Source: Burkholderiales bacterium (GTDB lineage: Bacteria; Pseudomonadota; Gammaproteobacteria; Burkholderiales; Burkholderiaceae_C). Taken from it: a stretch of DNA of 64,000 nucleotides. Under the pieces are notes generated by a model. That model saw only the letters and a program-made list of their open reading frames with translations. It made no database searches and was not told where the DNA came from. The stretch covers positions 1-64,000 of the forward strand of contig JAFKGE010000036.1 in assembly GCA_017307865.1 (NCBI GenBank). The letters are read 5' to 3'. Every line of letters starts with the position of its first letter. Within the stretch, counting starts at the first letter, position 1. The position numbers were made by a program, and so were the translations under genes. Positions 1 through 64,000 of the stretch are shown here, piece after piece.

Positions 1-30
1 CTCGTTTGGGTCACTCAGAACACCCTCAGG

Positions 31-142
31 TGTCCGCCATCAAAATGGAATGCTGTCCGCCATCACCGTGGAACGGTGTCCGCCATGACGGTGGAACTCT
101 GTCCGCCATCAGCGTGGAATCGTGTCCGCCATCGCGTGGAAT
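31..142 (+). repeat. Five tandem 23-bp repeats (possible IS end)
   Basis: Five units start at 31, 54, 77, 100 and 123, an exact 23-bp period. Each begins TGTCCGCCAT and carries GTGGAA or ATGGAA near its end; the last unit is one base shorter. Arrays of ~20-bp transposase-binding repeats at element ends are known for IS21-family insertion sequences, so this could be the end or a remnant of one. No transposase lies to the right; any element body would be left of the window or lost. The identification is inference, the repeat itself is plain. Confidence 0.75.
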
Positions 143-173
143 ACGCAATAGTTATCGAGACACGCGCCGTTCG

Positions 174-1073
174 TCATCCCAGGCCCGATGCCGCAGTCGC
201 CAGATGATCGCGGTGCGCCAGCGGTGCATCCAGCGGGCCGGTGTGATCGAGGCCGCCGGCATTCAGCCAGTCGGTGCACTGGCGGCTGGCCTGCTCGATC
301 AGCCACGCCGTGCGTGAAAAGTCGAACGCGGAGACGGCCAGCGGACACAGGGGCGGCACGACCGTGATGCGCGCCTGCGACGCGTAGTGCAGGATGTCGC
401 GGTCCAGCTGGCGCATGCTCAGCAGGCTGAGCACGTGCAGCGCCAGCGCCGCCATGTTGCGGGGCGGCTCGCGCAGGGCGCAACTCATGCCCGTGGGCAG
501 CACGACGATGCGCGTGGCACCCAGTCGAACCGCGGTGGCGATCGGCGTGTTGCTGCAGACGCTGCCGTCGATCAGTCGGCGCTCGCCCAACGCAACCGCT
601 GGAAACACCACCGGGATCGCCGTGCTGGCGCGCAGCGCCTGGCCCAGGTCGCCGGACGACAGCACCACCTCCTCGCCGCTCAGCACGTCGGCGGCAACGA
701 TGTGCAGCGCGATCACGGCATCCTCGATGCGCCGCGCGCCCAGCGTGCGGCCGATGATGGCTTGCAGCGCGCGGGCCTCGACCAGATGATCGCGGCCCAG
801 CAGCAAGGCTCGCAGGCCGGCCAACACGGTCAGCGGGAACACGTCGCGCCGCTGCAGGCTGCGCCACACGTCGGCCAGGCGCCTCACGCCAGCGACGCTC
901 GGATCGGCGGCGAAGAAGGCGCCATTGAGCGCCCCCACCGACGCGCCCACCACCATGTCCACCGGCAGGCCGACCTGGCTGAGCGCCTGCAGCATGCCCA
1001 CCTGGATCGCGCCCAGGCTGCCGCCGCCGCTGAAAACCAGGGCGGTCCCGGGCGGGCGACTCGAAGTGCTCAT
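174..1073 (-). CDS. Patatin-like phospholipase (RssA type)
   Basis: A 299-residue protein of the bacterial patatin family, serine acyl hydrolases acting on membrane lipids. The oxyanion loop GGGSLG is at residues 16-21, the nucleophile motif GASVG puts Ser45 in the catalytic site, and the second member of the Ser/Asp dyad is Asp169 in a D-G-S motif (the family usually has D-G-G/A). No signal peptide is evident, so it is probably cytoplasmic or membrane-associated. It starts 39 bases after the small secreted protein upstream and is probably co-transcribed with it. The physiological substrate cannot be read from the sequence. Confidence 0.88.
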   Translation of the reverse strand: MSTSSRPPGTALVFSGGGSLGAIQVGMLQALSQVGLPVDMVVGASVGALNGAFFAADPSVAGVRRLADVWRSLQRRDVFPLTVLAGLRALLLGRDHLVEARALQAIIGRTLGARRIEDAVIALHIVAADVLSGEEVVLSSGDLGQALRASTAIPVVFPAVALGERRLIDGSVCSNTPIATAVRLGATRIVVLPTGMSCALREPPRNMAALALHVLSLLSMRQLDRDILHYASQARITVVPPLCPLAVSAFDFSRTAWLIEQASRQCTDWLNAGGLDHTGPLDAPLAHRDHLATAASGLG

Positions 1074-1112
1074 GTGGGCCTCGGCTCGGCGCGGTGGGCG
1101 CGTTGCCCGGCG

Positions 1113-1427
1113 TCAGGAGCGGTTTCCGACCGCGATCCGAAAACCGTGCTCGAGCGCCTGGCGCGTGGCGGCGCGAACGTCGGCGCGCAAGAGTCCGTCG
1201 CTCATGACGGGTTGCGCGTGGGCGCTCATCTCGCCCGCCGCTGGCGGCTGCCGCACGGCCTCGGCCTGGACGCTGGCGCGCTGCAGCGCGTGCGTGGCGG
1301 TGGGCGCGCCGTTGAACAGCGGCGCCTGGCCGGCGGCCGGATGCATCGGATGCGCCCAGGCGGAACCCGCGAACAACGCGACAGCAGCAACGGCGGCAAC
1401 GGCGGCAACGGAATGGAACTTGGTCAT
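1113..1427 (-). CDS. Small secreted protein, DUF4148-like
   Basis: A 104-residue protein with an N-terminal signal peptide: MTKF, an Ala/Val-rich hydrophobic stretch, and a likely cut after GSAWA. The mature part carries PAAGEAP-type and AAGEMSA motifs and ends with a charged segment around LRADVRAATRQA, resembling the LTRAQVR motif of short Burkholderiales proteins annotated DUF4148. The start is fixed by AAGGAG just upstream. It is clearly paralogous to the protein at 60015-60323, sharing the MTKF start, PAAG(Q/E)AP, AAGEM and the R-A-(D/E)-V-R segment. Function is unknown; export to the periplasm is likely. Confidence 0.75.
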   Translation of the reverse strand: MTKFHSVAAVAAVAAVALFAGSAWAHPMHPAAGQAPLFNGAPTATHALQRASVQAEAVRQPPAAGEMSAHAQPVMSDGLLRADVRAATRQALEHGFRIAVGNRS

Positions 1428-1564
1428 GATGAATCTCCTTGACAGAACAGCCGCAAGTCGGTGGTGCCATGCCCCGGTTCGACGTCGAAGGGTTCGGCTG
1501 GGCGCCTCCGACACCCATTGGATGCATGCCCGAGGCAGTTCGTGACACCGACTTGCGCCAAGGA

Positions 1565-3085
1565 TCAAAGCGACTGCAGGTACGCCACCAGGTCCGCGCG
1601 TTGCGCATCGGTCAGGCGCAGGTTGCGCTCGGCCGGATCGTTGTAGCGGTTGACGACGCAAGCCAGATCGCGCTGGGCGCGGTCGTGCGATGCGGCCAGG
1701 CTGCCGATGTCCGAGCCGTCCCGGCACTTGCCGGACTGGGTGTCGAACGCCCCCGAGCCGTCATGAAAATACGGCGGGTGCTGCCAGATGCCCCGCAGGG
1801 GCGAGGTGCGCCAGCGCTGGGTCGCCGAGAACTTGATGTAGTTCTTGTCGAGCGCCACGCTGGCGCTGGCCAGGTGCAGGCCGAAGGTGTTGACGTCCGT
1901 GAAGGCCGGCCCGCTGTGGCACGCCACGCACTGCGCCTGGCCTTGAAAGAGCAGCTGTCCGCGCGCGACCGCCGCCGTATCGAGTTGGGGCGCCACGCCC
2001 CACTGCGCGCCGTCCCTGGCCCGCGTGGGCGCCGCGATCGACCATTGGTAGGCCTCCAGCCCGGGCAGGACGGCGGTGACGCGATCCTCGCCGCCGCGGT
2101 GATCCACGCGGAGCGGCTGGCCGCTGATGATGAGCCGCTCGTCGAAGAAGCTGCCCTGGCCATGCATTTGCGCCACGCCGACGTAGCGGTTCCAGTACGC
2201 CACCGGCCCCGCCGGTTCGTGCGCCGTGTCGCCATCGCCCGTGAAAGTCGATTTGTCCAGGCCCGCCAGGCCGAAGGCCGGCGGGATGAGCACCGGGATG
2301 CCTCCGGCGGCCTTGTAGGCCGCCAGATTGGCATCCACGTCGGGCCCCACCGCCGGGTTGCTGCCCGGGTCGGTGTTGACGTTGATGCGCGGGTCGTAGA
2401 AGCCCGGCCCGTACAGCGTGGCCCAGGAGGCGTATTCGGCCGCCTGCTTTTCGGTCAGCGCCGGTGACAGCGACAAAATCGTGCCGGGCTGCAAGTCGCG
2501 GTTGGGCCAGCCGTCCAGACGATGCCCGACGATGCCGACGAGATCGGTCTTGCCGCCGGCCAGCACGTGCAGATCCCTGGACACCGTGGAATGGCACAGC
2601 GCGCAGGTCACGCCGAAGCGCTTCAAGGCCAGCCGGCCATCGGGCCCTTGGCTCACTTCGCCCTTGGCGCCCAGCACGGCATCCAGCTTCAGCAGCGCCA
2701 GCGTCGTCTGCGGATCGTCCAGGGGAATGGCGCCGCTCTGGATGCCTTCCACCACCTCGGCAGGCAGGGCGTCGGCATCGATCTTCAAGCCCACCGATGC
2801 GGCGGTCAACGGGTCCACCGCCGACTCGATCACCTTGTTCATCATCAGCACGTCGGTCCAGAAGCGCTCGTCGCCGAAGCTGTCGTGGCGAAAGGTCTGC
2901 TGGCCCGCCGCCACCAGCGTCGGGTCGAGCGGCAGGGACGGCACCTGGCTGACTTCATCGCCCCCACCACCGCCACCGCAGGCGGTCAACGCGAGCGTGG
3001 CCGCGGCCAACACGCTCAGAACGCCGCGCGGATGGCGGCAATGGACGTCCCCCGATCGGGACTTGTCGGTGTCATATGTCTGCAT
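1565..3085 (-). CDS. Di-haem cytochrome c lipoprotein (MauG/CcpA-like)
   Basis: A 506-residue exported protein with a lipoprotein signal ending at a lipobox (LTAC, Cys36) followed by a glycine run, so it is probably anchored in a membrane facing the periplasm. Two haem c motifs are present, CALCH at 161-165 and CVACH at 386-390, and a YFHDGS motif at 439-444 is typical of the di-haem cytochrome c peroxidase/MauG superfamily. Its length and wide haem spacing exceed classical CcpA (about 330 residues), so it is a family relative rather than a proven peroxidase. Redox partner and substrate are unknown. It is first in a possible minus-strand unit with the small secreted protein and the patatin. 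Confidence 0.85.
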   Translation of the reverse strand: MQTYDTDKSRSGDVHCRHPRGVLSVLAAATLALTACGGGGGGDEVSQVPSLPLDPTLVAAGQQTFRHDSFGDERFWTDVLMMNKVIESAVDPLTAASVGLKIDADALPAEVVEGIQSGAIPLDDPQTTLALLKLDAVLGAKGEVSQGPDGRLALKRFGVTCALCHSTVSRDLHVLAGGKTDLVGIVGHRLDGWPNRDLQPGTILSLSPALTEKQAAEYASWATLYGPGFYDPRINVNTDPGSNPAVGPDVDANLAAYKAAGGIPVLIPPAFGLAGLDKSTFTGDGDTAHEPAGPVAYWNRYVGVAQMHGQGSFFDERLIISGQPLRVDHRGGEDRVTAVLPGLEAYQWSIAAPTRARDGAQWGVAPQLDTAAVARGQLLFQGQAQCVACHSGPAFTDVNTFGLHLASASVALDKNYIKFSATQRWRTSPLRGIWQHPPYFHDGSGAFDTQSGKCRDGSDIGSLAASHDRAQRDLACVVNRYNDPAERNLRLTDAQRADLVAYLQSL

Positions 3086-3282
3086 GGATCGCTACCCTCA
3101 TGGTCGAATGAAGACGGACGAGTTCTTGCGGACTCGACCGGGCAGCGGCATGCACGGACGCGAACACCCCGCAGGCCGCTCCTGCATTGGATGCAGCGAC
3201 GTGGCGTGGCGTGACAGCAAGAAGGCGCACCGCCCGCTCGGGCTTGCAAGCGGCATCAAGTCGGCAGCTGGCGATGGCGCGG

Positions 3283-3382
3283 GATCAGGCCGTCGGGGCG
3301 CCCGGCTCCGTTCATGTCCCCCACCGGCCTGCGGCCGGCTCCGCCTTCACTTCACTGCGCCGGGCACCCCGACGACCTGATC
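3283..3382. repeat. 100-bp inverted repeat, 24-bp arms
   Basis: The arms 3283-3306 and 3359-3382 are reverse complements over 24 bases with two mismatches. The ~52-base interior contains a further small stem around ACCGGCCTGCGGCCGG. The two mismatches suggest that pairing has been kept under selection or that the element is recent. It could be a REP/BIME-like palindromic element or a structured transcript end. Confidence 0.7.
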
Positions 3383-3431
3383 CGAGGCGTTGCGAGCCGA
3401 ACGGGCCGCCTTGTGCGTGACCGCTGCCTCC

Positions 3432-3537
3432 CGCCAAGGGGCTTGGGTGGGCAGCGCAGCGAGGTCAAGGAGGAGATGGCCGTCGCAGACGGACAGCGGG
3501 AGACACGAGCGCAGCTGCCCACCCATGCCCCTTGGCG
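3432..3537. repeat. 106-bp inverted repeat, 24-bp arms
   Basis: The arms 3432-3455 and 3514-3537 pair over 24 bases with one mismatch, enclosing 58 bases. It sits 64 bases beyond the purC stop, on the downstream side for purC transcription, so it may end or stabilise that transcript. The arm sequence differs from that of the neighbouring inverted repeat. Confidence 0.7.
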
Positions 3538-3600
3538 CGCACCGCCCGTCTGGCGTTCTCAACGTGTGGATGGCAACTTGATGTCAGCCGGCGCGCGGCC

Positions 3601-4497
3601 TCAACCCGTCAGCCGCGCCATCGCCTCGCGATACTTCGCCGCGGTCTGCTCGATCACCTCGGCCGGCAGCTCGGGCGCGGGCGCCTTTTTGCCCCAGGGC
3701 TTGCCATCGACCTGCGCGGTCTCCAGCCAGTCGCGCAGGTATTGCTTGTCGAAGCTGGGCGGGTTGGCGCCTTCTTGCCAGCCATCCAGCGGCCAGTAGC
3801 GCGACGAGTCAGGCGTGAGCACCTCGTCCATCAGCACCAGCGTGCCGTCGGGGCTCAGGCCGAACTCGAACTTGGTGTCGGCGATGATCAAGCCCTTTTG
3901 CAGCGCGATGGCGGCGGCGCGCTGGTACAGGGCGATGCTGATGTCGCGGATGCGCGCGGCCAGCTCGGGGCCGATCATCTCGACGGTGCGCTCGAACGTG
4001 ATGTTCTCGTCGTGCTCGCCGGCCTCGGCCTTGGCGGCGGGGGTGTAGATGGGCTGGGGCAGCTTGCCGGCGTTCTTCAGGCCGGCGGGCAGGGGCACGC
4101 CGCAGACGGCCTGGCTTTGCTGGTATTCCTTCCAGCCGCTGCCGGCGAGATAGCCGCGCACCACGGCCTCGACCGGGATGGGTTTGAGGCGCTGCACCAG
4201 CATGCTGCGGCCCTGCACCTGCGCGACTTCATCGGGCGTGACCACGCTTTCGGGCGCCTCGCCGGTCAGGTGGTTGGGCACGATGTCCTTGAGTTGCTCG
4301 AACCACCACAGCGCCATTTGCGTCAGCAGCGCGCCCTTGCCAGGGATGGGCTGGCCCATGATGACGTCGAAGGCGCTGATGCGGTCGCTGGCGACCATGA
4401 GGATGCGGTCGCTGCCGACGGCGTAGTTGTCGCGCACCTTGCCGCGCGCGAGCAGGGGCAGGCTGTGCAGTTGGCTGGTGTGCAGGGCGGCGCTCAT
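3601..4497 (-). CDS. purC: SAICAR synthetase
   Basis: Phosphoribosylaminoimidazole-succinocarboxamide synthase, which joins CAIR and aspartate with ATP in de novo purine synthesis in the cytoplasm. The 298-residue protein has the N-terminal nucleotide-binding GKVRDNY motif, SDRISAFDV, the [14 protein letters not shown] stretch and [12 protein letters not shown] near the C-terminus, all typical of PurC. The start at MSAALHTS is chosen because the upstream extension lacks family similarity. It is downstream of fba on the same strand, an arrangement seen in other Burkholderiales, with a family-1 repeat between the two. Confidence 0.95.
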
Positions 4498-4516
4498 GTC
4501 GGGTTCTCGAAAATCT

Positions 4517-4574
4517 GAATAAAAAAGCTGCCGGCGCCTGCCAATCAAGCGCGAGCAGCTTCTGATTTGATAGC
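4517..4574 (+). repeat. Family-1 repeat, copy A
   Basis: A ~58-bp copy of the dispersed element, recognised by the core CAAGCGCGAGCAGCT and the 3' mini-stem GCTTCT...GATAGC. It lies in the 88-base gap between the fba stop and the purC start, thus in the purC leader on the opposite strand to the element's plus orientation. Confidence 0.85.
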
Positions 4575-4585
4575 GTCTTGCGTAC

Positions 4586-5650
4586 TTAGACGACGCGCTG
4601 CGCCAGTTCGCCCTTGGCGTATTTCTGGGCCATGGCGGACAGCGGCAAGCCCATGACCTTGGCGCCCTGGCCTTCGCAGCCGAACTCCAGGTAACGCTGC
4701 TTGCACACGGCCTTGGCGGCCTCGCGCGCGGGCTTCATCCACTCGCGCATGTCGAACTTGTCGGGGCTCTGGGCCTGGAACTGGCGCACCGCGCCGGTCA
4801 TGGCCATGCGGATGTCGGTGTCGATGTTGATCTTGCGCACGCCGTGCTTGATGGCTTCCTGGATCTCCTTGACCGGCACGCCGTAGGTCTGCTTCATCTG
4901 GCCGCCATACTGGTTGATGATGGCCAGCAGCTCCTGCGGCACGCTGCTGGAGCCGTGCATCACCAGATGGGTGTTGGGGATGCGGGCGTGGATTTCCTTC
5001 ACGCGCGAGATGGCCAGCACGTCGCCCGTGGGCGGACGGGTGAACTTGTAGGCGCCGTGGCTGGTGCCGATGGCGATCGCCAGCGCGTCCAGCTGCGTGG
5101 CCTTGACGAACTGCGCCGCTTCCTCGGGGTCGGTCAGCAGCTGGCTGTGGCTGAGCTTGCCGACCGCGCCGATGCCGTCTTCCTCGCCGGCCTCGCCGGT
5201 TTCCAGGCTGCCCAGGCAGCCCAGCTCGCCCTCCACCGTGGCGCCGACCTTGTGCGCCATGGCCACCACTTCCTGCGTCACGCGCACGTTGTAGTCGAAG
5301 TCGGCCGGGGTCTTGCCGTCTTCCTTGAGGCTGCCGTCCATCATGACCGAGCCGAAGCCCAGCTTGAGCGCGCCGGCGCACACCGCCGGGCTGGTGCCGT
5401 GGTCCTGGTGCATCACCATCGGGATGTGCGGATAGGCCTCGGCCGCGGCCTGGATCAGGTACTTGATGAAGTGCTCGCCGGCGTACTTGCGCGCGCCGGC
5501 GCTGGCCTGCAGGATGACGGGCGCGCCGACCTCGTCGGCGGCCGACATGACGGCCTGCACCTGCTCCAGGTTGTTGACGTTGAAGGCGGGAATGCCGTAG
5601 TTGTGCTCGGCCGCGTGGTCGAGCAGCTCGCGCATGGAAACGAGTGGCAT
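4586..5650 (-). CDS. fba: Fructose-bisphosphate aldolase, class II
   Basis: Zinc-dependent aldolase that interconverts fructose 1,6-bisphosphate with dihydroxyacetone phosphate and glyceraldehyde 3-phosphate (glycolysis, gluconeogenesis, Calvin cycle). The 354-residue length and the sequence fit the class II CbbA/FbaA group. HQDHG at 81-85 supplies metal ligands; GTSHGAYKF and the loop VMHGSSS carry further metal and substrate residues, and NIDTDIR is the phosphate-binding segment. It lies in a minus-strand glycolytic group with pyk and pgk. Confidence 0.96.
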
Positions 5651-5711
5651 GAGGCAGTCCTCCGAGAGTTCAAAAGCCGGTGGGCGCGCGCGCCCGCGAA
5701 TCCGCCCGATT

Positions 5712-6527
5712 TTACCGGCCGGCGCCCGGCTGCATGGCCGGCGCCGCCGGGCCCGCCTGCACCCGCTGCACGGCGGCGCGCAGCGGCGCGTCGCTGATGG
5801 CGATGGCGCCCTCGAAGGGCCGGTCGATGACGTACACCGCGTGCACCTGCACGCCGATGAACAGGCCCAGCAGCAGCGTCATCCAGCGGCTGGCGCGCGC
5901 CTGGTTGGCGTGTGCCAGCGCGGCAAACGCCAGCACGATGAGGGCGCAGATCAGCATGGCGCGCCACAGCAGCACGGGGATGTGGCCGCTGGCCACGATC
6001 AGGCGCGTGTCGCGCGCGGCGGACAGCGCCTGCACGCCGCGGTCGAGCGCGCCGCGCAGCTCGGGCGACTCGGCGCCAAAGCGCTGCAGCGCGTCGATGC
6101 GCAGGCGCGCCAGCTGCTGGCCGGTGGCGGCGTCGGCGCCGTCCCAGCTCATGGTCGGCCATTCGCGCGTCAGCATCTGCTGGCCGTAGGCGGCCAGCTG
6201 CGCCGACCAGGCCGCGGCCGTGGCCGGCGCGGCGCTGGCGCCCAGGGTGTGCAGCGCGTGGATGGCCGACACCTCGGCGCGCACGGCGCGCTCGGCGTCG
6301 TCGACGTCGCGCAGCTCGATGGCGGCCATCAGACCCATCCAGAACAGAAAGCCGGCCATCATGGGCGAGCCGATGGTGCCCACCAGGCCGCCCACGGCGG
6401 ACTGGCGCCCGGGGCTGCGCCGCACCCAGGCGCTGGCGGCCAGCGACAGCGCCAGCGCGACGCCGGCGAACACCGCGTAGAAGGTCAGCGAGGACAGCCA
6501 CAGGGGCCAGTACAGGATGGAGGACAT
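5712..6527 (-). CDS. DUF4239-like membrane protein
   Basis: A 271-residue integral membrane protein of unknown function. Two hydrophobic segments lie near the N-terminus (about residues 7-30 and 50-70) and two near the C-terminus (about 195-240), flanking a soluble middle with short helices. This layout and the WPTMSWDG region resemble the DUF4239 (bestrophin-like) family. It starts 8 bases after the pyk stop and is almost certainly co-transcribed with pyk. I cannot assign a substrate. Confidence 0.7.
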
Positions 6528-6535
6528 GGGATCGG

Positions 6536-7969
<1,434 letters not shown>

Positions 7970-8049
7970 GGCGTGGGCGGCAAAGGCGTTGCGAGCGGAC
8001 ATTCTGGCATGCCGCCGTGACCGGTCGTCGATTTCATGCCGAATCGACC

Positions 8050-8094
8050 GCCAGCGCCCGCACAGCAAGCACAAGCAGCTATCGATAACAAAGC
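8050..8094 (+). repeat. Family-1 repeat, copy B (short)
   Basis: A shortened copy of the dispersed element with CCAGCGCCCGCA, CAAGCAGCTATC and a terminal AAAGC. It lies upstream of pyk on the far side from its coding sequence. Confidence 0.7.
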
Positions 8095-8179
8095 ATATCA
8101 GTCACCCATGACGCGGTACATCACCCGCAGGGCATAAAACCCAAAGAGCCCAATGGCCGCGGAGCAGGCCACGCGGGAA

Positions 8180-8257
8180 CGCCGTGGAGCGGGCTTGGCC
8201 CGGCCACTGGCGTTGTCCCCCTTGGGGGAAGGCGCCGAAGGCGACACAGGGGGTGTT
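8180..8257 (+). repeat. Diverged family-2 GC-rich repeat
   Basis: The stretch contains GCCGTGGAGCG, then TCCCCCTTGGGGGA and GGCGCCGAAGGCG stems. The GCCGTGGAGCG and five-base C/G palindromes match the logic of the element inside fmt and the murU-like gene, though overall identity is partial. It begins right after the ClsC-like stop codon, so the CCCCCAAGGGGG stem may also act as a transcript end for that gene. Confidence 0.5.
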
Positions 8258-9838
8258 TTATAACTGCGATTCGATCGGCAGCCAGCTCAGCAACCACACC
8301 AGCGCGCGCAGGCCGGCGCCGGTTTCGGGCTCGTGCGTCCACACGCGCTCGCCCGCGGCGCCCTGCCAGCGCAGGCTGCCGTCCTCGGCCAGGGTGACGC
8401 GCCAGGCGCTGTCGGGGCGGGTGCCGACGTCGAACAAGTGCCGCACCTCGGCCGCCAGCCCGGCGTGGTCGAACACCACGCCCATCTCGGTGTTGAGCTG
8501 GGCCGAGCGCGGGTCGAAGTTGAACGAGCCGACGAAGCCGCGCTGGCCGTCGACCACGAAGGACTTGGTGTGCAGGCTGGCGCCGCTGGAGCCCAGCAGC
8601 TCGCGCTCGGTCCTGGCCTGGCCCGGGCGCAGCTCGTACAGCGTCACGCCCTGGCGCAGCAGCGGCGCGCGCCAGTCCATGTAGCCGGCATGCACCATGG
8701 GCACGTCGTTGGCGGCCAGCGAATTGGTCAGCACGCGCACCTGCACGCCGCGCCGCGCCTGGCCAGCCAGCAGCAGGGTGCCGGTCTCGCCGGGCACGAA
8801 GTAGGGCGAGATCATCCAGCTGTCGCGCTCGGCCGAGTACAGCAGCTTCATGACGTCGAACAGCAACCAGCCGGCGCGCTCCTGCTGGCTGGCCACGGGA
8901 GAGGCCTTCTCGGGCGGATCGGACAGCACGCGGATGCTGGGCGACCAGTGCATCGTCAGCGCGCCGCCGGGCTGCAGCTGCCGGGCCAGGTCGTCGCGCT
9001 CGGCCAGCGCCTTCACCCAGGGCGAGGCGCGGGCCTCGTCCTGCCATTGCTGGCGGTGGGCGCTGAATTCCTCGGCCGTCCAGCGCGAGCCCTGGTCGTG
9101 CAGCGCGCGCAGCGGCACCACGGCGGCGGAGTTCCAGAAGGCGTCGAACACGGCGCTGGCCTGCGTCACGGCGGGGCCGGTGAGCAGCAGGTCGGCGTCG
9201 TGGAAGTTGGTGTCGGCGGCGGCGTCGAAATACTCGTCGCCCACGTTGCGCCCGCCGACGACGGCCAGCCGGTTGTCGGCGATCCAGGCCTTGTTGTGCA
9301 TGCGACGGGTGAAGCCGACGAAGCGCAGGCCCATCTCCAGCGCGCGCCGCAGGCCGCTGGCGCGGTTGCGCCCGGGGTTGAACAGGCGCACCTCCAGGTT
9401 GGGGTGCGCGTCCATGGCCAGCAGGGCGTCGTCGCGGCCGGCCACGTTCATGTCGTCGAGCAGCAGGCGCACGCGCACGCCGCGCTCGGCGGCGGCCATC
9501 AGCTCGTGCTGCAGCAGGTGGCCGGTCAGGTCGCCATGCCAGATGTAGTACATCGCGTCCAGGCTGCGCTCGGCGGCGCGGCCGGTGCGCGCGCGCGCCA
9601 CGAAGGCCGACACCCCGTCGCCCAGCATGGCGGCGCCGCTGGACTGCGCCGGCTGCGCGGCCAGCAGCGGCTGCACCAGGCGGTCCAGCGTTGTGGCGGC
9701 CTCGGCCACCACCAGTGCCGACGCCGGCTCGCCCTGGGCGCGGGCGGCAAAACGGCCCCACGACCACAGCGCCAGCACCGACAGCACGACCAGCACGGCC
9801 AGCGCGATCAGGGTCCAGCGAAGGGCGGGATTCAGCAC
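8258..9838 (-). CDS. clsC: Phospholipase D family, ClsC-like cardiolipin synthase
   Basis: A 526-residue membrane-anchored PLD-superfamily enzyme. One transmembrane segment near the N-terminus (about residues 8-25) is followed by two HKD catalytic domains: HNKAWIADN...GGRNVGDEYFD and HTKSFVVDG...GSFNFDPRS. The GGRNVGDEYF and FNFDPRS signatures are those of E. coli YmdC/ClsC, which makes cardiolipin from phosphatidylglycerol and phosphatidylethanolamine. The start is GTG at 9838, placed by a perfect AGGAGG six bases upstream. That ribosome site lies inside a copy of the family-1 repeat. Confidence 0.85.
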   Translation of the reverse strand: MLNPALRWTLIALAVLVVLSVLALWSWGRFAARAQGEPASALVVAEAATTLDRLVQPLLAAQPAQSSGAAMLGDGVSAFVARARTGRAAERSLDAMYYIWHGDLTGHLLQHELMAAAERGVRVRLLLDDMNVAGRDDALLAMDAHPNLEVRLFNPGRNRASGLRRALEMGLRFVGFTRRMHNKAWIADNRLAVVGGRNVGDEYFDAAADTNFHDADLLLTGPAVTQASAVFDAFWNSAAVVPLRALHDQGSRWTAEEFSAHRQQWQDEARASPWVKALAERDDLARQLQPGGALTMHWSPSIRVLSDPPEKASPVASQQERAGWLLFDVMKLLYSAERDSWMISPYFVPGETGTLLLAGQARRGVQVRVLTNSLAANDVPMVHAGYMDWRAPLLRQGVTLYELRPGQARTERELLGSSGASLHTKSFVVDGQRGFVGSFNFDPRSAQLNTEMGVVFDHAGLAAEVRHLFDVGTRPDSAWRVTLAEDGSLRWQGAAGERVWTHEPETGAGLRALVWLLSWLPIESQL

Positions 9839-9841
9839 AAA

Positions 9842-9893
9842 AATCCTCCTGACGCCCGCCCAATCTGCGCGAGCAGCTATTGAAATGAAAGCG
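9842..9893 (+). repeat. Family-1 repeat, copy C
   Basis: Copy of the dispersed element with ACGCCCGCCCAATC, GCGCGAGCAGCTATT and terminal GAAAGC. It fills the gap between the pgk stop (9895) and the ClsC-like start (9838). The minus-strand AGGAGG at 9845-9850, the probable Shine-Dalgarno of the ClsC-like gene, lies within it. Confidence 0.85.
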
Positions 9894-9894
9894 A

Positions 9895-11088
9895 TCAGCC
9901 GGCCGCGCGCCGCTCCAGAATCGCCAGCGCCGGCAATGTCTTGCCTTCCAGCACCTCCAGGAAGGCGCCGCCGCCGGTGGAGATGTAGCCCACCTTGTCT
10001 TCGATGCCGTACTTGGCAATGGCCGCCAGCGTGTCGCCGCCGCCGGCGATGCTGAAGGCGGGCGAGGCGGCAATGGCCTGCGCGATGACCTTGGTACCGT
10101 TCTCGAACGGCGCCAGCTCGAACACGCCCACCGGGCCGTTCCAGACGATGGTGCCGGCCTGCATCAGCTGCGCCGCCAGCCGCGCGGCGGTGTCGGGGCC
10201 GATGTCCAAGATCATGTCGTCGGACCCGACCTCGGTTGCGGCCTTCACCGTGGCTTTCGCGTCGGCCTTGAATTCGGTCGCCGTCACCACGTCGGTGGGA
10301 ATCGGCACTTCGGCGCCACGCGCCTTCATGGTCTCGATCACCGCCTTCGCCTGATCCACCAGATCCGGCTCGGCCAGGCTCTTGCCGATCGGCAGGCCCG
10401 CCGCCAGCATGAAGGTGTTGGCGATGCCGCCGCCGACGATCAGCCGGTCCACCTTGGACGCCAGCGCCTGCAGGATGGTCAGCTTGGTGCTGACCTTGCT
10501 GCCCGCCACGATGGCCACCAGCGGGCGCCTGGGCGCCGCCAGCGCGCGCTGCAGGGCGTCGATCTCGGCGGCCAGCAGCGGGCCGGCGCAGGCGATGGGC
10601 GCGTACTGCGCCATGCCGTAGGTGGTGGCCTCGGCGCGGTGGGCGGTGCCGAAGGCGTCGTTGACGTAGATGTCGCACAGCGCGGCCAGCTGGCGCGACA
10701 GCGCGTCGTCGCACTTTTTCTCGCCCTTGTTGACGCGGCAGTTTTCCAGCAGCACCAGCTGGCCGGGCTGCACGGCGACGCCGCCCACCCAGTCTTGCCG
10801 CAGCGGCACGGCGCGCCCCAGCAGCTCGCCCAGGCGCGCCGCCACCGGCGCCAGCGAGTCGGCGGGCGTCAGCTGCCCCTCGGTTGGGCGGCCCAGGTGG
10901 CTGGTGACCATCACCGCCGCGCCGGCGTCGAGCGCCAGGCGGATGGCCGGCAGGCTGGCGCGGATGCGCGTGTCCTCGGTGATGGCGCCGCTCTCGTCTT
11001 GCGGCACATTGAGATCGGCGCGGATGAAAACCCTTTTGCCGCGGGCGGCGCCTTGCGCGCACAGGTCGGTAAAGCGAATGACGTTCAT
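9895..11088 (-). CDS. pgk: Phosphoglycerate kinase
   Basis: Transfers phosphate from 1,3-bisphosphoglycerate to ADP in glycolysis. The 397-residue protein shows the N-domain RADLNVPQ and TSHLGRP motifs, [13 protein letters not shown], the hinge region, and C-domain ATP-binding [13 protein letters not shown] and STGGGAFLE segments, all canonical. It is the first gene of the minus-strand group pgk, clsC-like, pyk. Confidence 0.97.
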
Positions 11089-11134
11089 GACGGAGCGTGG
11101 ACGGGTGAAGACCGGCCCGATTGTAGGAAGGCGA

Positions 11135-11482
11135 TCAGAGCCCGAAGCCCACGCGCAGCACCAGGTACACCGCCAGCCCGACGAGGATGGACACCGTGAG
11201 CGCCTGGCGGTCGTTGCGGCGCCAGAAGCACCAGCCGGCCGTCACCAGCGCGCCCCAGGCCTGGGCGCTGGTGAGCGGCAGCACCCAGTGGCCGCCGGGC
11301 ATGACGATGTCCGGCGCGATGGCCGCCGTCAGCGCGGCGATCGGCGCGTAGGGCAGGCCGCGCTGCAGCCAGCGCGGCAGCTGCAGGTCGCGGTCGCTGA
11401 AGAAGAAACCGCAGCGCGTGAGCACGGTGATCACCGTCATGCCGGCGATGATGAGCAGGGTCCACCCGCGCAGTTCACCCAT
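11135..11482 (-). CDS. azlD: AzlD-family branched-chain amino acid exporter, small subunit
   Basis: A 115-residue hydrophobic protein with about four membrane segments ([18 protein letters not shown] near the start, a [10 protein letters not shown] end). Size and position directly after AzlC identify the small AzlD/YgaH subunit that pairs with AzlC to export branched-chain amino acids. Its ATG overlaps the azlC stop by 8 bases (ATGGGTGA), implying translational coupling. Confidence 0.88.
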
Positions 11483-12302
11483 GGTCCGGCTCCCGTTCCG
11501 GCTTGCGCGCGGCTTCGACCCAGCGCTCCAGCCACACGCTGGCCAGCACCGCCACGGCAATCGCCACCACGATGCCCAGCCGATAGGGCAGGCCCATGGC
11601 CAGCACGGCGGTGGCGCCGGCCAGCAGCGCCGCCAGCGCGCGCACGCGCGAGGTGATGAGCGAGCAGGTGACGGCCAGCAGGGCCAGCGTGCCGGCGTAT
11701 TCCAGCCCCCAGCGCGCCGGCAGCGCCGCGCCCAGAAAGATGCCCAGCATGTTCAGCGACTGCCAGGACAGCCAGTTCCAGCAGTTGCCGCCCCACAGGT
11801 AGGACAGCTGGGCGCGGCGCTGGCGCTCGGTCTCGGCCGGATGCGGAAAGCGCCGGATGAACAGCACATAGGTCATGTCGCCCATGAAGTAGCCCAGCCA
11901 GATGCGCTTGCCGCGCGGCAAAAAGCGCAGGTATTCGCGCAGGTGCACGCCGAACACCAGAAAGCGCAGGTTCACGCACAGCGCGGCAACGAAGATCACC
12001 CACAGCGGCGCGCCGGCGGCGATCAGCGGCAGCGCCGCCAGCTGCGCACTGCCGGCAAACACCAGCACCGACATCAGCACCGACTCACCCACGCTCATGC
12101 CGCTGCCCACCATGGCCACGCCGGTCATGAAGGCCCAGGCGGCCAGGCCCACCGACACGCCCGCCATGTCGCGCACGCCGACCCAGTACAGCGGGTGGCG
12201 CGCCGTGTGCGCCCAGCCGTCGATGCGGCGTGACAGCCAGTTGCCCAGGCGCGAGGGCAAGGCGCCGTCGGGCGGCAGCTGGGGCGGCAGCGGCATGTTC
12301 AT
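11475..12302 (-). CDS. azlC: AzlC-family branched-chain amino acid permease
   Basis: A 275-residue inner-membrane protein of the AzlC/YgaZ family, large subunit of a branched-chain amino acid exporter. The core has the family [22 protein letters not shown] and [15 protein letters not shown] segments. It carries an N-terminal extension of ~50 residues before the first membrane segment. The start at MNMPLPP gives a 4-base overlap with the fmt stop (ATGA), so fmt, azlC and azlD look translationally chained. Confidence 0.88.
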
Positions 12303-13531
12303 GGCGCCGCTCCCGCCGCGTCGAAGCACTGGCCGGGCGCCAGCGCAAAGCCGGCCAGAAAGTCGCGCGCCGGCAGGCGCTTGCCGCCGGCGCGCTGCAG
12401 CTCGGTGAGCCGCAGCACGCCGCGGCCGCAGGCCACCGCCACGCCGGCGTCGTTTGCAGACAAAATCTGGCCGCAGCGCGCGTCCGTCGGGCGCGAGCAG
12501 CTATCAATTTGAGATTTCCACACCTTGACCACCTTGCCGTCCAGCGCCGTGTGCGCGCCCGGAAACGGATCGAAGGCGCGCACCCGACGCTCGATCACGT
12601 CGGCCGGCAGCGTCCAGTCGATCGCCGCCTCGTGCTTGTCGATCTTGGCGGCGTAGCTGACGCCCGCGGCCGGCTGCGGCGTGCGCACCCAGCGCTCGGG
12701 CTGGCGCAGCGCCTGCACGATCAGGCGCGCGCCCAGCGCGGCCAGCGCGTCGTGCAGGCTGGCCGTGGTGGCGCGTGCGTCGATCGGCAGCGCCTGCGCC
12801 GCCAGCATGTCGCCGGTGTCCAGCCCGGCGTCCATCTGCATGATCGTGACGCCCGTCTCGACATCGCCCGCCTCGATGGCGCGATGAATGGGCGCCGCGC
12901 CGCGCCAGCGGGGCAGCAGCGAGGCATGGATGTTCAAACAACCCAGACCCATGCCCCCACGCTCCACGGCTTCGCCTGTTGCGCTGCCCCCCGAGGGGGC
13001 CTTCGCGCCTTCGGGCGGCCGTGCGGCGCTCACGTCATTCCCCCCACGCTCCACGGCTTCGCCTGTTGCGCTGCCCCCCGAGGGGGCCTTCGCGCCTTCG
13101 GGCGGCCGTGCGGCGCTCACATCATTCCCCCCACGCTCCACGGCTTCGCCTGTTGCGCTGCCCCCCGAGGGGGCCTTCGCGCCTTCGGGCGGCCGTGCGG
13201 CGCTCATGGCATCGAGCACCCACTGCGGCAGGATCAGGCCGTAGGCGGCTACCACCATGACGTCGGCGCGCGCGGCCTGCAGGGCGGCCTGGGCGGCGGC
13301 GGCGTCCTCGGGGTACTTGCCGTCCAGCCGCAGACTGCGCGGCTGGGCGACGGCGATGCCGCGCGCCTGCGCCAGCTGCTTGACGGGCGACGCCTGCAGC
13401 TTCAGGCCGCGCCCGGCCGGGCGGTCGGGCTGGGTCAGCACCAGGGGCACGGCAAAGCCCGCGTCCAGCAGCGCCTGCAGGGCGGCGCGGGCAAAGTCGG
13501 GCGTGCCGGCAAAAACGACGCTCAGGCTCAT
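12299..13531 (-). CDS. fmt: Methionyl-tRNA formyltransferase with repeat insertions
   Basis: Formylates initiator Met-tRNA with 10-formyl-THF. The catalytic region is intact: [20 protein letters not shown] carries the Asn and His, and [12 protein letters not shown] follows with the Asp. The protein is 410 residues, against about 310-320 usually. Most of the excess is residues ~110-196: three near-identical 29-residue units ([15 protein letters not shown]...) between VLDAM and [14 protein letters not shown] family-1 repeat also encodes residues ~339-358 in the C-terminal domain, where sequence is variable in homologues. The frame is open throughout, and because the gene is normally essential or near-essential for growth, it is probably functional. 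Confidence 0.93.
12459..12517 (+). repeat. Family-1 repeat, copy D, inside fmt
   Basis: AAAATCTGGCCGCAGCGC, GGGCGCGAGCAGCTATC and a degenerate 3' stem mark this copy. It lies wholly inside the fmt C-terminal domain, read on its complementary strand, and codes for [18 protein letters not shown] without breaking the frame. Confidence 0.8.
12954..13206 (-). repeat. Three 87-bp tandem family-2 repeats inside fmt
   Basis: Three units with an exact 87-base period (aligned bases 12958, 13045, 13132) are identical apart from about one base in the linker. Each contains GCTGCCCCCCGAGGGGGCC and GCGCCTTCGGGCGGCC on the plus strand. Because 87 is divisible by three, each unit adds 29 codons to fmt. Near-identity points to recent tandem duplication. 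Confidence 0.95.
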
Positions 13532-13588
13532 GGAAAAGTCAGACGATGGCCTGTCACGGCAGGCGCGAAAACAAGGGGCGGCGGGGCT

Positions 13589-14104
13589 TCAACGGGAGCC
13601 GGGCTCGATCTGGTCGGCCACGTTCTCGTCGCCCAGCGACCAGCCGCGCACCACGCCCTCGGGGTCGATGTCGATGTACAGTAGGCGCCAGACGGGGCCC
13701 ATGGCATAGCGCCAGACCCAGATCTGGCCCTTGAAGTTGTGCGCCGCCTCGATGCGCGCCGGCGGGCCATATTCGCGCAGCACGTCGGCGCGCGTCCAGC
13801 GGTCGGTCTGGATGCGACGGGCAAAGCGGCCTTCGTCCAGCGCCTGCTCCACCTGGGTCACGCGGCCCTGGGCGTCCAGGTCGAGGTTGAACACGCGCTG
13901 GCCGGAAGGCTGGTACGAATACTGCAGGCGCGCCGGCTGGCCCGCCGCCGCCGGGTACTGCGCCGTGGGGCGGCCCAGGGTGGCCAGCACCTGGGCCTCG
14001 GGCGTGCCGGGGGCGATGCGGCTGGGATCGGCAAACAGCGCGCAGGCGCTCAAGGCCAAGGCGGCCACGGCGGCCAACACCACGCGGGCCGCACGCGCGC
14101 TCAT
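13589..14104 (-). CDS. Lipoprotein with BamE/SmpA-like fold (putative)
   Basis: A 171-residue exported lipoprotein: signal peptide MSARAARVVLAAVAALA with lipobox LSAC. The mature part begins PGTPEAQVLATLGRPTAQ, the short helix-loop pattern seen in SmpA/OmlA (BamE-like) domains, and a second similar half (RADVLREYGPPARIE...) follows, so it may be a tandem BamE-like fold. It sits between def and fmt on the same strand. The domain call is inference from pattern; function is unknown. Confidence 0.65.
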   Translation of the reverse strand: MSARAARVVLAAVAALALSACALFADPSRIAPGTPEAQVLATLGRPTAQYPAAAGQPARLQYSYQPSGQRVFNLDLDAQGRVTQVEQALDEGRFARRIQTDRWTRADVLREYGPPARIEAAHNFKGQIWVWRYAMGPVWRLLYIDIDPEGVVRGWSLGDENVADQIEPGSR

Positions 14105-14162
14105 GGATCGACCCTCCGCGCTGCGCGCTGCGGGATTCGCGCTTGGGAGCGGCCCGGCGTGC

Positions 14163-14693
14163 TCATACCGGCTCCCGCACCGCGTCCGCCTTGTCCAGGC
14201 GCTCGGCCTTGAGCAGCTTGGTCTTGATGCGCCCGCGCTTGAGCGGCGACAGGTACTCGACGAAGACCTTGCCGACCAGGTGGTCCATCTCGTGCTGGAT
14301 GCACACCGCCAGCAGGCCGTCGGCATCGATCTCGCGCGCCTGGCCCCGCTCGTCCAGCGCGCGCACGCGCACCTGGGCGGCGCGCTCGACGCCGTCGTAG
14401 ATGCCGGGCACCGACAGGCAGCCCTCGTCGCCCTTGACGCGTTCGTCGCTGGCCCACAGCAGCTCGGGGTTGATCAGCACCTGGGGCGTGTCGCGCTGCT
14501 CGGACACGTCGATGACCAGCACGCGCTCGTGCACGTCCACCTGCGTGGCCGCCAGGCCGATGCCCTGGGCGTCGTACATGGTGGCCAGCATGTCGCGCAC
14601 CAGCGTGCGGATACGATCGTCGACCGCGGCCACCGGCCGCGCCACGGTGTGCAGGCGCGGGTCGGGATAGCGAAGAATGGGGAGCAAAGCCAT
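14163..14693 (-). CDS. def: Peptide deformylase
   Basis: Removes the N-formyl group from new proteins, acting after Fmt. The 176-residue metalloenzyme has all three motifs: [13 protein letters not shown] (metal Cys) and QHEMDH (two metal His and the catalytic Glu). The start is [11 protein letters not shown], the usual beginning of the family. def and fmt are separated here by a lipoprotein gene, all on the minus strand; the LysM gene is divergent. Confidence 0.96.
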
Positions 14694-14837
14694 GAAAATT
14701 GTCGTCCGGATGTCGCTATTTTCGCTACTTTTCGCCTTTCGCGCCGCCTGCGCGCGCCAATCTCGTTGCCCCAAGGCGGGCTTGGCTGCAGAATGTCCGA
14801 TCAATTGTCAAGCGCCTTGATGCCCTTTCGTAAAACA

Positions 14838-16127
14838 ATGAAACCACTTTTTCACGCCCGCACAGGCCTGCGGCTGGCGCCGCTGGGCGCCTTGGTGGCC
14901 CTGCTGGGCGCCGCGCCGCTGGCCCAGGCGCAGCACGGCATCCACTCGCCCGTCACCCCCAAGCAGCGTGCCACGGCACAACAGGCGGCCCAGGCCGGCG
15001 TGCCGCTGTCGGCGCTGGCGCCCGACGCGCCCGACGAATACACGGTGCGCCGCGGCGACACGCTGTGGGGCATTTCGGGCAAGTTCCTGCGCTCGCCCTG
15101 GCGCTGGCCCGAGCTGTGGGGCATGAACCTGCAGGACATCAAGAACCCGCACCTGATCTACCCCGGCCAGCAGCTCTACCTGGAGCGCAACGGCGACCGC
15201 GCCCGCCTGCGCGCGCGCCAGGCCGCCGACGGCCAGCCCGGCGCCACCGTGCACGTGTCGCCGCGCAACCGCGTCGAGATGCTGGACGCCAACCCGCTGC
15301 CCACGCTGCAGGCGCACCTGATCGAGCCTTTTTTGAGCGAGCCGCTGGTGGTCGACCAGTTGGAGACCTTCGAGCGCGCCCCGCGCCTGGTGGCCCTGCG
15401 CGACCGCGACCGGGTGCTGGTGGTCAAGGGCGACCGCGCCTACGCGCTGGGCCCCGACGACGCGCCGCTCGTAAAGGGCGCCGGCCACCCCAACGAATAC
15501 CGCGTGTTTCGCACCGCCAAGCCGCTGAAAGACCCGGTCACGGGCGAAATCCTGGGCTACGAGGGCCAGTACGTGGGCCGTGTCGACCTGGCGCGCAGCC
15601 AGGGCGCGACCGAGGAAGTGCTCGAAGCCGTCAACGCCGGCAAACTCCCCGCATCGGGCAACGTTGACCCGGTGACGGAGGGCGATGACGGTGGGCCGCG
15701 CCACGTGGCCATCCCCGCCACGGTGGACGTGGTGGCCAACAAGGAAGAAATGCGCGCCGGCGACCGCCTGCTGCCCGAGCCGCCGCGCCAGTACCGCAAC
15801 TACGTGCCGCACGCGCCGGCCCAGCCGGTCGAGGCGCGCGTGGTCTCGGTCTACGGCGACGCCGTGCGCTATGCCGGCAACAACCAGGTGGTGACCATCA
15901 ACAAGGGCGAGCGCGACGGCATGCAAAGCGGCACCGTGCTGGCCCTGCTGTCCACCGGCCCGCGCGTGGTCGACAAGACCAGCAGCCGGCGCGAACCGAT
16001 CCAGCTGCCCGACGAGCGCAACGGCTTGGGCATGGTGTTTCGCACCTTCGATCGCGTGTCCTACGTGCTGGTGATGGAAGTCTCCAACCCGGTGCAGGTG
16101 GGCGACAAGCTCGTCAACCCACGCTAA
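14838..16127 (+). CDS. LysM peptidoglycan-binding protein
   Basis: A 429-residue exported protein with a signal peptide (MKPLFHARTGLRLAP... cut near AQA/QHG). A single LysM domain at about residues 64-115 (YTVRRGDTLWGISGKFL ... IYPGQQLYLE) binds peptidoglycan. The long C-terminal part has no motif I recognise but includes GDRLLPEP and NKGERDGMQSGTVL, seen in LysM proteins encoded next to dprA in proteobacteria. In-frame ATGs at 14793 and 14820 exist; 14838 gives the best signal peptide. dprA follows at 30 bases. Confidence 0.88.
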   Translation: MKPLFHARTGLRLAPLGALVALLGAAPLAQAQHGIHSPVTPKQRATAQQAAQAGVPLSALAPDAPDEYTVRRGDTLWGISGKFLRSPWRWPELWGMNLQDIKNPHLIYPGQQLYLERNGDRARLRARQAADGQPGATVHVSPRNRVEMLDANPLPTLQAHLIEPFLSEPLVVDQLETFERAPRLVALRDRDRVLVVKGDRAYALGPDDAPLVKGAGHPNEYRVFRTAKPLKDPVTGEILGYEGQYVGRVDLARSQGATEEVLEAVNAGKLPASGNVDPVTEGDDGGPRHVAIPATVDVVANKEEMRAGDRLLPEPPRQYRNYVPHAPAQPVEARVVSVYGDAVRYAGNNQVVTINKGERDGMQSGTVLALLSTGPRVVDKTSSRREPIQLPDERNGLGMVFRTFDRVSYVLVMEVSNPVQVGDKLVNPR

Positions 16128-16157
16128 GGCGCCACCGGGCGACGCGCGGGCGCCGAC

Positions 16158-17378
16158 ATGGACCCGGACGAGCTGGCCGCTTGGCTGCGCCTGACGCTCA
16201 CGCCGGGCGTCGGCAACGACACCGCGCGCCGTCTGCTGGCGGCCTTCGGACTGCCGCAGGCGATCTTCGTGCAACCCGCCGCGGCGCTGCGCCAGCTGCT
16301 CAGCCCCACGCAGGCCAGCGCCCTGGCGCAGGAGCCGCCCGAGCTGGCGGCCCGGCTCAAGGCCACGCAGGACTGGCTGGACGGCGCCGAGGACGGCCTG
16401 GGGCGGCGCGTCATCACGCTGGGCGACAGCGCCTACCCGGCCGGCCTGCTGACCATCGAGGACCCGCCGGTGCTGCTGTATGCCACCGGACAGCTCCAGT
16501 TGCTCGAATCCGAGTCAAATCGGCCTCCAGCCCGCTCTGAATCTGCGCTACGAGCTATTGATTCAATAGTAAATGGCTGGCCCACCCAGGCGCTGGCGGT
16601 GGTCGGCAGCCGCAACCCCACGCCGCAGGGCGCACAAAACGCGCGCCAGTTCGCGCGCCACCTGGGCGCGGCGGGCCTCACCATCGTCTCGGGCCTGGCG
16701 CTGGGGGTGGACGGCGCCGCGCACGAGGGCGCGCTGCAGGCCGTGGACGAGACGGCGCCCGCGCGCCGGCTGGCCACCGTGGCGGTGATCGGCACCGGCA
16801 TCGACCGCGTCTACCCGCGCCAGCACCGCGCGCTGGCGCACCGCATCGCGCGCCAGGGCCTGATCCTGAGCGAATACCCGCTGGGCACGCCGCCGCTGCC
16901 GGCCAACTTTCCCAAGCGCAACCGCCTGATCGCGGGCCTGGCCCAAGGCACGCTGGTGATCGAGGCGGCGCTGCAGTCGGGCTCGCTGATCACCGCGCGC
17001 CTGGCGGCCGAGCAGGGCAAGGAGGTGTTCGCCATCCCGGGCTCCATCCACTCGCCGCAGTCGCGCGGCGCGCACGCCCTGCTGCGCCAGGGCGCCAAGC
17101 TGGTCGAAACGGCCCAGGACGTGCTGGAAGAGCTGCGCTGGCCCGCCGCGGCCGCGCCCGCCGACGCCCTCGGCCCCGTGCCCGATGCGCCCGTGCCCAA
17201 CGGCGACACCGCCGCCCTGCTGGCCGCCCTGGGTGCCGATCCGGTCGGCTTCGACGCCCTGCAGGCACGCACCGGGCTGCCCACCGAGCGGCTGCAGGCG
17301 CGGCTGCTGGAGCTGGAACTGGACGGCCAGGTGAGCCGCCTGCCGGGCGGCCTGTTTCAGCGCCTGGCGCGGGCGTAA
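16158..17378 (+). CDS. dprA: DNA-processing protein DprA
   Basis: Loads RecA on incoming single-stranded DNA in natural transformation. The 406-residue protein has the Rossmann core with VVGSRNPT, SGLALGVDGAAHEGAL, PKRNRLIAGL and EAALQSGSLITARLAAEQG, an N-terminal SAM-like part and a C-terminal winged-helix region. Residues ~116-140 (LESESNRPPARSESALRAID) are encoded by a family-1 repeat and lie between the N-terminal part and the Rossmann core, where homologues have a short linker. It converges on the DUF1631 gene with 8 bases between stops. Confidence 0.94.
   Translation: MDPDELAAWLRLTLTPGVGNDTARRLLAAFGLPQAIFVQPAAALRQLLSPTQASALAQEPPELAARLKATQDWLDGAEDGLGRRVITLGDSAYPAGLLTIEDPPVLLYATGQLQLLESESNRPPARSESALRAIDSIVNGWPTQALAVVGSRNPTPQGAQNARQFARHLGAAGLTIVSGLALGVDGAAHEGALQAVDETAPARRLATVAVIGTGIDRVYPRQHRALAHRIARQGLILSEYPLGTPPLPANFPKRNRLIAGLAQGTLVIEAALQSGSLITARLAAEQGKEVFAIPGSIHSPQSRGAHALLRQGAKLVETAQDVLEELRWPAAAAPADALGPVPDAPVPNGDTAALLAALGADPVGFDALQARTGLPTERLQARLLELELDGQVSRLPGGLFQRLARA
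16511..16571 (+). repeat. Family-1 repeat, copy E, inside dprA
   Basis: TCAAATCGGCCTCCAGCCCG, TGCGCTACGAGCTATTG and a perfect terminal stem CTATTG...CAATAG identify this copy. It lies wholly inside dprA in the element's plus orientation and keeps the frame. Confidence 0.85.
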
Positions 17379-17386
17379 GCGCGCAC

Positions 17387-19960
17387 TTACTGCAGCATCT
17401 GGCCCGGCTGGACCTGCAGCTTGGCCAGCGCGTCACGCGTGGCACGCACGGTGAGTGCCTCGTCTTCCAGCGGCACCAGCAGGCCCGCCTGCAGGTAGGC
17501 CGCCAGGCGCTGGGTCTGCAGCAGGTAGCTCTTGCCGGCGCGGCCGGCCAGCAGGTGCAGCTGGCCACGCGCGCTGCGCCACGCGTACTGCACCGCAATG
17601 GCCGCGCCCCGGTAGTCCAGCGTGAAGCCGGTCCCCAGATCGAGCGCGCGCGCCCACTGCACGATCGCCTCGGGCGGCTGCGAGCCGCCCTCGGCCACCA
17701 CCTCGACCGCGGCGGCGCTGGCGCCGAACACCATCTCGATCACCGCCGGGTCCAGCCACAGGTCGCCCTCGGGATCGTCGGTGACCACGTCCTCCAGCGC
17801 CGCCAGCGCGCCCGCCAGTTGCTCCAGCTGCGCCGGCGTCAGGCCCTCCTCGCGCGCCATGAAGGCCTGCATCACGGCGTCGTTGACGATCTTGATCTGC
17901 CGGTCCTGCTCCTCGGCGGGCAGGGCCAGCAGGCCCATGCCCTCGCGCAGGCTGTGCAGCAGGCGGGGCAGCTGCTGCACCACGCGCGAGCGCTCCGCGC
18001 GATCGGGCTTGGCGCTGACGGCCCACAGCAGGTCGGCCGCCGCCTGCTTGAGGCGCAGCGTGTCGGCGTGCTGCGGCCCCTGGCGCACGGCGGCGATGGC
18101 CAGCACGTCCGACCAGATGCGAAACAGGAAGTCGCGCACCTCGTCGCCCACCGGCAGGCTGGCCAGCATGCGACGCAGCTCGATGGTGTACTGCACCGCC
18201 AGCGCCTCCTTTTGCTCGACCTGCTGCGCCAGCGTGGCCGCCTGCTGCACGCCGCCGGCCTCGACCAGCGAGCTGCCCAGGAACTTCTTGAATTCGTCGA
18301 GCATGAGCTGGTACACGCGCCGGCCGGTCTCGGGGTACTGCTCGATCACCTGCACGATGCGCTTGACCTCGCGCTCCAGCCGCTCGTCGGTGACGGTGGC
18401 GGCGTCGAAGCCCAGCGCGCAGGCGCCCATGCGGTCGATCAGCTGGCGCGCCGGGTGCTCGACCGAGGCGAAGAAGTCGGGTTCGGCCAGCGCCAGCCGC
18501 AGCACCGGGATCTGCAGCCGCGCGAACCACACGCGGATGCCGGGCGCGATGCGTTCCTCGGCCAGGATGGCCTGAAACATCAGGGCCACGATCTCGATGA
18601 CGGCCTTTTCGCTCGGCCGCTCGGCCTTGGCCTTCAGCTCGGTGGCGCGCTGGCGCAGCTGCTGCGCCACCACGCGCACGTCGGACACGCCCACGGGAGC
18701 GGTGTCGCTGCCGCGGCCGATCCATTCGGTGGCGGCAAACGCCGGATCGGGCTCGGCCAGCGCCTGCGCCAGCGGCGGCGAGGGCGGCTGCGGCGCCACG
18801 CCCGAGTCGTAGTCGGCCACGTGGTCGCTCAGCAGGCGCCGGATCTGGCCCAGCACGCCCTGCGCGCGTTGGCGCACCCGCGCCATCGGCGACAGGCCGG
18901 TCACCAGGCGCGTCTCCTGCGCCGCCCGCACCAGCGCCGAGGGCCGAACGCCCGCGCGCCAGCCGGTGGTGGCGCCGCCGGCGCCGCTCTCCACCCCGTC
19001 GCCCGCCGGCGCCAGCGACGCGCCCTCGCTGCGCCCGCCGACCCAGCGCTCGCCACCCGGACGGGCGTAGCGGCCCGTCCCCGCGGCCGGGCCCCGGCCC
19101 ACGCCACCCGACGGCGCGCGCGGCGCGGCGCCGCCACCCGACATCGGCGCGCCGCCATAGGTGCCCGGCTGGACGCCCCAGCCGGAGCTGCCGGTGGCCG
19201 GCCCGGCGGCGTCGGCCGCGCCGTGGCCGGCAGCCGTGTTGGATGCAGCAGGCGGGCGGCCAGGCGCCCCGGCAGGGCCCGAACCCGCACCGGCGGGGCG
19301 GCGCTGCCTCAGCTCCAGCTCGGCGGCAATGCCCTGCTGCTGCAGGAAAGCGTTGGCCTGGGTGTAGGCGTCCTTGTAGCGCGGTGCCAGCGCCGTCTGC
19401 ACGGCGGCGTGCACCAGCGCCCACATGGGGCGCGTCAGGCCCTGGTCGGTCCAGGCCTTGAGCAGGGCCTGCACCAGCACCTCGGGGCGCAGCGGGTCGT
19501 CGCTGGCCAGATCCTCGCCGCGCTCCAGCCGCTTCATGCGCAGGCGCAGGTCGTTCCATTCGCTGCCGGCGCCCTCGACCACCGCGGCGCCCAGGCGCGA
19601 GGCAATGATCTTGCCTTCGACCACGTCGTCATCGACCAGATCGAAGTCCAGCGACGGCTTGCCGCCGGGTCGCGCGCCGCTGGTCGCCGTGGCCGCGCGC
19701 GCCGCGCCGGCGGCCGCCCACTGGCGGTGCGCGGCGTCCAGCCAGGCCGCGCGCACGCGCTTGAAGGCGCCCGCCGCCTCCATGGCCACCGACAGCTCGG
19801 CCATCGACAGGCGGGTGCCGCCGCGCAGGGCGCCATCGAGCTGGCCGTCGATGGCCGCGCCCAGCGGGTCGATCATGGCGTCGACCGCGCGCGCGAAACG
19901 CTCGCGCAATTGGCGCGCGAGCGGGTGCGGCGGGGAAGCGGGCGGCGCGGAGGTGACCAT
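17387..19960 (-). CDS. DUF1631 family protein
   Basis: An 857-residue protein matching the large DUF1631 family of beta- and gammaproteobacteria, whose function is not known to me. Family-like blocks are DFDLVDDDVVEGKI near residues 105-120, RPEVLVQALLKAW, LPVLRLALAEPDFF and the C-terminal segment with LDLGTGFTLDYRG. Between about residues 225 and 350 is a long Gly/Ala/Pro/Arg-rich, probably disordered stretch that differs from the alpha-helical remainder. The start at 19960 is favoured by AAGGAT 10 bases upstream; 19996 is an alternative. Probably cytoplasmic. Confidence 0.8.
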   Translation of the reverse strand: MVTSAPPASPPHPLARQLRERFARAVDAMIDPLGAAIDGQLDGALRGGTRLSMAELSVAMEAAGAFKRVRAAWLDAAHRQWAAAGAARAATATSGARPGGKPSLDFDLVDDDVVEGKIIASRLGAAVVEGAGSEWNDLRLRMKRLERGEDLASDDPLRPEVLVQALLKAWTDQGLTRPMWALVHAAVQTALAPRYKDAYTQANAFLQQQGIAAELELRQRRPAGAGSGPAGAPGRPPAASNTAAGHGAADAAGPATGSSGWGVQPGTYGGAPMSGGGAAPRAPSGGVGRGPAAGTGRYARPGGERWVGGRSEGASLAPAGDGVESGAGGATTGWRAGVRPSALVRAAQETRLVTGLSPMARVRQRAQGVLGQIRRLLSDHVADYDSGVAPQPPSPPLAQALAEPDPAFAATEWIGRGSDTAPVGVSDVRVVAQQLRQRATELKAKAERPSEKAVIEIVALMFQAILAEERIAPGIRVWFARLQIPVLRLALAEPDFFASVEHPARQLIDRMGACALGFDAATVTDERLEREVKRIVQVIEQYPETGRRVYQLMLDEFKKFLGSSLVEAGGVQQAATLAQQVEQKEALAVQYTIELRRMLASLPVGDEVRDFLFRIWSDVLAIAAVRQGPQHADTLRLKQAAADLLWAVSAKPDRAERSRVVQQLPRLLHSLREGMGLLALPAEEQDRQIKIVNDAVMQAFMAREEGLTPAQLEQLAGALAALEDVVTDDPEGDLWLDPAVIEMVFGASAAAVEVVAEGGSQPPEAIVQWARALDLGTGFTLDYRGAAIAVQYAWRSARGQLHLLAGRAGKSYLLQTQRLAAYLQAGLLVPLEDEALTVRATRDALAKLQVQPGQMLQ

Positions 19961-20031
19961 GGGCGGGCGATCCTTGGCCCAGTATCGCACGCGCATCGGG
20001 CGCCAAAAGGCGCCCGATCGTGAACTATTGA

Positions 20032-20985
20032 CTACACCACTGCACCGGCATTGGGGTCGTTCGGGTCGGTGCCGCCCGAGCGGTGGGTCTTGATCAGGTC
20101 CTCGCGCTTGATGCCCAGCCACATGGCGATGGCGGCGGCGACGAACACCGAGGAGTAGATGCCGAACAGGATGCCGATGGTCAGCGCCACCGCGAAGTAG
20201 TGCAGCGTCTCGCCGCCGAACAGCAGCATCGACAGCACCATGATCTGCGTCGAGCCGTGGGTGATGATGGTGCGGCTGATGTTGGCCGTGATGCCGTGGT
20301 TGATGATCTCCACCGTGCTCATCTTGCGAAAGCGCCGGAAGGCCTCGCGGATCCGGTCGAAGATGATGACCGACTCGTTGACCGAATAACCCAGCACCGC
20401 CAGCACCGCCGCCAGCACCGAGAGCGAGAACTCCCACTGGAAGAAGGCGAAAAAGCCCAGGATGATGACCACGTCGTGCAGGTTGGCGATGATGCCGGCC
20501 ACCGCGTACTTCCACTCGAAGCGCAGCGACAGGTAGATCATGATGCCGATCACCACGAAGGCCAGCGCCTTCAGGCCGTTGGAGGCCAGTTCCTTGCCCA
20601 CCTGCGGGCCGACGAACTCGTTGCGCCGCAGCTCGACGTCGGCATCGGCGGCCTGCAGCGCCGTCATCACCTGCTGGGTCTGCTGCGCCGAGGTCTCGCC
20701 CTTTTGCAGCGGCAGGCGGATCAGCACGTCGCGCGAGGTGCCGAAGTTCTGCACCTGCGCATCCGCGTAACCCATCTTGGCCATGGTGTCGCGCACCTTG
20801 CCCAGGTCGGCCGGCTGGCTGTAGGCCACCTCGATCACGGTGCCGCCGGTGAACTCCACCGACAGGTGCAGCCCGCGCGTGACCAGGAAGAACACCGCCA
20901 GCGCGAAGGTGACGAACGAGACGACGTTCAGCACCAGCGCGTAGCGCATGAAGTTGTAGTCGCGGTGAATCTTGAAAAATTCCAT
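20032..20985 (-). CDS. secF: Protein translocase subunit SecF
   Basis: A 317-residue inner-membrane protein that with SecD uses the proton gradient to help late steps of Sec export. Six membrane segments are visible; the family VEFTGGTVIEV motif is in the periplasmic loop and GYSVNESVIIFDRIRE is the conserved RND-like segment. It starts 13 bases after secD, in the canonical yajC-secD-secF operon. Confidence 0.96.
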   Translation of the reverse strand: MEFFKIHRDYNFMRYALVLNVVSFVTFALAVFFLVTRGLHLSVEFTGGTVIEVAYSQPADLGKVRDTMAKMGYADAQVQNFGTSRDVLIRLPLQKGETSAQQTQQVMTALQAADADVELRRNEFVGPQVGKELASNGLKALAFVVIGIMIYLSLRFEWKYAVAGIIANLHDVVIILGFFAFFQWEFSLSVLAAVLAVLGYSVNESVIIFDRIREAFRRFRKMSTVEIINHGITANISRTIITHGSTQIMVLSMLLFGGETLHYFAVALTIGILFGIYSSVFVAAAIAMWLGIKREDLIKTHRSGGTDPNDPNAGAVV

Positions 20986-20998
20986 GGTCTTGCTCCGC

Positions 20999-22882
20999 TC
21001 AGCCGGCGTCCGACACCAGTTCGCCCTTGGCCTTGGGCTTCCAGACGGTGCCGATCGACACGGTCTTGAGCTTCTTCTTGCGGCCGTACCAGAGGTTGAC
21101 GATGCCGCGCGAGAAAAACACCGCCGAGAACATCGAGGTCAGGATGCCGATCACGTGCACCACGGCGAAACCGCGCACCGGGCCCGAGCCGAAGGCCAGC
21201 AGCGCCAGGCCGGCGATCAGCGAGGTGACGTTGGAGTCCAGGATGGTGGCCCAGGCGCGGTCGTAGCCGGCGTGGATGGCCGCCTGCGGCGACATGCCCT
21301 CGCGCAGTTCCTCGCGGATGCGCTCGTTGATCAGCACGTTGGCGTCGATGGCCATGCCCAGCGTGAGCGCCATGGCCGCCATGCCGGGCAGGGTGAGCGT
21401 GGCCTGCAGCATCGACAGGATGGCCACCAGCAGCAGCAGGTTGAACGACAGCGAGATGGAGGAAAACAGCCCGAACAGGTGGTAGTACAGCGTCATGAAG
21501 ATGACGATCACCACGAAGCCCCACATCACGCTGTGAAAGCCCTTGGTGATGTTGTCGGCGCCCAGGCTGGGGCCGATGGTGCGCTCCTCGATGATCTCCA
21601 TCGGCGCGGCCAGCGAGCCGGCGCGCAGCAGCAGGGCCAGGTCGTTGGCCTCGCTCACGCTCATCGAGCCCGAGATCTGGAAGCGCGTGCCCAGCTCGGC
21701 CTGGATCACCGGCGCCGTCAGCACCTCGCCCTTGCCCTTCTCGAACAGGATGATGGCCATGCGCTTCTTCAGGTTCTCGCGGCTGACGTCGCGCATGATG
21801 CGACCGCCCTTGGCGTCCACCGTGAGGTCGACCTTGGGCTGCTGGGTCTGCGAGTCGAAGCCCGGCTGGGCGTCGGTCAGGCTGTCGCCGCTGATGATGA
21901 CCTGGCGCTTGACCACCACCGGCGTGCCGTCGCGCTCCAGGAATTTCTCGTCGCCGAAGGGCACCGGGCCCTGGCCCAGCGCCGCCGCGCGGCCCTCGGC
22001 GCTGTCGTCCACCAGGCGCATCTCCAGCGTGGCGGTGCGGCCCAGGATGTCCTTGGCCTTGGCCACGTCCTGCACGCCGGGCAGTTCGACCACCACGCGG
22101 TCGGCGCCCTGCTGCTGGATCACCGGCTCGGCCACGCCCAGCTCGTTGACGCGGTTGTGCAGCGTGGTGATGTTCTGCTTGATGGCGTTGTCCTGCACGC
22201 GGCGCAGGGCCTCGGGCTTGTAGTTCAGCACCACCCGGCCGTCGCCGCCGGCGGCTTGGTTGACCTGCAGGTCGGGGAACTTGTCCTGCACCAGGCGCCG
22301 CACGGCGTCCAGCGCGGCCGGGTCCTGGCCGGCGCGCACCTCGATGGTCTGGCCTTCGCGCGAGATGCCGCCGTAGCGCACGTTCTTGTCGCGCAGCGCC
22401 ACGCGCAGGTCGCTCACCTGGGTGTCCAGGTTCTTGGTCAGCGCGGTGCGCATGTCCACCTGCAGCAGGAAGTGCACGCCGCCACGCAGATCCAGCCCCA
22501 GGTACATGGGCTTGGCGTTGATCGCCTGCATCCAGGCGGGCGTGCGCGACACCAGGTTGAGCGCCACGATGTAGCCCGGGTCGGACGGGTCGGGGTTGAG
22601 CTGCTTCTCGACCAGGTCCTTGGCCTTGAGCTGGACGTCGGTGGTGTCGAAGCGCGCCCACACCGAGCCGCCTTCCAGCGTCAGCTGGTTGGGCGGCGTG
22701 CCCGCCTGCTTCAGGATGCCCTCGACGCGCGCCAGGGTGTCGGCGTCGATCCGGGTGATGGCCTTGCCGGCGGTCACCTGCACGGCGGGCGCGTCGCCGT
22801 AGAAGTTGGGCAGGGTGTAGAGCACCCCGATCACCAGCGTGAAGAGGATGATCGCGTACTTCCAGATCGGATAGCGGTTCAT
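20999..22882 (-). CDS. secD: Protein translocase subunit SecD
   Basis: A 627-residue inner-membrane partner of SecF. The first membrane segment (YAIILFTLVIGVLYTLP), the GLDLRGGVHFLLQVD motif, a large periplasmic domain and a C-terminal block with AMAIDANVLINERIREELR and TSMFSAVFFSRGI are characteristic. Length is normal. It lies between yajC and secF. Confidence 0.97.
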   Translation of the reverse strand: MNRYPIWKYAIILFTLVIGVLYTLPNFYGDAPAVQVTAGKAITRIDADTLARVEGILKQAGTPPNQLTLEGGSVWARFDTTDVQLKAKDLVEKQLNPDPSDPGYIVALNLVSRTPAWMQAINAKPMYLGLDLRGGVHFLLQVDMRTALTKNLDTQVSDLRVALRDKNVRYGGISREGQTIEVRAGQDPAALDAVRRLVQDKFPDLQVNQAAGGDGRVVLNYKPEALRRVQDNAIKQNITTLHNRVNELGVAEPVIQQQGADRVVVELPGVQDVAKAKDILGRTATLEMRLVDDSAEGRAAALGQGPVPFGDEKFLERDGTPVVVKRQVIISGDSLTDAQPGFDSQTQQPKVDLTVDAKGGRIMRDVSRENLKKRMAIILFEKGKGEVLTAPVIQAELGTRFQISGSMSVSEANDLALLLRAGSLAAPMEIIEERTIGPSLGADNITKGFHSVMWGFVVIVIFMTLYYHLFGLFSSISLSFNLLLLVAILSMLQATLTLPGMAAMALTLGMAIDANVLINERIREELREGMSPQAAIHAGYDRAWATILDSNVTSLIAGLALLAFGSGPVRGFAVVHVIGILTSMFSAVFFSRGIVNLWYGRKKKLKTVSIGTVWKPKAKGELVSDAG

Positions 22883-22969
22883 GGGAGAGGGGCCAGGTCG
22901 AAAGCGAGGGCCCGGGCGGCCGGTGTGCCCGGCCCGGGCCGCGAGAGGGGCGGCGCGCGCCGCCGGTGA

Positions 22970-23296
22970 TTACTTGAGGGTGCCCTTGGGCAGCACCTGC
23001 ACCACGGCGCTGCGCTGCATCTGCACTTCCACGCCCTGCGCCACCTGCACGGTGAGGCTGCCCTCGCCCAGCGCCGTCACGCGGCCCAGCAGGCCGCCGG
23101 CGGTCGCCACCTCGTCGCCCTTGGCCAGGGCCTCGATCATGGCGCGGTGCTCCTTTTGCTTCTTCATCTGCGGGCGGATCATGATGAAGTACAGCACCAC
23201 GAACATCAGCACCAGCGGCAGCATGCTCATCAGCGAGGAGGACATGTCGCCCCCGGCGGCGGGGGCGGTTTGGGCAAAGGCGTTGGAAATGAACAC
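22970..23296 (-). CDS. yajC: Sec translocon accessory subunit YajC
   Basis: A 108-residue single-span membrane protein of the SecDF-YajC complex. The membrane segment SMLPLVLMFVVLYFIMIRPQ followed by KKQKEHRAMIEAL and GDEVATAGG is the family signature. The start is GTG at 23296 with AGGAG eight bases upstream. It is the first gene of the operon with secD and secF. Confidence 0.95.
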   Translation of the reverse strand: MFISNAFAQTAPAAGGDMSSSLMSMLPLVLMFVVLYFIMIRPQMKKQKEHRAMIEALAKGDEVATAGGLLGRVTALGEGSLTVQVAQGVEVQMQRSAVVQVLPKGTLK

Positions 23297-23475
23297 GGGG
23301 GCAACTCCTGAAAGGGGGAAGGTCGAGACGGCGCACGCACCCGGCGGCGCCCGAGATGGGACGGCTTCACCCGCGCGCGGGCGAACCCTTTATTGTAATT
23401 CGCGCGGGTGCCGTGAAGACCCCGGCGGGCGCGGCAGAGTTCCGCCCGCCCGCGCGCGGCGCCGCCCGGCGTGCC

Positions 23476-26400
23476 TCAGGCCGCCCGGCGCAGCGCCGCG
23501 GCCTGCGGATCGCGCCACTGCGCCAGCAGCGCGCTCCAGCGCTCGCGCGCCGCCTTCAGGTTGCGATCCTTCACGTGGCCGTAGCCCTTGATCTGCTCGG
23601 GGATGCGGGCGATTTCCAGCGCCGTGGCGTGGTTGTCGGCGTTCAGGGTCTTCAGCACCTCCTCGATGCTGGCGCGGTATTCGCCGATCAGGGCGCGCTC
23701 GGTGCGGCGCTCGGAGGTAGCGCCGAACACGTCCAGCGCGGTGCCGCGCAGGCCCTTCAGGCGCGCCAGGATGCGGAAGTTGCGCAGCATGCCGGAGCCG
23801 TACTTGGCCTTGACCAGCTCGCCCTTTTCGTTGCGCTTGGCCAAGAGCGGCGGCGCCAGGTGGTAGTTCAGCTTGAAGTCGCCTTCGAACATGCCTTCGA
23901 CGCGCGCCAGGAATGCCGGATCGCTGTGCAGGCGCGCCACCTCGTACTCGTCCTTGTAGGCCATCAGTTTGAACAGGCCCTTGGCGACGGCCTCGCTCAG
24001 GCTGGTCTTGCCCAGCGTGCCCTCGGCCTGCCGCACCTGCTCGACGAAGGCCTGGTAGCGCTGGGCGTAGGCGGCGTTCTGGTAGCCGGTCAAAAACTCC
24101 ACCCGCCGCGCGACGATGGACTCCAGCGTTTCGCGCGGCTTGAGCTGGATCGGCTGCTCGCCCAGGCTGGCCAGCGCCTTCTTGACGCGCTCGAAATCGT
24201 GCGCCGCCTGGCGGCCCCACTCGAACGCGGCCTTGTTGTTCTCGACCTGCACGTTGTTGAGCTCGATCGAGCGCAGCAGCGAGGCGCGCTCGAGCGGCAC
24301 CCAGCCCTTTTGCCAGGCGTAGCCCAGCAGCATGGGGTTGACGTACAGCGTGTCGCCCATCAGCTTGCTGGCCACGGTGTTGGCGTCGAAGCTGGCCACG
24401 CCGGCCTCGCCCACGGCGCGCGCGATGTCGACGGCGCAGCGCGCGGCCGGGTTCTGCCAGCCGCCGTCCTTGACGAAGGCGGCGGTGGGCGTGGCGTAGG
24501 CGTTCAGCGCCACGTGCGTGCGGCCTTCGCGCATGCGCGACACCGTCTCCGGGTTCACCGCCACGATGGGGTCGCAGCCGATCACCAGGTCGGCCGCGGC
24601 CGCGCTCACGCGCGTGGTGCGGATGTCGTCCTGGCTGGCGCCGATCAGCACGTGGCTCCAGGTGGCGCCGCCCTTTTGCGCCAGGCCGGCCGCGTCCTGC
24701 GTGATGATGCCCTTGCCTTCCATGTGCGCGGCCATGCCCAGCAACTGGCCGATGGTGATGACGCCGGTGCCGCCTACGCCCGCCACCACGATGCCCCAGG
24801 CGCCACCGGGCTGGGCCTGCGGCAGCGTCGGTTCGGGCAGCGCGCCCAGCTCGAAGGGCGAGACGCCGGACTTGGTCTTGGCCTTTTTCTTGAGTTGCCC
24901 GCCCTCCACCGTGATGAAGCTGGGGCAAAAGCCCTTGACGCAGGAAATGTCCTTGTTGCAGGTGCTCTGGTTGATGGTGCGCTTGCGGCCGAACTCGGTT
25001 TCCAGCGGCTCCACCGACAGGCAGTTGCTCTTGACGCTGCAGTCGCCGCAGCCCTCGCACACCAGCTCGTTGATGACCACGCGCACGGCCGGGTCGACCA
25101 TGGTGCCGCGCTTGCGGCGGCGGCGCTTTTCGGTGGCGCAGGTCTGGTCGTAGATGATGACCGTGGTGCCCTCGATCTCGCGGAACTCGCGCTGGATGGC
25201 ATCCAGCCGGTCGCGATGCTCGATGGCAATGCCCTCGGGCAGACCCTGGGCGCGTGCGCCCTCGTACTTCTCGGGCTGGTCGGTGACGACGGTGATCTTC
25301 TTCGCCCCTTCGGCGCGCATGTTCTGCGCGATCTGCACGACGGACAGGCCCTCGGGCCGCTCGCCGATGGGCTGGCCGCCGGTCATCGCCACGGCGTCGT
25401 TGTAGAGGATCTTGTAGGTGATGTTGACGCCCGCCGCCACGCTCTGGCGCACCGCCAGCGTGCCGCTGTGGTAGTAGGTGCCGTCGCCCAGGTTGGCGAA
25501 CACGTGCTTTTCGTTGCTGAAGGGCTGCTGGCCGGTCCAGGGCACGCCCTCGCCCCCCATCTGCGTGAAGCCGATGGTGTTGCGGTCCATCCAGATGCTC
25601 ATGAAGTGGCAGCCGATGCCGGCCATGGCGCGCGAGCCCTCGGGCACGCGCGTGCTGGTGTTGTGTGGGCAGCCCGAGCAGAACCAGGGCAGGCGCTCGG
25701 CGCCGCTGCCTTCGGTTTGCAGCACCTGCAGGGTGTGCTGCGCGCCGTCCAGGATGGCCAGCTGGCGGTCCAGGCGCGCCGTGGTGTCGGCGTCCAGCCC
25801 CAGCTTTTTCAGCTGTTCGGCAATGGCGCGGGCGATCAGCGCCGGCGTCAGGTCGGCCGTGGCGCGCAGCAGCACGTTGCCCGTGGGGTTGGTGCGCGAC
25901 CACTCGCCGCCGCTCATGTCGCCCTCGCCGCCGCTGCGGAATTTGCCGACCACGTTGGGGCGCACGTCGGCACGCCAGTTGTACAGCTCTTCCTTCAGCT
26001 GGTACTCGATCACCTGGCGCTTTTCCTCGACGACGAGGATTTCCTTCAGCCCGGTGGCGAACTGGCGCGTGGCCTGCGGCTCCAGCGGCCACACCACGCC
26101 CACCTTGTGCAGGCGTATGCCCAGTTGGCGGCAGGTGGCGTCGTCCAGGCCCAGGTCGAGCAGCGCCTGGCGCGTGTCGTTGTAGGCCTTGCCGCTGGCG
26201 ATGATGCCGAAGCGGTCGTTGGGGCCCTCGATGACGTTGCGGTTCAGCCGGTTGGCGCGGATGTAGGCCAGCGCGGCATACCACTTCCAGTTGAACAGGC
26301 GCTCCTCCTGCGGCAGCGCCGAGTCGGGCCAGCGGATGTGCACGCCGCCGGGCGGCATCTCGAAGTCGGTCGGCACCACGATCTCGACCCGCTCGGGGTC

Positions 26401-27078
26401 GATCATGGCGGTGGCGCTGGACTCGACCACCTCCTGGATGGTCTTCATGCCGGTCCACACCCCGGCGTAGCGGCTGAGCGCGAAGGCGTGCACGCCCAGG
26501 TCCAGAATCTCCTGCACGCTGGCCGGGAAGAACACCGGAAAGCCGCAGGCCTCGAAGATGTGGTCGCTCTGGTGCGCGGCCGTGCTGCTCTTGGCGATGT
26601 GGTCGTCGCCCGCCACCGCGATCACGCCGCCCCAGGGCGTGGTGCCGGCCATGTTGGCGTGCTTGAACACGTCCGAGCAGCGATCCACCCCCGGCCCCTT
26701 GCCATACCAGATGCCGAACACGCCGTCGAACTTGTTGCTGCCCGGCGGCGCAAAGCCCAGCTGCTGCGTGCCCCAGAGGGCCGTGGCGGCCAGCTCTTCG
26801 TTGACGCCGGGCTGGAACACGATGTTCTGCGCCTGCAGGTATTGGCGCGCGGCCCACAGCGCCTGGTCGTAGCCGCCCAGCGGCGAGCCGCGGTAGCCGC
26901 TGACGAAGCCGGCGGTGTTCTTGCCCGCCAGGGCGTCGCGCTGACGCTGCAGCATGGGCAGCTTGACCAGGGCCTGGATGCCGCTCATGAAGGCGCGGCC
27001 GTGCTCCAGGCTGTACTTGTCGTCCAGCGTGACGGTTTCCAGCGCCTGACGGATGGATTCGGGCAGGGGGGCGTTCAT
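23476..27078 (-). CDS. Indolepyruvate ferredoxin oxidoreductase-like, fused alpha/gamma
   Basis: A 1200-residue 2-oxoacid:ferredoxin oxidoreductase in which alpha/beta and gamma parts are fused. It probably oxidatively decarboxylates an aryl pyruvate to an acyl-CoA with TPP. In order: N-terminal pyrimidine-binding half, TPP-binding region with GDGTYYHSG (about residue 530), a cysteine-rich Fe-S segment CEGCGDCSVKSNC (from about 674), a gamma domain with GVGGTGVITIGQ (about 766), and a C-terminal domain like DUF6537. AGGAG precedes the start. Whether the natural acceptor is a ferredoxin cannot be told. It is paralogous to the split pair at 56091-59890. Confidence 0.85.
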   Translation of the reverse strand: MNAPLPESIRQALETVTLDDKYSLEHGRAFMSGIQALVKLPMLQRQRDALAGKNTAGFVSGYRGSPLGGYDQALWAARQYLQAQNIVFQPGVNEELAATALWGTQQLGFAPPGSNKFDGVFGIWYGKGPGVDRCSDVFKHANMAGTTPWGGVIAVAGDDHIAKSSTAAHQSDHIFEACGFPVFFPASVQEILDLGVHAFALSRYAGVWTGMKTIQEVVESSATAMIDPERVEIVVPTDFEMPPGGVHIRWPDSALPQEERLFNWKWYAALAYIRANRLNRNVIEGPNDRFGIIASGKAYNDTRQALLDLGLDDATCRQLGIRLHKVGVVWPLEPQATRQFATGLKEILVVEEKRQVIEYQLKEELYNWRADVRPNVVGKFRSGGEGDMSGGEWSRTNPTGNVLLRATADLTPALIARAIAEQLKKLGLDADTTARLDRQLAILDGAQHTLQVLQTEGSGAERLPWFCSGCPHNTSTRVPEGSRAMAGIGCHFMSIWMDRNTIGFTQMGGEGVPWTGQQPFSNEKHVFANLGDGTYYHSGTLAVRQSVAAGVNITYKILYNDAVAMTGGQPIGERPEGLSVVQIAQNMRAEGAKKITVVTDQPEKYEGARAQGLPEGIAIEHRDRLDAIQREFREIEGTTVIIYDQTCATEKRRRRKRGTMVDPAVRVVINELVCEGCGDCSVKSNCLSVEPLETEFGRKRTINQSTCNKDISCVKGFCPSFITVEGGQLKKKAKTKSGVSPFELGALPEPTLPQAQPGGAWGIVVAGVGGTGVITIGQLLGMAAHMEGKGIITQDAAGLAQKGGATWSHVLIGASQDDIRTTRVSAAAADLVIGCDPIVAVNPETVSRMREGRTHVALNAYATPTAAFVKDGGWQNPAARCAVDIARAVGEAGVASFDANTVASKLMGDTLYVNPMLLGYAWQKGWVPLERASLLRSIELNNVQVENNKAAFEWGRQAAHDFERVKKALASLGEQPIQLKPRETLESIVARRVEFLTGYQNAAYAQRYQAFVEQVRQAEGTLGKTSLSEAVAKGLFKLMAYKDEYEVARLHSDPAFLARVEGMFEGDFKLNYHLAPPLLAKRNEKGELVKAKYGSGMLRNFRILARLKGLRGTALDVFGATSERRTERALIGEYRASIEEVLKTLNADNHATALEIARIPEQIKGYGHVKDRNLKAARERWSALLAQWRDPQAAALRRAA

Positions 27079-27232
27079 GGGGCGGGTCTCCTCGGGAGCG
27101 GTGGCGGGGCGCGATTGGCCAGAGTGTATGCGGCCTCCCCCGGTTCATGCCGGCGCAGGGGCGGCCTGCGCGGCGCCCGCCCGGCCGCCTTTTTGGCCGC
27201 CGCGCCAGGCCGCGCGCCTACACTTGGCGCCC

Positions 27233-28750
27233 ATGCACACGCGATGGCCGGTCCGGATCCTGGGAATGGGGGCACTGCTGCTGGGCACGGCCAGCGCGGG
27301 CGCGGCGCCGACAGCGGCCCTGCCGGCCGAGGTGGCGGCGGCGCTGGCGCAGGCCGGCGTGCCCGAGTCCGCCGTGGCCATGGTGGTGGCGCCGCTGCCA
27401 CCGCCGCCGGGCACCGTCAGCCGCATGCCCGAGCCGGCCAACGCCAGCGGCGAGGCCAACCCGGCCGCCGCGCCGCAGGTGCTGCCGGCGCCGCGCCTGG
27501 CCTGGCGCGCCGACGCGGCGATGAACCCGGCCTCGGTGATGAAGCTGGTGACCACCTACGCCGGACTCGACCTGCTGGGACCGGGCTATTTCTGGAAAAC
27601 GCGCGTCTACACCCAAGGCTACGTCAAGGACGGCGTGCTGCACGGCAACTTGCTGATCCAGGGCAGCGGCGACCCCAAGCTGGTGCGCGAGCGCCTGGCC
27701 GGCCTGATCGACGCCATCCGCGCCAAGGGCATCACCGCCATCGACGGCGACATCGGGCTGGACCGCAGCGTGTTCAAGCTGCCGCCACACGATGCGGCGG
27801 CCTTCGACGACGACCCGCTGCGCCCCTACAACGTGGGGCCCGACGGCCTGCTGGTCAACTTCAAGGCGCTGGTGTTCAAGTTCGTGCCCGAGCGCGGCCG
27901 CGTGCGCGTGGAAAGCGAGCCGCCCATCGCCGACGTGAGCATTCCGGCCGACGTGGCCGCCGCCAAGGGCCGCTGCGGCGACTGGCGCACGCTGCTGGCG
28001 GCCGACTTCAGCGACCCGCTGCAGGTGCGGTTCAAGGGCCGCTATCCGCTGGCCTGCGGCGAGCAGCAGTGGGCCGTGGCCTACTCCGACCCGGACCGCT
28101 TCGCGCCGCGCGTCATCGAGGGCATGTGGCGCGCCGCCGGCGGCACCTTGAGCGGGCAAGTGAAATGGCTGGATCGCCCCGTCACCGGCCAGCCGCTGGT
28201 GACGGGCTATTCGCTGCCGCTGGGCGAGGTGGTGCACGACATCAACCTGTACTCCAACAACGTGATGGCGCAGCAGCTGTTCCTGACGCTGTCGGCCAGC
28301 GTGGACGGGCACGGCAGCTTTGCCGAATCCACCAACACGCTCAAGCGCTGGTGGCGCAGCCGCTTCGGCCTGCGCGCCACGCCGGTGGTGGACAACGGCT
28401 CGGGCCTGTCGCGCGAGGGGCGGGTGACGGCCGCCTCGCTGGTGGCGATGCTGCAGCAGGCGGCCGCCGGGCCGAACGCCGAGGTGTTCGAGCGCTCGCT
28501 GCCGGTGGCCGGCGTGAGCGGCACCCTGCGCCGCCTGGCGGCGCGCAGCCCGCAGTCGGAGGCGATCGGCAACGCGCGCCTGAAGACCGGCAGCCTGCGC
28601 GACGTGGCCGCCATTGCCGGCTACGCCTGGGGCCGCTCGGGCCAGGCCTATGCGGTGGTGGGGATCGTCAACGACCCGCACGCCGGCGCCGCGCGGCCGG
28701 CGCTGGACCGGCTGGTGGAGTGGGCGATCCGCGACCAGCCGCTCGAGTAG
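27233..28750 (+). CDS. dacB: D-Ala-D-Ala carboxypeptidase/endopeptidase (PBP4)
   Basis: A 505-residue periplasmic class C penicillin-binding protein that trims or cleaves peptidoglycan cross-links. The signal peptide is near the N-terminus. Active-site motifs are SVMK (nucleophile Ser101), YSNNVMAQ (SxN) and LKTGSLRD (KTG), with the usual long insertion between the first two. A Pro/Ala-rich segment at about residues 54-90 precedes the catalytic serine and looks flexible. It is divergent from the fused oxidoreductase gene. Confidence 0.92.
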   Translation: MHTRWPVRILGMGALLLGTASAGAAPTAALPAEVAAALAQAGVPESAVAMVVAPLPPPPGTVSRMPEPANASGEANPAAAPQVLPAPRLAWRADAAMNPASVMKLVTTYAGLDLLGPGYFWKTRVYTQGYVKDGVLHGNLLIQGSGDPKLVRERLAGLIDAIRAKGITAIDGDIGLDRSVFKLPPHDAAAFDDDPLRPYNVGPDGLLVNFKALVFKFVPERGRVRVESEPPIADVSIPADVAAAKGRCGDWRTLLAADFSDPLQVRFKGRYPLACGEQQWAVAYSDPDRFAPRVIEGMWRAAGGTLSGQVKWLDRPVTGQPLVTGYSLPLGEVVHDINLYSNNVMAQQLFLTLSASVDGHGSFAESTNTLKRWWRSRFGLRATPVVDNGSGLSREGRVTAASLVAMLQQAAAGPNAEVFERSLPVAGVSGTLRRLAARSPQSEAIGNARLKTGSLRDVAAIAGYAWGRSGQAYAVVGIVNDPHAGAARPALDRLVEWAIRDQPLE

Positions 28751-28762
28751 CCGGCCGGTATT

Positions 28763-28822
28763 TTCAAGCCAAATCGGCCTGTAATGCCCGCCAGTCAAGC
28801 GCGAGCAGCTATCGTTTTTGTA
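28763..28822 (+). repeat. Family-1 repeat, copy F
   Basis: The clearest copy: CAAGCCAAATCGGCCTGTAA, GCCCGCCAGTCAAGCGCGAG and CAGCTATC. It lies between the convergent dacB and fixJ-like genes, and its right end supplies the last codons and TAG stop (28809-28811) of the regulator. Confidence 0.9.
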
Positions 28823-29432
28823 TCAAATTGGCCAGCTCGACGGCCGACTTGACGTCCATCTTCTCGAACACGCGGGCGCGGTGCACCTCCACCGTGCGCA
28901 CGCTGATGTTCAGCTCGTCGGCGATCTGCTTGTTGGCGCGGCCCTCGGCAATGCGCGTCATCACCGCCGCCTCGCGCTCGGTCAGCTCGTCCAGCCGCGC
29001 CTGCAGCGCCTGGCGCTGGGCGCGCTCGGCCAGCCGCTCGCGCGACAGCGCCAGCGCCTGCTCCACGCGGTCGACCAGGGCGTTGTCGGAAAACGGCTTT
29101 TCGCAAAAGTCGAAGGCGCCGCGCTTGACGGTGTCCACCGCCGTCGGCACGTCGGCATGCCCGGTCAGGAAGATCACCGGCCAGACGGCGGTCACGCCGC
29201 GCGCCAGCAGGCGGTCGAACAGCGTCAGGCCGCTCACGGCCGGCATGCGCACGTCCAGCAGGATGCAGCCGGGCGTGGCCGGCGCCGTCTCGCCCAGGCT
29301 CTGCTCGAAGGCGCTGGCGCTGGCGTGGGTCTGCGACAGCAGGCGGCGCGAGCGCAGCAGCCAGGCCATGGCCTCGCGCACGCTGGGGTCGTCGTCGATG
29401 ATGTGGACGATGGCATCACCGGGGTGGGTCAT
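28809..29432 (-). CDS. FixJ/NarL-type response regulator
   Basis: A 207-residue transcriptional response regulator. The receiver domain has the acidic pair in HIIDDDPS, phospho-acceptor Asp60 in LLDVRMP, T in FLTGHAD and the conserved Lys in FCEKPFS. The C-terminal LuxR-type helix-turn-helix contains LTEREAAVMTRIAEGRANKQIADEL broken across the helices and SVRTVEVHRARV. It resembles FixJ/TtrR/DctR regulators. No kinase gene is adjacent; the PAS kinase at 42494-44626 is the only candidate partner in the window. The final codons and stop lie in a family-1 repeat. Confidence 0.9.
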   Translation of the reverse strand: MTHPGDAIVHIIDDDPSVREAMAWLLRSRRLLSQTHASASAFEQSLGETAPATPGCILLDVRMPAVSGLTLFDRLLARGVTAVWPVIFLTGHADVPTAVDTVKRGAFDFCEKPFSDNALVDRVEQALALSRERLAERAQRQALQARLDELTEREAAVMTRIAEGRANKQIADELNISVRTVEVHRARVFEKMDVKSAVELANLIQKR

Positions 29433-29523
29433 GGGGTGAATTCTAGGAGGCGGCCGGGCGGTGGGCGCGGCGTTTCATAATGCCCGTCCGACCCTTTTCC
29501 ACCCACCTTTCCAGGCTCGTTTC

Positions 29524-30519
29524 ATGGCAGCAGCAAGCAAACCCATTCGCATCGGCATCGTCGGGCACGGCAACCTCGGGCGCGGCGTCGAAGCCGCCAT
29601 GGCCCACAACCCCGACCTGCGCGTGAGCGGCATCTATACCCGGCGCGACCCGGCCAGCGTCACGCCTTTGGTGGCCGGCACCCCGGTGCACCGCATGGCC
29701 GATCTGGCGGGCCACACCGGCCAGGTCGACGTGCTGATCCTGTGCGGCGGCTCCAAGGACGATCTGCCGGCGCAGTCGCCCGAGCTGGCGGCGCGCTTTT
29801 GCATCGTCGACAGCTTCGACACCCATGCGCGCATCCCCGAGCACTTCGCCGCCGTCGATGCCGCCGCGCGCGCCGGCCGCACCACGGCGCTGATCTCGGC
29901 CGGCTGGGACCCGGGGCTGTTCTCGATCAACCGCGTCTACGCCGAGGCCCTGCTGCCCGACGGCGAGACCTACACCTTCTGGGGCAAGGGCGTGAGCCAG
30001 GGCCACTCCGACGCGCTGCGCCGCGTGCCCGGCGTGGCCGGCGCCGTGCAGTACACCGTGCCGGTCGAGGCCGCCATGCAGCAGGTGCGCAGCGGCACGC
30101 GGCCCAGCCTGAGCACGCGCCAGAAGCACACGCGCGAGTGCTACGTGGTGCTCAAGGACGGCGCCGACCCCGACGCGGTGCGCCAAGCCATCGTCAGCAT
30201 GCCGCACTACTTCGACGAGTACGACACCACGGTGCACTTCGTCAGCGCCGAGCTGCTGGCCCGCGAGCACGGCCGCATCCCGCACGGCGGCTTCGTCATC
30301 CGCAGCGGCAACACCACGCCCGCGCACAAGCACGTGATCGAATACCGCCTGCAGCTGGACAGCAACCCCGAGTTCACCTCCAGCGTGCTGGTTGCCTACG
30401 CGCGCGCCGTGCACCGCCTGCACCAGCAGGGCCGCTTCGGCGCGCTGACGGTGTTCGACGTCGCGCCCGGCCTGCTGTCGCCCAAGAGCGCCGAAGAACT
30501 GCGCCGCGGCGACCTGTAG
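29524..30519 (+). CDS. ddh: meso-Diaminopimelate dehydrogenase
   Basis: A 331-residue NADPH-dependent enzyme that reductively aminates tetrahydrodipicolinate to meso-DAP in one step, or runs in reverse. The Rossmann motif GIVGHGNLGRGVEAA is at the N-terminus; CGGSKDDLPAQ, DSFDTHARIPEHF, SAGWDPGLFSINRVYAE and GKGVSQGHSDA are the family signatures with substrate-binding residues. The ATG at 29524 begins MAAASKPIRIG. Ddh is scattered in bacteria and is an alternative to the DapL route also encoded here (36003-37229). Confidence 0.93.
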   Translation: MAAASKPIRIGIVGHGNLGRGVEAAMAHNPDLRVSGIYTRRDPASVTPLVAGTPVHRMADLAGHTGQVDVLILCGGSKDDLPAQSPELAARFCIVDSFDTHARIPEHFAAVDAAARAGRTTALISAGWDPGLFSINRVYAEALLPDGETYTFWGKGVSQGHSDALRRVPGVAGAVQYTVPVEAAMQQVRSGTRPSLSTRQKHTRECYVVLKDGADPDAVRQAIVSMPHYFDEYDTTVHFVSAELLAREHGRIPHGGFVIRSGNTTPAHKHVIEYRLQLDSNPEFTSSVLVAYARAVHRLHQQGRFGALTVFDVAPGLLSPKSAEELRRGDL

Positions 30520-30531
30520 GGGCGGACCGCC

Positions 30532-30981
30532 ATGCCCGGCGTCCAAGACCGCTGGGACTTGGCGCGCTTCGTGCAGGCGCAGCAGCCCAGCTACGCCGAC
30601 GCGCTGGCCGAATTGCGCGCCGGCCACAAGCGCACGCACTGGAGCTGGTACGTGCTGCCGCAGCTGGCCGGCCTGGGCCACAGCGCGATGTCTCAGCGCT
30701 ACGCCCTCTCGGGCCTGGACGAGGCGCGCGCCTATCTGGCCCACCCCTTGCTCGGCGCGCGGCTGCGCGAATGCGTGGCGGCGCTGAACGCACACGCGGG
30801 CCGCCGCGCCGACGACATGCTGGGCGCGGTGGACGCGCTGAAGCTGCATTCCTGCCTGACGCTGTTCCTGCAGGCCGCGCCCGGCAGCGCGCCCTTTCAA
30901 GACGCGCTCGAAACCTTCTTCGGCGGCGCACCGGACACAGCCACGCTGCGCCTGCTCGCGGCGCCGCCGGCGGCGCGCTGA
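30532..30981 (+). CDS. DUF1810 family protein
   Basis: A 149-residue soluble protein. The opening DLARFVQAQ, the HWSWYVLPQLAGLG motif, YALSGLDEARAYLAHPLLG and the KLHSCLTLF region are those of DUF1810, a family of unknown function sometimes labelled calpastatin-like. It follows ddh by 12 bases and may be co-transcribed with it. No catalytic site can be named. Confidence 0.85.
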   Translation: MPGVQDRWDLARFVQAQQPSYADALAELRAGHKRTHWSWYVLPQLAGLGHSAMSQRYALSGLDEARAYLAHPLLGARLRECVAALNAHAGRRADDMLGAVDALKLHSCLTLFLQAAPGSAPFQDALETFFGGAPDTATLRLLAAPPAAR

Positions 30982-31015
30982 CCGGCGGGGGCGCGGCGGC
31001 CCTGCAGCGATCGTG

Positions 31016-31066
31016 TTGCAATGGTCGGCCGCCGAGCCTACAATTGCATAGTTATGCTATGCAATT
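31016..31066 (+). promoter_or_regulatory. marR promoter with overlapping operator
   Basis: A sigma-70-like promoter is visible: -35 TTGCAA (31016-31021), a 17-base spacer, -10 TACAAT (31039-31044). A perfect palindrome with 10-bp arms and a 5-base centre (31042-31066, AATTGCATAG-N5-CTATGCAATT) begins inside the -10 and covers the start-site region. This is the usual placement of a MarR self-repression operator, 12 bases before the marR ATG. Confidence 0.8.
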
Positions 31067-31078
31067 ATCCCGTCGGCA

Positions 31079-31543
31079 ATGTCCAGTCCGGCCTCTGATG
31101 CCTCGACGGGCGCCGAGTTGCTCGACGTCATCGTGCGGCTCAACCGCTGGGTGACGCACCACAGCGACTGGACCGTGCCGGTGGCCCAGGTGCGCGTGCT
31201 GGCGCAGATCGACGACTGGGGCGAGGCGCGCACCAGCGATCTGGCCCGCGCCGAGCGCTGCAGCCAGCCGACCATGACCACGCGCCTGCAGCAGCTCGAA
31301 GCGCTGGGCTGGGTGGCCCGCGCGCGCGACCGCCAGGACGCGCGCGCCACGCCGCTCACGCTCACCGACGCCGGCCGCGCCGTGCTGGCCGACGCCCGCA
31401 GTGCGCGCACGCGCGTCATCGACACCCTGATGGCGCCCATGGACGCGCCCCGGCGCCAGCGCCTGCAGGCCGCCACGCGCGCGCTGCGCGAGCTGCTGGA
31501 CGCCGCCTACAACCAACTTCCCCCGACCCGCCGCTCGCCATGA
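31079..31543 (+). CDS. MarR-family transcriptional regulator
   Basis: A 154-residue winged-helix regulator. The helix-turn-helix is around TSDLARAERCSQPTMTTRL, followed by the wing segment WVARARDRQDARATPLTLT, typical of MarR proteins. It overlaps the downstream MFS transporter by 4 bases (ATGA) and has a palindromic operator over its own promoter, so it probably represses itself and the pump until a ligand binds. The ligand is unknown. Confidence 0.9.
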   Translation: MSSPASDASTGAELLDVIVRLNRWVTHHSDWTVPVAQVRVLAQIDDWGEARTSDLARAERCSQPTMTTRLQQLEALGWVARARDRQDARATPLTLTDAGRAVLADARSARTRVIDTLMAPMDAPRRQRLQAATRALRELLDAAYNQLPPTRRSP

Positions 31544-32742
31544 ATTTTTTGCACCAACCCAAGGCCGTGCTGGCCGTCGCCTTCGCCTGCGTGATCGCCT
31601 TCATGGGCATCGGCCTGGTCGACCCCATCCTCAAGCCCATTGCCGATTCGCTCGGCGCCACGCCCTCGCAGACCTCGCTGCTGTTCACCAGCTACATGGT
31701 GGTCATGGGCCTGGCCATGCTGATCACCAGCGCGGTGTCCAGCCGCCTGGGCGTCAAGCGCACCCTGCTGCTGGGGCTGGCGATCATTATCGTCAGCGCC
31801 GGCCTGGCCGGGGCCTCCGACTCGATCGGCGCCATCGTCGGCTGGCGCGCGCTGTGGGGCCTGGGCAACGCGCTGTTCGTCGCCACCGCGCTCACCGCCA
31901 TCGTCTCCAGCTCGGGCGGCTCGGTGCGCGAGGCGGTGATCTTCTACGAGGCCGCGCTGGGCGTGGGCATCGCTGCCGGGCCGCTGATCGGCGGCGTGCT
32001 GGGCTCGATCTCGTGGCGCGGCCCGTTCTTCGGCGTTTCGGTGCTGATGACCGTGGCGCTGCTGGTCACGGTGTTTTTGCTGCCCAGGACCGCGACGCGC
32101 GCGCAGCCGACGTCCCTGGGCGAGCCGTTTCGCGCCCTGCGGCATCGCGGCCTGCTGGGCGTGGCGCTGACGGCGCTGCTCTACAACTTCGGCTTCTTCA
32201 CCTTGCTGGCCTACACGCCGTTTCCGCTGAACATGAACGCGCACCAGGTGGGGCTGGTGTTCTTCGGCTGGGGCGTGGCGCTGGCCGTCTCGTCGGTGTT
32301 CATCGCGCCGCGCCTGCAGCAACGCTGGGGCACCGTGCCGTCGATCCTGGCCGCCCTGCTCGGCTTCGCGCTGGTGCTGGCGGCGATGGCGCTCTGGACC
32401 GAGCAGCGCGCGGTGCTGGTGGCCGGCGTGGTGGTGGCCGGGCTGTTTCTGGGCATCAACAACACGCTGGTGACCGAGACCGTCATGAACGCCGCGCCGG
32501 TGCCGCGCGGCGTCGCCTCGGCCGCCTACAGCTTCGTGCGCTTTGCCGGCGGCGCGGTGGCGCCCTGGCTGGCGGGCTTTCTGGGCGAGCGCATCAACGA
32601 CCACGTGCCCTACTGGGTCGGCGCCGCCGCCGTGCTGCTGGGCGCGGGCGTGCTGGCCTACAGCCGGCGCCACCTGCTGCACATCGACAAGGTGCTGGCG
32701 CACGGCGCCGCGCCCATGCCGCTGGCCGCCGCTCCCCGGTAG
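31540..32742 (+). CDS. MFS drug/metabolite efflux transporter
   Basis: A 400-residue inner-membrane protein with 12 predicted membrane segments of the DHA1 drug:proton antiporter group. The loop after segment 2 carries SRLGVKRTLLLG (motif A-like) and segment 5 has EAALGVGIAAGPLIGG (motif C, typical of exporters). It is translationally coupled to marR. The substrate is not readable from sequence; the MarR control suggests a toxic or antibiotic-like compound. Confidence 0.9.
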   Translation: MNFLHQPKAVLAVAFACVIAFMGIGLVDPILKPIADSLGATPSQTSLLFTSYMVVMGLAMLITSAVSSRLGVKRTLLLGLAIIIVSAGLAGASDSIGAIVGWRALWGLGNALFVATALTAIVSSSGGSVREAVIFYEAALGVGIAAGPLIGGVLGSISWRGPFFGVSVLMTVALLVTVFLLPRTATRAQPTSLGEPFRALRHRGLLGVALTALLYNFGFFTLLAYTPFPLNMNAHQVGLVFFGWGVALAVSSVFIAPRLQQRWGTVPSILAALLGFALVLAAMALWTEQRAVLVAGVVVAGLFLGINNTLVTETVMNAAPVPRGVASAAYSFVRFAGGAVAPWLAGFLGERINDHVPYWVGAAAVLLGAGVLAYSRRHLLHIDKVLAHGAAPMPLAAAPR

Positions 32743-32745
32743 GGC

Positions 32746-33210
32746 TCACAAGCCCACGGGCAGCACCAGGCTTTCCTTGACCTCTTCCATCACCACATAG
32801 CTGTTGCTCTGCGCCGGCACCGGGATCTGGCGCAGGATCTGGCCCAGCAGGTCGCGGTATTCGCGCATCGCCGACAGGCGCGCCTTGACCAGGTAGTCGA
32901 AGGCGCCCGAGATCAGGTGGCATTCCAGCACGCGCGGCTCCAGCAGCAGCGCCTGGCGCACGGCGTCGAACACCGCCGCCGACTTGGACGCCAGGGTCAG
33001 CTCGACGAACACCAGCAGCCCGCGCCCCAGCGCCTCGGGGTTGACGCGCGCGTGATAGCCCAGGATCACGCCCGAGCGCTCCAGCCGGCGCACGCGCTCG
33101 CTGCAGGGCGACACCGACAGGCTCACGCGCTCGGCCAGTTCGGTCATCGTGAGGCGCCCCTCGCGCTGCAATTCTTCGAGGATTTTGCGGTCGATGCGAT
33201 CGAATTCCAT
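32746..33210 (-). CDS. Lrp/AsnC-family regulator
   Basis: A 154-residue feast/famine regulator. The N-terminal helix-turn-helix opens MEFDRIDRKILEELQREGRL with LAERVSLSVSPCSERVRRLE, and the C-terminal RAM (ligand-binding) domain follows. It is divergent from dadA across a 133-base gap, so it very likely controls dadA in response to an amino acid, as Lrp homologues do for alanine or other amino acids. The marR-MFS unit converges on it with a 3-base gap. Confidence 0.9.
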   Translation of the reverse strand: MEFDRIDRKILEELQREGRLTMTELAERVSLSVSPCSERVRRLERSGVILGYHARVNPEALGRGLLVFVELTLASKSAAVFDAVRQALLLEPRVLECHLISGAFDYLVKARLSAMREYRDLLGQILRQIPVPAQSNSYVVMEEVKESLVLPVGL

Positions 33211-33343
33211 GTTTTCACTCTCGATGGTCAAATCGGCAGTCATTTTTGCTGAAACATGGCCGTATGCCAATGCATTTCGGTGACTTTCACCCCCGGCCGC
33301 TGCCTAAACTGCCCCCATCGAACCAAGGGTTTTGGAGACAGTC

Positions 33344-34657
33344 ATGAAAGTCATCGTTCTGGGCGGCGGCGTGATTGGTGTCAGCACCGCGTACTACCTG
33401 GCGCGCGCCGGCGCGCAAGTCACCGTGCTGGAGCGCGAAAGCGGCGTGGCGCTGGAGACCAGCTTCGCCAACGCCGGCCAGGTCTCGCCCGGCTACTCCA
33501 CGCCCTGGGCCGCGCCCGGCATTCCGCTCAAGGCCGTCAAGTGGATGTTCCAGAAGCACGCGCCGCTGGCCATTCGCCTGGACGGCAGCATGTTCCAGCT
33601 GCGCTGGATGGCCGCCATGCTGCGCAACTGCACCAGCGCGCGCTACGCCGTCAACAAGGAACGCATGACGCGCCTGGCCGAGTACAGCCGCGACTGCCTG
33701 CGCGGCCTGCGCGCCGACACGGGTATCGAGTACGAGCAGCGCACCCTGGGCACGCTGCAGGTGTTTCGCACCGCCAAGCAGATGCAGGCCGCGCAGCGCG
33801 ACACCGCCGTGCTGCAGGAGTGCGGCGTGCCCTATCGCATGATGACGGACGCCAGCGCCCTGGCCGAATACGAGCCCGCGCTGGCCCACGCCCAAGGCCT
33901 GGTCGGCGGCCTGCAGCTGCCGGGCGACGAAACCGGCGACTGCCAGCGCTTCACCACCGAGCTGGCCGAGCGTGCCAAGGCGTTGGGCGTGCAGTTTCGC
34001 TTCGGCGTGCAGATTGCCGAGCTGCAACAGCGCGCCGGCCAGATCAGCGGCGTCAAGCTGGCCGGCGAAGCCGGCGAGACGCTCACGGCCGACCGCTACG
34101 TGCTGGCGCTGGGCAGCTATTCGCGCGCGCTGCTGGGCCCGCTGGGGCTGGACCTGCCGGTCTACCCGGTCAAGGGCTATTCGCTGACGGTGCCGCTGGT
34201 GGACGAGGCGCGCGCGCCGCGCTCCACCGTGATGGACGAGACCTACAAGGTCGCCATCACGCGCTTCGACCAGCGCATCCGCGTCGGCGGCATGGCCGAG
34301 CTGGCGGGCTTCGACCTGCGCCTGAACCCGGCGCGCCGCGCCACGCTGGAGATGGTCACGCGCGGTCTGTTCGACGGCGGTGGCGACCTGCCGGCCGCGA
34401 CCTTCTGGACCGGCCTGCGCCCGATGACGCCCGACAGCACACCCATCGTCGGCGCCACGCGCCTGTCCAACCTGCTGATCAACACCGGCCACGGCACCTT
34501 GGGTTGGACCATGGCGGCCGGCTCGGGCAAGCTGGTGGCCGACCTGACGCTGGGCCACCGGCCCGACATCTCGACCGACGGCTTGGGCCTCGGTCGCTAT
34601 TCAAAACAGAGCGCCTCGCGCTTGACCGGCGCGGGCCACCGGCCGGTTCATGCCTGA
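33344..34657 (+). CDS. dadA: D-amino acid dehydrogenase small subunit
   Basis: A 437-residue FAD enzyme that oxidises D-amino acids such as D-alanine to 2-oxoacids, passing electrons to the respiratory chain. The dinucleotide-binding [18 protein letters not shown] is at the N-terminus; [20 protein letters not shown] and [16 protein letters not shown] are DadA signatures, and [14 protein letters not shown] binds FAD at the C-terminus. ATG 33344 is preferred, with GGAG seven bases upstream. Divergent Lrp regulator. Confidence 0.94.
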
Positions 34658-34666
34658 ATTTCGCCG

Positions 34667-34688
34667 GCCCGGCGTTGCAACGCCGGGC
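34667..34688. terminator. Bidirectional hairpin between dadA and lysA
   Basis: A perfect 22-base palindrome, GCCCGGCGTT-GC-AACGCCGGGC, sits in the 42-base gap between the convergent dadA and lysA stops. Its position fits a shared transcript end, but there is no T-run on either side. Confidence 0.5.
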
Positions 34689-34699
34689 TGCGCGCCCAC

Positions 34700-35962
34700 T
34701 CACGCCGGCCGATAGACGTCGGGCTGGAAAGCCAGCGTGGCAAAGTGGTCCTGCAGCGTCTCGGCGCGGCGGATCAGCTCCACCTGGCCACCTTCGCGCA
34801 GCAGCAGCTCTTGCGGGCGCAGGCGGCCGTTGTAGTTGAAGCACATGGCGTGGCCGTGGGCGCCGGTGTCCTGGATCAGCAGCAGGTCGCCGTCCTGCGT
34901 GGCCGGCAGGGCGCGCTGCACGGCGAACTTGTCGTTGTTCTCGCACAGCGAGCCCACCACGTCGACCACCGGGTCGCCCGCGCCGGGCGTCTTGCCCAGC
35001 ACGTCGATGTGGTGGTAGGCGCCGTACATGCCGGGGCGCATCAGCGCCGACATGCAGGCGTCCACGCCGACGTAGTTGCGGTAGATCGCCTTGTGGTTGA
35101 TGACCTGGGTCACCAGCACGCCGTGCGGGCCGGTGACGTAGCGGCCGCTCTCCATGTAGACCTTGGGCTGGTAGCCGTGGCGCTGCTTGAATTCGTCCAG
35201 CAGCGTGGCTGTGGCCTGGCCCAGCTTCTTGACGTCGAAGGCGCCGTCCTCGGGTCGATAGGGAATGCCCAGGCCGCCGCCGATGTTGATGAACTCGAAG
35301 CGGATCGACAGCTGCTGGCCCAGCTGGGCGATCAAGTCGAGCAGCATCTGCACCGTCTGCACCATGTAGTCGGCGTTGCGCTCGTTGGACGCCAGCATGG
35401 TGTGCAGGCCGAAGCGGCGCGCGCCGCGCTGCTGCGCCTTGCGGAAGGCACCGGCCAGCTGCTCGTGCGCCACGCCGTACTTGGCCTCCTCGGGCGTGCC
35501 GATGATGACGTTGCCGCTGCGCGCCGGGCCGGGGTTGTAGCGAAAGCACACCAGCTCGGGCATGCGCGGAACCTTGTCGATCAGGCTGATGTCGTCCAGG
35601 TTGAGGATGCAGCCGCCGTCGGCCAGCGCCGCCTCGAATTCATCGGGCGTGGTGTTGTTGGACGTGAACATGATGTCCTCGCCGCGCCCGCCGGCCTGGC
35701 GCGACAGCTGCAGCTCGGCCACCGAACTGCAGTCGTAGCCGAAGCCCAGGTCCTGCATGATGCGCAGGATGGCCGGGTTGGGCAGCGCCTTGACGGCGTA
35801 GTACTCGCGAAAGCCGGGCACGCCGGCAAAGGCCTGCTTCAGCAGGGCGCCGGTCTCGCGGATGCCGACCTCGTCGTAGATGTGAAAGGGCGTGCCGAAG
35901 TGCTGGGCCAGCGCGGGCAACAGGGGCTCGAGGCGCTGGCGAAAGCCGGAAGACATGGGCAT
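34700..35962 (-). CDS. lysA: Diaminopimelate decarboxylase
   Basis: A 420-residue PLP enzyme that decarboxylates meso-DAP to L-lysine. The PLP lysine is Lys58 in YYAVKALPNP; FEFINIGGGLGIPY is the glycine loop for PLP phosphate, and GSLCENNDKFA includes the C-terminal active-site Cys. It lies 40 bases downstream of dapL on the same strand, forming a two-gene lysine unit. Confidence 0.9.
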   Translation of the reverse strand: MPMSSGFRQRLEPLLPALAQHFGTPFHIYDEVGIRETGALLKQAFAGVPGFREYYAVKALPNPAILRIMQDLGFGYDCSSVAELQLSRQAGGRGEDIMFTSNNTTPDEFEAALADGGCILNLDDISLIDKVPRMPELVCFRYNPGPARSGNVIIGTPEEAKYGVAHEQLAGAFRKAQQRGARRFGLHTMLASNERNADYMVQTVQMLLDLIAQLGQQLSIRFEFINIGGGLGIPYRPEDGAFDVKKLGQATATLLDEFKQRHGYQPKVYMESGRYVTGPHGVLVTQVINHKAIYRNYVGVDACMSALMRPGMYGAYHHIDVLGKTPGAGDPVVDVVGSLCENNDKFAVQRALPATQDGDLLLIQDTGAHGHAMCFNYNGRLRPQELLLREGGQVELIRRAETLQDHFATLAFQPDVYRPA

Positions 35963-36002
35963 GACGTGAATCCGTTGTGAGTCGGGTTGAAGGCGCGGGT
36001 GC

Positions 36003-37229
36003 TTATTTTTTCAGTGCATCCGCAATGCGCTGCATCGCTTTTTGCACGTTCTCGAAGCTGTTGAAGGCGCTGATGCGGATGTGGTTCTCGCCGCAGCGGC
36101 CGAAGCCGGCGCCGGGCGTGCAGACCACGCCGGCTTCCTTCAGCAGAAAGTCGAAGAAGCCCCAGGAATCGCGCTCGGAGCGCACCCAGATGTAGGGTGA
36201 GTTGTCGCCGCCCACGCACTCGAAGCCCATGCGCTGGAAGGCCTGGCGCACATAGGCCGCGTTGGTCAGGTAGTGGTCGATCAGGCCGCGCACCTGGCGG
36301 CTGCCCTCGGGGCTGAACACCGCCTCGGCGGCGCGCTGCACCGGGTAGGACACGCCGTTGAACTTGGTCGTGTGGCGGCGGCTCCACAGGTCGCGCACCG
36401 ACACCGCCGCGCCGCCCGTGGTGTAGGCCATGCAGCGCTTGGGCACCACGGCGTAGGCGCAGCGCACGCCCGTGAAGCCGGCGGTCTTGGAAAAGCTGCG
36501 GAACTCGATGGCCACGTCCTGCGCGCCCTCGATCTCGTAGATCGAATGCGGCAGCTCGGGGTCGCGGATGAAGGCCTCGTAGGCCGCGTCGTACAGGATC
36601 AGCGCCTTGTTGGTCCGTGCGTAGTCGACCCAGGTCTTGAGCTGCGCGCGCGTGATGGTGGCGCCGGTGGGGTTGTTGGGAAAGCACAGGTAGATCAGGT
36701 CGACCGGCTGCGTCGGCAGGGCCGGCACGTAGCCGTTGGCGGGCGTGCATTCCAGGTACACCAGGCCGGGGTAGCGGCCGTCCTGCGGCGCGCCGGTGCG
36801 GCCGGCCATCACGTTGGTGTCGACGTAGACCGGGTACACCGGGTCGGGAATGGCGACGCGGATGTCGCCCGCAAACAGCTCCTGGATGTTGCCGGTGTCG
36901 CACTTGGCGCCGTCGCTCACGAACACCTCATCGGCCGCGATGTCGGCGCCGCGCGCCTGGAAGTCGTGCTTGGCAATGGCCTCGCGCAGAAAGTCATAGC
37001 CCTGCTCGGGCCCGTAGCCGCGAAAGGTCTCGGCGCGCGTCAGCTCGTCGACGGCCTTGTGCATGGCCGTCACGCAGGCCTCGGGCAGCGGCTGGGTCAC
37101 GTCGCCGATGCCCATGCGGATCAACTCGCGCCCCGGGTTCTCGTCCTGGTACTCGCGCACGCGCTTGGCGATGTTGGCGAACAGATAGCTGGCTTGCAGC
37201 TTCTGGTAGTTCTCGTTGATGTGGATCAT
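36003..37229 (-). CDS. dapL: LL-Diaminopimelate aminotransferase
   Basis: A 408-residue class I/II PLP aminotransferase converting tetrahydrodipicolinate and glutamate directly to LL-DAP, bypassing succinylated intermediates. The opening [20 protein letters not shown] and [14 protein letters not shown] are DapL hallmarks; [23 protein letters not shown] and [10 protein letters not shown] with Lys248 complete the active site. The start MIHINEN gives the standard length. It is followed by lysA. DapL is uncommon in betaproteobacteria by my knowledge; Ddh at 29524 offers a parallel route. Confidence 0.93.
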
Positions 37230-37358
37230 GGCTGGAAGGCCCGGTGAGGGTGGATGAGGCTCCGCACACGCCTCTGTCCGCAAACCCTGATGCACGGCCC
37301 CCGTTGGGCCCTCGCCTTCAGCCAGCCTGGGGCCCGCGCCATGGGGCCCGACTTGATC

Positions 37359-37373
37359 CCGACAGAGTGTCGG
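37359..37373. promoter_or_regulatory. Palindrome upstream of dapL
   Basis: CCGACA-GAG-TGTCGG is a perfect 6+3+6 palindrome about 130 bases upstream of the dapL start, in the 270-base gap before mmsA ends. It could be an operator for dapL-lysA. No regulator can be tied to it. Confidence 0.35.
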
Positions 37374-37438
37374 ATTTCGGGGCGGTAATTCTAGGGCATG
37401 GCGGCCGGGCGGCGGGTCCGCCTCGATGATGTCACCTG

Positions 37439-37464
37439 AAAACCCGCGCGACAGCGCTGTCGCG
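37439..37464 (-). terminator. Intrinsic terminator of mmsA
   Basis: On the minus strand, 35 bases after the mmsA stop, a perfect palindrome CGCGACAGCGCTGTCGCG (37447-37464) forms a 7-bp stem with a four-base loop and is followed by CGGG and a TTTT run (complement of 37439-37442). Confidence 0.6.
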
Positions 37465-37499
37465 AGGGTGTCTTCGGGCGCACGCTCGGCCGCGCGCGT

Positions 37500-39020
37500 T
37501 CAGGCGTGATGGCTCGGAAAACTGAACACCGCCCCCTCGCGCAGCCCCGCCGAGGGCCAGCGCTGGGTGATGGTCTTGCGCTTGGTGTAAAAGCGCACGG
37601 CGTCGGGGCCGTAGGCGTGCAGGTCGCCGAACAGGCTGCGCTTCCAGCCGCCGAAGGAGTGGTAGGCCACGGGCACGGGCAGGGGCACGTTCACGCCCAC
37701 CATGCCGACCTGAATGTGATCGGTGAAGTGGCGCGCGGCCTCGCCGTCGCGGGTGAAGATGCAGGTGCCGTTGCCGTATTCGTGATCGTTGATGAGCTGC
37801 ATGGCCTCGGCCAGCGAATGCGCGCGCACGATGCCCAGCACGGGGCCGAAGATTTCTTCCTGGTAGATCTTCATGCCCGGGCGCACCTCGTCGAACAGGC
37901 AGGGGCCGAGGAAATAGCCTTCTTCATGGCCCTTGACCTTCAGGCCGCGGCCATCGACCAGCAGCCGGGCACCCTCGGCCACGCCGCTGTCCACGTAGGC
38001 CTTGACCTTCTCGAAGTGTTGCCGGGTCACCAGCGGCCCCATGTCGTTGCCGTTGTCGCTGCCGGGACCGACCTTCATTTTCGCGATTTCAGTCTTGAGC
38101 CCGGCAATCATCCGGTCGGCCGTTTCGTTGCCCACGGCGACGATCAGCGGCACGGCCATGCAGCGCTCGCCGCAGCTGCCGTAGGCCGCGCCCATCATGG
38201 CGCTGACGGCGTTCTGGATGTCGGCGTCGGGCATCACCACCGCGTGGTTCTTGGCCCCGCCCAGCGCCTGCACGCGCTTGCCGTGCTTGCAGCCTTCGGC
38301 ATAAATGGCCTCGGCGATGGGCGTGGAGCCCACAAAGCTGACGGCCTTGACGCGCGGGTCGCGCAGCAGCGCATCGACGGCAGCCTTGTCGCCGTTGACG
38401 ACGTTGAGCACGCCGGGCGGCAGGCCGGCCTCCAGCGCCAGCTGGGCGATGCGCAGGGCCGACGAAGGGTCGCGCTCGCTGGGCTTCAGGATGAAGCAGT
38501 TGCCGCACACCACGGCCATCGGCCACATCCACAGCGGCACCATGGCCGGAAAGTTGAAGGGCGTGATGCCCGCCACCACGCCCAGCGCCTGGTGCTCGGC
38601 CCAGGAGTCGATGCCGGGGCCGGCGTTGCGGCTGTGCTCACCCTTCAGCAGCTCGGGCGCGTAGCTGGCGTATTCGATGTTCTCGATGCCGCGCTGCAGC
38701 TCGCCGTGCGCGTCGGCCAGCACCTTGCCGTGCTCGGCGGTGATGAGCTGCGCGATCTCGTCGGCGTGCTGCTCCAGCAGCTGCTTGAGCTTCATCATCA
38801 CGCGCGCGCGCTTGAGCGGCGGCGTCTCGCGCCAGGCCGCAAAGGCCTGTTCGGCCGAGGCGATGGCGCGCTCGACCAGGGCCGGGCTGGCCAGTTCGAC
38901 GCTGGTGGACGAGGCCCCCGTGGCGGGGTTGAACACCGGCTGCGAGCGGCCGTGCTCGTGCACGATCTGGCCGTCGATCAGGTGGCCGACGGTGGCGGTG
39001 ACGTTTTTGTCGTGTTGCAT
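37500..39020 (-). CDS. mmsA: Methylmalonate-semialdehyde dehydrogenase (CoA-acylating)
   Basis: A 506-residue aldehyde dehydrogenase that converts malonate or methylmalonate semialdehyde plus CoA to acetyl- or propionyl-CoA, CO2 and NADH. The catalytic Cys287 is in CGERCMA, a motif specific to the MmsA branch; TPFNFPAMVPLWMWP and FVGSTPIAEAIY are conserved NAD-site segments. With the transaminase just upstream on the same strand it completes beta-alanine catabolism. Confidence 0.94.
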   Translation of the reverse strand: MQHDKNVTATVGHLIDGQIVHEHGRSQPVFNPATGASSTSVELASPALVERAIASAEQAFAAWRETPPLKRARVMMKLKQLLEQHADEIAQLITAEHGKVLADAHGELQRGIENIEYASYAPELLKGEHSRNAGPGIDSWAEHQALGVVAGITPFNFPAMVPLWMWPMAVVCGNCFILKPSERDPSSALRIAQLALEAGLPPGVLNVVNGDKAAVDALLRDPRVKAVSFVGSTPIAEAIYAEGCKHGKRVQALGGAKNHAVVMPDADIQNAVSAMMGAAYGSCGERCMAVPLIVAVGNETADRMIAGLKTEIAKMKVGPGSDNGNDMGPLVTRQHFEKVKAYVDSGVAEGARLLVDGRGLKVKGHEEGYFLGPCLFDEVRPGMKIYQEEIFGPVLGIVRAHSLAEAMQLINDHEYGNGTCIFTRDGEAARHFTDHIQVGMVGVNVPLPVPVAYHSFGGWKRSLFGDLHAYGPDAVRFYTKRKTITQRWPSAGLREGAVFSFPSHHA

Positions 39021-39028
39021 GGTTTTAT

Positions 39029-39086
39029 GAATAAAAAATGCTTGTAGCGCCCGTCCATAAAGCGCGAACAGCTATTAATAAAATAG
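39029..39086 (+). repeat. Family-1 repeat, copy G
   Basis: TAGCGCCCGTCCATAAAGCG, CGAACAGC and a perfect terminal stem GCTATT...AATAGC. It lies 9 bases upstream of the mmsA start, in the mmsA leader. Confidence 0.85.
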
Positions 39087-39096
39087 CAAATACCGA

Positions 39097-39200
39097 GCGC
39101 CGAGGACGCGAAGATTACGCAAAAGACGCAGAAAAACCCATCATATTTTTGACTTTCTCTTTTGCGCCCTCTGCGAATCCTTTGCGCCCTCTGCGTTCGG
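39097..39200. repeat. Purine/pyrimidine-asymmetric inverted repeat
   Basis: The left half (about 39099-39136) is purine-rich with ACGCGAAGATTACGCAAAAG; the right half is pyrimidine-rich and carries TTTGCGCCCTCTGCG twice with a 20-base period (39161 and 39181). The halves are imperfect reverse complements around an AT-rich centre, giving a long weak hairpin just after the transaminase stop. Similar CGCAGAGGGCGCAAAGG strings occur between genes in many proteobacteria. Confidence 0.55.
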
Positions 39201-39211
39201 CTGTTGGAAGT

Positions 39212-40570
39212 TCAGGCCGTTTCCATCAGCGCATCGCCCAGCGCGCTCACCAGCCGGTCGATCTCGGCCGGCGTGGCGATGAAGGGCGGCGCCAGCTGGA
39301 TGGTGTCGCCGCCGTAGCGCACGTAGAAGCCCTTCTTCCAGCAGGCCATGGCGATCTCGTACGGACGCCTGGCGGGTTCGCCCGGCAGGGATTCGATGGT
39401 GAAGCCGGCGGCCAGGCCGTAACTGCGGATGTCCAGCACATGCCTGGCCCCCTTCAGGCCGTGCACCGCGACCTCGAAGTGCGGCGCCAACGCCTTGGCG
39501 CGGCCCACGCCGTCCTCGCGCTCCAGCAGATCCAGCGCGGCGATGCCGGCGGCGCAGACCACCGGGTGCGCGCTGTAGGTGTAGCCGTGGGCGAACTCCA
39601 GCATGTAGTCGGGCCCGCCCGCCGCCATGAAGCTGTCGTAGATCGCCTTGCTGGCCACCACGCCGCCCAGCGGCTGCGCGCCGTTGGTGACCTGCTTGGC
39701 GAAGGTCATGATGTCGGGCACCACGCCGAAGGCCTCGCTGCCGGTCATGGCGCCGCAGCGGCCAAAGGCGGTGATGACCTCGTCGAAGATCAAGAGGATG
39801 CCGTGCTGGGTGCAGATCTCGCGCAGGCGCTGCAGGTAGCCCACGGGCGGGATGACGACGCCGGCCGAGCCGCTGAAGGGCTCGACGATGACGGCGGCGA
39901 TGTTGCTGGCGTCGTGCAGGGCGATCAAGTCCAGCAGGCGGTCGGCCAGGGCCACGCCGCCTTCGACCGGCTGGCCCTTGATGAAGCTGCCCAGGGGCGG
40001 CTGGGTGTGCGGCAGGTGGTCGGCCTCGATGCCCTGGCCATAAGCCTTGCGATTGCCCACCATGCCGCCCACCGAGATGCCGCCGAAGTTGACGCCGTGG
40101 TAACCCTTCTCGCGCCCGATCAGCCGCGTGCGTCCGCCCTGGCCCTTCAGGCGCCAGTAGGCGCGCGCCATCTTGAGCGCGGTGTCGGCCGCCTCCGAGC
40201 CGCTGCTGGTGAAGAACACGTAGTCCAGGCCGGCGGGCGTGAGCGCCTTGATCTTGTTGGCCAGCTCGAAGGACAGCGGATGGCCGAACTGAAAGCCCGG
40301 CGAATAGTCCAGCCGCGCCGCCTGCTGGCCCACAGCCTCGGCGATCTCGCGCCGGCCATGGCCCAGGCCACTGCACCACAGGCCCGACAGGCCGTCGAAG
40401 ATCTTGCGGCCCTCGCCGTCGGTGTAGTAGGCCCCCTGGCCGGCCACCACCAGGCGCGGATCGCGCTTGAACTGGCGGTTGGCGGTAAAGGGCATCCAGT
40501 GCGCGTCCAGCCAGGCGGCATCGGTGCGCACGGCGTTAGTGGCAGAGGCGGGGCTGACGATGGCGCTCAT
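39212..40570 (-). CDS. Omega-amino acid (beta-alanine)-pyruvate transaminase
   Basis: A 452-residue class III PLP aminotransferase. It probably moves the amino group of beta-alanine to pyruvate, giving malonate semialdehyde for MmsA. The opening DAHWMPFTANRQFKRDPRL is characteristic of this subgroup; FTSSGSEAADTALKMARAYW binds PLP, DEV at 263-265 contains the PLP-ring Asp, and Lys292 in FAKQVTNGAQP is the Schiff-base lysine. A divergent LysR regulator lies 103 bases away. Confidence 0.92.
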   Translation of the reverse strand: MSAIVSPASATNAVRTDAAWLDAHWMPFTANRQFKRDPRLVVAGQGAYYTDGEGRKIFDGLSGLWCSGLGHGRREIAEAVGQQAARLDYSPGFQFGHPLSFELANKIKALTPAGLDYVFFTSSGSEAADTALKMARAYWRLKGQGGRTRLIGREKGYHGVNFGGISVGGMVGNRKAYGQGIEADHLPHTQPPLGSFIKGQPVEGGVALADRLLDLIALHDASNIAAVIVEPFSGSAGVVIPPVGYLQRLREICTQHGILLIFDEVITAFGRCGAMTGSEAFGVVPDIMTFAKQVTNGAQPLGGVVASKAIYDSFMAAGGPDYMLEFAHGYTYSAHPVVCAAGIAALDLLEREDGVGRAKALAPHFEVAVHGLKGARHVLDIRSYGLAAGFTIESLPGEPARRPYEIAMACWKKGFYVRYGGDTIQLAPPFIATPAEIDRLVSALGDALMETA

Positions 40571-40673
40571 GGCTTGATCCTCGAAAAAGGGCTGATCGAA
40601 AGAAATTGACGCCGCCATTGTCAGCCGGTGCTTTAATCGGTCAAATCAGCAAATATTCAAGCTTGTTTGACAT
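40571..40673. promoter_or_regulatory. Divergent transaminase/lysR control region
   Basis: This 103-base AT-richer gap must hold both promoters. GTCAAA (40640-40645) and TTTGAC (40666-40671) form an inverted repeat, with CAAGCTTG (40659-40666) inside, eight bases before the lysR ATG. These are plausible LysR sites; no -35/-10 pair is convincing. Confidence 0.4.
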
Positions 40674-41621
40674 ATGACGCAAGTAAGCACCCGCCAGCCC
40701 CGCGCCCGCGCCCTGCTGGGGCAGCTCAGCGACATGGACCTGCGCCTGCTGCAGGTGTTCAAGGCGGTGGTCGACTGCGGCGGCATGGCGGCGGCCGAGC
40801 TGGAGCTGAACATCGGCATCAGCGCCGTCAGCCGCCACGTGAAGGACCTGGAAACGCGCCTGGGCCTGACGCTGTGCCGGCGCGGGCGCGCGGGCTTCGC
40901 GCTGACGGCCGAGGGCCAGCGCGTGTACGACGAGACGCTGCGCCTGCTGGCCGCTGTCGACGGCTTTCGCGCCAGCGTGCACGACATCCACGCGCGCATG
41001 GGCGGCAAGCTGGCCATCGCGCTGTTCGACAAGACCGCCAGCAACCCCGCCGCGCGCATTCACCAGGCGATCGCGGCGTTTCGCGACCAGGCGCCCGACG
41101 TCGCGCTGGAGTTGCACGTGGGCACCATCCAGGCGATCGAGCGCGGGGTGCTGGACGGCAGCTTTGCCGTCGGCGTGATCCCGGCGCACCGCGCCTCAAG
41201 CAGCCTGCGCTATGAACGGCTGTTCGGCGAGACCATGCGCCTGTATGCCGGCGCCGGCCATGCGCTATTCAATCAGGAGCACGCTGCGCTGGACTGGAAA
41301 GCGCTGCGGGCCCGTTCGGACTTTGCCGGCCTGGGCTACCACTCGCCCAACCTGGAACTGGCGCACGCGCGCCACCTGCAGCGCGGCGCCACCGCCTTCG
41401 ACCAGGAAGCGATCGCCACGCTGATCCTGTCGGGACGCTTCGTCGGCTTTCTGCCCGACCACTACGCCGACGCCTTCGTGCAGCGCGGCCAGCTGCGCGC
41501 CGTGGCGCCGGCCAGCCTGCACTACGCCTGCGACTTCGTCAGCGTGCTGCGCCGCTCGCCGCAGCCGCCGCGCGCGGCGCTGGCGTTTCATCAGGCGCTG
41601 CGGGCGGCGCATGGCGCATGA
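40674..41621 (+). CDS. LysR-family regulator
   Basis: A 315-residue LysR-type regulator. The N-terminal winged helix includes LRLLQVFKAVVDCGGMAAAE and ISAVSRHVKDLETRLGL; the rest is the two-lobed effector domain. Divergence from the transaminase-mmsA genes suggests that it activates beta-alanine catabolism with a pathway intermediate as effector; this is inference from position. Confidence 0.9.
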   Translation: MTQVSTRQPRARALLGQLSDMDLRLLQVFKAVVDCGGMAAAELELNIGISAVSRHVKDLETRLGLTLCRRGRAGFALTAEGQRVYDETLRLLAAVDGFRASVHDIHARMGGKLAIALFDKTASNPAARIHQAIAAFRDQAPDVALELHVGTIQAIERGVLDGSFAVGVIPAHRASSSLRYERLFGETMRLYAGAGHALFNQEHAALDWKALRARSDFAGLGYHSPNLELAHARHLQRGATAFDQEAIATLILSGRFVGFLPDHYADAFVQRGQLRAVAPASLHYACDFVSVLRRSPQPPRAALAFHQALRAAHGA

Positions 41622-41657
41622 CCGGCTTTGTTCATACGCAGTCGCAAGCTTAGGTTG

Positions 41658-42419
41658 TTACGCTTGAAACCGGCGCGACCTCAGCGCCATGCCCGCCAGC
41701 AGTATCACAAGGAACATCAGAGTCCATTGCGACAGGGTGGGGACCGGGGCGACCACACGCGGCGTCGAAGTCGCGGTCAGCCCCAGCGCGTTGGCCAACA
41801 AGCGGGCGCCGATCGCACTCGGCAGGCCATCGGGAATGAACCCTAGGCGCAGCGTATGCCCACCATTGCCGAGCACCGCGCAAGAACCGTCGGGGAAATC
41901 GCACAAGGACTGGGCGCCTCCCGCTGCCGCCAGTGAAAACGACTGAGAGAAAGTGCCCCATCCAGCATTGGTCAATGTGAACGAGGTGGACGGCAAGCCC
42001 GCTGACAATCCGGCCGCGACACCTGCGGCATTGATGACGCCAGCGGTCTGGTTCTGGCCCACCACGCTGGTCTGTGTTGCTGCATCCAGCGCGGCGTTGT
42101 TGTACCAGTTGTTGACGACGACCCGCCCGCCCGACGCGATGTAGCTGGCCACAGGCGCGGCCCAGGTCGCAGATTGATTGTTGCCGTTTTCAGAAACAAC
42201 CACAACGTCCCAAGGGCCCGCAGCCAGTTGCGTCACCAGATCGCTGGCGCTGCTCGCCGTCGTGACCGTATCGCCACGCAGCGCAAACGCCGGCGTCCAA
42301 TAGTCGGTGCCGGCCCAAGAATCCGCCCAATACAAAACCTTTGCCGCGTGCGCCATGCCTGGCGCCAACAACGACGCGAGCAAAACACCGAGCCCCAACC
42401 AACGAGTGAAACGAACCAT
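41658..42419 (-). CDS. IPTL-CTERM sorted secreted protein
   Basis: A 253-residue exported protein. The signal peptide ends near MAHAA; the C-terminus carries VPTLSQW (226-232), a membrane segment and a basic tail RSRR, which is the IPTL-CTERM sorting signal thought to be processed by exosortase H. The mature region (VLYWADSWAGTDYWTPAF, DVVVVSENGNN, SGGRVVVNNWY) looks like a flavodoxin/ThuA-like alpha-beta fold; that call is weak. AGGAGG precedes the start. Base composition is visibly less GC-rich than its neighbours, suggesting transfer. No exosortase gene is in the window. Confidence 0.8.
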   Translation of the reverse strand: MVRFTRWLGLGVLLASLLAPGMAHAAKVLYWADSWAGTDYWTPAFALRGDTVTTASSASDLVTQLAAGPWDVVVVSENGNNQSATWAAPVASYIASGGRVVVNNWYNNAALDAATQTSVVGQNQTAGVINAAGVAAGLSAGLPSTSFTLTNAGWGTFSQSFSLAAAGGAQSLCDFPDGSCAVLGNGGHTLRLGFIPDGLPSAIGARLLANALGLTATSTPRVVAPVPTLSQWTLMFLVILLAGMALRSRRFQA

Positions 42420-42493
42420 GCCAGCCTCCTCTTGAAATAAACCGCAGAAGCATAGTGGCTCGATTTCACAATTGGATCATTTATTTCGTTTGG

Positions 42494-44626
42494 TTACGAG
42501 CATTGTTGCCAGAAGCCATCGCTGGTCTTTCCCCCCAACCCTTGCATCCTTGGAGACCGTCGATCCTCGGTGCCCTCGCTTTCAGGTAACACAAACGAAA
42601 ACACCGTGCCGCGCGGCCACTGCGGCTCGTGCACCAGCGCGCCGCCGTGCTGCTCGATGGCGGTGCGGCACAGCGACAGGCCCAGGCCCATGCCCTCGGC
42701 CTTGGTGGTGAAAAAGGGCGTGAACAGCTGGCCGGCCACCTCGTCGCTGATGCCGCTGCCGGTGTCGGACACGGCAAAGCGCAGCACGGCGCGCGCGCCG
42801 CGCGTCAGCGGCTCGGGCTGCACCGTCAGGCGCAGCAGGCGCGGCGGCGGGCTGTCGGCCATGGCCTGCATGGCGTTGCGCGCCAGGTTCAGCAGCACCT
42901 GCTCGATCATGGTCGGCTCGCACCACACGGCCGGCAGGCTGGGCGCGCAATCGATCTGCACGCGCACGCCCAGCTTGCGCGCCTGCAGCTGCACCAGCGG
43001 CAGCACGGCGTCCAGCAGCGCGGCGGGCGCCACCGCCTGGCGCTGGCTGGCGCGCCGGCGCACCAGGTCGTGCACGCTGTTGATGACCTTGCCGGCGCGG
43101 CCGGCCTGCTCGGCGATGCGCGCCAGCGCCACGCGCAGGTCGGCCAGCGTCGGCGTCGGCGCGGCCTCGCCGGCCAGCAGGTTGAGCGAGCCGTTGGCAT
43201 AGCTGGAGATCGCCGCCAGCGGCTGGTTCAGCTCATGGCTCATCAGCGAGGCCATCTCGCCCACCGTGGCCAGGCGCGAGCTGGCGGCCAGGCGCTCCTG
43301 GCTGGCGCGCGACATCTCCTCGGCGCGGCGCTGCGCGGTCAGGTCCAGCACCGCGCCCATCCAGCCGCCGTGCTTGCCGGTGGCGCCGATCAGCGGCGCC
43401 TCGATGATGAGCACCGGAAAGCGCGTGCCGTCCTTGCGCATGAACACCGACTCCACACCCTCGCGCGAGGGCGCCGCCGCGCCGGACAAGCGCACCACCT
43501 GCCGCTCGGTGTATTCCGGCACGTGCTCGGGCGGCCAGTAGGGCGCGGGCAGGGCGTGGCCGATCAGCTCCTCGGGCGCAAAGCCGGTCATGGCGCAAAA
43601 GGCCGGGTTGACGTAGGTGATGCGCCCCTGCAGGTCGCGCGCGCGCAGGCCGGTGACCAGCGAATCCTCCATCGCCTTGCGAAAGGCCAGCGCCTCACCC
43701 AGCTCGGCCTCGGCCTGCTGGCGGCGCCGGAAGTCCCGCGCCAGCAGGATCAGCACCGTCACCAGCGCGATCGACAGCCCGGTGACCAGCGCCGTCATCA
43801 CGTTGGGCAGGGTGTCGGGCGCCTGGCGGCCGCCGTCCATGCGCAGCACCAGGGCGACGCCCGGCAGGTCGAACAGCTGCTGCGACACGAACAGGCGCGC
43901 GCCGCGCCGCGGCCCGCCCTGCACCGCCAGCCGGGTGCCGTCCAGCTCGGTGAAGGCCACACTCTGGCGCTGGGTGTAGGCCGGCGCCAGCATGGCGCTC
44001 AGCATGCCGGCGAGCGAGTACGTCACCACCAGGTAGCCGCTGCGCCGCGCGCCGCTGCCGATCGGCAGGCACATCTGCATCACCTCCTCGCCCACGCCGG
44101 CCGAGCGCTGCACGAAGTGGCTTTCTGAGTAGCTCGCGCCATCGAGCCGGGCAGCGTTGGCGCAGACCTCGCGCACACGCTGCACCTCCTGTCCGAGCGG
44201 TCCCTCGTCGGGCAGCTGGAACGCCGGGTAGTACGGGCTGTCGGCACTGGCCAGCAGGCGCAGGTGGGTGTCGCGCCACTCCAGGCGCAGCCAGTCGCGG
44301 TAGCGGTCCAGCAGCGCCATGGCGGCCGGTGGCCAGCCTTCGGGCGTCAGCTGCAGGATGGCCAGGCCATGCAGGTCCTGCTGGCGCCGCACCAGGCCCT
44401 GGCGCAGGGTTTGCGCGGCGGCGGCGTTGTCGCGGTCGAGCGCGCGCTGCAACTCGTCGATCTCGTGGTTGCGCGCCAGCCAGGCCAGCACGCCCAGCAT
44501 CAGCGCCACCACCAGCACCAGCGCCACCCACAGCCGCCAGCGCCGCCACAGCGCCAGCAGGCGCTGCCAGCGCGCGCGCACCTGCTGGGCCAGGCGCGGG
44601 CCGACGCGGGCCGCGGCGGCGGTCAC
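42494..44626 (-). CDS. PAS-domain sensor histidine kinase (FixL/DctS type)
   Basis: A 710-residue membrane kinase. Membrane segments at about 32-51 and 277-297 bracket a ~225-residue periplasmic sensor domain. A PAS domain (about 315-430, RITYVNPAFCAMTGFAPEEL) is followed by the dimerisation helix with phospho-acceptor His464 in MSHELNQPLAAISSYANG, then a HATPase with NLARNAMQAM, DTGSGIS and GLGLSLC. The LNQPLAAI box marks the FixL/DctS class that pairs with FixJ-type regulators. GTG start overlaps the nitrilase-family stop by 4 bases. No response regulator is adjacent. Confidence 0.9.
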   Translation of the reverse strand: MTAAAARVGPRLAQQVRARWQRLLALWRRWRLWVALVLVVALMLGVLAWLARNHEIDELQRALDRDNAAAAQTLRQGLVRRQQDLHGLAILQLTPEGWPPAAMALLDRYRDWLRLEWRDTHLRLLASADSPYYPAFQLPDEGPLGQEVQRVREVCANAARLDGASYSESHFVQRSAGVGEEVMQMCLPIGSGARRSGYLVVTYSLAGMLSAMLAPAYTQRQSVAFTELDGTRLAVQGGPRRGARLFVSQQLFDLPGVALVLRMDGGRQAPDTLPNVMTALVTGLSIALVTVLILLARDFRRRQQAEAELGEALAFRKAMEDSLVTGLRARDLQGRITYVNPAFCAMTGFAPEELIGHALPAPYWPPEHVPEYTERQVVRLSGAAAPSREGVESVFMRKDGTRFPVLIIEAPLIGATGKHGGWMGAVLDLTAQRRAEEMSRASQERLAASSRLATVGEMASLMSHELNQPLAAISSYANGSLNLLAGEAAPTPTLADLRVALARIAEQAGRAGKVINSVHDLVRRRASQRQAVAPAALLDAVLPLVQLQARKLGVRVQIDCAPSLPAVWCEPTMIEQVLLNLARNAMQAMADSPPPRLLRLTVQPEPLTRGARAVLRFAVSDTGSGISDEVAGQLFTPFFTTKAEGMGLGLSLCRTAIEQHGGALVHEPQWPRGTVFSFVLPESEGTEDRRSPRMQGLGGKTSDGFWQQCS

Positions 44627-45447
44627 AGCCGCCGGTGCTCCAGGGCCGGCAGCTGCCGGCGGCGCGCTTGCAGCGCCGCGGCGTCCAGCTCGGCCAGCAC
44701 CACGCCCGCGCCCTCGGGCCGCTGCGCCAGCACCTGGCCCCAGGCATCGACCACCATCGAGTGGCCCCAGGTGCGCCGGCCGTTCTCATGCACGCCGCCC
44801 TGCGCGGCGGCGATCACGCCGCTGAGGTTTTCGACCGCGCGCGCGCGCAGCAGCAGCTCCCAGTGCGCCTGGCCGGTGACGTAGGTAAAGGCGCTGGGCA
44901 CCAGCAGCAGGTCGGCGCCCTGCGCCGCGTAGGCGCGGTACAGCTCGGGAAAGCGCAGGTCGTAGCACACCGACAGGCCGACGCGCCAGCTGTGGCCGTC
45001 GCGCGCGGGCAGCTCGAACAGGACCGGCCGGCTGCCGGCGGCCAGCACGGCGGCCTCGTCGTATTGGCGCTCGCCGTCGTTGAAGCGAAACAGGTGCATC
45101 TTGTCGTAGTGCGCCACGCGCTCGCCCGTCGGCGCAAATACCAACGAGGCATTGCGCACCCGATGCTCATCGCGCGGCGCGCGCGACAGCGGCAGCGTGC
45201 CGCCGACGATCCACAGCCCCAGCTCGCGCGCCGTGGCGGCCAGCCAGGACTGGATGGGGCCCTCGCCCAGCGGCTCCTGCAGCGCCAGCTTGTCGGTGTC
45301 GCGCCGGCCCATGACGCAAAAATATTCGGGCAGCACCGCCAGCTCGGCGCCGGCGGCGGCGGCCTCGGCCAGCAGGGCGTGGGCGGCGCGCAGGTTGGGC
45401 TCGACCTGGGTGCCGGAAACCATCTGGATGGCGGCGACGTGCATCAT
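44623..45447 (-). CDS. Carbon-nitrogen hydrolase (Nit/omega-amidase type)
   Basis: A 274-residue cytoplasmic nitrilase-superfamily amidase. The Glu-Lys-Cys triad is visible: Glu41 in VLPEYF, Lys116 in YDKMHLF, Cys161 in [12 protein letters not shown]. The YDKMHLFRF and CYDLRFPE strings place it with Nit1/NIT2-like enzymes, which act on deaminated glutathione or 2-oxo-amides. The start ATGATG overlaps the yhdP stop; the kinase start overlaps its own stop, so yhdP, this gene and the kinase form a tightly coupled chain. Confidence 0.9.
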
Positions 45448-48400
45448 TTCTCCTTCGGTGCGGGGCTCGCGGCGGCAGCAGCGGAGGCGGCCGCCGCCGC
45501 CGCATCGGCCGACAGCTTGACCGGCACCACCTCCGGATTGTCCCAGCTGCCGGTGATTTCGAACTCGCGCGTGGCCGCCTGCGCCAGCGGCTGCTTGAGC
45601 ACCAGCTGCGCGACGAACGCCCCCAGCCCGATGGCGGGGTTGATCAGCGCCGTGGCCAGCGCGGCGGTGCCGGCGTCGATCTCGGGCACCACCAGCACGC
45701 GCAGCTTCTGCGTCTCGGCATCCAGGTTCACCTGGCCGTCCATCAGCACGGCGGCGTTCACGCCCTTCATCTGCAGGTTGCTGGTGTGCGCCACGCCATG
45801 CGCGATCTGGGCGTCGCCGCGCACGAAGTCGAACGCGAAGCCGCTGCTGAACACGTCGCGAAAGTCCAGCGTCAGGCGGCGCGGCAGCGCCTGCAGGCTG
45901 AGCACGCCCAGCAGCTTGGCCAGGCCCGGGTCGGCCTTGAGGAACTGGCCGGCGCCGATGTCCAGGTGCAACTTGCCGTCCATGCTGGGGTAGTGCGGCG
46001 AGTAGGGCGAGCCGACCCAGCCCAGCTCGCCGTCGATGCGCCCCTGCCCGCCGCGCAGCACGCCGGCCATGCCGAAGCGCGCCAGCAGGGCGCCGGCGTC
46101 GCGCACGTCCAGCTTGAAGTCCAGCGCCGTGCGCCGCTGGTCGGCCGCGCTGCGCACCGAGCGCGCGCCCGGCGGCAGCGCCGGCGCGCCCGGCTGCGTG
46201 GCCCAGCGGCCGGAGGCGCTCAGGCTGGCTTCGGGCACGGTCAGCGCCAGCCACGTCAGCTGCCAGTCCTGCAGCGCCTCGGCGTCGGGCGCGGCGCGCG
46301 CCTGGTCGGCGTCCAGGTTGACGGCCTGCACCTCCAGCCGGCCCAGCTTGTGGCCGTGCAGCTCGAACTCGTCGACCACCACGTCCAGCGCCGGGATGCG
46401 GCTGGGCGGCTGCTCCAGCGCGTTGGCGTCGGCCGCGTCGCCGGCGGCCAGGTTCAGGCGCGACAGGCGCGCGCGCACGGCGCCGGGCTGGCCGTGGGCG
46501 CCCTCGGTGTACTCCAGGCGCCCGGCCAGCTCGCGTGCCTGCACCTGGGCCTGCCAATGCTCGCCGCTGCGCGTGGCGACGGCGTGCAGCTCGTGCAGCT
46601 TGCGGCGGTCCACCTGCAGCACGCCGACGTCGAAGGTCCATTGCTCGGGCAGCAGGCCGGCGCCGCCCGAGGCGAGCGCCGTGTCGGTCGGCACTGTGGG
46701 CGCCGAAGCGTCGGTGGCTGGCGCCGCGCCGCTTCTGGACGGCGCTGCGGTCAGGCGATCGACCGCGCGCTGCCAGGCATCGACGTCGATCTCGGGCCAG
46801 CGCACGCTGGCGTGCACGCCGGTGGCGGGCAGCGCCAGCGGCTGGGCCGTGGCCTGGCCCAGCGCCACCGCGCCGCGCGGGGGCGCGCCCGCGCCCTGCT
46901 GCAGTTCCAGCGCCAGGCGATCGGCCAGCTGCACCTGCAGGCGCTCGCGCGCACCGCTGCCCGGGCCGCCGGGCGGCGCCAGCTCCACGTGCAGCGGCCA
47001 GGCGGCGTCGGCCGGCTTGTCCAGCGGCGCCGGCCAGTCCAGCGCCAGGCCGCGCAGCGCGCTGCGCACGTCCAGTCGCATGGCCTGGCCTTGAAAGCCG
47101 AGCTCCAGCTGATAGTCGGCGCTGCCGCTGGCCTGGCGTGCCAGCGCGGCCACGGCGCTCCAGGCCGGCCCCCATTCACCCGCCTGGCGCAAGCCCTCGG
47201 CGCTGGCCTGGCCGCTGGCCTGGATCTGCACCCGGGACGCATCCGCCGCCGTGCCGCCGCTCACCTGCACCGACCCGCCCAGCGCGCGCGCCTGGGCGCC
47301 TTCGATGGCGAAACCGGCTTCGGAAAAGCTCACCGCGCCGCTGGCCTGCTCCAGCGGCGGCGCGGCGGCGGCCAGGCGCAGCGTGTTGCCGGCCAGCCGC
47401 ACACGCCCCTGCACCTTGGCCTGCTCCAGCTGGTGCACCGGCAGGTCGAGCTTCAGATCCAGCGCCGCGTCCCCACTGGCGCTGGCGCCGTCCAGCGCGT
47501 GATGCGTGAACTCGGCCACCGGCGAATCGCGCACGATGGCCAGCGCCGCCGCCAGCGGCCCGCTGCCCGTGGCCTGCACCTGCACCCGCGGCTGCTTGAA
47601 GTCGGGCACGCCGGCCTCGATGCCGGACCAGCGCCAGCCGGCGTGGCCCTGTACCTGAGCGGCGCCGGCGTGCACCTGCATGCCGGCGCGCTCGAACACC
47701 AGCTCGCCTTTCAGCGCCTCCAACGCGGGCCAGGGCGCCTGGCCCTTGGGCTGCAGGCCCGGCGGCACGTAGGCCAGCAGCACGCCGCTCACCGGCGCGG
47801 CGATGCGGAAGGTGCCCACCTCGCCCGGCAGGTTGTAGGGCAGCTCGTGCAGCCGGCCCTGCACGCGCACCGTCACGTCGCGGCCATCGCCCTTGCGCAC
47901 GGCGTCGCGCACATAGTGGCGCGCGGGCGCCGGGATGCTGAGCGGCAGATAGCGGTACACGCGCGCGCCGTTGGCACGGCTGAAGCCCCCTTGCAAATCG
48001 AGCACGCCCGGAAAGCGCGCGCCGCTGCCATCGGCGTTGTCACCACTGTGCCAGCGCGCCGAAAAGCGGCCGGCGGCATCGGCGTTGGCCAGCGTCAGCT
48101 CGTCGACCTGCACCTCGATGCGCTCGCCCTGCACGCGCCACTGGGCCTGCGTCTTGAGCGCGTCCAGCGGGATGCGCGGCTCTTCGAACACGCCCGGAAA
48201 ACTGAGCGCGCCGTTCGCAATCGTCACGCTGGCATGGCCGCCGGCCGGCCCGGCATCCAGCTGCAGCGCCGCGCCCTCCACGCCCGGAACGCCGGGGCGC
48301 GCATGGCCCTTGGCGTCGGGCGCGCGCTCCTGTGCGTCGACCCGCAGGCCCGTGGCCCGGGCCTGCAGCCGCCAGTCGCTGGGCGCCTGCAGCGGGCCGT

Positions 48401-49589
48401 CCCAGCGCGCGTCGACGCGCTCGATCAGGCCGGCCACCGGCTGCCGCTGCAGGCGCTCGCCCCACGCGGGCGGCAGCGGCAGGCTGGCGGCCAGCCGCGC
48501 CAGTGTGGCCAGGTCGAGCCGGTCGGCCTGCAGCGTGCCGCCGGCCGCGCGGTGGCTGAGACTCAGGTTGCCGCCCGGCCAGGCCGTGCCGTCGGGCAGG
48601 GTGAAGCGCAGCGCCTGCGTCGAGGCCTGAAAGCCATCGGCCTGCCGGCGCCAGACCAGGCGCGTGCTCAGGTCGGCGAAGGCCAGCGGCGCCAGCCGCG
48701 GCGCCAGCGTGGCGGCGGCGCCCTGCAGCGCCACGTCGGCGCGCGCGTCCACCGGCGCGCCGCGGCGCACGTCCAGCCACAGGCGCAGGGCGGCGGCGCC
48801 GTGCAGCCCGCCCACGCCCTGCGCCTGCAGCCACGGTGCCAGCGGGCTCGCGGCGGCGGCCTGCACGCCGGGCAGGCTGGCGTACAACTGGCCGTCCCAG
48901 CTTTGCCAGCGCCCGGCGTGGCGCTCCAGCAGGGCCTGACGGAACTGGCCGATCAGCGTGAAGCGCTCGCCCCAGGCGGGCGGCGGCGTGGCGTCCACGC
49001 GCCACTGGTGGCGGCGCAGGCCGTTGCGCAGCACGGCGTCGATGCGCTCGAAGGCCGCCGGCGGCGCGCCCTGCTGCGCGTCGGTCCAGCTCAGGCGCGC
49101 GTTGCGCAGCACGATTTCTTCCTGCGCGAACAGCCAGTCGGCGGCGCGCGTGTCGCCCGTTGTGGGCGCGCTCAGGTCCAGCCCGCCCAGCCACCAGCGG
49201 CCCTGCGCGTCGCGCGCCAGCGCCAGCTCGGCGTCGTCGATCACCAGCTGCTCCACGCCGCCGCGCAGCAGCGAGGCGACCGAGAACACCACCAGCGCGC
49301 GCGGCACCTGCAGGCCAGGCTGGCCGTCGGGGCCAGGCACGCGCAGATCGCGCACCGCCACCTGGGGCACCAGGCCGTTGGCTTCGACCGTGAGTGTGCC
49401 GATCGTCACGGAAGTGCCCAGCGCCTGCGTGGCCGCCGCCTGCAGGCGCGGACGAAAAACGTCGATTCGCGGCACAATGAACCAATGCAGTGCCGACCAG
49501 GCCAGCACGATGAGCAGCAGCAAGGCGCCCACGATGCGCACGGCCCAACGCACGGCAACGGCAAGAACGCGGATCGGAAAGGGACTCAA
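45444..49589 (-). CDS. yhdP: YhdP family AsmA-like lipid transport protein
   Basis: A 1381-residue inner-membrane-anchored protein. One membrane segment near the N-terminus (VGALLLLIVLAWSALHWF) is followed by a very long beta-rich periplasmic part ending in an AsmA-like C-terminal domain (ADPGLAKLLGVLSLQALPRRL, AVLMDGQVNLDAETQ). In E. coli, YhdP works with TamB and YdbH to carry phospholipids to the outer membrane. The TTG at 49589 is the likely start as no ATG or GTG lies upstream in frame; it lacks a clear ribosome site, so the true start is uncertain. glnE is divergent. Confidence 0.88.
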   Translation of the reverse strand: MSPFPIRVLAVAVRWAVRIVGALLLLIVLAWSALHWFIVPRIDVFRPRLQAAATQALGTSVTIGTLTVEANGLVPQVAVRDLRVPGPDGQPGLQVPRALVVFSVASLLRGGVEQLVIDDAELALARDAQGRWWLGGLDLSAPTTGDTRAADWLFAQEEIVLRNARLSWTDAQQGAPPAAFERIDAVLRNGLRRHQWRVDATPPPAWGERFTLIGQFRQALLERHAGRWQSWDGQLYASLPGVQAAAASPLAPWLQAQGVGGLHGAAALRLWLDVRRGAPVDARADVALQGAAATLAPRLAPLAFADLSTRLVWRRQADGFQASTQALRFTLPDGTAWPGGNLSLSHRAAGGTLQADRLDLATLARLAASLPLPPAWGERLQRQPVAGLIERVDARWDGPLQAPSDWRLQARATGLRVDAQERAPDAKGHARPGVPGVEGAALQLDAGPAGGHASVTIANGALSFPGVFEEPRIPLDALKTQAQWRVQGERIEVQVDELTLANADAAGRFSARWHSGDNADGSGARFPGVLDLQGGFSRANGARVYRYLPLSIPAPARHYVRDAVRKGDGRDVTVRVQGRLHELPYNLPGEVGTFRIAAPVSGVLLAYVPPGLQPKGQAPWPALEALKGELVFERAGMQVHAGAAQVQGHAGWRWSGIEAGVPDFKQPRVQVQATGSGPLAAALAIVRDSPVAEFTHHALDGASASGDAALDLKLDLPVHQLEQAKVQGRVRLAGNTLRLAAAAPPLEQASGAVSFSEAGFAIEGAQARALGGSVQVSGGTAADASRVQIQASGQASAEGLRQAGEWGPAWSAVAALARQASGSADYQLELGFQGQAMRLDVRSALRGLALDWPAPLDKPADAAWPLHVELAPPGGPGSGARERLQVQLADRLALELQQGAGAPPRGAVALGQATAQPLALPATGVHASVRWPEIDVDAWQRAVDRLTAAPSRSGAAPATDASAPTVPTDTALASGGAGLLPEQWTFDVGVLQVDRRKLHELHAVATRSGEHWQAQVQARELAGRLEYTEGAHGQPGAVRARLSRLNLAAGDAADANALEQPPSRIPALDVVVDEFELHGHKLGRLEVQAVNLDADQARAAPDAEALQDWQLTWLALTVPEASLSASGRWATQPGAPALPPGARSVRSAADQRRTALDFKLDVRDAGALLARFGMAGVLRGGQGRIDGELGWVGSPYSPHYPSMDGKLHLDIGAGQFLKADPGLAKLLGVLSLQALPRRLTLDFRDVFSSGFAFDFVRGDAQIAHGVAHTSNLQMKGVNAAVLMDGQVNLDAETQKLRVLVVPEIDAGTAALATALINPAIGLGAFVAQLVLKQPLAQAATREFEITGSWDNPEVVPVKLSADAAAAAASAAAAASPAPKEK

Positions 49590-49645
49590 GAGCGTGCGCG
49601 TGAAGCAGTCGATGAAAGCCGACCGGCGGCAGGGGGAAAGAAATT

Positions 49646-52462
49646 ATGACCCGCGATGAAGCGCCGGGTTCGGTGCTGACACCCGATTCGCCCCACTTGG
49701 CAGGGGCCATGCACTCACGCCTGGTGCAGCGCCTGCGCCGCCGCTACGCCGACGAATTGCCCCTGCTGCCGCCCGGCACGCCCGATGCGGCCGCCATGGC
49801 CGCCACCTTGCAGCGCCTGCGCGCGCACGGCCACGCCACCGGCGCGGCGCTGCGCATCCTGCGCCAGCTGGTGATGGAGCGCCTGGTGGTGCTGGACTGC
49901 GAACAGGGCGCGCCGCTGGCCACCGTCACCGGCGTGGTCACCGCGCTGGCCGAGCTGGCGCTGGACGTGGCCTGCACCGAAGCCTTCGAGCAGCTCGACG
50001 CGCGCCACGGCGCGCCCCGGACGGCGGCCGGCGAGCGCGCCCAGCTGTGGGTGGTGGGCATGGGCAAGCTGGGCGCGCGCGAGCTCAACGTCTCCAGCGA
50101 CGTCGATTTGATCTACATCTACGACGCCGACGGCGAAACCGCCGGCCGCACGGGTGACGCCGAGGGCGCCGGCCGCATCTCGGTGCAGGAATACTTCACC
50201 CGCGCGGTGCGCCTGATCAGCACCCTGATCGGCGACGTCACCGAGCACGGCTTCGTGTTTCGCGTCGACCTGGCGCTGCGGCCCAACGGCAACTCGGGCG
50301 CGCCGGCCAGCTCGCTGGCCGCGCTGGCCGAATACATGCGCGTGCAGGGGCGCGAGTGGGAGCGCTTTGCCTGGCTCAAGAGCCGCGTGGTGGCGCCGCG
50401 CGCCGTGCTGGCCGGCGGGCCGGTGCTGGCGCTGCGCTCGGTGGTGCAGCCCTTCGTGTTTCGCCAGTACCTGGACTACAGCGTGTTCGACGCCCTGCGC
50501 GAACTGCACCGCCAGGTGCGCGAGCACGCCAACAAGCGCAGCGCCGGGCGCCCGGCGCGCGCCAGCGACGTCAAGCTCTCGCGCGGCGGCATCCGCGAGA
50601 TCGAGTTCATCGTGCAGTTGCTGCAGGTGGTGCGCGGCGGCCAGTACCCCGAGCTGCGCACGCGCCCGACGCTGGACGCGCTGGAGCGCATCGCCCGCGC
50701 CGGCCTGATGCCCGCCGAGGCCACCCAGGCGCTGGCGCGCGCCTATATTTTTCTGCGCCGGGTCGAGCACCGCATCCAGTACCTGGACGACCAGCAGACG
50801 CACCTGCTGCCCACCCACGACGACGACCTGCTGTGGCTGGCGCGCACCATGGGTTACCCCGACCTGTGCGCCTTCCTGGGCGAGTTCGACACCCACCGCG
50901 AGACGGTGGCCGAGCAGTTCGACCAGCTGCTGGGCGGGCCCGAGCCCTGCAAAGCCTGCAACAGGCTCAAGCCCGCCCCCGCCGGCCAGGCCGCGCCCGA
51001 CGAGGGCGCCGACCTGGCCCGCCTGCCCGCGCTGACCGAGCACGCCGCCGTGCGCGCCGAGCTGCAGCGCTGGTGCGCCCTGCCGCACGTGCAGGGCCTG
51101 CGCGAAGACGCGCGCCAGCGCCTGCTGCGCGTGATGGGGCTCACGCTGCAATGGCTGAACGCCGGCCGCGTGAGCGACACCGCCGTGCTGCGCTTTCTCG
51201 AATGGGTGGACGCGCTGCGGCGGCGCCAGAACTACCTGGCCCTGCTGCTGGAGCGCCCCGCCGCGCACGAGCGCCTGCTGCGCCTGCTGGGCACCGCGCG
51301 CTGGCCGGCGCGCTACCTGATGCGCCATCCCGGCGTGATCGACGAGCTGGCCAACCCCGAGCTGCTGGCCGGCCGCTTCGACGCCGCCACGCTGGAGCGC
51401 GAGCTGCACGAGCGCCGCAGCGCCCTGGCGCGCGGCGGCGAGGACGACGAGGAAAACCTGCTGGCCCTGCTGCGCCGCGCCCACCACGCCGAGGTGTTCC
51501 GCACCCTGGTGCGCGACGTCGAGCGCAGCATCACCGTCGAGCAGGTGGCCGACGACCTGTCGGCGCTGGCCGACGCCATCCTGCGCGTCAGCCTGCGCTG
51601 GTGCTGGCCGCTGGTGCGCCACCACCACCGCGCCACGCCGCAGCTGGGCGTCATCGGTTACGGCAAGCTGGGCGGCAAGGAGCTGGGCTACGGCAGCGAC
51701 CTGGACCTGGTCTTCGTCTACGACGACGAGCACGAGCAGGCGGCCGAAATCTACGCCGCGCTGGTGCGCAAGCTGATCACCTGGCTGACGCTGAAAACCG
51801 GCGACGGCGACCTGTACGAGATCGACACCGCCCTGCGCCCCAACGGCGGCTCGGGCCTGCTGGTGACCTCCTTCGGCGCCTACGCCGACTACCAGCAGCA
51901 GCGCGGCAGCAACACCGCCTGGACCTGGGAGCACCAGGCCATGACCCGGGCAAGAATGGTGCCCCCCGAATTGCACAGCGACAACCCGGCGGCCCCTTCA
52001 CCCATGGAGCAGCGCTTCAACGCCATCCGCCACGCCGTCATCACCGCGCCGCGCGACCATGCGGCGCTGCGCACCGAGATCGTGGCCATGCGCGAGCGCA
52101 TGCGCGGCGCGCACCCGGTGCCGGCCGGGCAGTTCGACGTCAAGCACAGCCCCGGCGGCATGATCGACGCCGAGTTCGCCACCCAGTACCTGGTGCTGGC
52201 CCACGCCGGCGAACACCCCGAGCTGGAGCCCAACCTGGGCAACATCGCCCTGCTGGCGCGCGCCGAGGCCGCCGGCCTGCTGCCCGCCGGCGTGGGCCAG
52301 GCCAGTGCCGACGCCTACCGCAGCCTGCGCCACGTGCAGCACCTGGCGCGGCTGGACGAGCAGCCCACCCAGGTGCCGCCCGAACCCCTGGCCAGCGAGC
52401 GCGCGGCCATCGGCGCGCTGTGGCAGGCGGTGTTCGGCGCGGCGGCCGGCACGCTGGCCTGA
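49646..52462 (+). CDS. glnE: Glutamine synthetase adenylyltransferase/deadenylase
   Basis: A 938-residue bifunctional enzyme that adenylylates and deadenylylates glutamine synthetase under PII control. Two nucleotidyltransferase domains are evident: GMGKLGARELNVSSDVDLIY in the N-half (deadenylylase) and GYGKLGGKELGYGSDLDLVF in the C-half (adenylylase), each followed by a helical regulatory region. The ATG follows a purine-rich GGGGGAAAG stretch. It is divergent from yhdP, a common betaproteobacterial arrangement. Confidence 0.95.
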   Translation: MTRDEAPGSVLTPDSPHLAGAMHSRLVQRLRRRYADELPLLPPGTPDAAAMAATLQRLRAHGHATGAALRILRQLVMERLVVLDCEQGAPLATVTGVVTALAELALDVACTEAFEQLDARHGAPRTAAGERAQLWVVGMGKLGARELNVSSDVDLIYIYDADGETAGRTGDAEGAGRISVQEYFTRAVRLISTLIGDVTEHGFVFRVDLALRPNGNSGAPASSLAALAEYMRVQGREWERFAWLKSRVVAPRAVLAGGPVLALRSVVQPFVFRQYLDYSVFDALRELHRQVREHANKRSAGRPARASDVKLSRGGIREIEFIVQLLQVVRGGQYPELRTRPTLDALERIARAGLMPAEATQALARAYIFLRRVEHRIQYLDDQQTHLLPTHDDDLLWLARTMGYPDLCAFLGEFDTHRETVAEQFDQLLGGPEPCKACNRLKPAPAGQAAPDEGADLARLPALTEHAAVRAELQRWCALPHVQGLREDARQRLLRVMGLTLQWLNAGRVSDTAVLRFLEWVDALRRRQNYLALLLERPAAHERLLRLLGTARWPARYLMRHPGVIDELANPELLAGRFDAATLERELHERRSALARGGEDDEENLLALLRRAHHAEVFRTLVRDVERSITVEQVADDLSALADAILRVSLRWCWPLVRHHHRATPQLGVIGYGKLGGKELGYGSDLDLVFVYDDEHEQAAEIYAALVRKLITWLTLKTGDGDLYEIDTALRPNGGSGLLVTSFGAYADYQQQRGSNTAWTWEHQAMTRARMVPPELHSDNPAAPSPMEQRFNAIRHAVITAPRDHAALRTEIVAMRERMRGAHPVPAGQFDVKHSPGGMIDAEFATQYLVLAHAGEHPELEPNLGNIALLARAEAAGLLPAGVGQASADAYRSLRHVQHLARLDEQPTQVPPEPLASERAAIGALWQAVFGAAAGTLA

Positions 52463-52523
52463 ATGCTACTATTTACATAGCTGTCCGCGCTTGATGGGCA
52501 AGCACCGGAACCACTTTTTATTC
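52462..52523 (-). repeat. Family-1 repeat, copy H
   Basis: The complement reads GCCCATCAAGCGCGGACAGC with the 3' mini-stem GCTATG...AGTAGC. It starts at the last base of glnE and fills most of the gap to the convergent pepP stop. Confidence 0.85.
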
Positions 52524-52545
52524 AAAACCCTGGGGCGCGCCCGCC

Positions 52546-53949
52546 TCACCCACGCATCAGCGCCTCGATCTCGTCGGGTGCCACCGGCACGCCGCGCGAG
52601 ATCAGCTCGCAGCCGGTCTCGGTCACCACGGCGTCGTCCTCGATGCGGATGCCGAGGTTCCAGAACGCCTGCGGCACGCCCTCGCCGGGGCGCACGTACA
52701 GGCCGGGCTCCAGCGTCAGCACCATGCCGGCGCGCAGGATGCGGCTGGGCCGGTCCTTGATGACTTCGCCCGACAGCGGGTCGGTGCGCTCGCTCACCTG
52801 GCCCAGCTCGCTGGGCTCCACGTAGCTGCCGCAGTCGTGCACGTCCAGCCCCAGCCAGTGGCTGGTGCGGTGCATGTAGAACGGAAAGTAGGCGCGCTGG
52901 GCGATCACGTCGGGCGCGCCGCCCACCTTGTCCGCGTCCAGCAGGCGCAGGTCCAGCAGGCCCTGGGCCAGCACCTTGACCGCCGCCTCGTGCGGGTCGT
53001 TGAAGCGCGCGCCCGGCCGCGTGGCGGCCGCCGCCGCGTCCTGGCTGGCCAGCACCAACTCGTACAGCGCGCGCTGCGGGCCGCTGAAGCGCCCGTTGGC
53101 CGGAAAGGTGCGCGTGATGTCGCTGGCGTAGCCGTGCAACTCGCAGGCGGCGTCGATCAGCACCAGCTCGCCGTCCCGGATGGGCGCGTTGCCGGCACGG
53201 TAGTGCAGCACGCAGGCGTTGGCGCCGGCGGCGACGATGCTGGTATAGGCCGGAAACTCCGAGCCGTGCTGGCGAAACTCGTGCAGCAGCTCGGCCTCCA
53301 GGTGGTATTCGCGCACGTCCTCGCCGGCGCGCAGCATGCGGCTGCTGCGCTGCATGGCGCGGATGTGGCCGCGCGCGCTGATGGCGCCGGCGCGGCGCAT
53401 CAGCGCCAGCTCGTGCGCGTCTTTGGTCAGGCGCATCTCGTCCAGCAGCGCGCAGGCGTCGCGCTGCGTCTCGGGCGTCAGCGCGCCATAGCGGGCGCGC
53501 GCGCGCACCTGTTGCAGCCAGCCGTCGACGCGCGACTCCAGCCCGGCGTGGGTGGCAAAGGGGTAGCAGACGGTGGCGCGGTTTTCCAGCAGTCGGGGCA
53601 GGCGCGCGTCCAGCTCGGTGACGGCAAAGGCCTCGTCCACGCCCAGCGCGGCGGGCGCCGCCTCGGGCCCCAGGCGGTAGCCGGTCCAGACCTCGCGCTC
53701 GGCGTCCTTGGGCTGGCAAAACAGGGTGCTGCGGCCGTCGGCCGCCAGCACCAGCCAGGCCTGCGGCTCCTCGAAGCCGGTCAGATACCAGAAGTAGCTG
53801 TCGGCGCGATAGGGAAAGTCGCTGTCGCGGTTGCGCTGCTGCTCGGGCGCGGTGGGGATGATGGCGATGGCGCCAGGGCCCATCTGCGCGTTCATTAGGG
53901 CGGCCAGGCGCGCACGGCGGGCGGCATGGGGAGATTCGGTGCGGTTCAT
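52546..53949 (-). CDS. pepP: Xaa-Pro aminopeptidase
   Basis: A 467-residue M24-family metallopeptidase that removes N-terminal residues before proline. The N-terminal creatinase-like domain has FPYRADSYFWYLTGF; the pita-bread catalytic domain carries five metal ligands in IDAACELHGYASDITRTF (two Asp), HRTSHWLGLDVHD (His), LTLEPGLY (Glu) and GIRIEDD (Glu). The start MNRTESPHAA is used; an ATG four codons upstream (53961) is possible. It is followed on the complementary strand by the glnE-side repeat. Confidence 0.93.
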   Translation of the reverse strand: MNRTESPHAARRARLAALMNAQMGPGAIAIIPTAPEQQRNRDSDFPYRADSYFWYLTGFEEPQAWLVLAADGRSTLFCQPKDAEREVWTGYRLGPEAAPAALGVDEAFAVTELDARLPRLLENRATVCYPFATHAGLESRVDGWLQQVRARARYGALTPETQRDACALLDEMRLTKDAHELALMRRAGAISARGHIRAMQRSSRMLRAGEDVREYHLEAELLHEFRQHGSEFPAYTSIVAAGANACVLHYRAGNAPIRDGELVLIDAACELHGYASDITRTFPANGRFSGPQRALYELVLASQDAAAAATRPGARFNDPHEAAVKVLAQGLLDLRLLDADKVGGAPDVIAQRAYFPFYMHRTSHWLGLDVHDCGSYVEPSELGQVSERTDPLSGEVIKDRPSRILRAGMVLTLEPGLYVRPGEGVPQAFWNLGIRIEDDAVVTETGCELISRGVPVAPDEIEALMRG

Positions 53950-53996
53950 GCCGCCAATCATGGCACGCAGTGGCGCGCGCTGCGTGGCGCGGCCCG

Positions 53997-55004
53997 TCAG
54001 GCCACCAGGGCCAGCGCGGGATTCAGGGTCTGGGACGGCAGGCAGCCAAACTGCGCGCGGTACTGCGCGCTGAAACGCCCCATGTGCACGAAGCCGTGGG
54101 CGAGGGCGACGTCGGTCACGCTCTGGCTTCGACCCTCGGCGGCGGCGCGCTGCAGGGTGGCGTGCGCCGCCTGCAGGCGCTGGCGGCGCGCATAGGCCAG
54201 CGGCGCCGGCTCGCCATGGCGCTTGAACACGCCCTCCAGCGTGCGCGGGCTGACGCAGGCCTGGCGCGCGATGTCGGCCAGCGACAGCGGCCGGTCCAGG
54301 TGGGCGTGGATGTAGTCCTTGGCGCGGCGCAGGCTGCGCGCCTCGATCGGCCCCGCTGGCGTGCGCTCGGCCTGCCCGGGCTCGCACAACCAACCGGCGA
54401 AGGCGGTCAGCAGAAAGCTCTCGATGGCCGCCCGGGCCGCCGGGTGCGCGCACCACTGCGTGCCGAAGCGATCGATGTTGCGACTCAAGTCCAGCACCGC
54501 TTGGCACCAGGCGGCCACCTCGGGCTCCTGGCGGCGGCGGGCGGGCAGCCCGGGCGGGCGCGGCTCGACGATGCCCAGCAACTCGTGCACGCGCTGACTG
54601 GGCGCCTGCAGCAGCAGCATGGTGCAGTCGGCGCTCCAGCGCATGCGGCTGCGCGTGCGCGGGCGCAGCACGCCGACGGTGGCGTCGTCCAGCTCCGCGT
54701 CCGCGCCCTCGCAGGACACGCGCGCGCGGCCAGCCAGCGGCAACTGCACCAGATAGAAGTCGCCCCGCTCGCCGGGGTCGATCAGCACCTCGGCGCCGTA
54801 ATGCAGCACGTTCAGCGAGGCCTGGCCCAGCACCACGCGGTTGTGCCGCAGGTCCAGATCGCACGAACCGCCGGGCAGCTCCAGCCGGTGCGGCGAAAAC
54901 ACGTGGCCCACACGCTGGCACGCCTCCTCGGCCGAACGCGAGCGGATCAGCGGAAAGGCGTCCAGCAGGGCAGCGCCAGTAGCCGGCGACTGAGGTGCGA
55001 TCAA
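53997..55004 (-). CDS. AraC-family regulator
   Basis: A 335-residue regulator with an N-terminal cupin-like ligand domain (LELPGGSCDLDLRHNRVVLG) and a C-terminal AraC pair of helix-turn-helices (LSLADIARQACVSPRTLEGVF and VTDVALAHGFVHMGRFSAQYR). The start is TTG at 55004 with GGAAG nine bases upstream; no better codon is available. It is divergent from the cyclase-IorA-IorB genes across 272 bases and is their likely regulator. Confidence 0.87.
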   Translation of the reverse strand: MIAPQSPATGAALLDAFPLIRSRSAEEACQRVGHVFSPHRLELPGGSCDLDLRHNRVVLGQASLNVLHYGAEVLIDPGERGDFYLVQLPLAGRARVSCEGADAELDDATVGVLRPRTRSRMRWSADCTMLLLQAPSQRVHELLGIVEPRPPGLPARRRQEPEVAAWCQAVLDLSRNIDRFGTQWCAHPAARAAIESFLLTAFAGWLCEPGQAERTPAGPIEARSLRRAKDYIHAHLDRPLSLADIARQACVSPRTLEGVFKRHGEPAPLAYARRQRLQAAHATLQRAAAEGRSQSVTDVALAHGFVHMGRFSAQYRAQFGCLPSQTLNPALALVA

Positions 55005-55055
55005 GTGAAGTGACTTCCGGGTATTTGCTTTAGGTTTAAAGTATCTACGCTCCGA

Positions 55056-55095
55056 GGCGCTTTGTCCTGCGGGTTTACCCGCAGGTTTTGGCGCC
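55056..55095 (+). terminator. Terminator-like hairpin in the cyclase operon leader
   Basis: A perfect 8-bp stem CCTGCGGG-TTTA-CCCGCAGG (55066-55085) is followed directly by TTTT, as in an intrinsic terminator read rightwards. A further outer pair GGCGC (55056-55060) with GCGCC (55091-55095) can close around it. It lies ~190 bases before the cyclase ATG and there is no plus-strand gene to its left to terminate, so it may be an attenuator in the leader of this operon. An AT-rich stretch at 55021-55050 just before it could hold the promoter. Confidence 0.55.
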
Positions 55096-55276
55096 CTGGT
55101 GCCGCCTTGCGCGCAATCCGGACAGGGAAATGCGTCAAACGGCTTGCCGGGCGGGGACTGGCTCGTGCAGCATGCGCCGATGGGTTCTTGCGCGGCCGCT
55201 CGGCAGCGGTGCGGGGCAAGAATCCCTGGGCCGGATCACATCGATCGGTCCGATGGCCGACCACAGGAGACCCCCG

Positions 55277-56053
55277 ATGAGCAGCACCCTCGCCCAATTC
55301 GCTCAGGACGTCGGCAGCGGCGCCGTGACGATCGTCGATTTGACGCACGCGCTCACCCCCGAGTTTCCGCCCCTGGTGCTGCCGCCGCAGTTCGGCCAGG
55401 TGTGGGCCTTCAAGCAAGAGAAAATCAGCCAGTACGACGATGCCGGCCCCGGCTGGTACTGGAACAACTTCTCCTGCGGCGAGCACACCGGCACCCACTT
55501 CGACGCGCCGGTGCACTGGATCACCGGCAAGGACCACCCCGACAACAGCGTCGACACCATCGACCCCCGGGTCTTCATCGGCCCGGCCTGCGTGATCGAT
55601 TGCAGCCAGGAAGCGGCGGCCAACGCCGACTTCAACCTCGACGTGGCGCACCTGCAGGCCTGGGAAACCCGGCACGGCCGCATTCCCGCCGGCGCCTGGG
55701 TGCTGTTTCGCACCGACTGGAGCAAGCGCATCGGCGACCCGGCCGCCTACGTCAACATGAAGGACGACGGCGCTCACACGCCCGGCCCCACGCAGGCGGC
55801 GGTGGAATGGCTGGTGGGACGCGACGTGCGCGGCTTCGGTGTCGAGACCATCAACACCGACGCCGGCCAGGCCTACGCCTGGCCCCTCGCCTACCCCTGC
55901 CACACGCTGATGCACGGCGCCAACAAGTACGGTCTGCAGTGTCTGACCAACCTGGACCAGCTGCCGCCCGTCGGCGCCGTCATCGTGAGCGCGCCGCTGA
56001 AGATCAAGGGCGGCTCGGGCAGCCCGCTGCGCGTGCTGGCACTCGTGCCTTGA
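55277..56053 (+). CDS. Cyclase-family metal-dependent hydrolase
   Basis: A 258-residue enzyme of the cyclase family (PF04199), which includes kynurenine formamidase and isatin hydrolase. The metal-binding signature HTGTHFDAPVHW is present, with IVDLTHALTPEFPP at the start and ETINTDAG near the C-terminus. AGGAGA lies six bases before ATG 55277. It heads an operon with split IorA/IorB-like genes under a divergent AraC regulator, which suggests ring opening or amide hydrolysis of a substrate yielding a 2-oxoacid. The exact substrate is not readable. Confidence 0.85.
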   Translation: MSSTLAQFAQDVGSGAVTIVDLTHALTPEFPPLVLPPQFGQVWAFKQEKISQYDDAGPGWYWNNFSCGEHTGTHFDAPVHWITGKDHPDNSVDTIDPRVFIGPACVIDCSQEAAANADFNLDVAHLQAWETRHGRIPAGAWVLFRTDWSKRIGDPAAYVNMKDDGAHTPGPTQAAVEWLVGRDVRGFGVETINTDAGQAYAWPLAYPCHTLMHGANKYGLQCLTNLDQLPPVGAVIVSAPLKIKGGSGSPLRVLALVP

Positions 56054-56090
56054 CCACGGGCGGGCGGCGCCAGCAGCAAGGAGACGTGAG

Positions 56091-58358
56091 ATGGCCGAAC
56101 GTTCATTCGCCAAAGAGGTCGAGCAATTGCGCGTGCCCGCCGGCACCGAGTTTCGCGGCGAGGGCATTCTGGCCGTCACCAAGGCGCTGCTGGAATGCGG
56201 CGTGGGCTACGTCACGGGCTACCAGGGCTCGCCGATCTCCCACCTGATGGACGTGCTGGCCGACGCCCAGCCGATTCTGAAGGAGCTGGGCGTGTACTTC
56301 GAGCCCGCCGCCAGCGAGGCCGCCGCCGCCGCGGCGCTGTCGGCCTCGGTCAACTACCCGGTGCGCGGCGCAGTGACCTGGAAGTCCACCGTGGGCACCA
56401 ACGTGGCCTCCGATGCGCTGGCCAACCTGGCCTCGGGCGGGGTGCTGGGCGGCGCGCTCATCATCGTCGGCGAGGACTACGGCGAAGGCTCCTCCATCAT
56501 GCAGGAGCGCACCCACGCGTTCGCCATGAAATCGCAGATGTGGCTGCTCGACCCCAAGCCCACGCTGCCGGCCATCGTCCAGGCGGTGCACGACGGCTTC
56601 GCGCTGTCCGAGGCCAGCCACACGCCGGTGATGCTGCAGCTGCGCATCCGCTCGTGTCACCTGCACGGCAGCTTCATCACGCGGCAAAACCAGCGCCCGG
56701 TCTTCTCGCTCAAGCAGGCACTCGAAAGCCCGGTGCGCGATGTCAACCGCATCGTGCTGCCGCCGGCCTCCTTCCTGCACGAGAAGGAAAAGATCGAGCA
56801 GCGCTGGCCGGCGGCCGTCCAGTTCATCCAGCAGCACCAGCTCAACGAGTTCGTCGACGGCGAGTTCGATGACGTGGGCATCGTCATGCTGGGCGGCATG
56901 CACAGCAACACGCTGCGCGCCCTGCTGCAGCTCGACCTGGCCGACCTGTTCGGCGCCTCGCGCGTGCCGCTGTACATCCTCAACGTCGCCTATCCGCTGG
57001 TCGAGGACGAGGTGCTGCGCTTCAGCAAAGGCAAGAAGGCCGTGCTGATGATCGAGGAAGGCCAGCCCGACTACCACGAGCAGCACCTGAACACCATCCT
57101 GGGCCGCCACCGCGCGCCCACCAGCGTGCACGGCAAGGACGTGCTGCCGATGGGCGGCGACTACACCGTGGACGCGCTGCGCAAGGGCCTGCGCACCTTC
57201 CTGGAGCAGCACTGCCCGCGCGCGCTGGAGCGCAAGGTCTCGGCCAGCGTGTCGCGCCGCAAGGAGGCCACCGACAGCGCCGTCGCCGCGTGCGCCGTTG
57301 CGGCCATCGAGCGGCCCGCCGCCGAGCCCGCGGCCACCGTGCCCGAAATCGCCAACGCCATCGGCCAGCTGCTGCCGCCGCGCCCGCCCGGCCTGTGCGT
57401 GGGCTGCCCCGAGCGGCCCATCTTCTCGGCCTACAAGCTGGTCGAGGCTGAACTGGGCGTGCACCACGTGTCCTCGGACATCGGCTGCCACCTGTTCCAG
57501 ATCATGCCGCCGTTCGAGATCGGCGCCACCACCATGGGCTACGGCCTGGGCGCCAGCAGCGCCTCGGCCTTCAACGCCGGCGGCCAGCTGGGCGCGGCCA
57601 AGAAGGCGGTGGCCTTCATGGGCGACGGCGGCTTCTGGCACAACGGGCTCACCTCGGGCATCGGCAACGCGGTGTTCAACCAGCAGAACAACGTGTTCGT
57701 CATCGTCGACAACAACTACTCGGCGGCCACCGGCGGGCAGGACATTCCCTCGTCGCGCAACACCAACCCCAACCGCAGCACCCTGCACCCCATCGAGCAG
57801 GCGGTGCGCGGCGTGGGCGTCACCTGGGTGCGACTGGTGCCGCGCACCTACGACGTCAACCAAATGAAGCAGGCGCTGCACGACGCGCTGACCGCCACCG
57901 AGCCCGGCCCCAAGGTGGTGATCGCGCAAAGCGAATGCATGCTCAACCGCCAGCGGCGCGAAAAGCCACAAAAGGCCTTGGCGATCAAGCAGGGCGAGCG
58001 CGTGCTGAAGGAGCGCTTCGGCGTCGACGCCGCCGTGTGCTCGGGCGACCACGCCTGCATGCGCGTGTCGGGCTGCCCCAGTCTCACGCTCGCGCCCAGC
58101 GGCGATGCACTCAAACCCGATCCGGTGGCCAGCGTCGATCAGGACTGCGTGGCTTGCGGCCACTGCGGCGAGGTGGCCGACGCCGCCGTGCTGTGCCCCT
58201 CGTTCTACAAGGCGCACAAGCTCAACAACCCGACCGGCTGGGACCGCTGGCTGGCAGGCCTGCGGCGTGGCGTCGTCGGCTGGCTGCAGGCGCGCGGCGA
58301 GCGCCGGCGCGCCGCGCGCCAGCTGTACGCCGCCACCATCGACGAGGTGCGCGCATGA
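56091..58358 (+). CDS. Indolepyruvate ferredoxin oxidoreductase alpha-like subunit
   Basis: A 755-residue TPP and iron-sulfur subunit of a 2-oxoacid oxidoreductase. The N-terminal half (GYQGSPISHLMDVLAD) is the pyrimidine-binding domain; CVGCPERP begins near residue 436; the TPP motif GDGGFWHNG...VDNNYSAATGG is near 510; and a ferredoxin-like C-terminus has Cys clusters CSGDHACMRVSGC (from about 650) and CVACGHCGEVADAAVLC (from about 686). AAGGAG precedes the ATG. The stop overlaps the next ATG by 4 bases, so it forms a complex with the IorB-like partner. Confidence 0.88.
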   Translation: MAERSFAKEVEQLRVPAGTEFRGEGILAVTKALLECGVGYVTGYQGSPISHLMDVLADAQPILKELGVYFEPAASEAAAAAALSASVNYPVRGAVTWKSTVGTNVASDALANLASGGVLGGALIIVGEDYGEGSSIMQERTHAFAMKSQMWLLDPKPTLPAIVQAVHDGFALSEASHTPVMLQLRIRSCHLHGSFITRQNQRPVFSLKQALESPVRDVNRIVLPPASFLHEKEKIEQRWPAAVQFIQQHQLNEFVDGEFDDVGIVMLGGMHSNTLRALLQLDLADLFGASRVPLYILNVAYPLVEDEVLRFSKGKKAVLMIEEGQPDYHEQHLNTILGRHRAPTSVHGKDVLPMGGDYTVDALRKGLRTFLEQHCPRALERKVSASVSRRKEATDSAVAACAVAAIERPAAEPAATVPEIANAIGQLLPPRPPGLCVGCPERPIFSAYKLVEAELGVHHVSSDIGCHLFQIMPPFEIGATTMGYGLGASSASAFNAGGQLGAAKKAVAFMGDGGFWHNGLTSGIGNAVFNQQNNVFVIVDNNYSAATGGQDIPSSRNTNPNRSTLHPIEQAVRGVGVTWVRLVPRTYDVNQMKQALHDALTATEPGPKVVIAQSECMLNRQRREKPQKALAIKQGERVLKERFGVDAAVCSGDHACMRVSGCPSLTLAPSGDALKPDPVASVDQDCVACGHCGEVADAAVLCPSFYKAHKLNNPTGWDRWLAGLRRGVVGWLQARGERRRAARQLYAATIDEVRA

Positions 58359-59890
58359 AGCCCCGCCTGATCACCGTGGCCATCATGGCCCTAGGCGGCC
58401 AGGGCGGCGGCGTGCTGCAGGACTGGATCGTGCAGCTGGCCGAAAACGCCGGCTGGACCGCGCAGGCCACGTCCGTCGCCGGCGTGGCGCAGCGCACCGG
58501 CGCCACCATCTACTACGTCGAAATGGTGGAGCCCACGCCCGGCCAAGTGCCGGTGCTGGCGCAGATGGCCGTGCCCGGCGAGGTCGACATCCTGATCGCC
58601 GCCGAGCTGATGGAGGCCGGCCGCGCCGTGGCGCGCGGCCTGGTCACGCCCAACCGCACCACCGTCGTCACCAGCACGCACCGCACCTTCGCCGTGCAGG
58701 AAAAAGTGCAGCCCGGCGACGGCGCCGCCGACAGCGCGGCCGTGCTCGATCTGGTGCGCAAGGCCGCGCGCCGCGTGGTGGCCGACGACATGCAGCGGCT
58801 CGCCGTCGCGCACCGCAGCGTGATCTCAGCCAGCCTGTTCGGCGCGCTGGCCGGCTGCGACGTGCTGCCCTTTCACCAGCAGGACTTCGAAAAAGTCGTC
58901 GAGGCCGGCGGCAAGGGCGTGCAGGCCAGCCTGGCCGCCCTGCGCGCCGGTGCCGAGCTGGCGCGCACGCGTCCCACGCCGCCCGCCCTGGCCGCGCGCG
59001 CCGAAGCCATGAAGACGGCGCCGCGCGCCCTGCCCGAGAAGGCCGCCAGCCCCGCGCTGGCACCCCTGCTGGCGCGCATCCGCACCGAATTCGCGCCACC
59101 CGCCTGGCCCTGGCTGGGCGAGGGCCTGGCGCGCGTGGTCGACTGGCAGGACGTGGCCTACGGCAGCGAATACCTGGACACCGTCGCGCGCCTGGCCCGG
59201 CGCGAGCCGGCGCCCAAGACGGCCGAGCTCAGCATCGCCGCCGCGCACTGGATCGCCGTCGCCATGTCCTACGATGACGTGATCCGTGTGGCCAATTTGA
59301 AGACTCGCGCCGAACGTTTCAAGCGCATTCGGGGTGAAGTCGATGCCGGCGCCGGCGACATCGTCGGCATGGAGGAATACTTCCACCCGCGGCTGGAAGA
59401 AGCCATGGGCCTGCTGCCCGCCCGTTGGGCCGACTGGCTGGACCGCTCGCCGCGCCTGAAGGCCTGGCTGGGCCCGCGCCTGAACCAGGGCCGGCGCATC
59501 CAGACCCACACCATCAAGGGCCACCTGCAACTGCACTTCATGGCCGGCCTGGCGCGCTGGCGCCGTGGCAATCGCCGCCATGCCGAGGAAGCGGCCCACT
59601 TGAAGGCCTGGCTGGCCGTGGCCGAGCAGGCGCTGGACCGGGGCGACGCCGCGCTGGCCACCGAGGTGCTGCGCTGCCGCCAACTCATCAAGGGCTACAG
59701 CGACACCCACGCGCGCGGCGCCGGCAAGTTCGCCCGCCTGATGCTGGCCGTGCCGCAACTCGGCGGCCAGGCCGGCGCCGGCGCCACCCTGGCCAGCCTG
59801 CGCGCCGCCGCCCTGCTGGACCCGAGCGGCAAGGCGCTGGGTGAACGCGAAGCCGCGCTGGGCCTGAAGACCCCACTGCCCAAGCCCTGA
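58355..59890 (+). CDS. Indolepyruvate oxidoreductase beta-like subunit with DUF6537
   Basis: A 511-residue partner of the preceding TPP subunit. The N-terminal 2-oxoacid oxidoreductase gamma-type domain has IMALGGQGGGVLQDWIVQLA and AGVAQRTGATIYYVEM; the C-terminal ~300 residues match the DUF6537-type domain seen in long IorB proteins and in the fused 1200-residue paralogue at 23476. Start overlaps the upstream stop (ATGA). It is the last gene of the AraC-divergent operon. Confidence 0.87.
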   Translation: MKPRLITVAIMALGGQGGGVLQDWIVQLAENAGWTAQATSVAGVAQRTGATIYYVEMVEPTPGQVPVLAQMAVPGEVDILIAAELMEAGRAVARGLVTPNRTTVVTSTHRTFAVQEKVQPGDGAADSAAVLDLVRKAARRVVADDMQRLAVAHRSVISASLFGALAGCDVLPFHQQDFEKVVEAGGKGVQASLAALRAGAELARTRPTPPALAARAEAMKTAPRALPEKAASPALAPLLARIRTEFAPPAWPWLGEGLARVVDWQDVAYGSEYLDTVARLARREPAPKTAELSIAAAHWIAVAMSYDDVIRVANLKTRAERFKRIRGEVDAGAGDIVGMEEYFHPRLEEAMGLLPARWADWLDRSPRLKAWLGPRLNQGRRIQTHTIKGHLQLHFMAGLARWRRGNRRHAEEAAHLKAWLAVAEQALDRGDAALATEVLRCRQLIKGYSDTHARGAGKFARLMLAVPQLGGQAGAGATLASLRAAALLDPSGKALGEREAALGLKTPLPKP

Positions 59891-59936
59891 TGCGCCGCTC
59901 TCCCGCCGCGCGGTGCGCTGCGGCGCCCCAAACGAC

Positions 59937-59970
59937 ATCACCCCGGACGGGCGAACCCGGCCGGGGTGAT
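59937..59970. terminator. Strong hairpin after the iorB-like gene
   Basis: ATCACCCCGG (59937-59946) pairs perfectly with CCGGGGTGAT (59961-59970), and the interior GGG-CGAA-CCC extends the stem. It lies 46 bases beyond the operon stop and 44 before the convergent small-protein stop, so it may serve both. There is no T-run. Confidence 0.5.
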
Positions 59971-60014
59971 GCGTGCGATGCCGCACGGCAGGCCTTCGGG
60001 CCCGCCGCTGGGGA

Positions 60015-60323
60015 TCAGGAGTGTTGGCCGAGGGCGGGGTGATCGCCGCGGGCAATGGCGTTGATCGTGGCGCTGCGCACTTCGGCGCGGGTCAGCGTGC
60101 TGGCGGGCTCGGCCTGCAGGGCAACGGCGCTCAGTTCGCCCGAGGCAGGCATCTCGCCGGCGGCGGCGCGCACGTCGGGGCGTTGCGCGGTGCTGCTCAG
60201 CGCGATGGCCGTGTCGGCGAAGGGCGCTTCGCCCGCGGCGGGTTGCAGCGAGGCGGCAAAGGCGTTGCCCGACAGCAGCAGGGCGGCGGCAGCGGCGGCG
60301 ATGGAGGCATTGAACTTGGTCAT
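60015..60323 (-). CDS. Small secreted protein, DUF4148-like (paralogue)
   Basis: A 102-residue exported protein with a signal peptide (MTKFNASIAAAAAALLLSG, cut near AFA). The mature part contains LQPAAGEAPFADTAIAL, AAGEMPASGELSA and the C-terminal LTRAEVRSATINAIARGD, which matches the LTRxxV motif of DUF4148 proteins. AAAGGAAAG lies before the start. It is a clear paralogue of the protein at 1113-1427. Upstream is an AT-rich control region with a palindrome. Function is unknown. Confidence 0.78.
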   Translation of the reverse strand: MTKFNASIAAAAAALLLSGNAFAASLQPAAGEAPFADTAIALSSTAQRPDVRAAAGEMPASGELSAVALQAEPASTLTRAEVRSATINAIARGDHPALGQHS

Positions 60324-60450
60324 GATGGCTTTCCTTTTCAAAACTGAATCAATCGGTCTGGATGTCGAAGGTCTCAGTTGTTTGCCTTCGATGGAACGTA
60401 GTTTGCGCCGATCGGGTGGTTTAAAAAAGCCATTTGAAGTGATTTGACTA

Positions 60451-60465
60451 TTTCCAATTTGGAAA
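60451..60465. promoter_or_regulatory. Operator-like palindrome
   Basis: TTTCCAA-T-TTGGAAA is a perfect 15-base odd palindrome in an AT-rich stretch about 130 bases upstream of the small secreted protein. Within GC-rich DNA such a site is likely a regulator target. Confidence 0.45.
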
Positions 60466-60510
60466 CAATGGCGTGGTAGAGCCCCGTCGCCGCGCCGCGC
60501 CGTGATGCCG

Positions 60511-61365
60511 TTATTGCAGCGCCGCCAGCCGCTCGGGCGTGCCGACGTCGGTCCAGGCGCCGGTGTACAGCTCGGCGCCGACCTGCCCGGCGGCGATGGC
60601 GCGGCGCAGCAGCGGCGCCAGCGGCGCGGCCACGCCCTGCGGGTTGCCGGGCTGGATGTCGCACCAGGGCGGCTCGAACAGCGCGCGCCGGTACAGGCCC
60701 ACGGTGCTGAAGGTGTAACGGCCCCCACGCTCCGCTGCTGCGCATGCTGCGCTGCCCCCCGAGGGGGCCTGCCCGCCTTGGGGCGGCCCAGCGCTGGGCG
60801 GCGCGCCACCCGGCGGCACCTCGTTCAGCGCCAGTCCGCCCGCCCCGATGCCGAAGTCGCCCGCCGGGTTGTGCGGCGGGTTGGGCACCAGCCACAGCTG
60901 CGCCAAGCGGCCGCTGGCGGCAAAGCGCCGCACCGCCTCGGGATCGAAGCGGAAGTCGGGCGCATAAATGTCGCCCGCCAGCACCCAGAACACGTCCTCG
61001 GCCGTGGGCGCCAGCAGCGGCAGCGCGCGGACGATGCCGCCGGCCGTCTCCAGCGCGCGGCCGAAGTCGCGGCCTTCGGACGAGAAGCGGATGGCGGGTT
61101 GGTCATTTTTCGATAGCTGCTCGCGCTTGTCCATCAAGCGCTGTGGGCCAAAATAGCCCTCGATCTGCTCACCCAGCCAGGCGGTGTTGACGACGACTTC
61201 GCGCACGCCATCACGCGCCAGCGCGTCCACCCACCACTGCAGCAGCGGCCGGCCGCGCACCGGCAGCAGCGGCTTGGGCGTGTGGTCGGTCAGCGGGCGC
61301 ATGCGCTCGCCGCGGCCGGCGGCCAAAATCAGCGCGCGCGGCGCGGGCAGGGCGTCCAAAGTCAT
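60511..61365 (-). CDS. MurU-like nucleotidyltransferase with two repeat insertions
   Basis: A 284-residue sugar-1-phosphate nucleotidyltransferase. The N-terminal ILAAGRGERMRPLTDHTPKP signature binds NTP, VLAGDIYAPDF carries the metal Asp, and the family matches MurU (N-acetylmuramate-1-phosphate uridylyltransferase of the cell-wall recycling bypass). Homologues are about 220-240 residues. The extra length comes from residues ~71-91, encoded by a family-1 repeat, and ~188-215 (GGAPPSAGPPQGGQAPSGGS), encoded by a family-2 repeat. Both keep the frame and core motifs survive. No amgK partner gene is in the window. Confidence 0.83.
   Translation of the reverse strand: MTLDALPAPRALILAAGRGERMRPLTDHTPKPLLPVRGRPLLQWWVDALARDGVREVVVNTAWLGEQIEGYFGPQRLMDKREQLSKNDQPAIRFSSEGRDFGRALETAGGIVRALPLLAPTAEDVFWVLAGDIYAPDFRFDPEAVRRFAASGRLAQLWLVPNPPHNPAGDFGIGAGGLALNEVPPGGAPPSAGPPQGGQAPSGGSAACAAAERGGRYTFSTVGLYRRALFEPPWCDIQPGNPQGVAAPLAPLLRRAIAAGQVGAELYTGAWTDVGTPERLAALQ
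60722..60803 (-). repeat. Family-2 repeat inside the murU-like gene
   Basis: CCCCCACGCTCCGCTGCTGC, GCGCTGCCCCCCGAGGGGGC and the following CCGCCTTGGGGCGGCC match the units inside fmt in order and orientation. It is translated in the same frame as in fmt (APSGGSA...AERGG in both). Confidence 0.88.
61103..61160 (-). repeat. Family-1 repeat, copy I, inside the murU-like gene
   Basis: The complement contains GGCCCACAGCGCTTGATGGA and CAAGCGCGAGCAGCTATCG. It lies wholly inside the murU-like gene, replacing a short loop of homologues. Confidence 0.85.
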
Positions 61366-61396
61366 GGCGTGACTGTAGAAGATCGCCGGCACCCGC

Positions 61397-61439
61397 TGGA
61401 CAGCCGCGCCGGGCCGATTTATTATTACGTCTGTAATAA
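61397..61439 (+). promoter_or_regulatory. Toxin-antitoxin promoter and operator
   Basis: -35 TGGACA (61397-61402), 17-base spacer, -10 TATTAT (61420-61425). A palindrome TTATTAC-GTCT-GTAATAA (61422-61439) overlaps the -10, the expected place for self-repression by the antitoxin. Confidence 0.7.
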
Positions 61440-61454
61440 CGTCAGGAGCCCACC

Positions 61455-61679
61455 ATGCACACCCTCAAACTCACGCAGATCGGCAATTCGGTGGGCGTGA
61501 TCCTGCCCAAGGACGCGCTGGCCAAGCTCAAGCTGCAAAAGGGCGAATCGGTGTTCCTGACCGAATGCGCCGACGGCTTCATCCTCACGCCCTACGACCC
61601 GGCGCTGGACGAAGAGCTGAACGCCGGGCGCGAGTTCATGCGCGAGTACCGCGACACCTTCCACCAGTTGGCCAAATGA
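61455..61679 (+). CDS. AbrB/MazE-type antitoxin
   Basis: A 74-residue protein. The swapped-hairpin AbrB domain is LKLTQIGNSVGVILPKDALAKL, as in MazE/SpoVT-AbrB antitoxins, followed by an acidic C-terminal tail that would bind and neutralise the toxin. CAGGAG lies before the ATG. It overlaps the doc gene by 4 bases (ATGA). It probably also binds the palindrome over its own promoter. Confidence 0.88.
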   Translation: MHTLKLTQIGNSVGVILPKDALAKLKLQKGESVFLTECADGFILTPYDPALDEELNAGREFMREYRDTFHQLAK

Positions 61680-62062
61680 GCTGGCGCTGGATCAGCAAGC
61701 CCGCGCTGCTGCTGCTGCACGCCGAAAGCCTGGCCGAGCACGGCGGCAGCCCCGGCCTCCGCGACGAAGGGCTGCTCGACTCGGCCCTGGCGCGCCCGCA
61801 AAACCTGCTGGCCTACGGCGAGCCCGATGTGGCTGCGCTGGCCGCCGCCTACGGCAGCGGCGTGGCGCGCAACCACCCCTTCATCGACGGCAACAAGCGC
61901 GCCGCGCTACTTTCTATCGGCCTGTTTCTGCACCTGAACGGCTGGCGCCTGACCGCCAGCCAGGCCGACACCACGCGCACCATGCTGGCCCTGGCCGCCG
62001 GCGAGCTCCCCGAAGACGCCCTGGCCGACTGGCTGCGCCGCCACGCCGCGCCGCGCGCCTGA
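61676..62062 (+). CDS. doc: Doc/Fic-family toxin
   Basis: A 128-residue death-on-curing protein. The Fic motif HPFIDGNKRAA (67-77) contains the catalytic His and the ATP-anion hole; Doc toxins phosphorylate elongation factor Tu and stop translation. Length matches Doc. Translationally coupled to the AbrB-type antitoxin, making a complete type II toxin-antitoxin module beside a restriction-modification gene. Confidence 0.9.
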   Translation: MSWRWISKPALLLLHAESLAEHGGSPGLRDEGLLDSALARPQNLLAYGEPDVAALAAAYGSGVARNHPFIDGNKRAALLSIGLFLHLNGWRLTASQADTTRTMLALAAGELPEDALADWLRRHAAPRA

Positions 62063-62102
62063 ACGGCCCACGGTGGGCGGGCCGCACCTATCATTGCCCG
62101 CC

Positions 62103-64000
62103 ATGTCCCCGCCGCCCGACCTCGCCGCCGCCGAACCCGCGCACGCTGCCGCCAACCAAGCCGCCGCCGCCTTCATCGCCCGCTGGCAAGGCGTGCAGGC
62201 CAGCGAGCTGGCCACCGCGCAAAGCTTCGTCATCGACCTGTGCCGGCTGCTGGGCGTGGCCGCGCCGCACCCCACGCCCGAGCAGGACTACATGTTCGAG
62301 CGCCCCATCACCTTCGCGCACGGCGACGGCTCCACCAGCGCCGGGCGCATCGACTGCTACCGGCGCGGCGCCTTCGTGCTGGAGGCCAAGAAGCTCAAGG
62401 CCGCCGGCCACACGCGCACTTTCGACGACGGCCTGATCCGCGCCCGCAGCCAGGCCGAGGGCTACGCCCGCGCGCTGCCGGCGGCCGAGACGCGCCCGCC
62501 CTTCCTGCTGGTGGTCGACGTCGGCACCGTGATCGAGGTCTACGCCGAATTCAGCCAGAGCGGCGCCACCTACACGCCGTTTCCCGACCCGCGCAGCCAC
62601 CGCATCGCGCTGGCCGACCTGGCCCGCCCCGACATCCGCGCGCGGCTGGCCGCCATCTGGCGCGACCCGCACAGCCTCGACCCCGCGCGCATCAGCGCCC
62701 GCGTCACGCGCGAGGTCTCGGCCCTGCTGGCCGAGCTGGCGCGCTCGCTGGAGGCCAGCCTGGGTTTCAAGCCAAATCAGGCCGCAGCGCCCGTCCATCA
62801 ATCGCCGGCAGCTTCCGAAGTGGTAGCAAACTACCTCACCCGCTGCCTGTTCAGCATGTTTGCCGAGGACGTCGAGCTGCTGCCCCAGGGCGCCTTCACC
62901 CAGCTGCTGCAAACCCACCGCCGCGACCCCGAAACCCTGCGCCAGATGCTGCGCATTTTGTGGGCCGACATGGACCACGGCGGCTTTTCGGCCGCGCTGG
63001 CCGGGCGCGTGCTGCACTTCAACGGCAAGCTGTTCAAGGGCGCGGCGGGCGACGGCTACAGCCTGCTGCTGACGCCCGCGCAGATCGAGCTGCTGATTGC
63101 GGCCGCGCGCTGCAACTGGCGCGAGGTCGAGCCCGCCATCTTCGGCACCCTGCTCGAGCGCGCGCTCGACCCCGCCGAGCGCCACGCCCTGGGCGCGCAC
63201 TACACCCCGCGCGCCTACGTCGAGCGCCTGGTGCTGCCCACCGTCATCCAGCCGCTGCGCGCCGAATGGCAGGACGCCCACGCCGCGGCCCTGGTGCTGG
63301 CCGCCGAGGCGCACCAACTCACCGGCCGCGCCGCCGACGAGAAAATGGCCGCCGCGCGCCAGCAGGTGCGCGCCTTTCACCACCGCCTGTGCAGCCTGCG
63401 CGTGCTCGACCCGGCCTGCGGCAGCGCCAACTTTCTCTACGTCACGCTCGAACACCTCAAGCGCCTCGAAGGCGAAGTGCTCAACACCCTGGCCGACCTG
63501 GGCCAGACGCAGGACGCGCTGGCCTTCGAGGGCGAGACGGTGACGCTGCAGCAGCTGCGCGGCATCGAGCTGAACGAGCGCGCCGCCGCCCTGGCCGAGC
63601 TGGTGCTGTGGATCGGCTGGCTGCAGTGGCACGTGCGCACCCACGGCCTGGCCAGCGTGGCCGAGCCCGTGGTGCACAACTACGGCAACATCGAATGCCG
63701 CGACGCCGTGCTGGCCTGGGACGCGCAAGAACCCGCCCGCGACGCCGCCGGCCGCCTGCTCTCGCGCTGGGACGGCGTCACGCACAAGCCCCACCCCGTC
63801 ACCGGCCAGCCCGTGCCCGACGAGGCCGCCCAGGTGCCGCAGTGGCGCTACCTGGGCGCGCGCAAGGCGCAGTGGCCGCAGGCGGATTTCATCGTCGGCA
63901 ACCCGCCCTTCATCGGCGCCAAGTTTCTGCGCGACTCATTGGGCGACGGCTACGCCCAGGCCCTGCGCGCCGCCTGGCCCGAGGTGCCCGAAAGCGCCGA
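62103..64000 (+). CDS. MmeI-like type IIL restriction-modification enzyme (partial)
   Basis: The first ~632 residues of a single-chain endonuclease-methyltransferase; the window ends before the stop. Near the N-terminus Asp84, Glu94 and Lys96 form D-X9-E-x-K ([16 protein letters not shown]), the nuclease site reported for MmeI. A helical connector follows, then methyltransferase motif [13 protein letters not shown] (from residue 436) and motif [10 protein letters not shown] (from 600). Such enzymes cut ~20 bases from the site and need adenine methylation for protection. Residues ~222-243 ([20 protein letters not shown]) are encoded by a family-1 repeat in frame. The target-recognition domain lies beyond the window. 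Confidence 0.87.
62766..62829 (+). repeat. Family-1 repeat, copy J, inside the MmeI-like gene
   Basis: TTCAAGCCAAATCAGGCCGC, AGCGCCCGTCCATCAATCG and the terminal GCTTCC...GGTAGC stem. It sits in the helical connector between nuclease and methyltransferase domains and keeps the frame. Confidence 0.85.

Follow-up and report, generated by a model that had tools for sequence, protein, structure and literature searches.

What kind of sequence is scattered through the first 64,000 nucleotides of contig JAFKGE010000036.1 from a Burkholderiales bacterium (hereafter the window)? A sequence-only reading described ten copies of an element of about 60 bp, in both orientations, ending in a short stem with arms that change together, and suggested a small mobile element perhaps mobilised by a RAYT protein. 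All ten copies are real, with E-values of 3.5e-17 to 1.6e-7 against a sequence-only model, eight lying on the + strand and two on the − strand, but the size needs correction: the unit is 67 bp long, gap-free and sharp-edged, and two weaker copies are present besides. The search model was built from 36 copies, and the six of these that come from the window therefore match it partly by construction; those at 8031, 16507, 52462 and 62764 are independent of it.

Ten window proteins, DprA among them, were searched against Pfam; other genes discussed here, fmt and the Hylemonella-matched ung, parB, topA, purK, ksgA, moaC, rsmE and algR, are named by the look of their sequence; gene counts rest on a simple gene caller rather than on annotation. 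Copy 1 (4511..4577, +) lies between two − strand genes, 8 bp past the fructose-bisphosphate aldolase stop (the gene ends at 4586), copy 2 (8031..8097, +) at the predicted 5' end of a − strand pyruvate kinase gene, and copy 3 (9829..9895, +) occupies the spacer between the phosphoglycerate kinase gene and a PLD-domain gene. Copy 4 (12453..12519, +) is within fmt in the antisense direction, at a site where it is also recognisable in congeners and other genera, and copy 5 (16507..16573, +) is within dprA in the sense direction and is common to genome G411. Copy 6 (28761..28827, +) overlaps the 3' end of a LuxR-type response regulator gene; copy 7 (39024..39090, +), the top scorer in the window at 90 bits, is intergenic and upstream of a − strand aldehyde dehydrogenase gene. 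Copy 8 (52462..52528, −) is in the convergent spacer of glnE and an aminopeptidase P-like gene, copy 9 (61098..61164, −) is in the sense direction within a nucleotidyltransferase gene and recognisable by eye in six of six compared genomes, and copy 10 (62764..62830, +), near the window end, was left out of the gene-context count. The weaker copies are both on the − strand, one at 34593..34659 (42 bits), absent from the earlier list, and one at 41261..41327 (24 bits), within a predicted gene.

The family extends well beyond the window. The exact core GCGNGAGCAGCTAT has 39+37 matches in the genome, compared with none for a reversed-core control and one for a pattern with eight rather than seven spacer letters. 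At a threshold of at least 18 bits, 149 copies were found in 864 kb (none in order-2 shuffles), a density of about 170 per Mb counting both strands, and since this is the yield of 864 kb, the whole genome seems to hold about 670 copies, in spacers as well as genes; the dense dispersed family in both orientations that the sequence-only reading described is supported. Information content is about 55 bits (0.83 bits at each of 67 positions). Copies are on average only about 53% alike, so a BLAST search of plasmids with the consensus, which returned two records, is an insensitive method.

Copies were studied in these 864 kb and in 400 kb each of G411 and a further genome, G659, and exact cores were counted across 299 Comamonadaceae genomes, where they range from 0 to 413. 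Fifty-two genomes have at least ten and the remaining 247 fewer, and outside the family there are two at most, so that high numbers are confined to part of one bacterial family. Counts differ strongly within genera (for example 7/98/0 and 110/0/0), Acidovorax temperans DSM 7270 carries 28+48 cores, some related genomes have none, and Bordetella genomosp. 5 has none either. The consensus also differs among congeners, being mostly GCGCCCG in the genome studied here and GCGCTTG in G411. No Rfam family reaches its gathering threshold within the window, and a keyword search of the literature, with most subscription papers outside its reach, recognised no description of the word.

Recognition through a stem with arms that change together is not supported by the alignments. 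In each of two genomes (143 copies from this one and 109 from a congener) 21 candidate pairs were set against shuffled columns, and one of the 42 tests reached p 0.04; many of these pairs are uninformative because a nearly fixed side cannot covary. Pair 12-22 is formed less often than in shuffles (75 versus 82.8), RNAalifold on 36 copies proposes two pairs only, and the strongest dependencies by mutual information among 149 copies are not between stem partners. In favour of a hairpin, the columns opposite the fixed G9 and T13 are mostly C/T and A/G, compatible with G-U wobble. This degeneracy at columns 21 and 25, a mild sense bias, and the copy at 4511, which is terminator-like on its bottom strand where several relatives carry an ordinary terminator, are what could be expected of a transcribed structure acting as a bottom-strand intrinsic terminator or an RNA processing hairpin. 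We consider such a role highly improbable, given no clear covariation, 51 of 145 copies inside predicted genes, and a terminator orientation that is not favoured in codirectional spacers (26 versus 47); on this last ground a general terminator role was rejected.

Conservation acts on the DNA itself. Among 18 ungapped orthologous pairs from 14 loci, of which 15 pairs fall in predicted genes, bases at the nine key columns were retained in 147 of 159 instances. The corresponding figures were 383 of 540 at 30 flanking bases and, in weak columns, 229 of 334. Key columns specifying A or T were kept in 35 of 35; key columns 1 and 3 were kept in only 26 of 35, which counts against maintenance. Across 75 in-gene copies from three genomes GC3 is 0.48 in the word and 0.92 nearby in the same genes, codon ATA occurs 33 times inside the word and 10 times outside, and codon positions 1, 2 and 3 hardly differ in how well they match when set against intergenic copies (0.94, 0.93 and 0.96). 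The copies look almost as if each had been drawn independently from a single profile: nearest-neighbour identity in this genome has a mean of 0.687 and a maximum of 0.79, compared with a mean of 0.662 and a mean maximum of 0.743 for column-shuffled copies, and no near-identical copies occur in the stretches examined. The word seems to behave less like a jumping element and more like a selectively kept sequence tag.

How the copies arose is a separate matter, and comparison of orthologous sites shows that units arrived whole at some of them. For 14 of 26 in-gene copies (10 of 18 genes) the protein stretch is at least five residues longer than in element-free Hylemonella, a gain seen in 6.4% of 295 control windows, and in a small and noisy comparison of spacers the median difference was +88 bp at 16 loci (two of which are one locus in two genomes) versus −11 in 74 controls (p 0.008). 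Beside the word in ksgA of G411, and not under it, we noted 19 extra residues by eye. At the dprA site the unit is present in one of seven compared genomes (G411); the region is short in G659, G402, G497 and G452, and other filler is carried by G519 and G595. Sites scoring between 0 and 20 bits are few in this genome (10 of 158), and these together with the length gains led us to reject a purely step-by-step origin in place as the only route. Equally, whole-unit insertion is not the sole history, since for 7 of the 26 copies the net difference in residues is two or fewer, and the word in fmt covers a linker of about the same length as in relatives without it.

These data divide the proposal of a mobile element: whole-unit arrival at several sites is supported and current mobility is not, with near-identical copies missing from the stretches examined. 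For 39 sites of G411 both flanks could be matched in G659; in this comparison of two genomes 25 of the sites are shared, two are empty (one of them in dprA) and 12 are otherwise. Copies at identical sites are found in other species and genera, largely the pattern that the sequence-only reading had named as evidence against its own proposal. The RAYT link is not supported: the single Y1_Tnp match in this genome (locus L031, 3.3 kb) has no flanking word, its best word score being −7.5, and the 225 genomes with a match do not include five element-rich ones, G514 (90 cores), G633, G476, G619 and G563. An old non-autonomous family of the MITE or REP type, which underwent bursts of spread in ancestors of the Comamonadaceae and is now immobile, decaying in G659 and partly exapted, is nonetheless a contender, if a rather unlikely one. 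It would account for the length gains in genes and spacers, the presence and absence at dprA, the strong copy-number variation inside genera and the broad spread of G659 scores (43 of 142 sites score 0 to 30 bits); moreover, common descent is indicated by the best neighbour identity of 0.79, a value that none of 20 column shuffles attained (highest 0.776), and element-rich genomes carry Y1_Tnp more often than the others (47 of 52 versus 178 of 247, p 0.004), perhaps a clade effect. It sits poorly with key columns at old sites kept far better than their flanks, with A/T third positions kept in genes of GC3 0.92, with even spacing in this genome, and with a search of 143 + 109 + 78 copies that found neither terminal inverted repeats nor the target duplications that the sequence-only reading had proposed as a check.

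Spacing in this genome is more even than random (CV 0.751, P 0.002 against spacer-matched placement, which gives 0.930 ± 0.073), with 11.2% rather than 20.5% of gaps below 1.5 kb. The CV is not low in G411 (1.11, or 0.87 without its 31-kb gap), and in G659 it gives P 0.18 against matched placement while the shortage of short gaps is significant (P 0.0045). Of six proteins scanned in the longest element-free gap of the G659 stretch, three are of Mu-like prophage type, and the core occurs in 15 viral contigs, in eight of which a site scores 45 bits or more. Even spacing, the lack of strand bias along two 400-kb stretches (54/60 and 59/50), and constraint on DNA without clear base-pair covariation are all consistent with evenly spread anchors bound by a nucleoid, chromosome-segregation or regulatory protein. 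We regard this as unlikely: the protein is hypothetical, 67 bp is long for a single protein, the spread of whole units is left unexplained, and related genomes have no cores, so the anchoring system would be dispensable.

Among known repeats, the palindromic elements of Rickettsia are small repeats inserted in frame within genes, and resemble the word in this; the word differs in being 67 bp long, without clear palindrome covariation and maintained at the DNA level. REP and REPIN sequences with their RAYTs are likewise small and dispersed with many copies per genome, but the word has no clear covarying stem and no flanking RAYT, is not restricted to extragenic positions (51 of 145 copies are intragenic), has yielded no near-identical copies where it was examined, and is abundant in five genomes outside the 225 with a Y1_Tnp match, 47 of the 52 having one. 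Terminal inverted repeats and target duplications, as in MITEs, are absent from the copies searched. The BRE is dispersed in Comamonadaceae with some copies in ORFs, as is the word; excerpts of PMC3110155 describe it as mostly 75-91 bp, 69% GC, often tandem, with at most 29 per genome in the table given and present in all four Bordetella listed. Compared by that description only, it contrasts with the zero word cores of Bordetella genomosp. 5. A tandem GC-rich repeat in fmt of the window is a better BRE candidate than the 67-bp word.

The closest likeness is to the DUS of Neisseriaceae and the USS of Pasteurellaceae, which also number hundreds of copies, lie on either strand within spacers and coding sites that tolerate them, form lineage dialects and are maintained at the DNA level. 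Like them, the word is over-represented on both strands, within genes as well as between them, and is retained at the DNA level in tolerant core sites; it does not share a short core of 9-12 bp. According to passages of PMC4212676, DUS and USS are 9-11 bp, and those of PMC1939737, which name two bacterial families with uptake words, give 29 bp for an uptake sequence with its flanks. A length of 67 bp thus far exceeds that of known uptake words, and this is evidence against such a role, as are sites of 0-20 bits too few for step-by-step accretion, wobble-compatible variation at columns 21 and 25 that leaves room for a hairpin, and an excess of sense over antisense copies (77 versus 47, p 0.009) that an uptake word would not be expected to show. 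Work cited in the literature has uptake words originating by point mutation and not insertion, in contrast to the length gains here, and passages of PMC2397512 place recombination, not point mutation, behind the appearance of many Neisseria DUS, a likeness to the word. The word also differs from DUS and USS in having few partial matches.

We tentatively favour, as the most likely single explanation and at somewhat less than even confidence, a genome-wide word with a putative sequence-specific reader protein, kept by selection or biased recombination and resembling an uptake-signal watermark. The most likely candidate reader would be a DNA-binding pilin of the competence type IV pilus; DNA of relatives carrying the word would be taken up preferentially and then recombined, and gene conversion would spread whole copies and purge broken ones. 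ComEC matches occur in 52 of 52 genomes with at least ten cores and 239 of 247 others (p 0.36; counted by hand), and being near-universal do not discriminate element-rich genomes. As passages of PMC4212676 report, A. temperans was transformed only when the donor DNA came from its own species, for which poor homology is an alternative cause, and Verminephrobacter eiseniae binds DNA selectively. A little more guardedly still, we suggest that the Comamonadaceae may possess an uptake or mate-recognition watermark of their own, unrelated to DUS and USS and several times longer, with dialects among congeners and from a few to several hundred copies, spread as whole units by recombination and kept in core genes.

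To our knowledge, self-recognising DNA uptake words are known from two bacterial families. If the favoured explanation is true, this would be a third, independent and much longer one, offering a fresh test of selfish drive against mate recognition, with environmental, naturally transformable bacteria as the test bed. Should the uptake role prove wrong, some protein must still read a word that carries about 55 bits and is kept at hundreds of sites, dprA and fmt among them.

All ten copies of the dispersed element named in the sequence-only reading are real: each is an instance of one gap-free 67-bp unit, here called the word, with the rough consensus (in the orientation used here) wTTTCAAGCCAAATnGGCCTnCAGCGCCCGTCCATCAAGCGCGAGCAGCTATCRATTTGATAGCaa and column information that drops to background near either end (n = 34 copies). 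A sequence-only model made from 36 sequences, six of the ten window copies among them, recovers 10/10 in the window, where a refined weight matrix picks up two further, weaker copies. The 864 kb searched in the window's own genome contain 149 copies scoring 18 bits or more, against none after shuffling, a density that extrapolates to about 670 copies in the 3.9 Mb. In the whole genome an exact 14-letter core has 39 forward and 37 reverse matches (reversed control, 0), and a model search scored 150 of 7762 candidates, all 150 of which matched.

Among 399 genomes sampled from the order, more than two cores were found only in members of the window's own family; in a survey of 299 genomes of that family, a hand count from the core listing gives 52 with at least ten (element-rich genomes). 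Counts in that survey include 413 (G452), 384 (G411), 178 (G510), 168 (G669), 160 (G497) and 118 (own genome), and numbers vary widely among congeners (7/98/0, 110/0/0 and 20/3/86/168). Named loci gave access to 25 genomes, of which 15 have a core match: A. temperans DSM 7270 (28+48), Acidovorax Leaf191 (18+26), A. benzenivorans (19+22), Acidovorax GW101-3H11 (18+11), Extensimonas perlucida (26+31), strain OS-4 (38+32), MAGs MKTG01 (57+48) and JAFEEB (53+44), Comamonas composti (7+5), Comamonas avium (3+6), Acidovorax Leaf160 (2+3), Comamonas koreensis (1+3), and Diaphorobacter caeni, Variovorax boronicumulans and Hydrogenophaga pseudoflava with one each; the other ten, including Hylemonella gracilis, Ramlibacter Leaf400, two Caldimonas and Bordetella genomosp. 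5, have none. Fifteen IMG/VR viral contigs (L288-L302) contain the pattern CAAGCGCRAGCAGCTATNNA, eight of them with a word site of at least 45 bits, a count in which prophage host flanks and true phage copies are not separated.

The word appears to be maintained. In 18 orthologous pairs that align without gaps (14 loci; 15 pairs within predicted genes), selected by flanks and the first genome's score with the second's unconstrained, nine key columns are kept 147/159 times and the A/T ones 35/35, compared with 383/540 for 30 flanking bases and 229/334 for weak columns; key columns 1 and 3 are kept worst (26/35). In 75 in-gene copies from three genomes, GC3 is 0.48 within the unit and 0.92 nearby in the same genes, codon ATA is used 33 times within the unit against 10 outside it, and the consensus match is about equal over the three codon positions. 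GC pressure of this order should have erased these features from old neutral copies. Scores in the own genome concentrate in a single high peak, with 143 sites exceeding 30 bits and 15 scoring from 0 to 30, whereas those of genome G659 are spread out (99 and 43), so that maintenance may be relaxed there; its ParB copy scores 0 with the insertion still present. The consensus itself varies between congeners, being mostly GCGCCCG in the own genome and GCGCTTG in the congener G411.

Comparison with Hylemonella, which has no copy in 800 kb (best score 2.7), indicates that units can arrive whole. For 14 of 26 in-gene copies (10 of 18 genes) the surrounding stretch is at least five residues longer than the Hylemonella orthologue, a gain that 6.4% of 295 control windows from those genes also show; examples are uracil-DNA glycosylase (+19 residues, G411 and G659), ParB (+13, G411) and DprA (+14, own genome and G411). 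Across 16 conserved gene pairs, the spacers with the word have a median length change of +88 bp, while 74 control spacers have one of -11 (p 0.008). At dprA the unit is present in the window and in G411; G659, G402, G497 and G452 are short there, and G519 and G595 carry other filler. Seven of the 26 in-gene copies show a change of at most two residues, and the fmt word falls 9-10 residues short of the Hylemonella linker and has about the length seen in relatives lacking it.

The gains and the dprA difference favour the proposed small mobile element, and the unchanged lengths and fmt count against it. Also against it, neither terminal inverted repeats nor target duplications were found at copies, and the fmt and nucleotidyltransferase-gene units can be recognised at the corresponding position in other genera (50.6 bits in A. 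temperans fmt). Of 39 G411 copies with both flanks aligned in G659, 25 are shared, two sites are empty and 12 otherwise changed. Nearest-neighbour identity of copies is barely above that of column-shuffled ones. An old MITE-like family strikes us as somewhat unlikely. Mobilisation by a RAYT protein, also proposed, is not supported: the sole match to the RAYT-type domain Y1_Tnp in the own genome (L031, G000:C43:45000-45332) has GGGGTCAGATC-type repeats on either side and not the word, and five element-rich genomes lie outside the 225/299 family genomes with a match, mostly a single gene. Matches are commoner in element-rich genomes (47/52 vs 178/247, p 0.004), an excess that may reflect clade. 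G411 has 14 matches, several of them scoring identically, which may point to an IS200-like element active in that congener.

A simple gene caller places 94 of 145 own-genome copies in intergenic spacers and 51 within genes (four of the 149, close to stretch ends, are omitted), and many spacers are little besides one unit. Spacing is more even than random placement matched for spacers and genes (CV 0.751 vs 0.930 expected, P 0.002), and 11.2% of gaps are shorter than 1.5 kb, vs 20.5% expected. G659 shows the shortage of short gaps (P 0.0045) with no significant CV (P 0.18), and the signal is weak in G411, where the shortage of short gaps reaches P 0.05 and the CV is 1.11, falling to 0.87 once one 31-kb gap is left out. 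The longest element-free gap holds Mu-like prophage genes in the G659 stretch analysed (three of six scanned proteins) and large proteins weakly matching repeat families in that of G411. Because uptake sequences are described in PMC1939737 as less even than compaction sites ought to be, this evenness fits the site of an architectural or regulatory protein as well as or better than an uptake word; overall, we consider such a site improbable. The window holds other repeats: one of ~105 bp (8149-8256), ~50 bp from a copy, is 83-95% identical to dozens of G659 and G411 sites and, being far less diverged than the word, was perhaps recently mobile; one of ~115 bp (39088-39205) abuts the copy at 39024-39090 and has many sites in G659, G411 and G574; and a GC-rich one of ~87 bp (12953-13203, three in-frame copies within fmt, and 60722-60802), dispersed and often tandem in congeners, is a candidate for the published BRE.

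A role as RNA structure or terminator is very improbable. The bottom strand of copy 4511-4577 is a terminator-like stem with a T-run, at this one locus, and at least eight other loci (L109, L110, L124, L139, L144, L151, L152, L165) have an ordinary terminator-like hairpin and A/T-run at that site; the G659 spacer corresponding to G411 copy 2716 carries a GC-rich hairpin instead. Copies run sense 47 and antisense 26 times in codirectional spacers, and 30 and 21 times in genes. The compensating stem arms reported earlier were not borne out among candidate pairs of own-genome and G411 copies: 21 pairs in 143 and 109 copies gave 1/42 tests at p 0.04, the test being powerless where an arm hardly varies (GCGC, GCTA), and the strongest column dependencies in 149 copies are not between stem partners. 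A top-strand hairpin may still form, because the column facing T13 is mainly A/G and the one facing G9 mainly C/T, both wobble-compatible, and because several pairs form in most copies (11-23 in 138/143); pair 12-22, however, forms in just 75/143.

We tentatively prefer an uptake watermark of the DNA uptake sequence (DUS) kind, a reading that falls short of an even chance. Key bases are retained at many sites whatever the strand or frame, the consensus varies by lineage, and whole units can arrive; retention, whole arrival and lineage consensus are known behaviour of such sequences, although 67 bp counts against membership. Many new Neisseria DUS arise through recombination, and DUS are most frequent at permissive core-genome sites, according to PMC2397512; for Pasteurellaceae the opposite view, origin by point mutation, is cited in PMC1939737. 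ComEC matches in 52/52 element-rich genomes and also in 239/247 others, and so is only a test that the uptake reading does not fail. Independent hints come from the relevant passages of PMC4212676, in which A. temperans, element-rich in the present counts, yields transformants only with own-species DNA and V. eiseniae (also Comamonadaceae) binds DNA selectively, those passages naming no motif.
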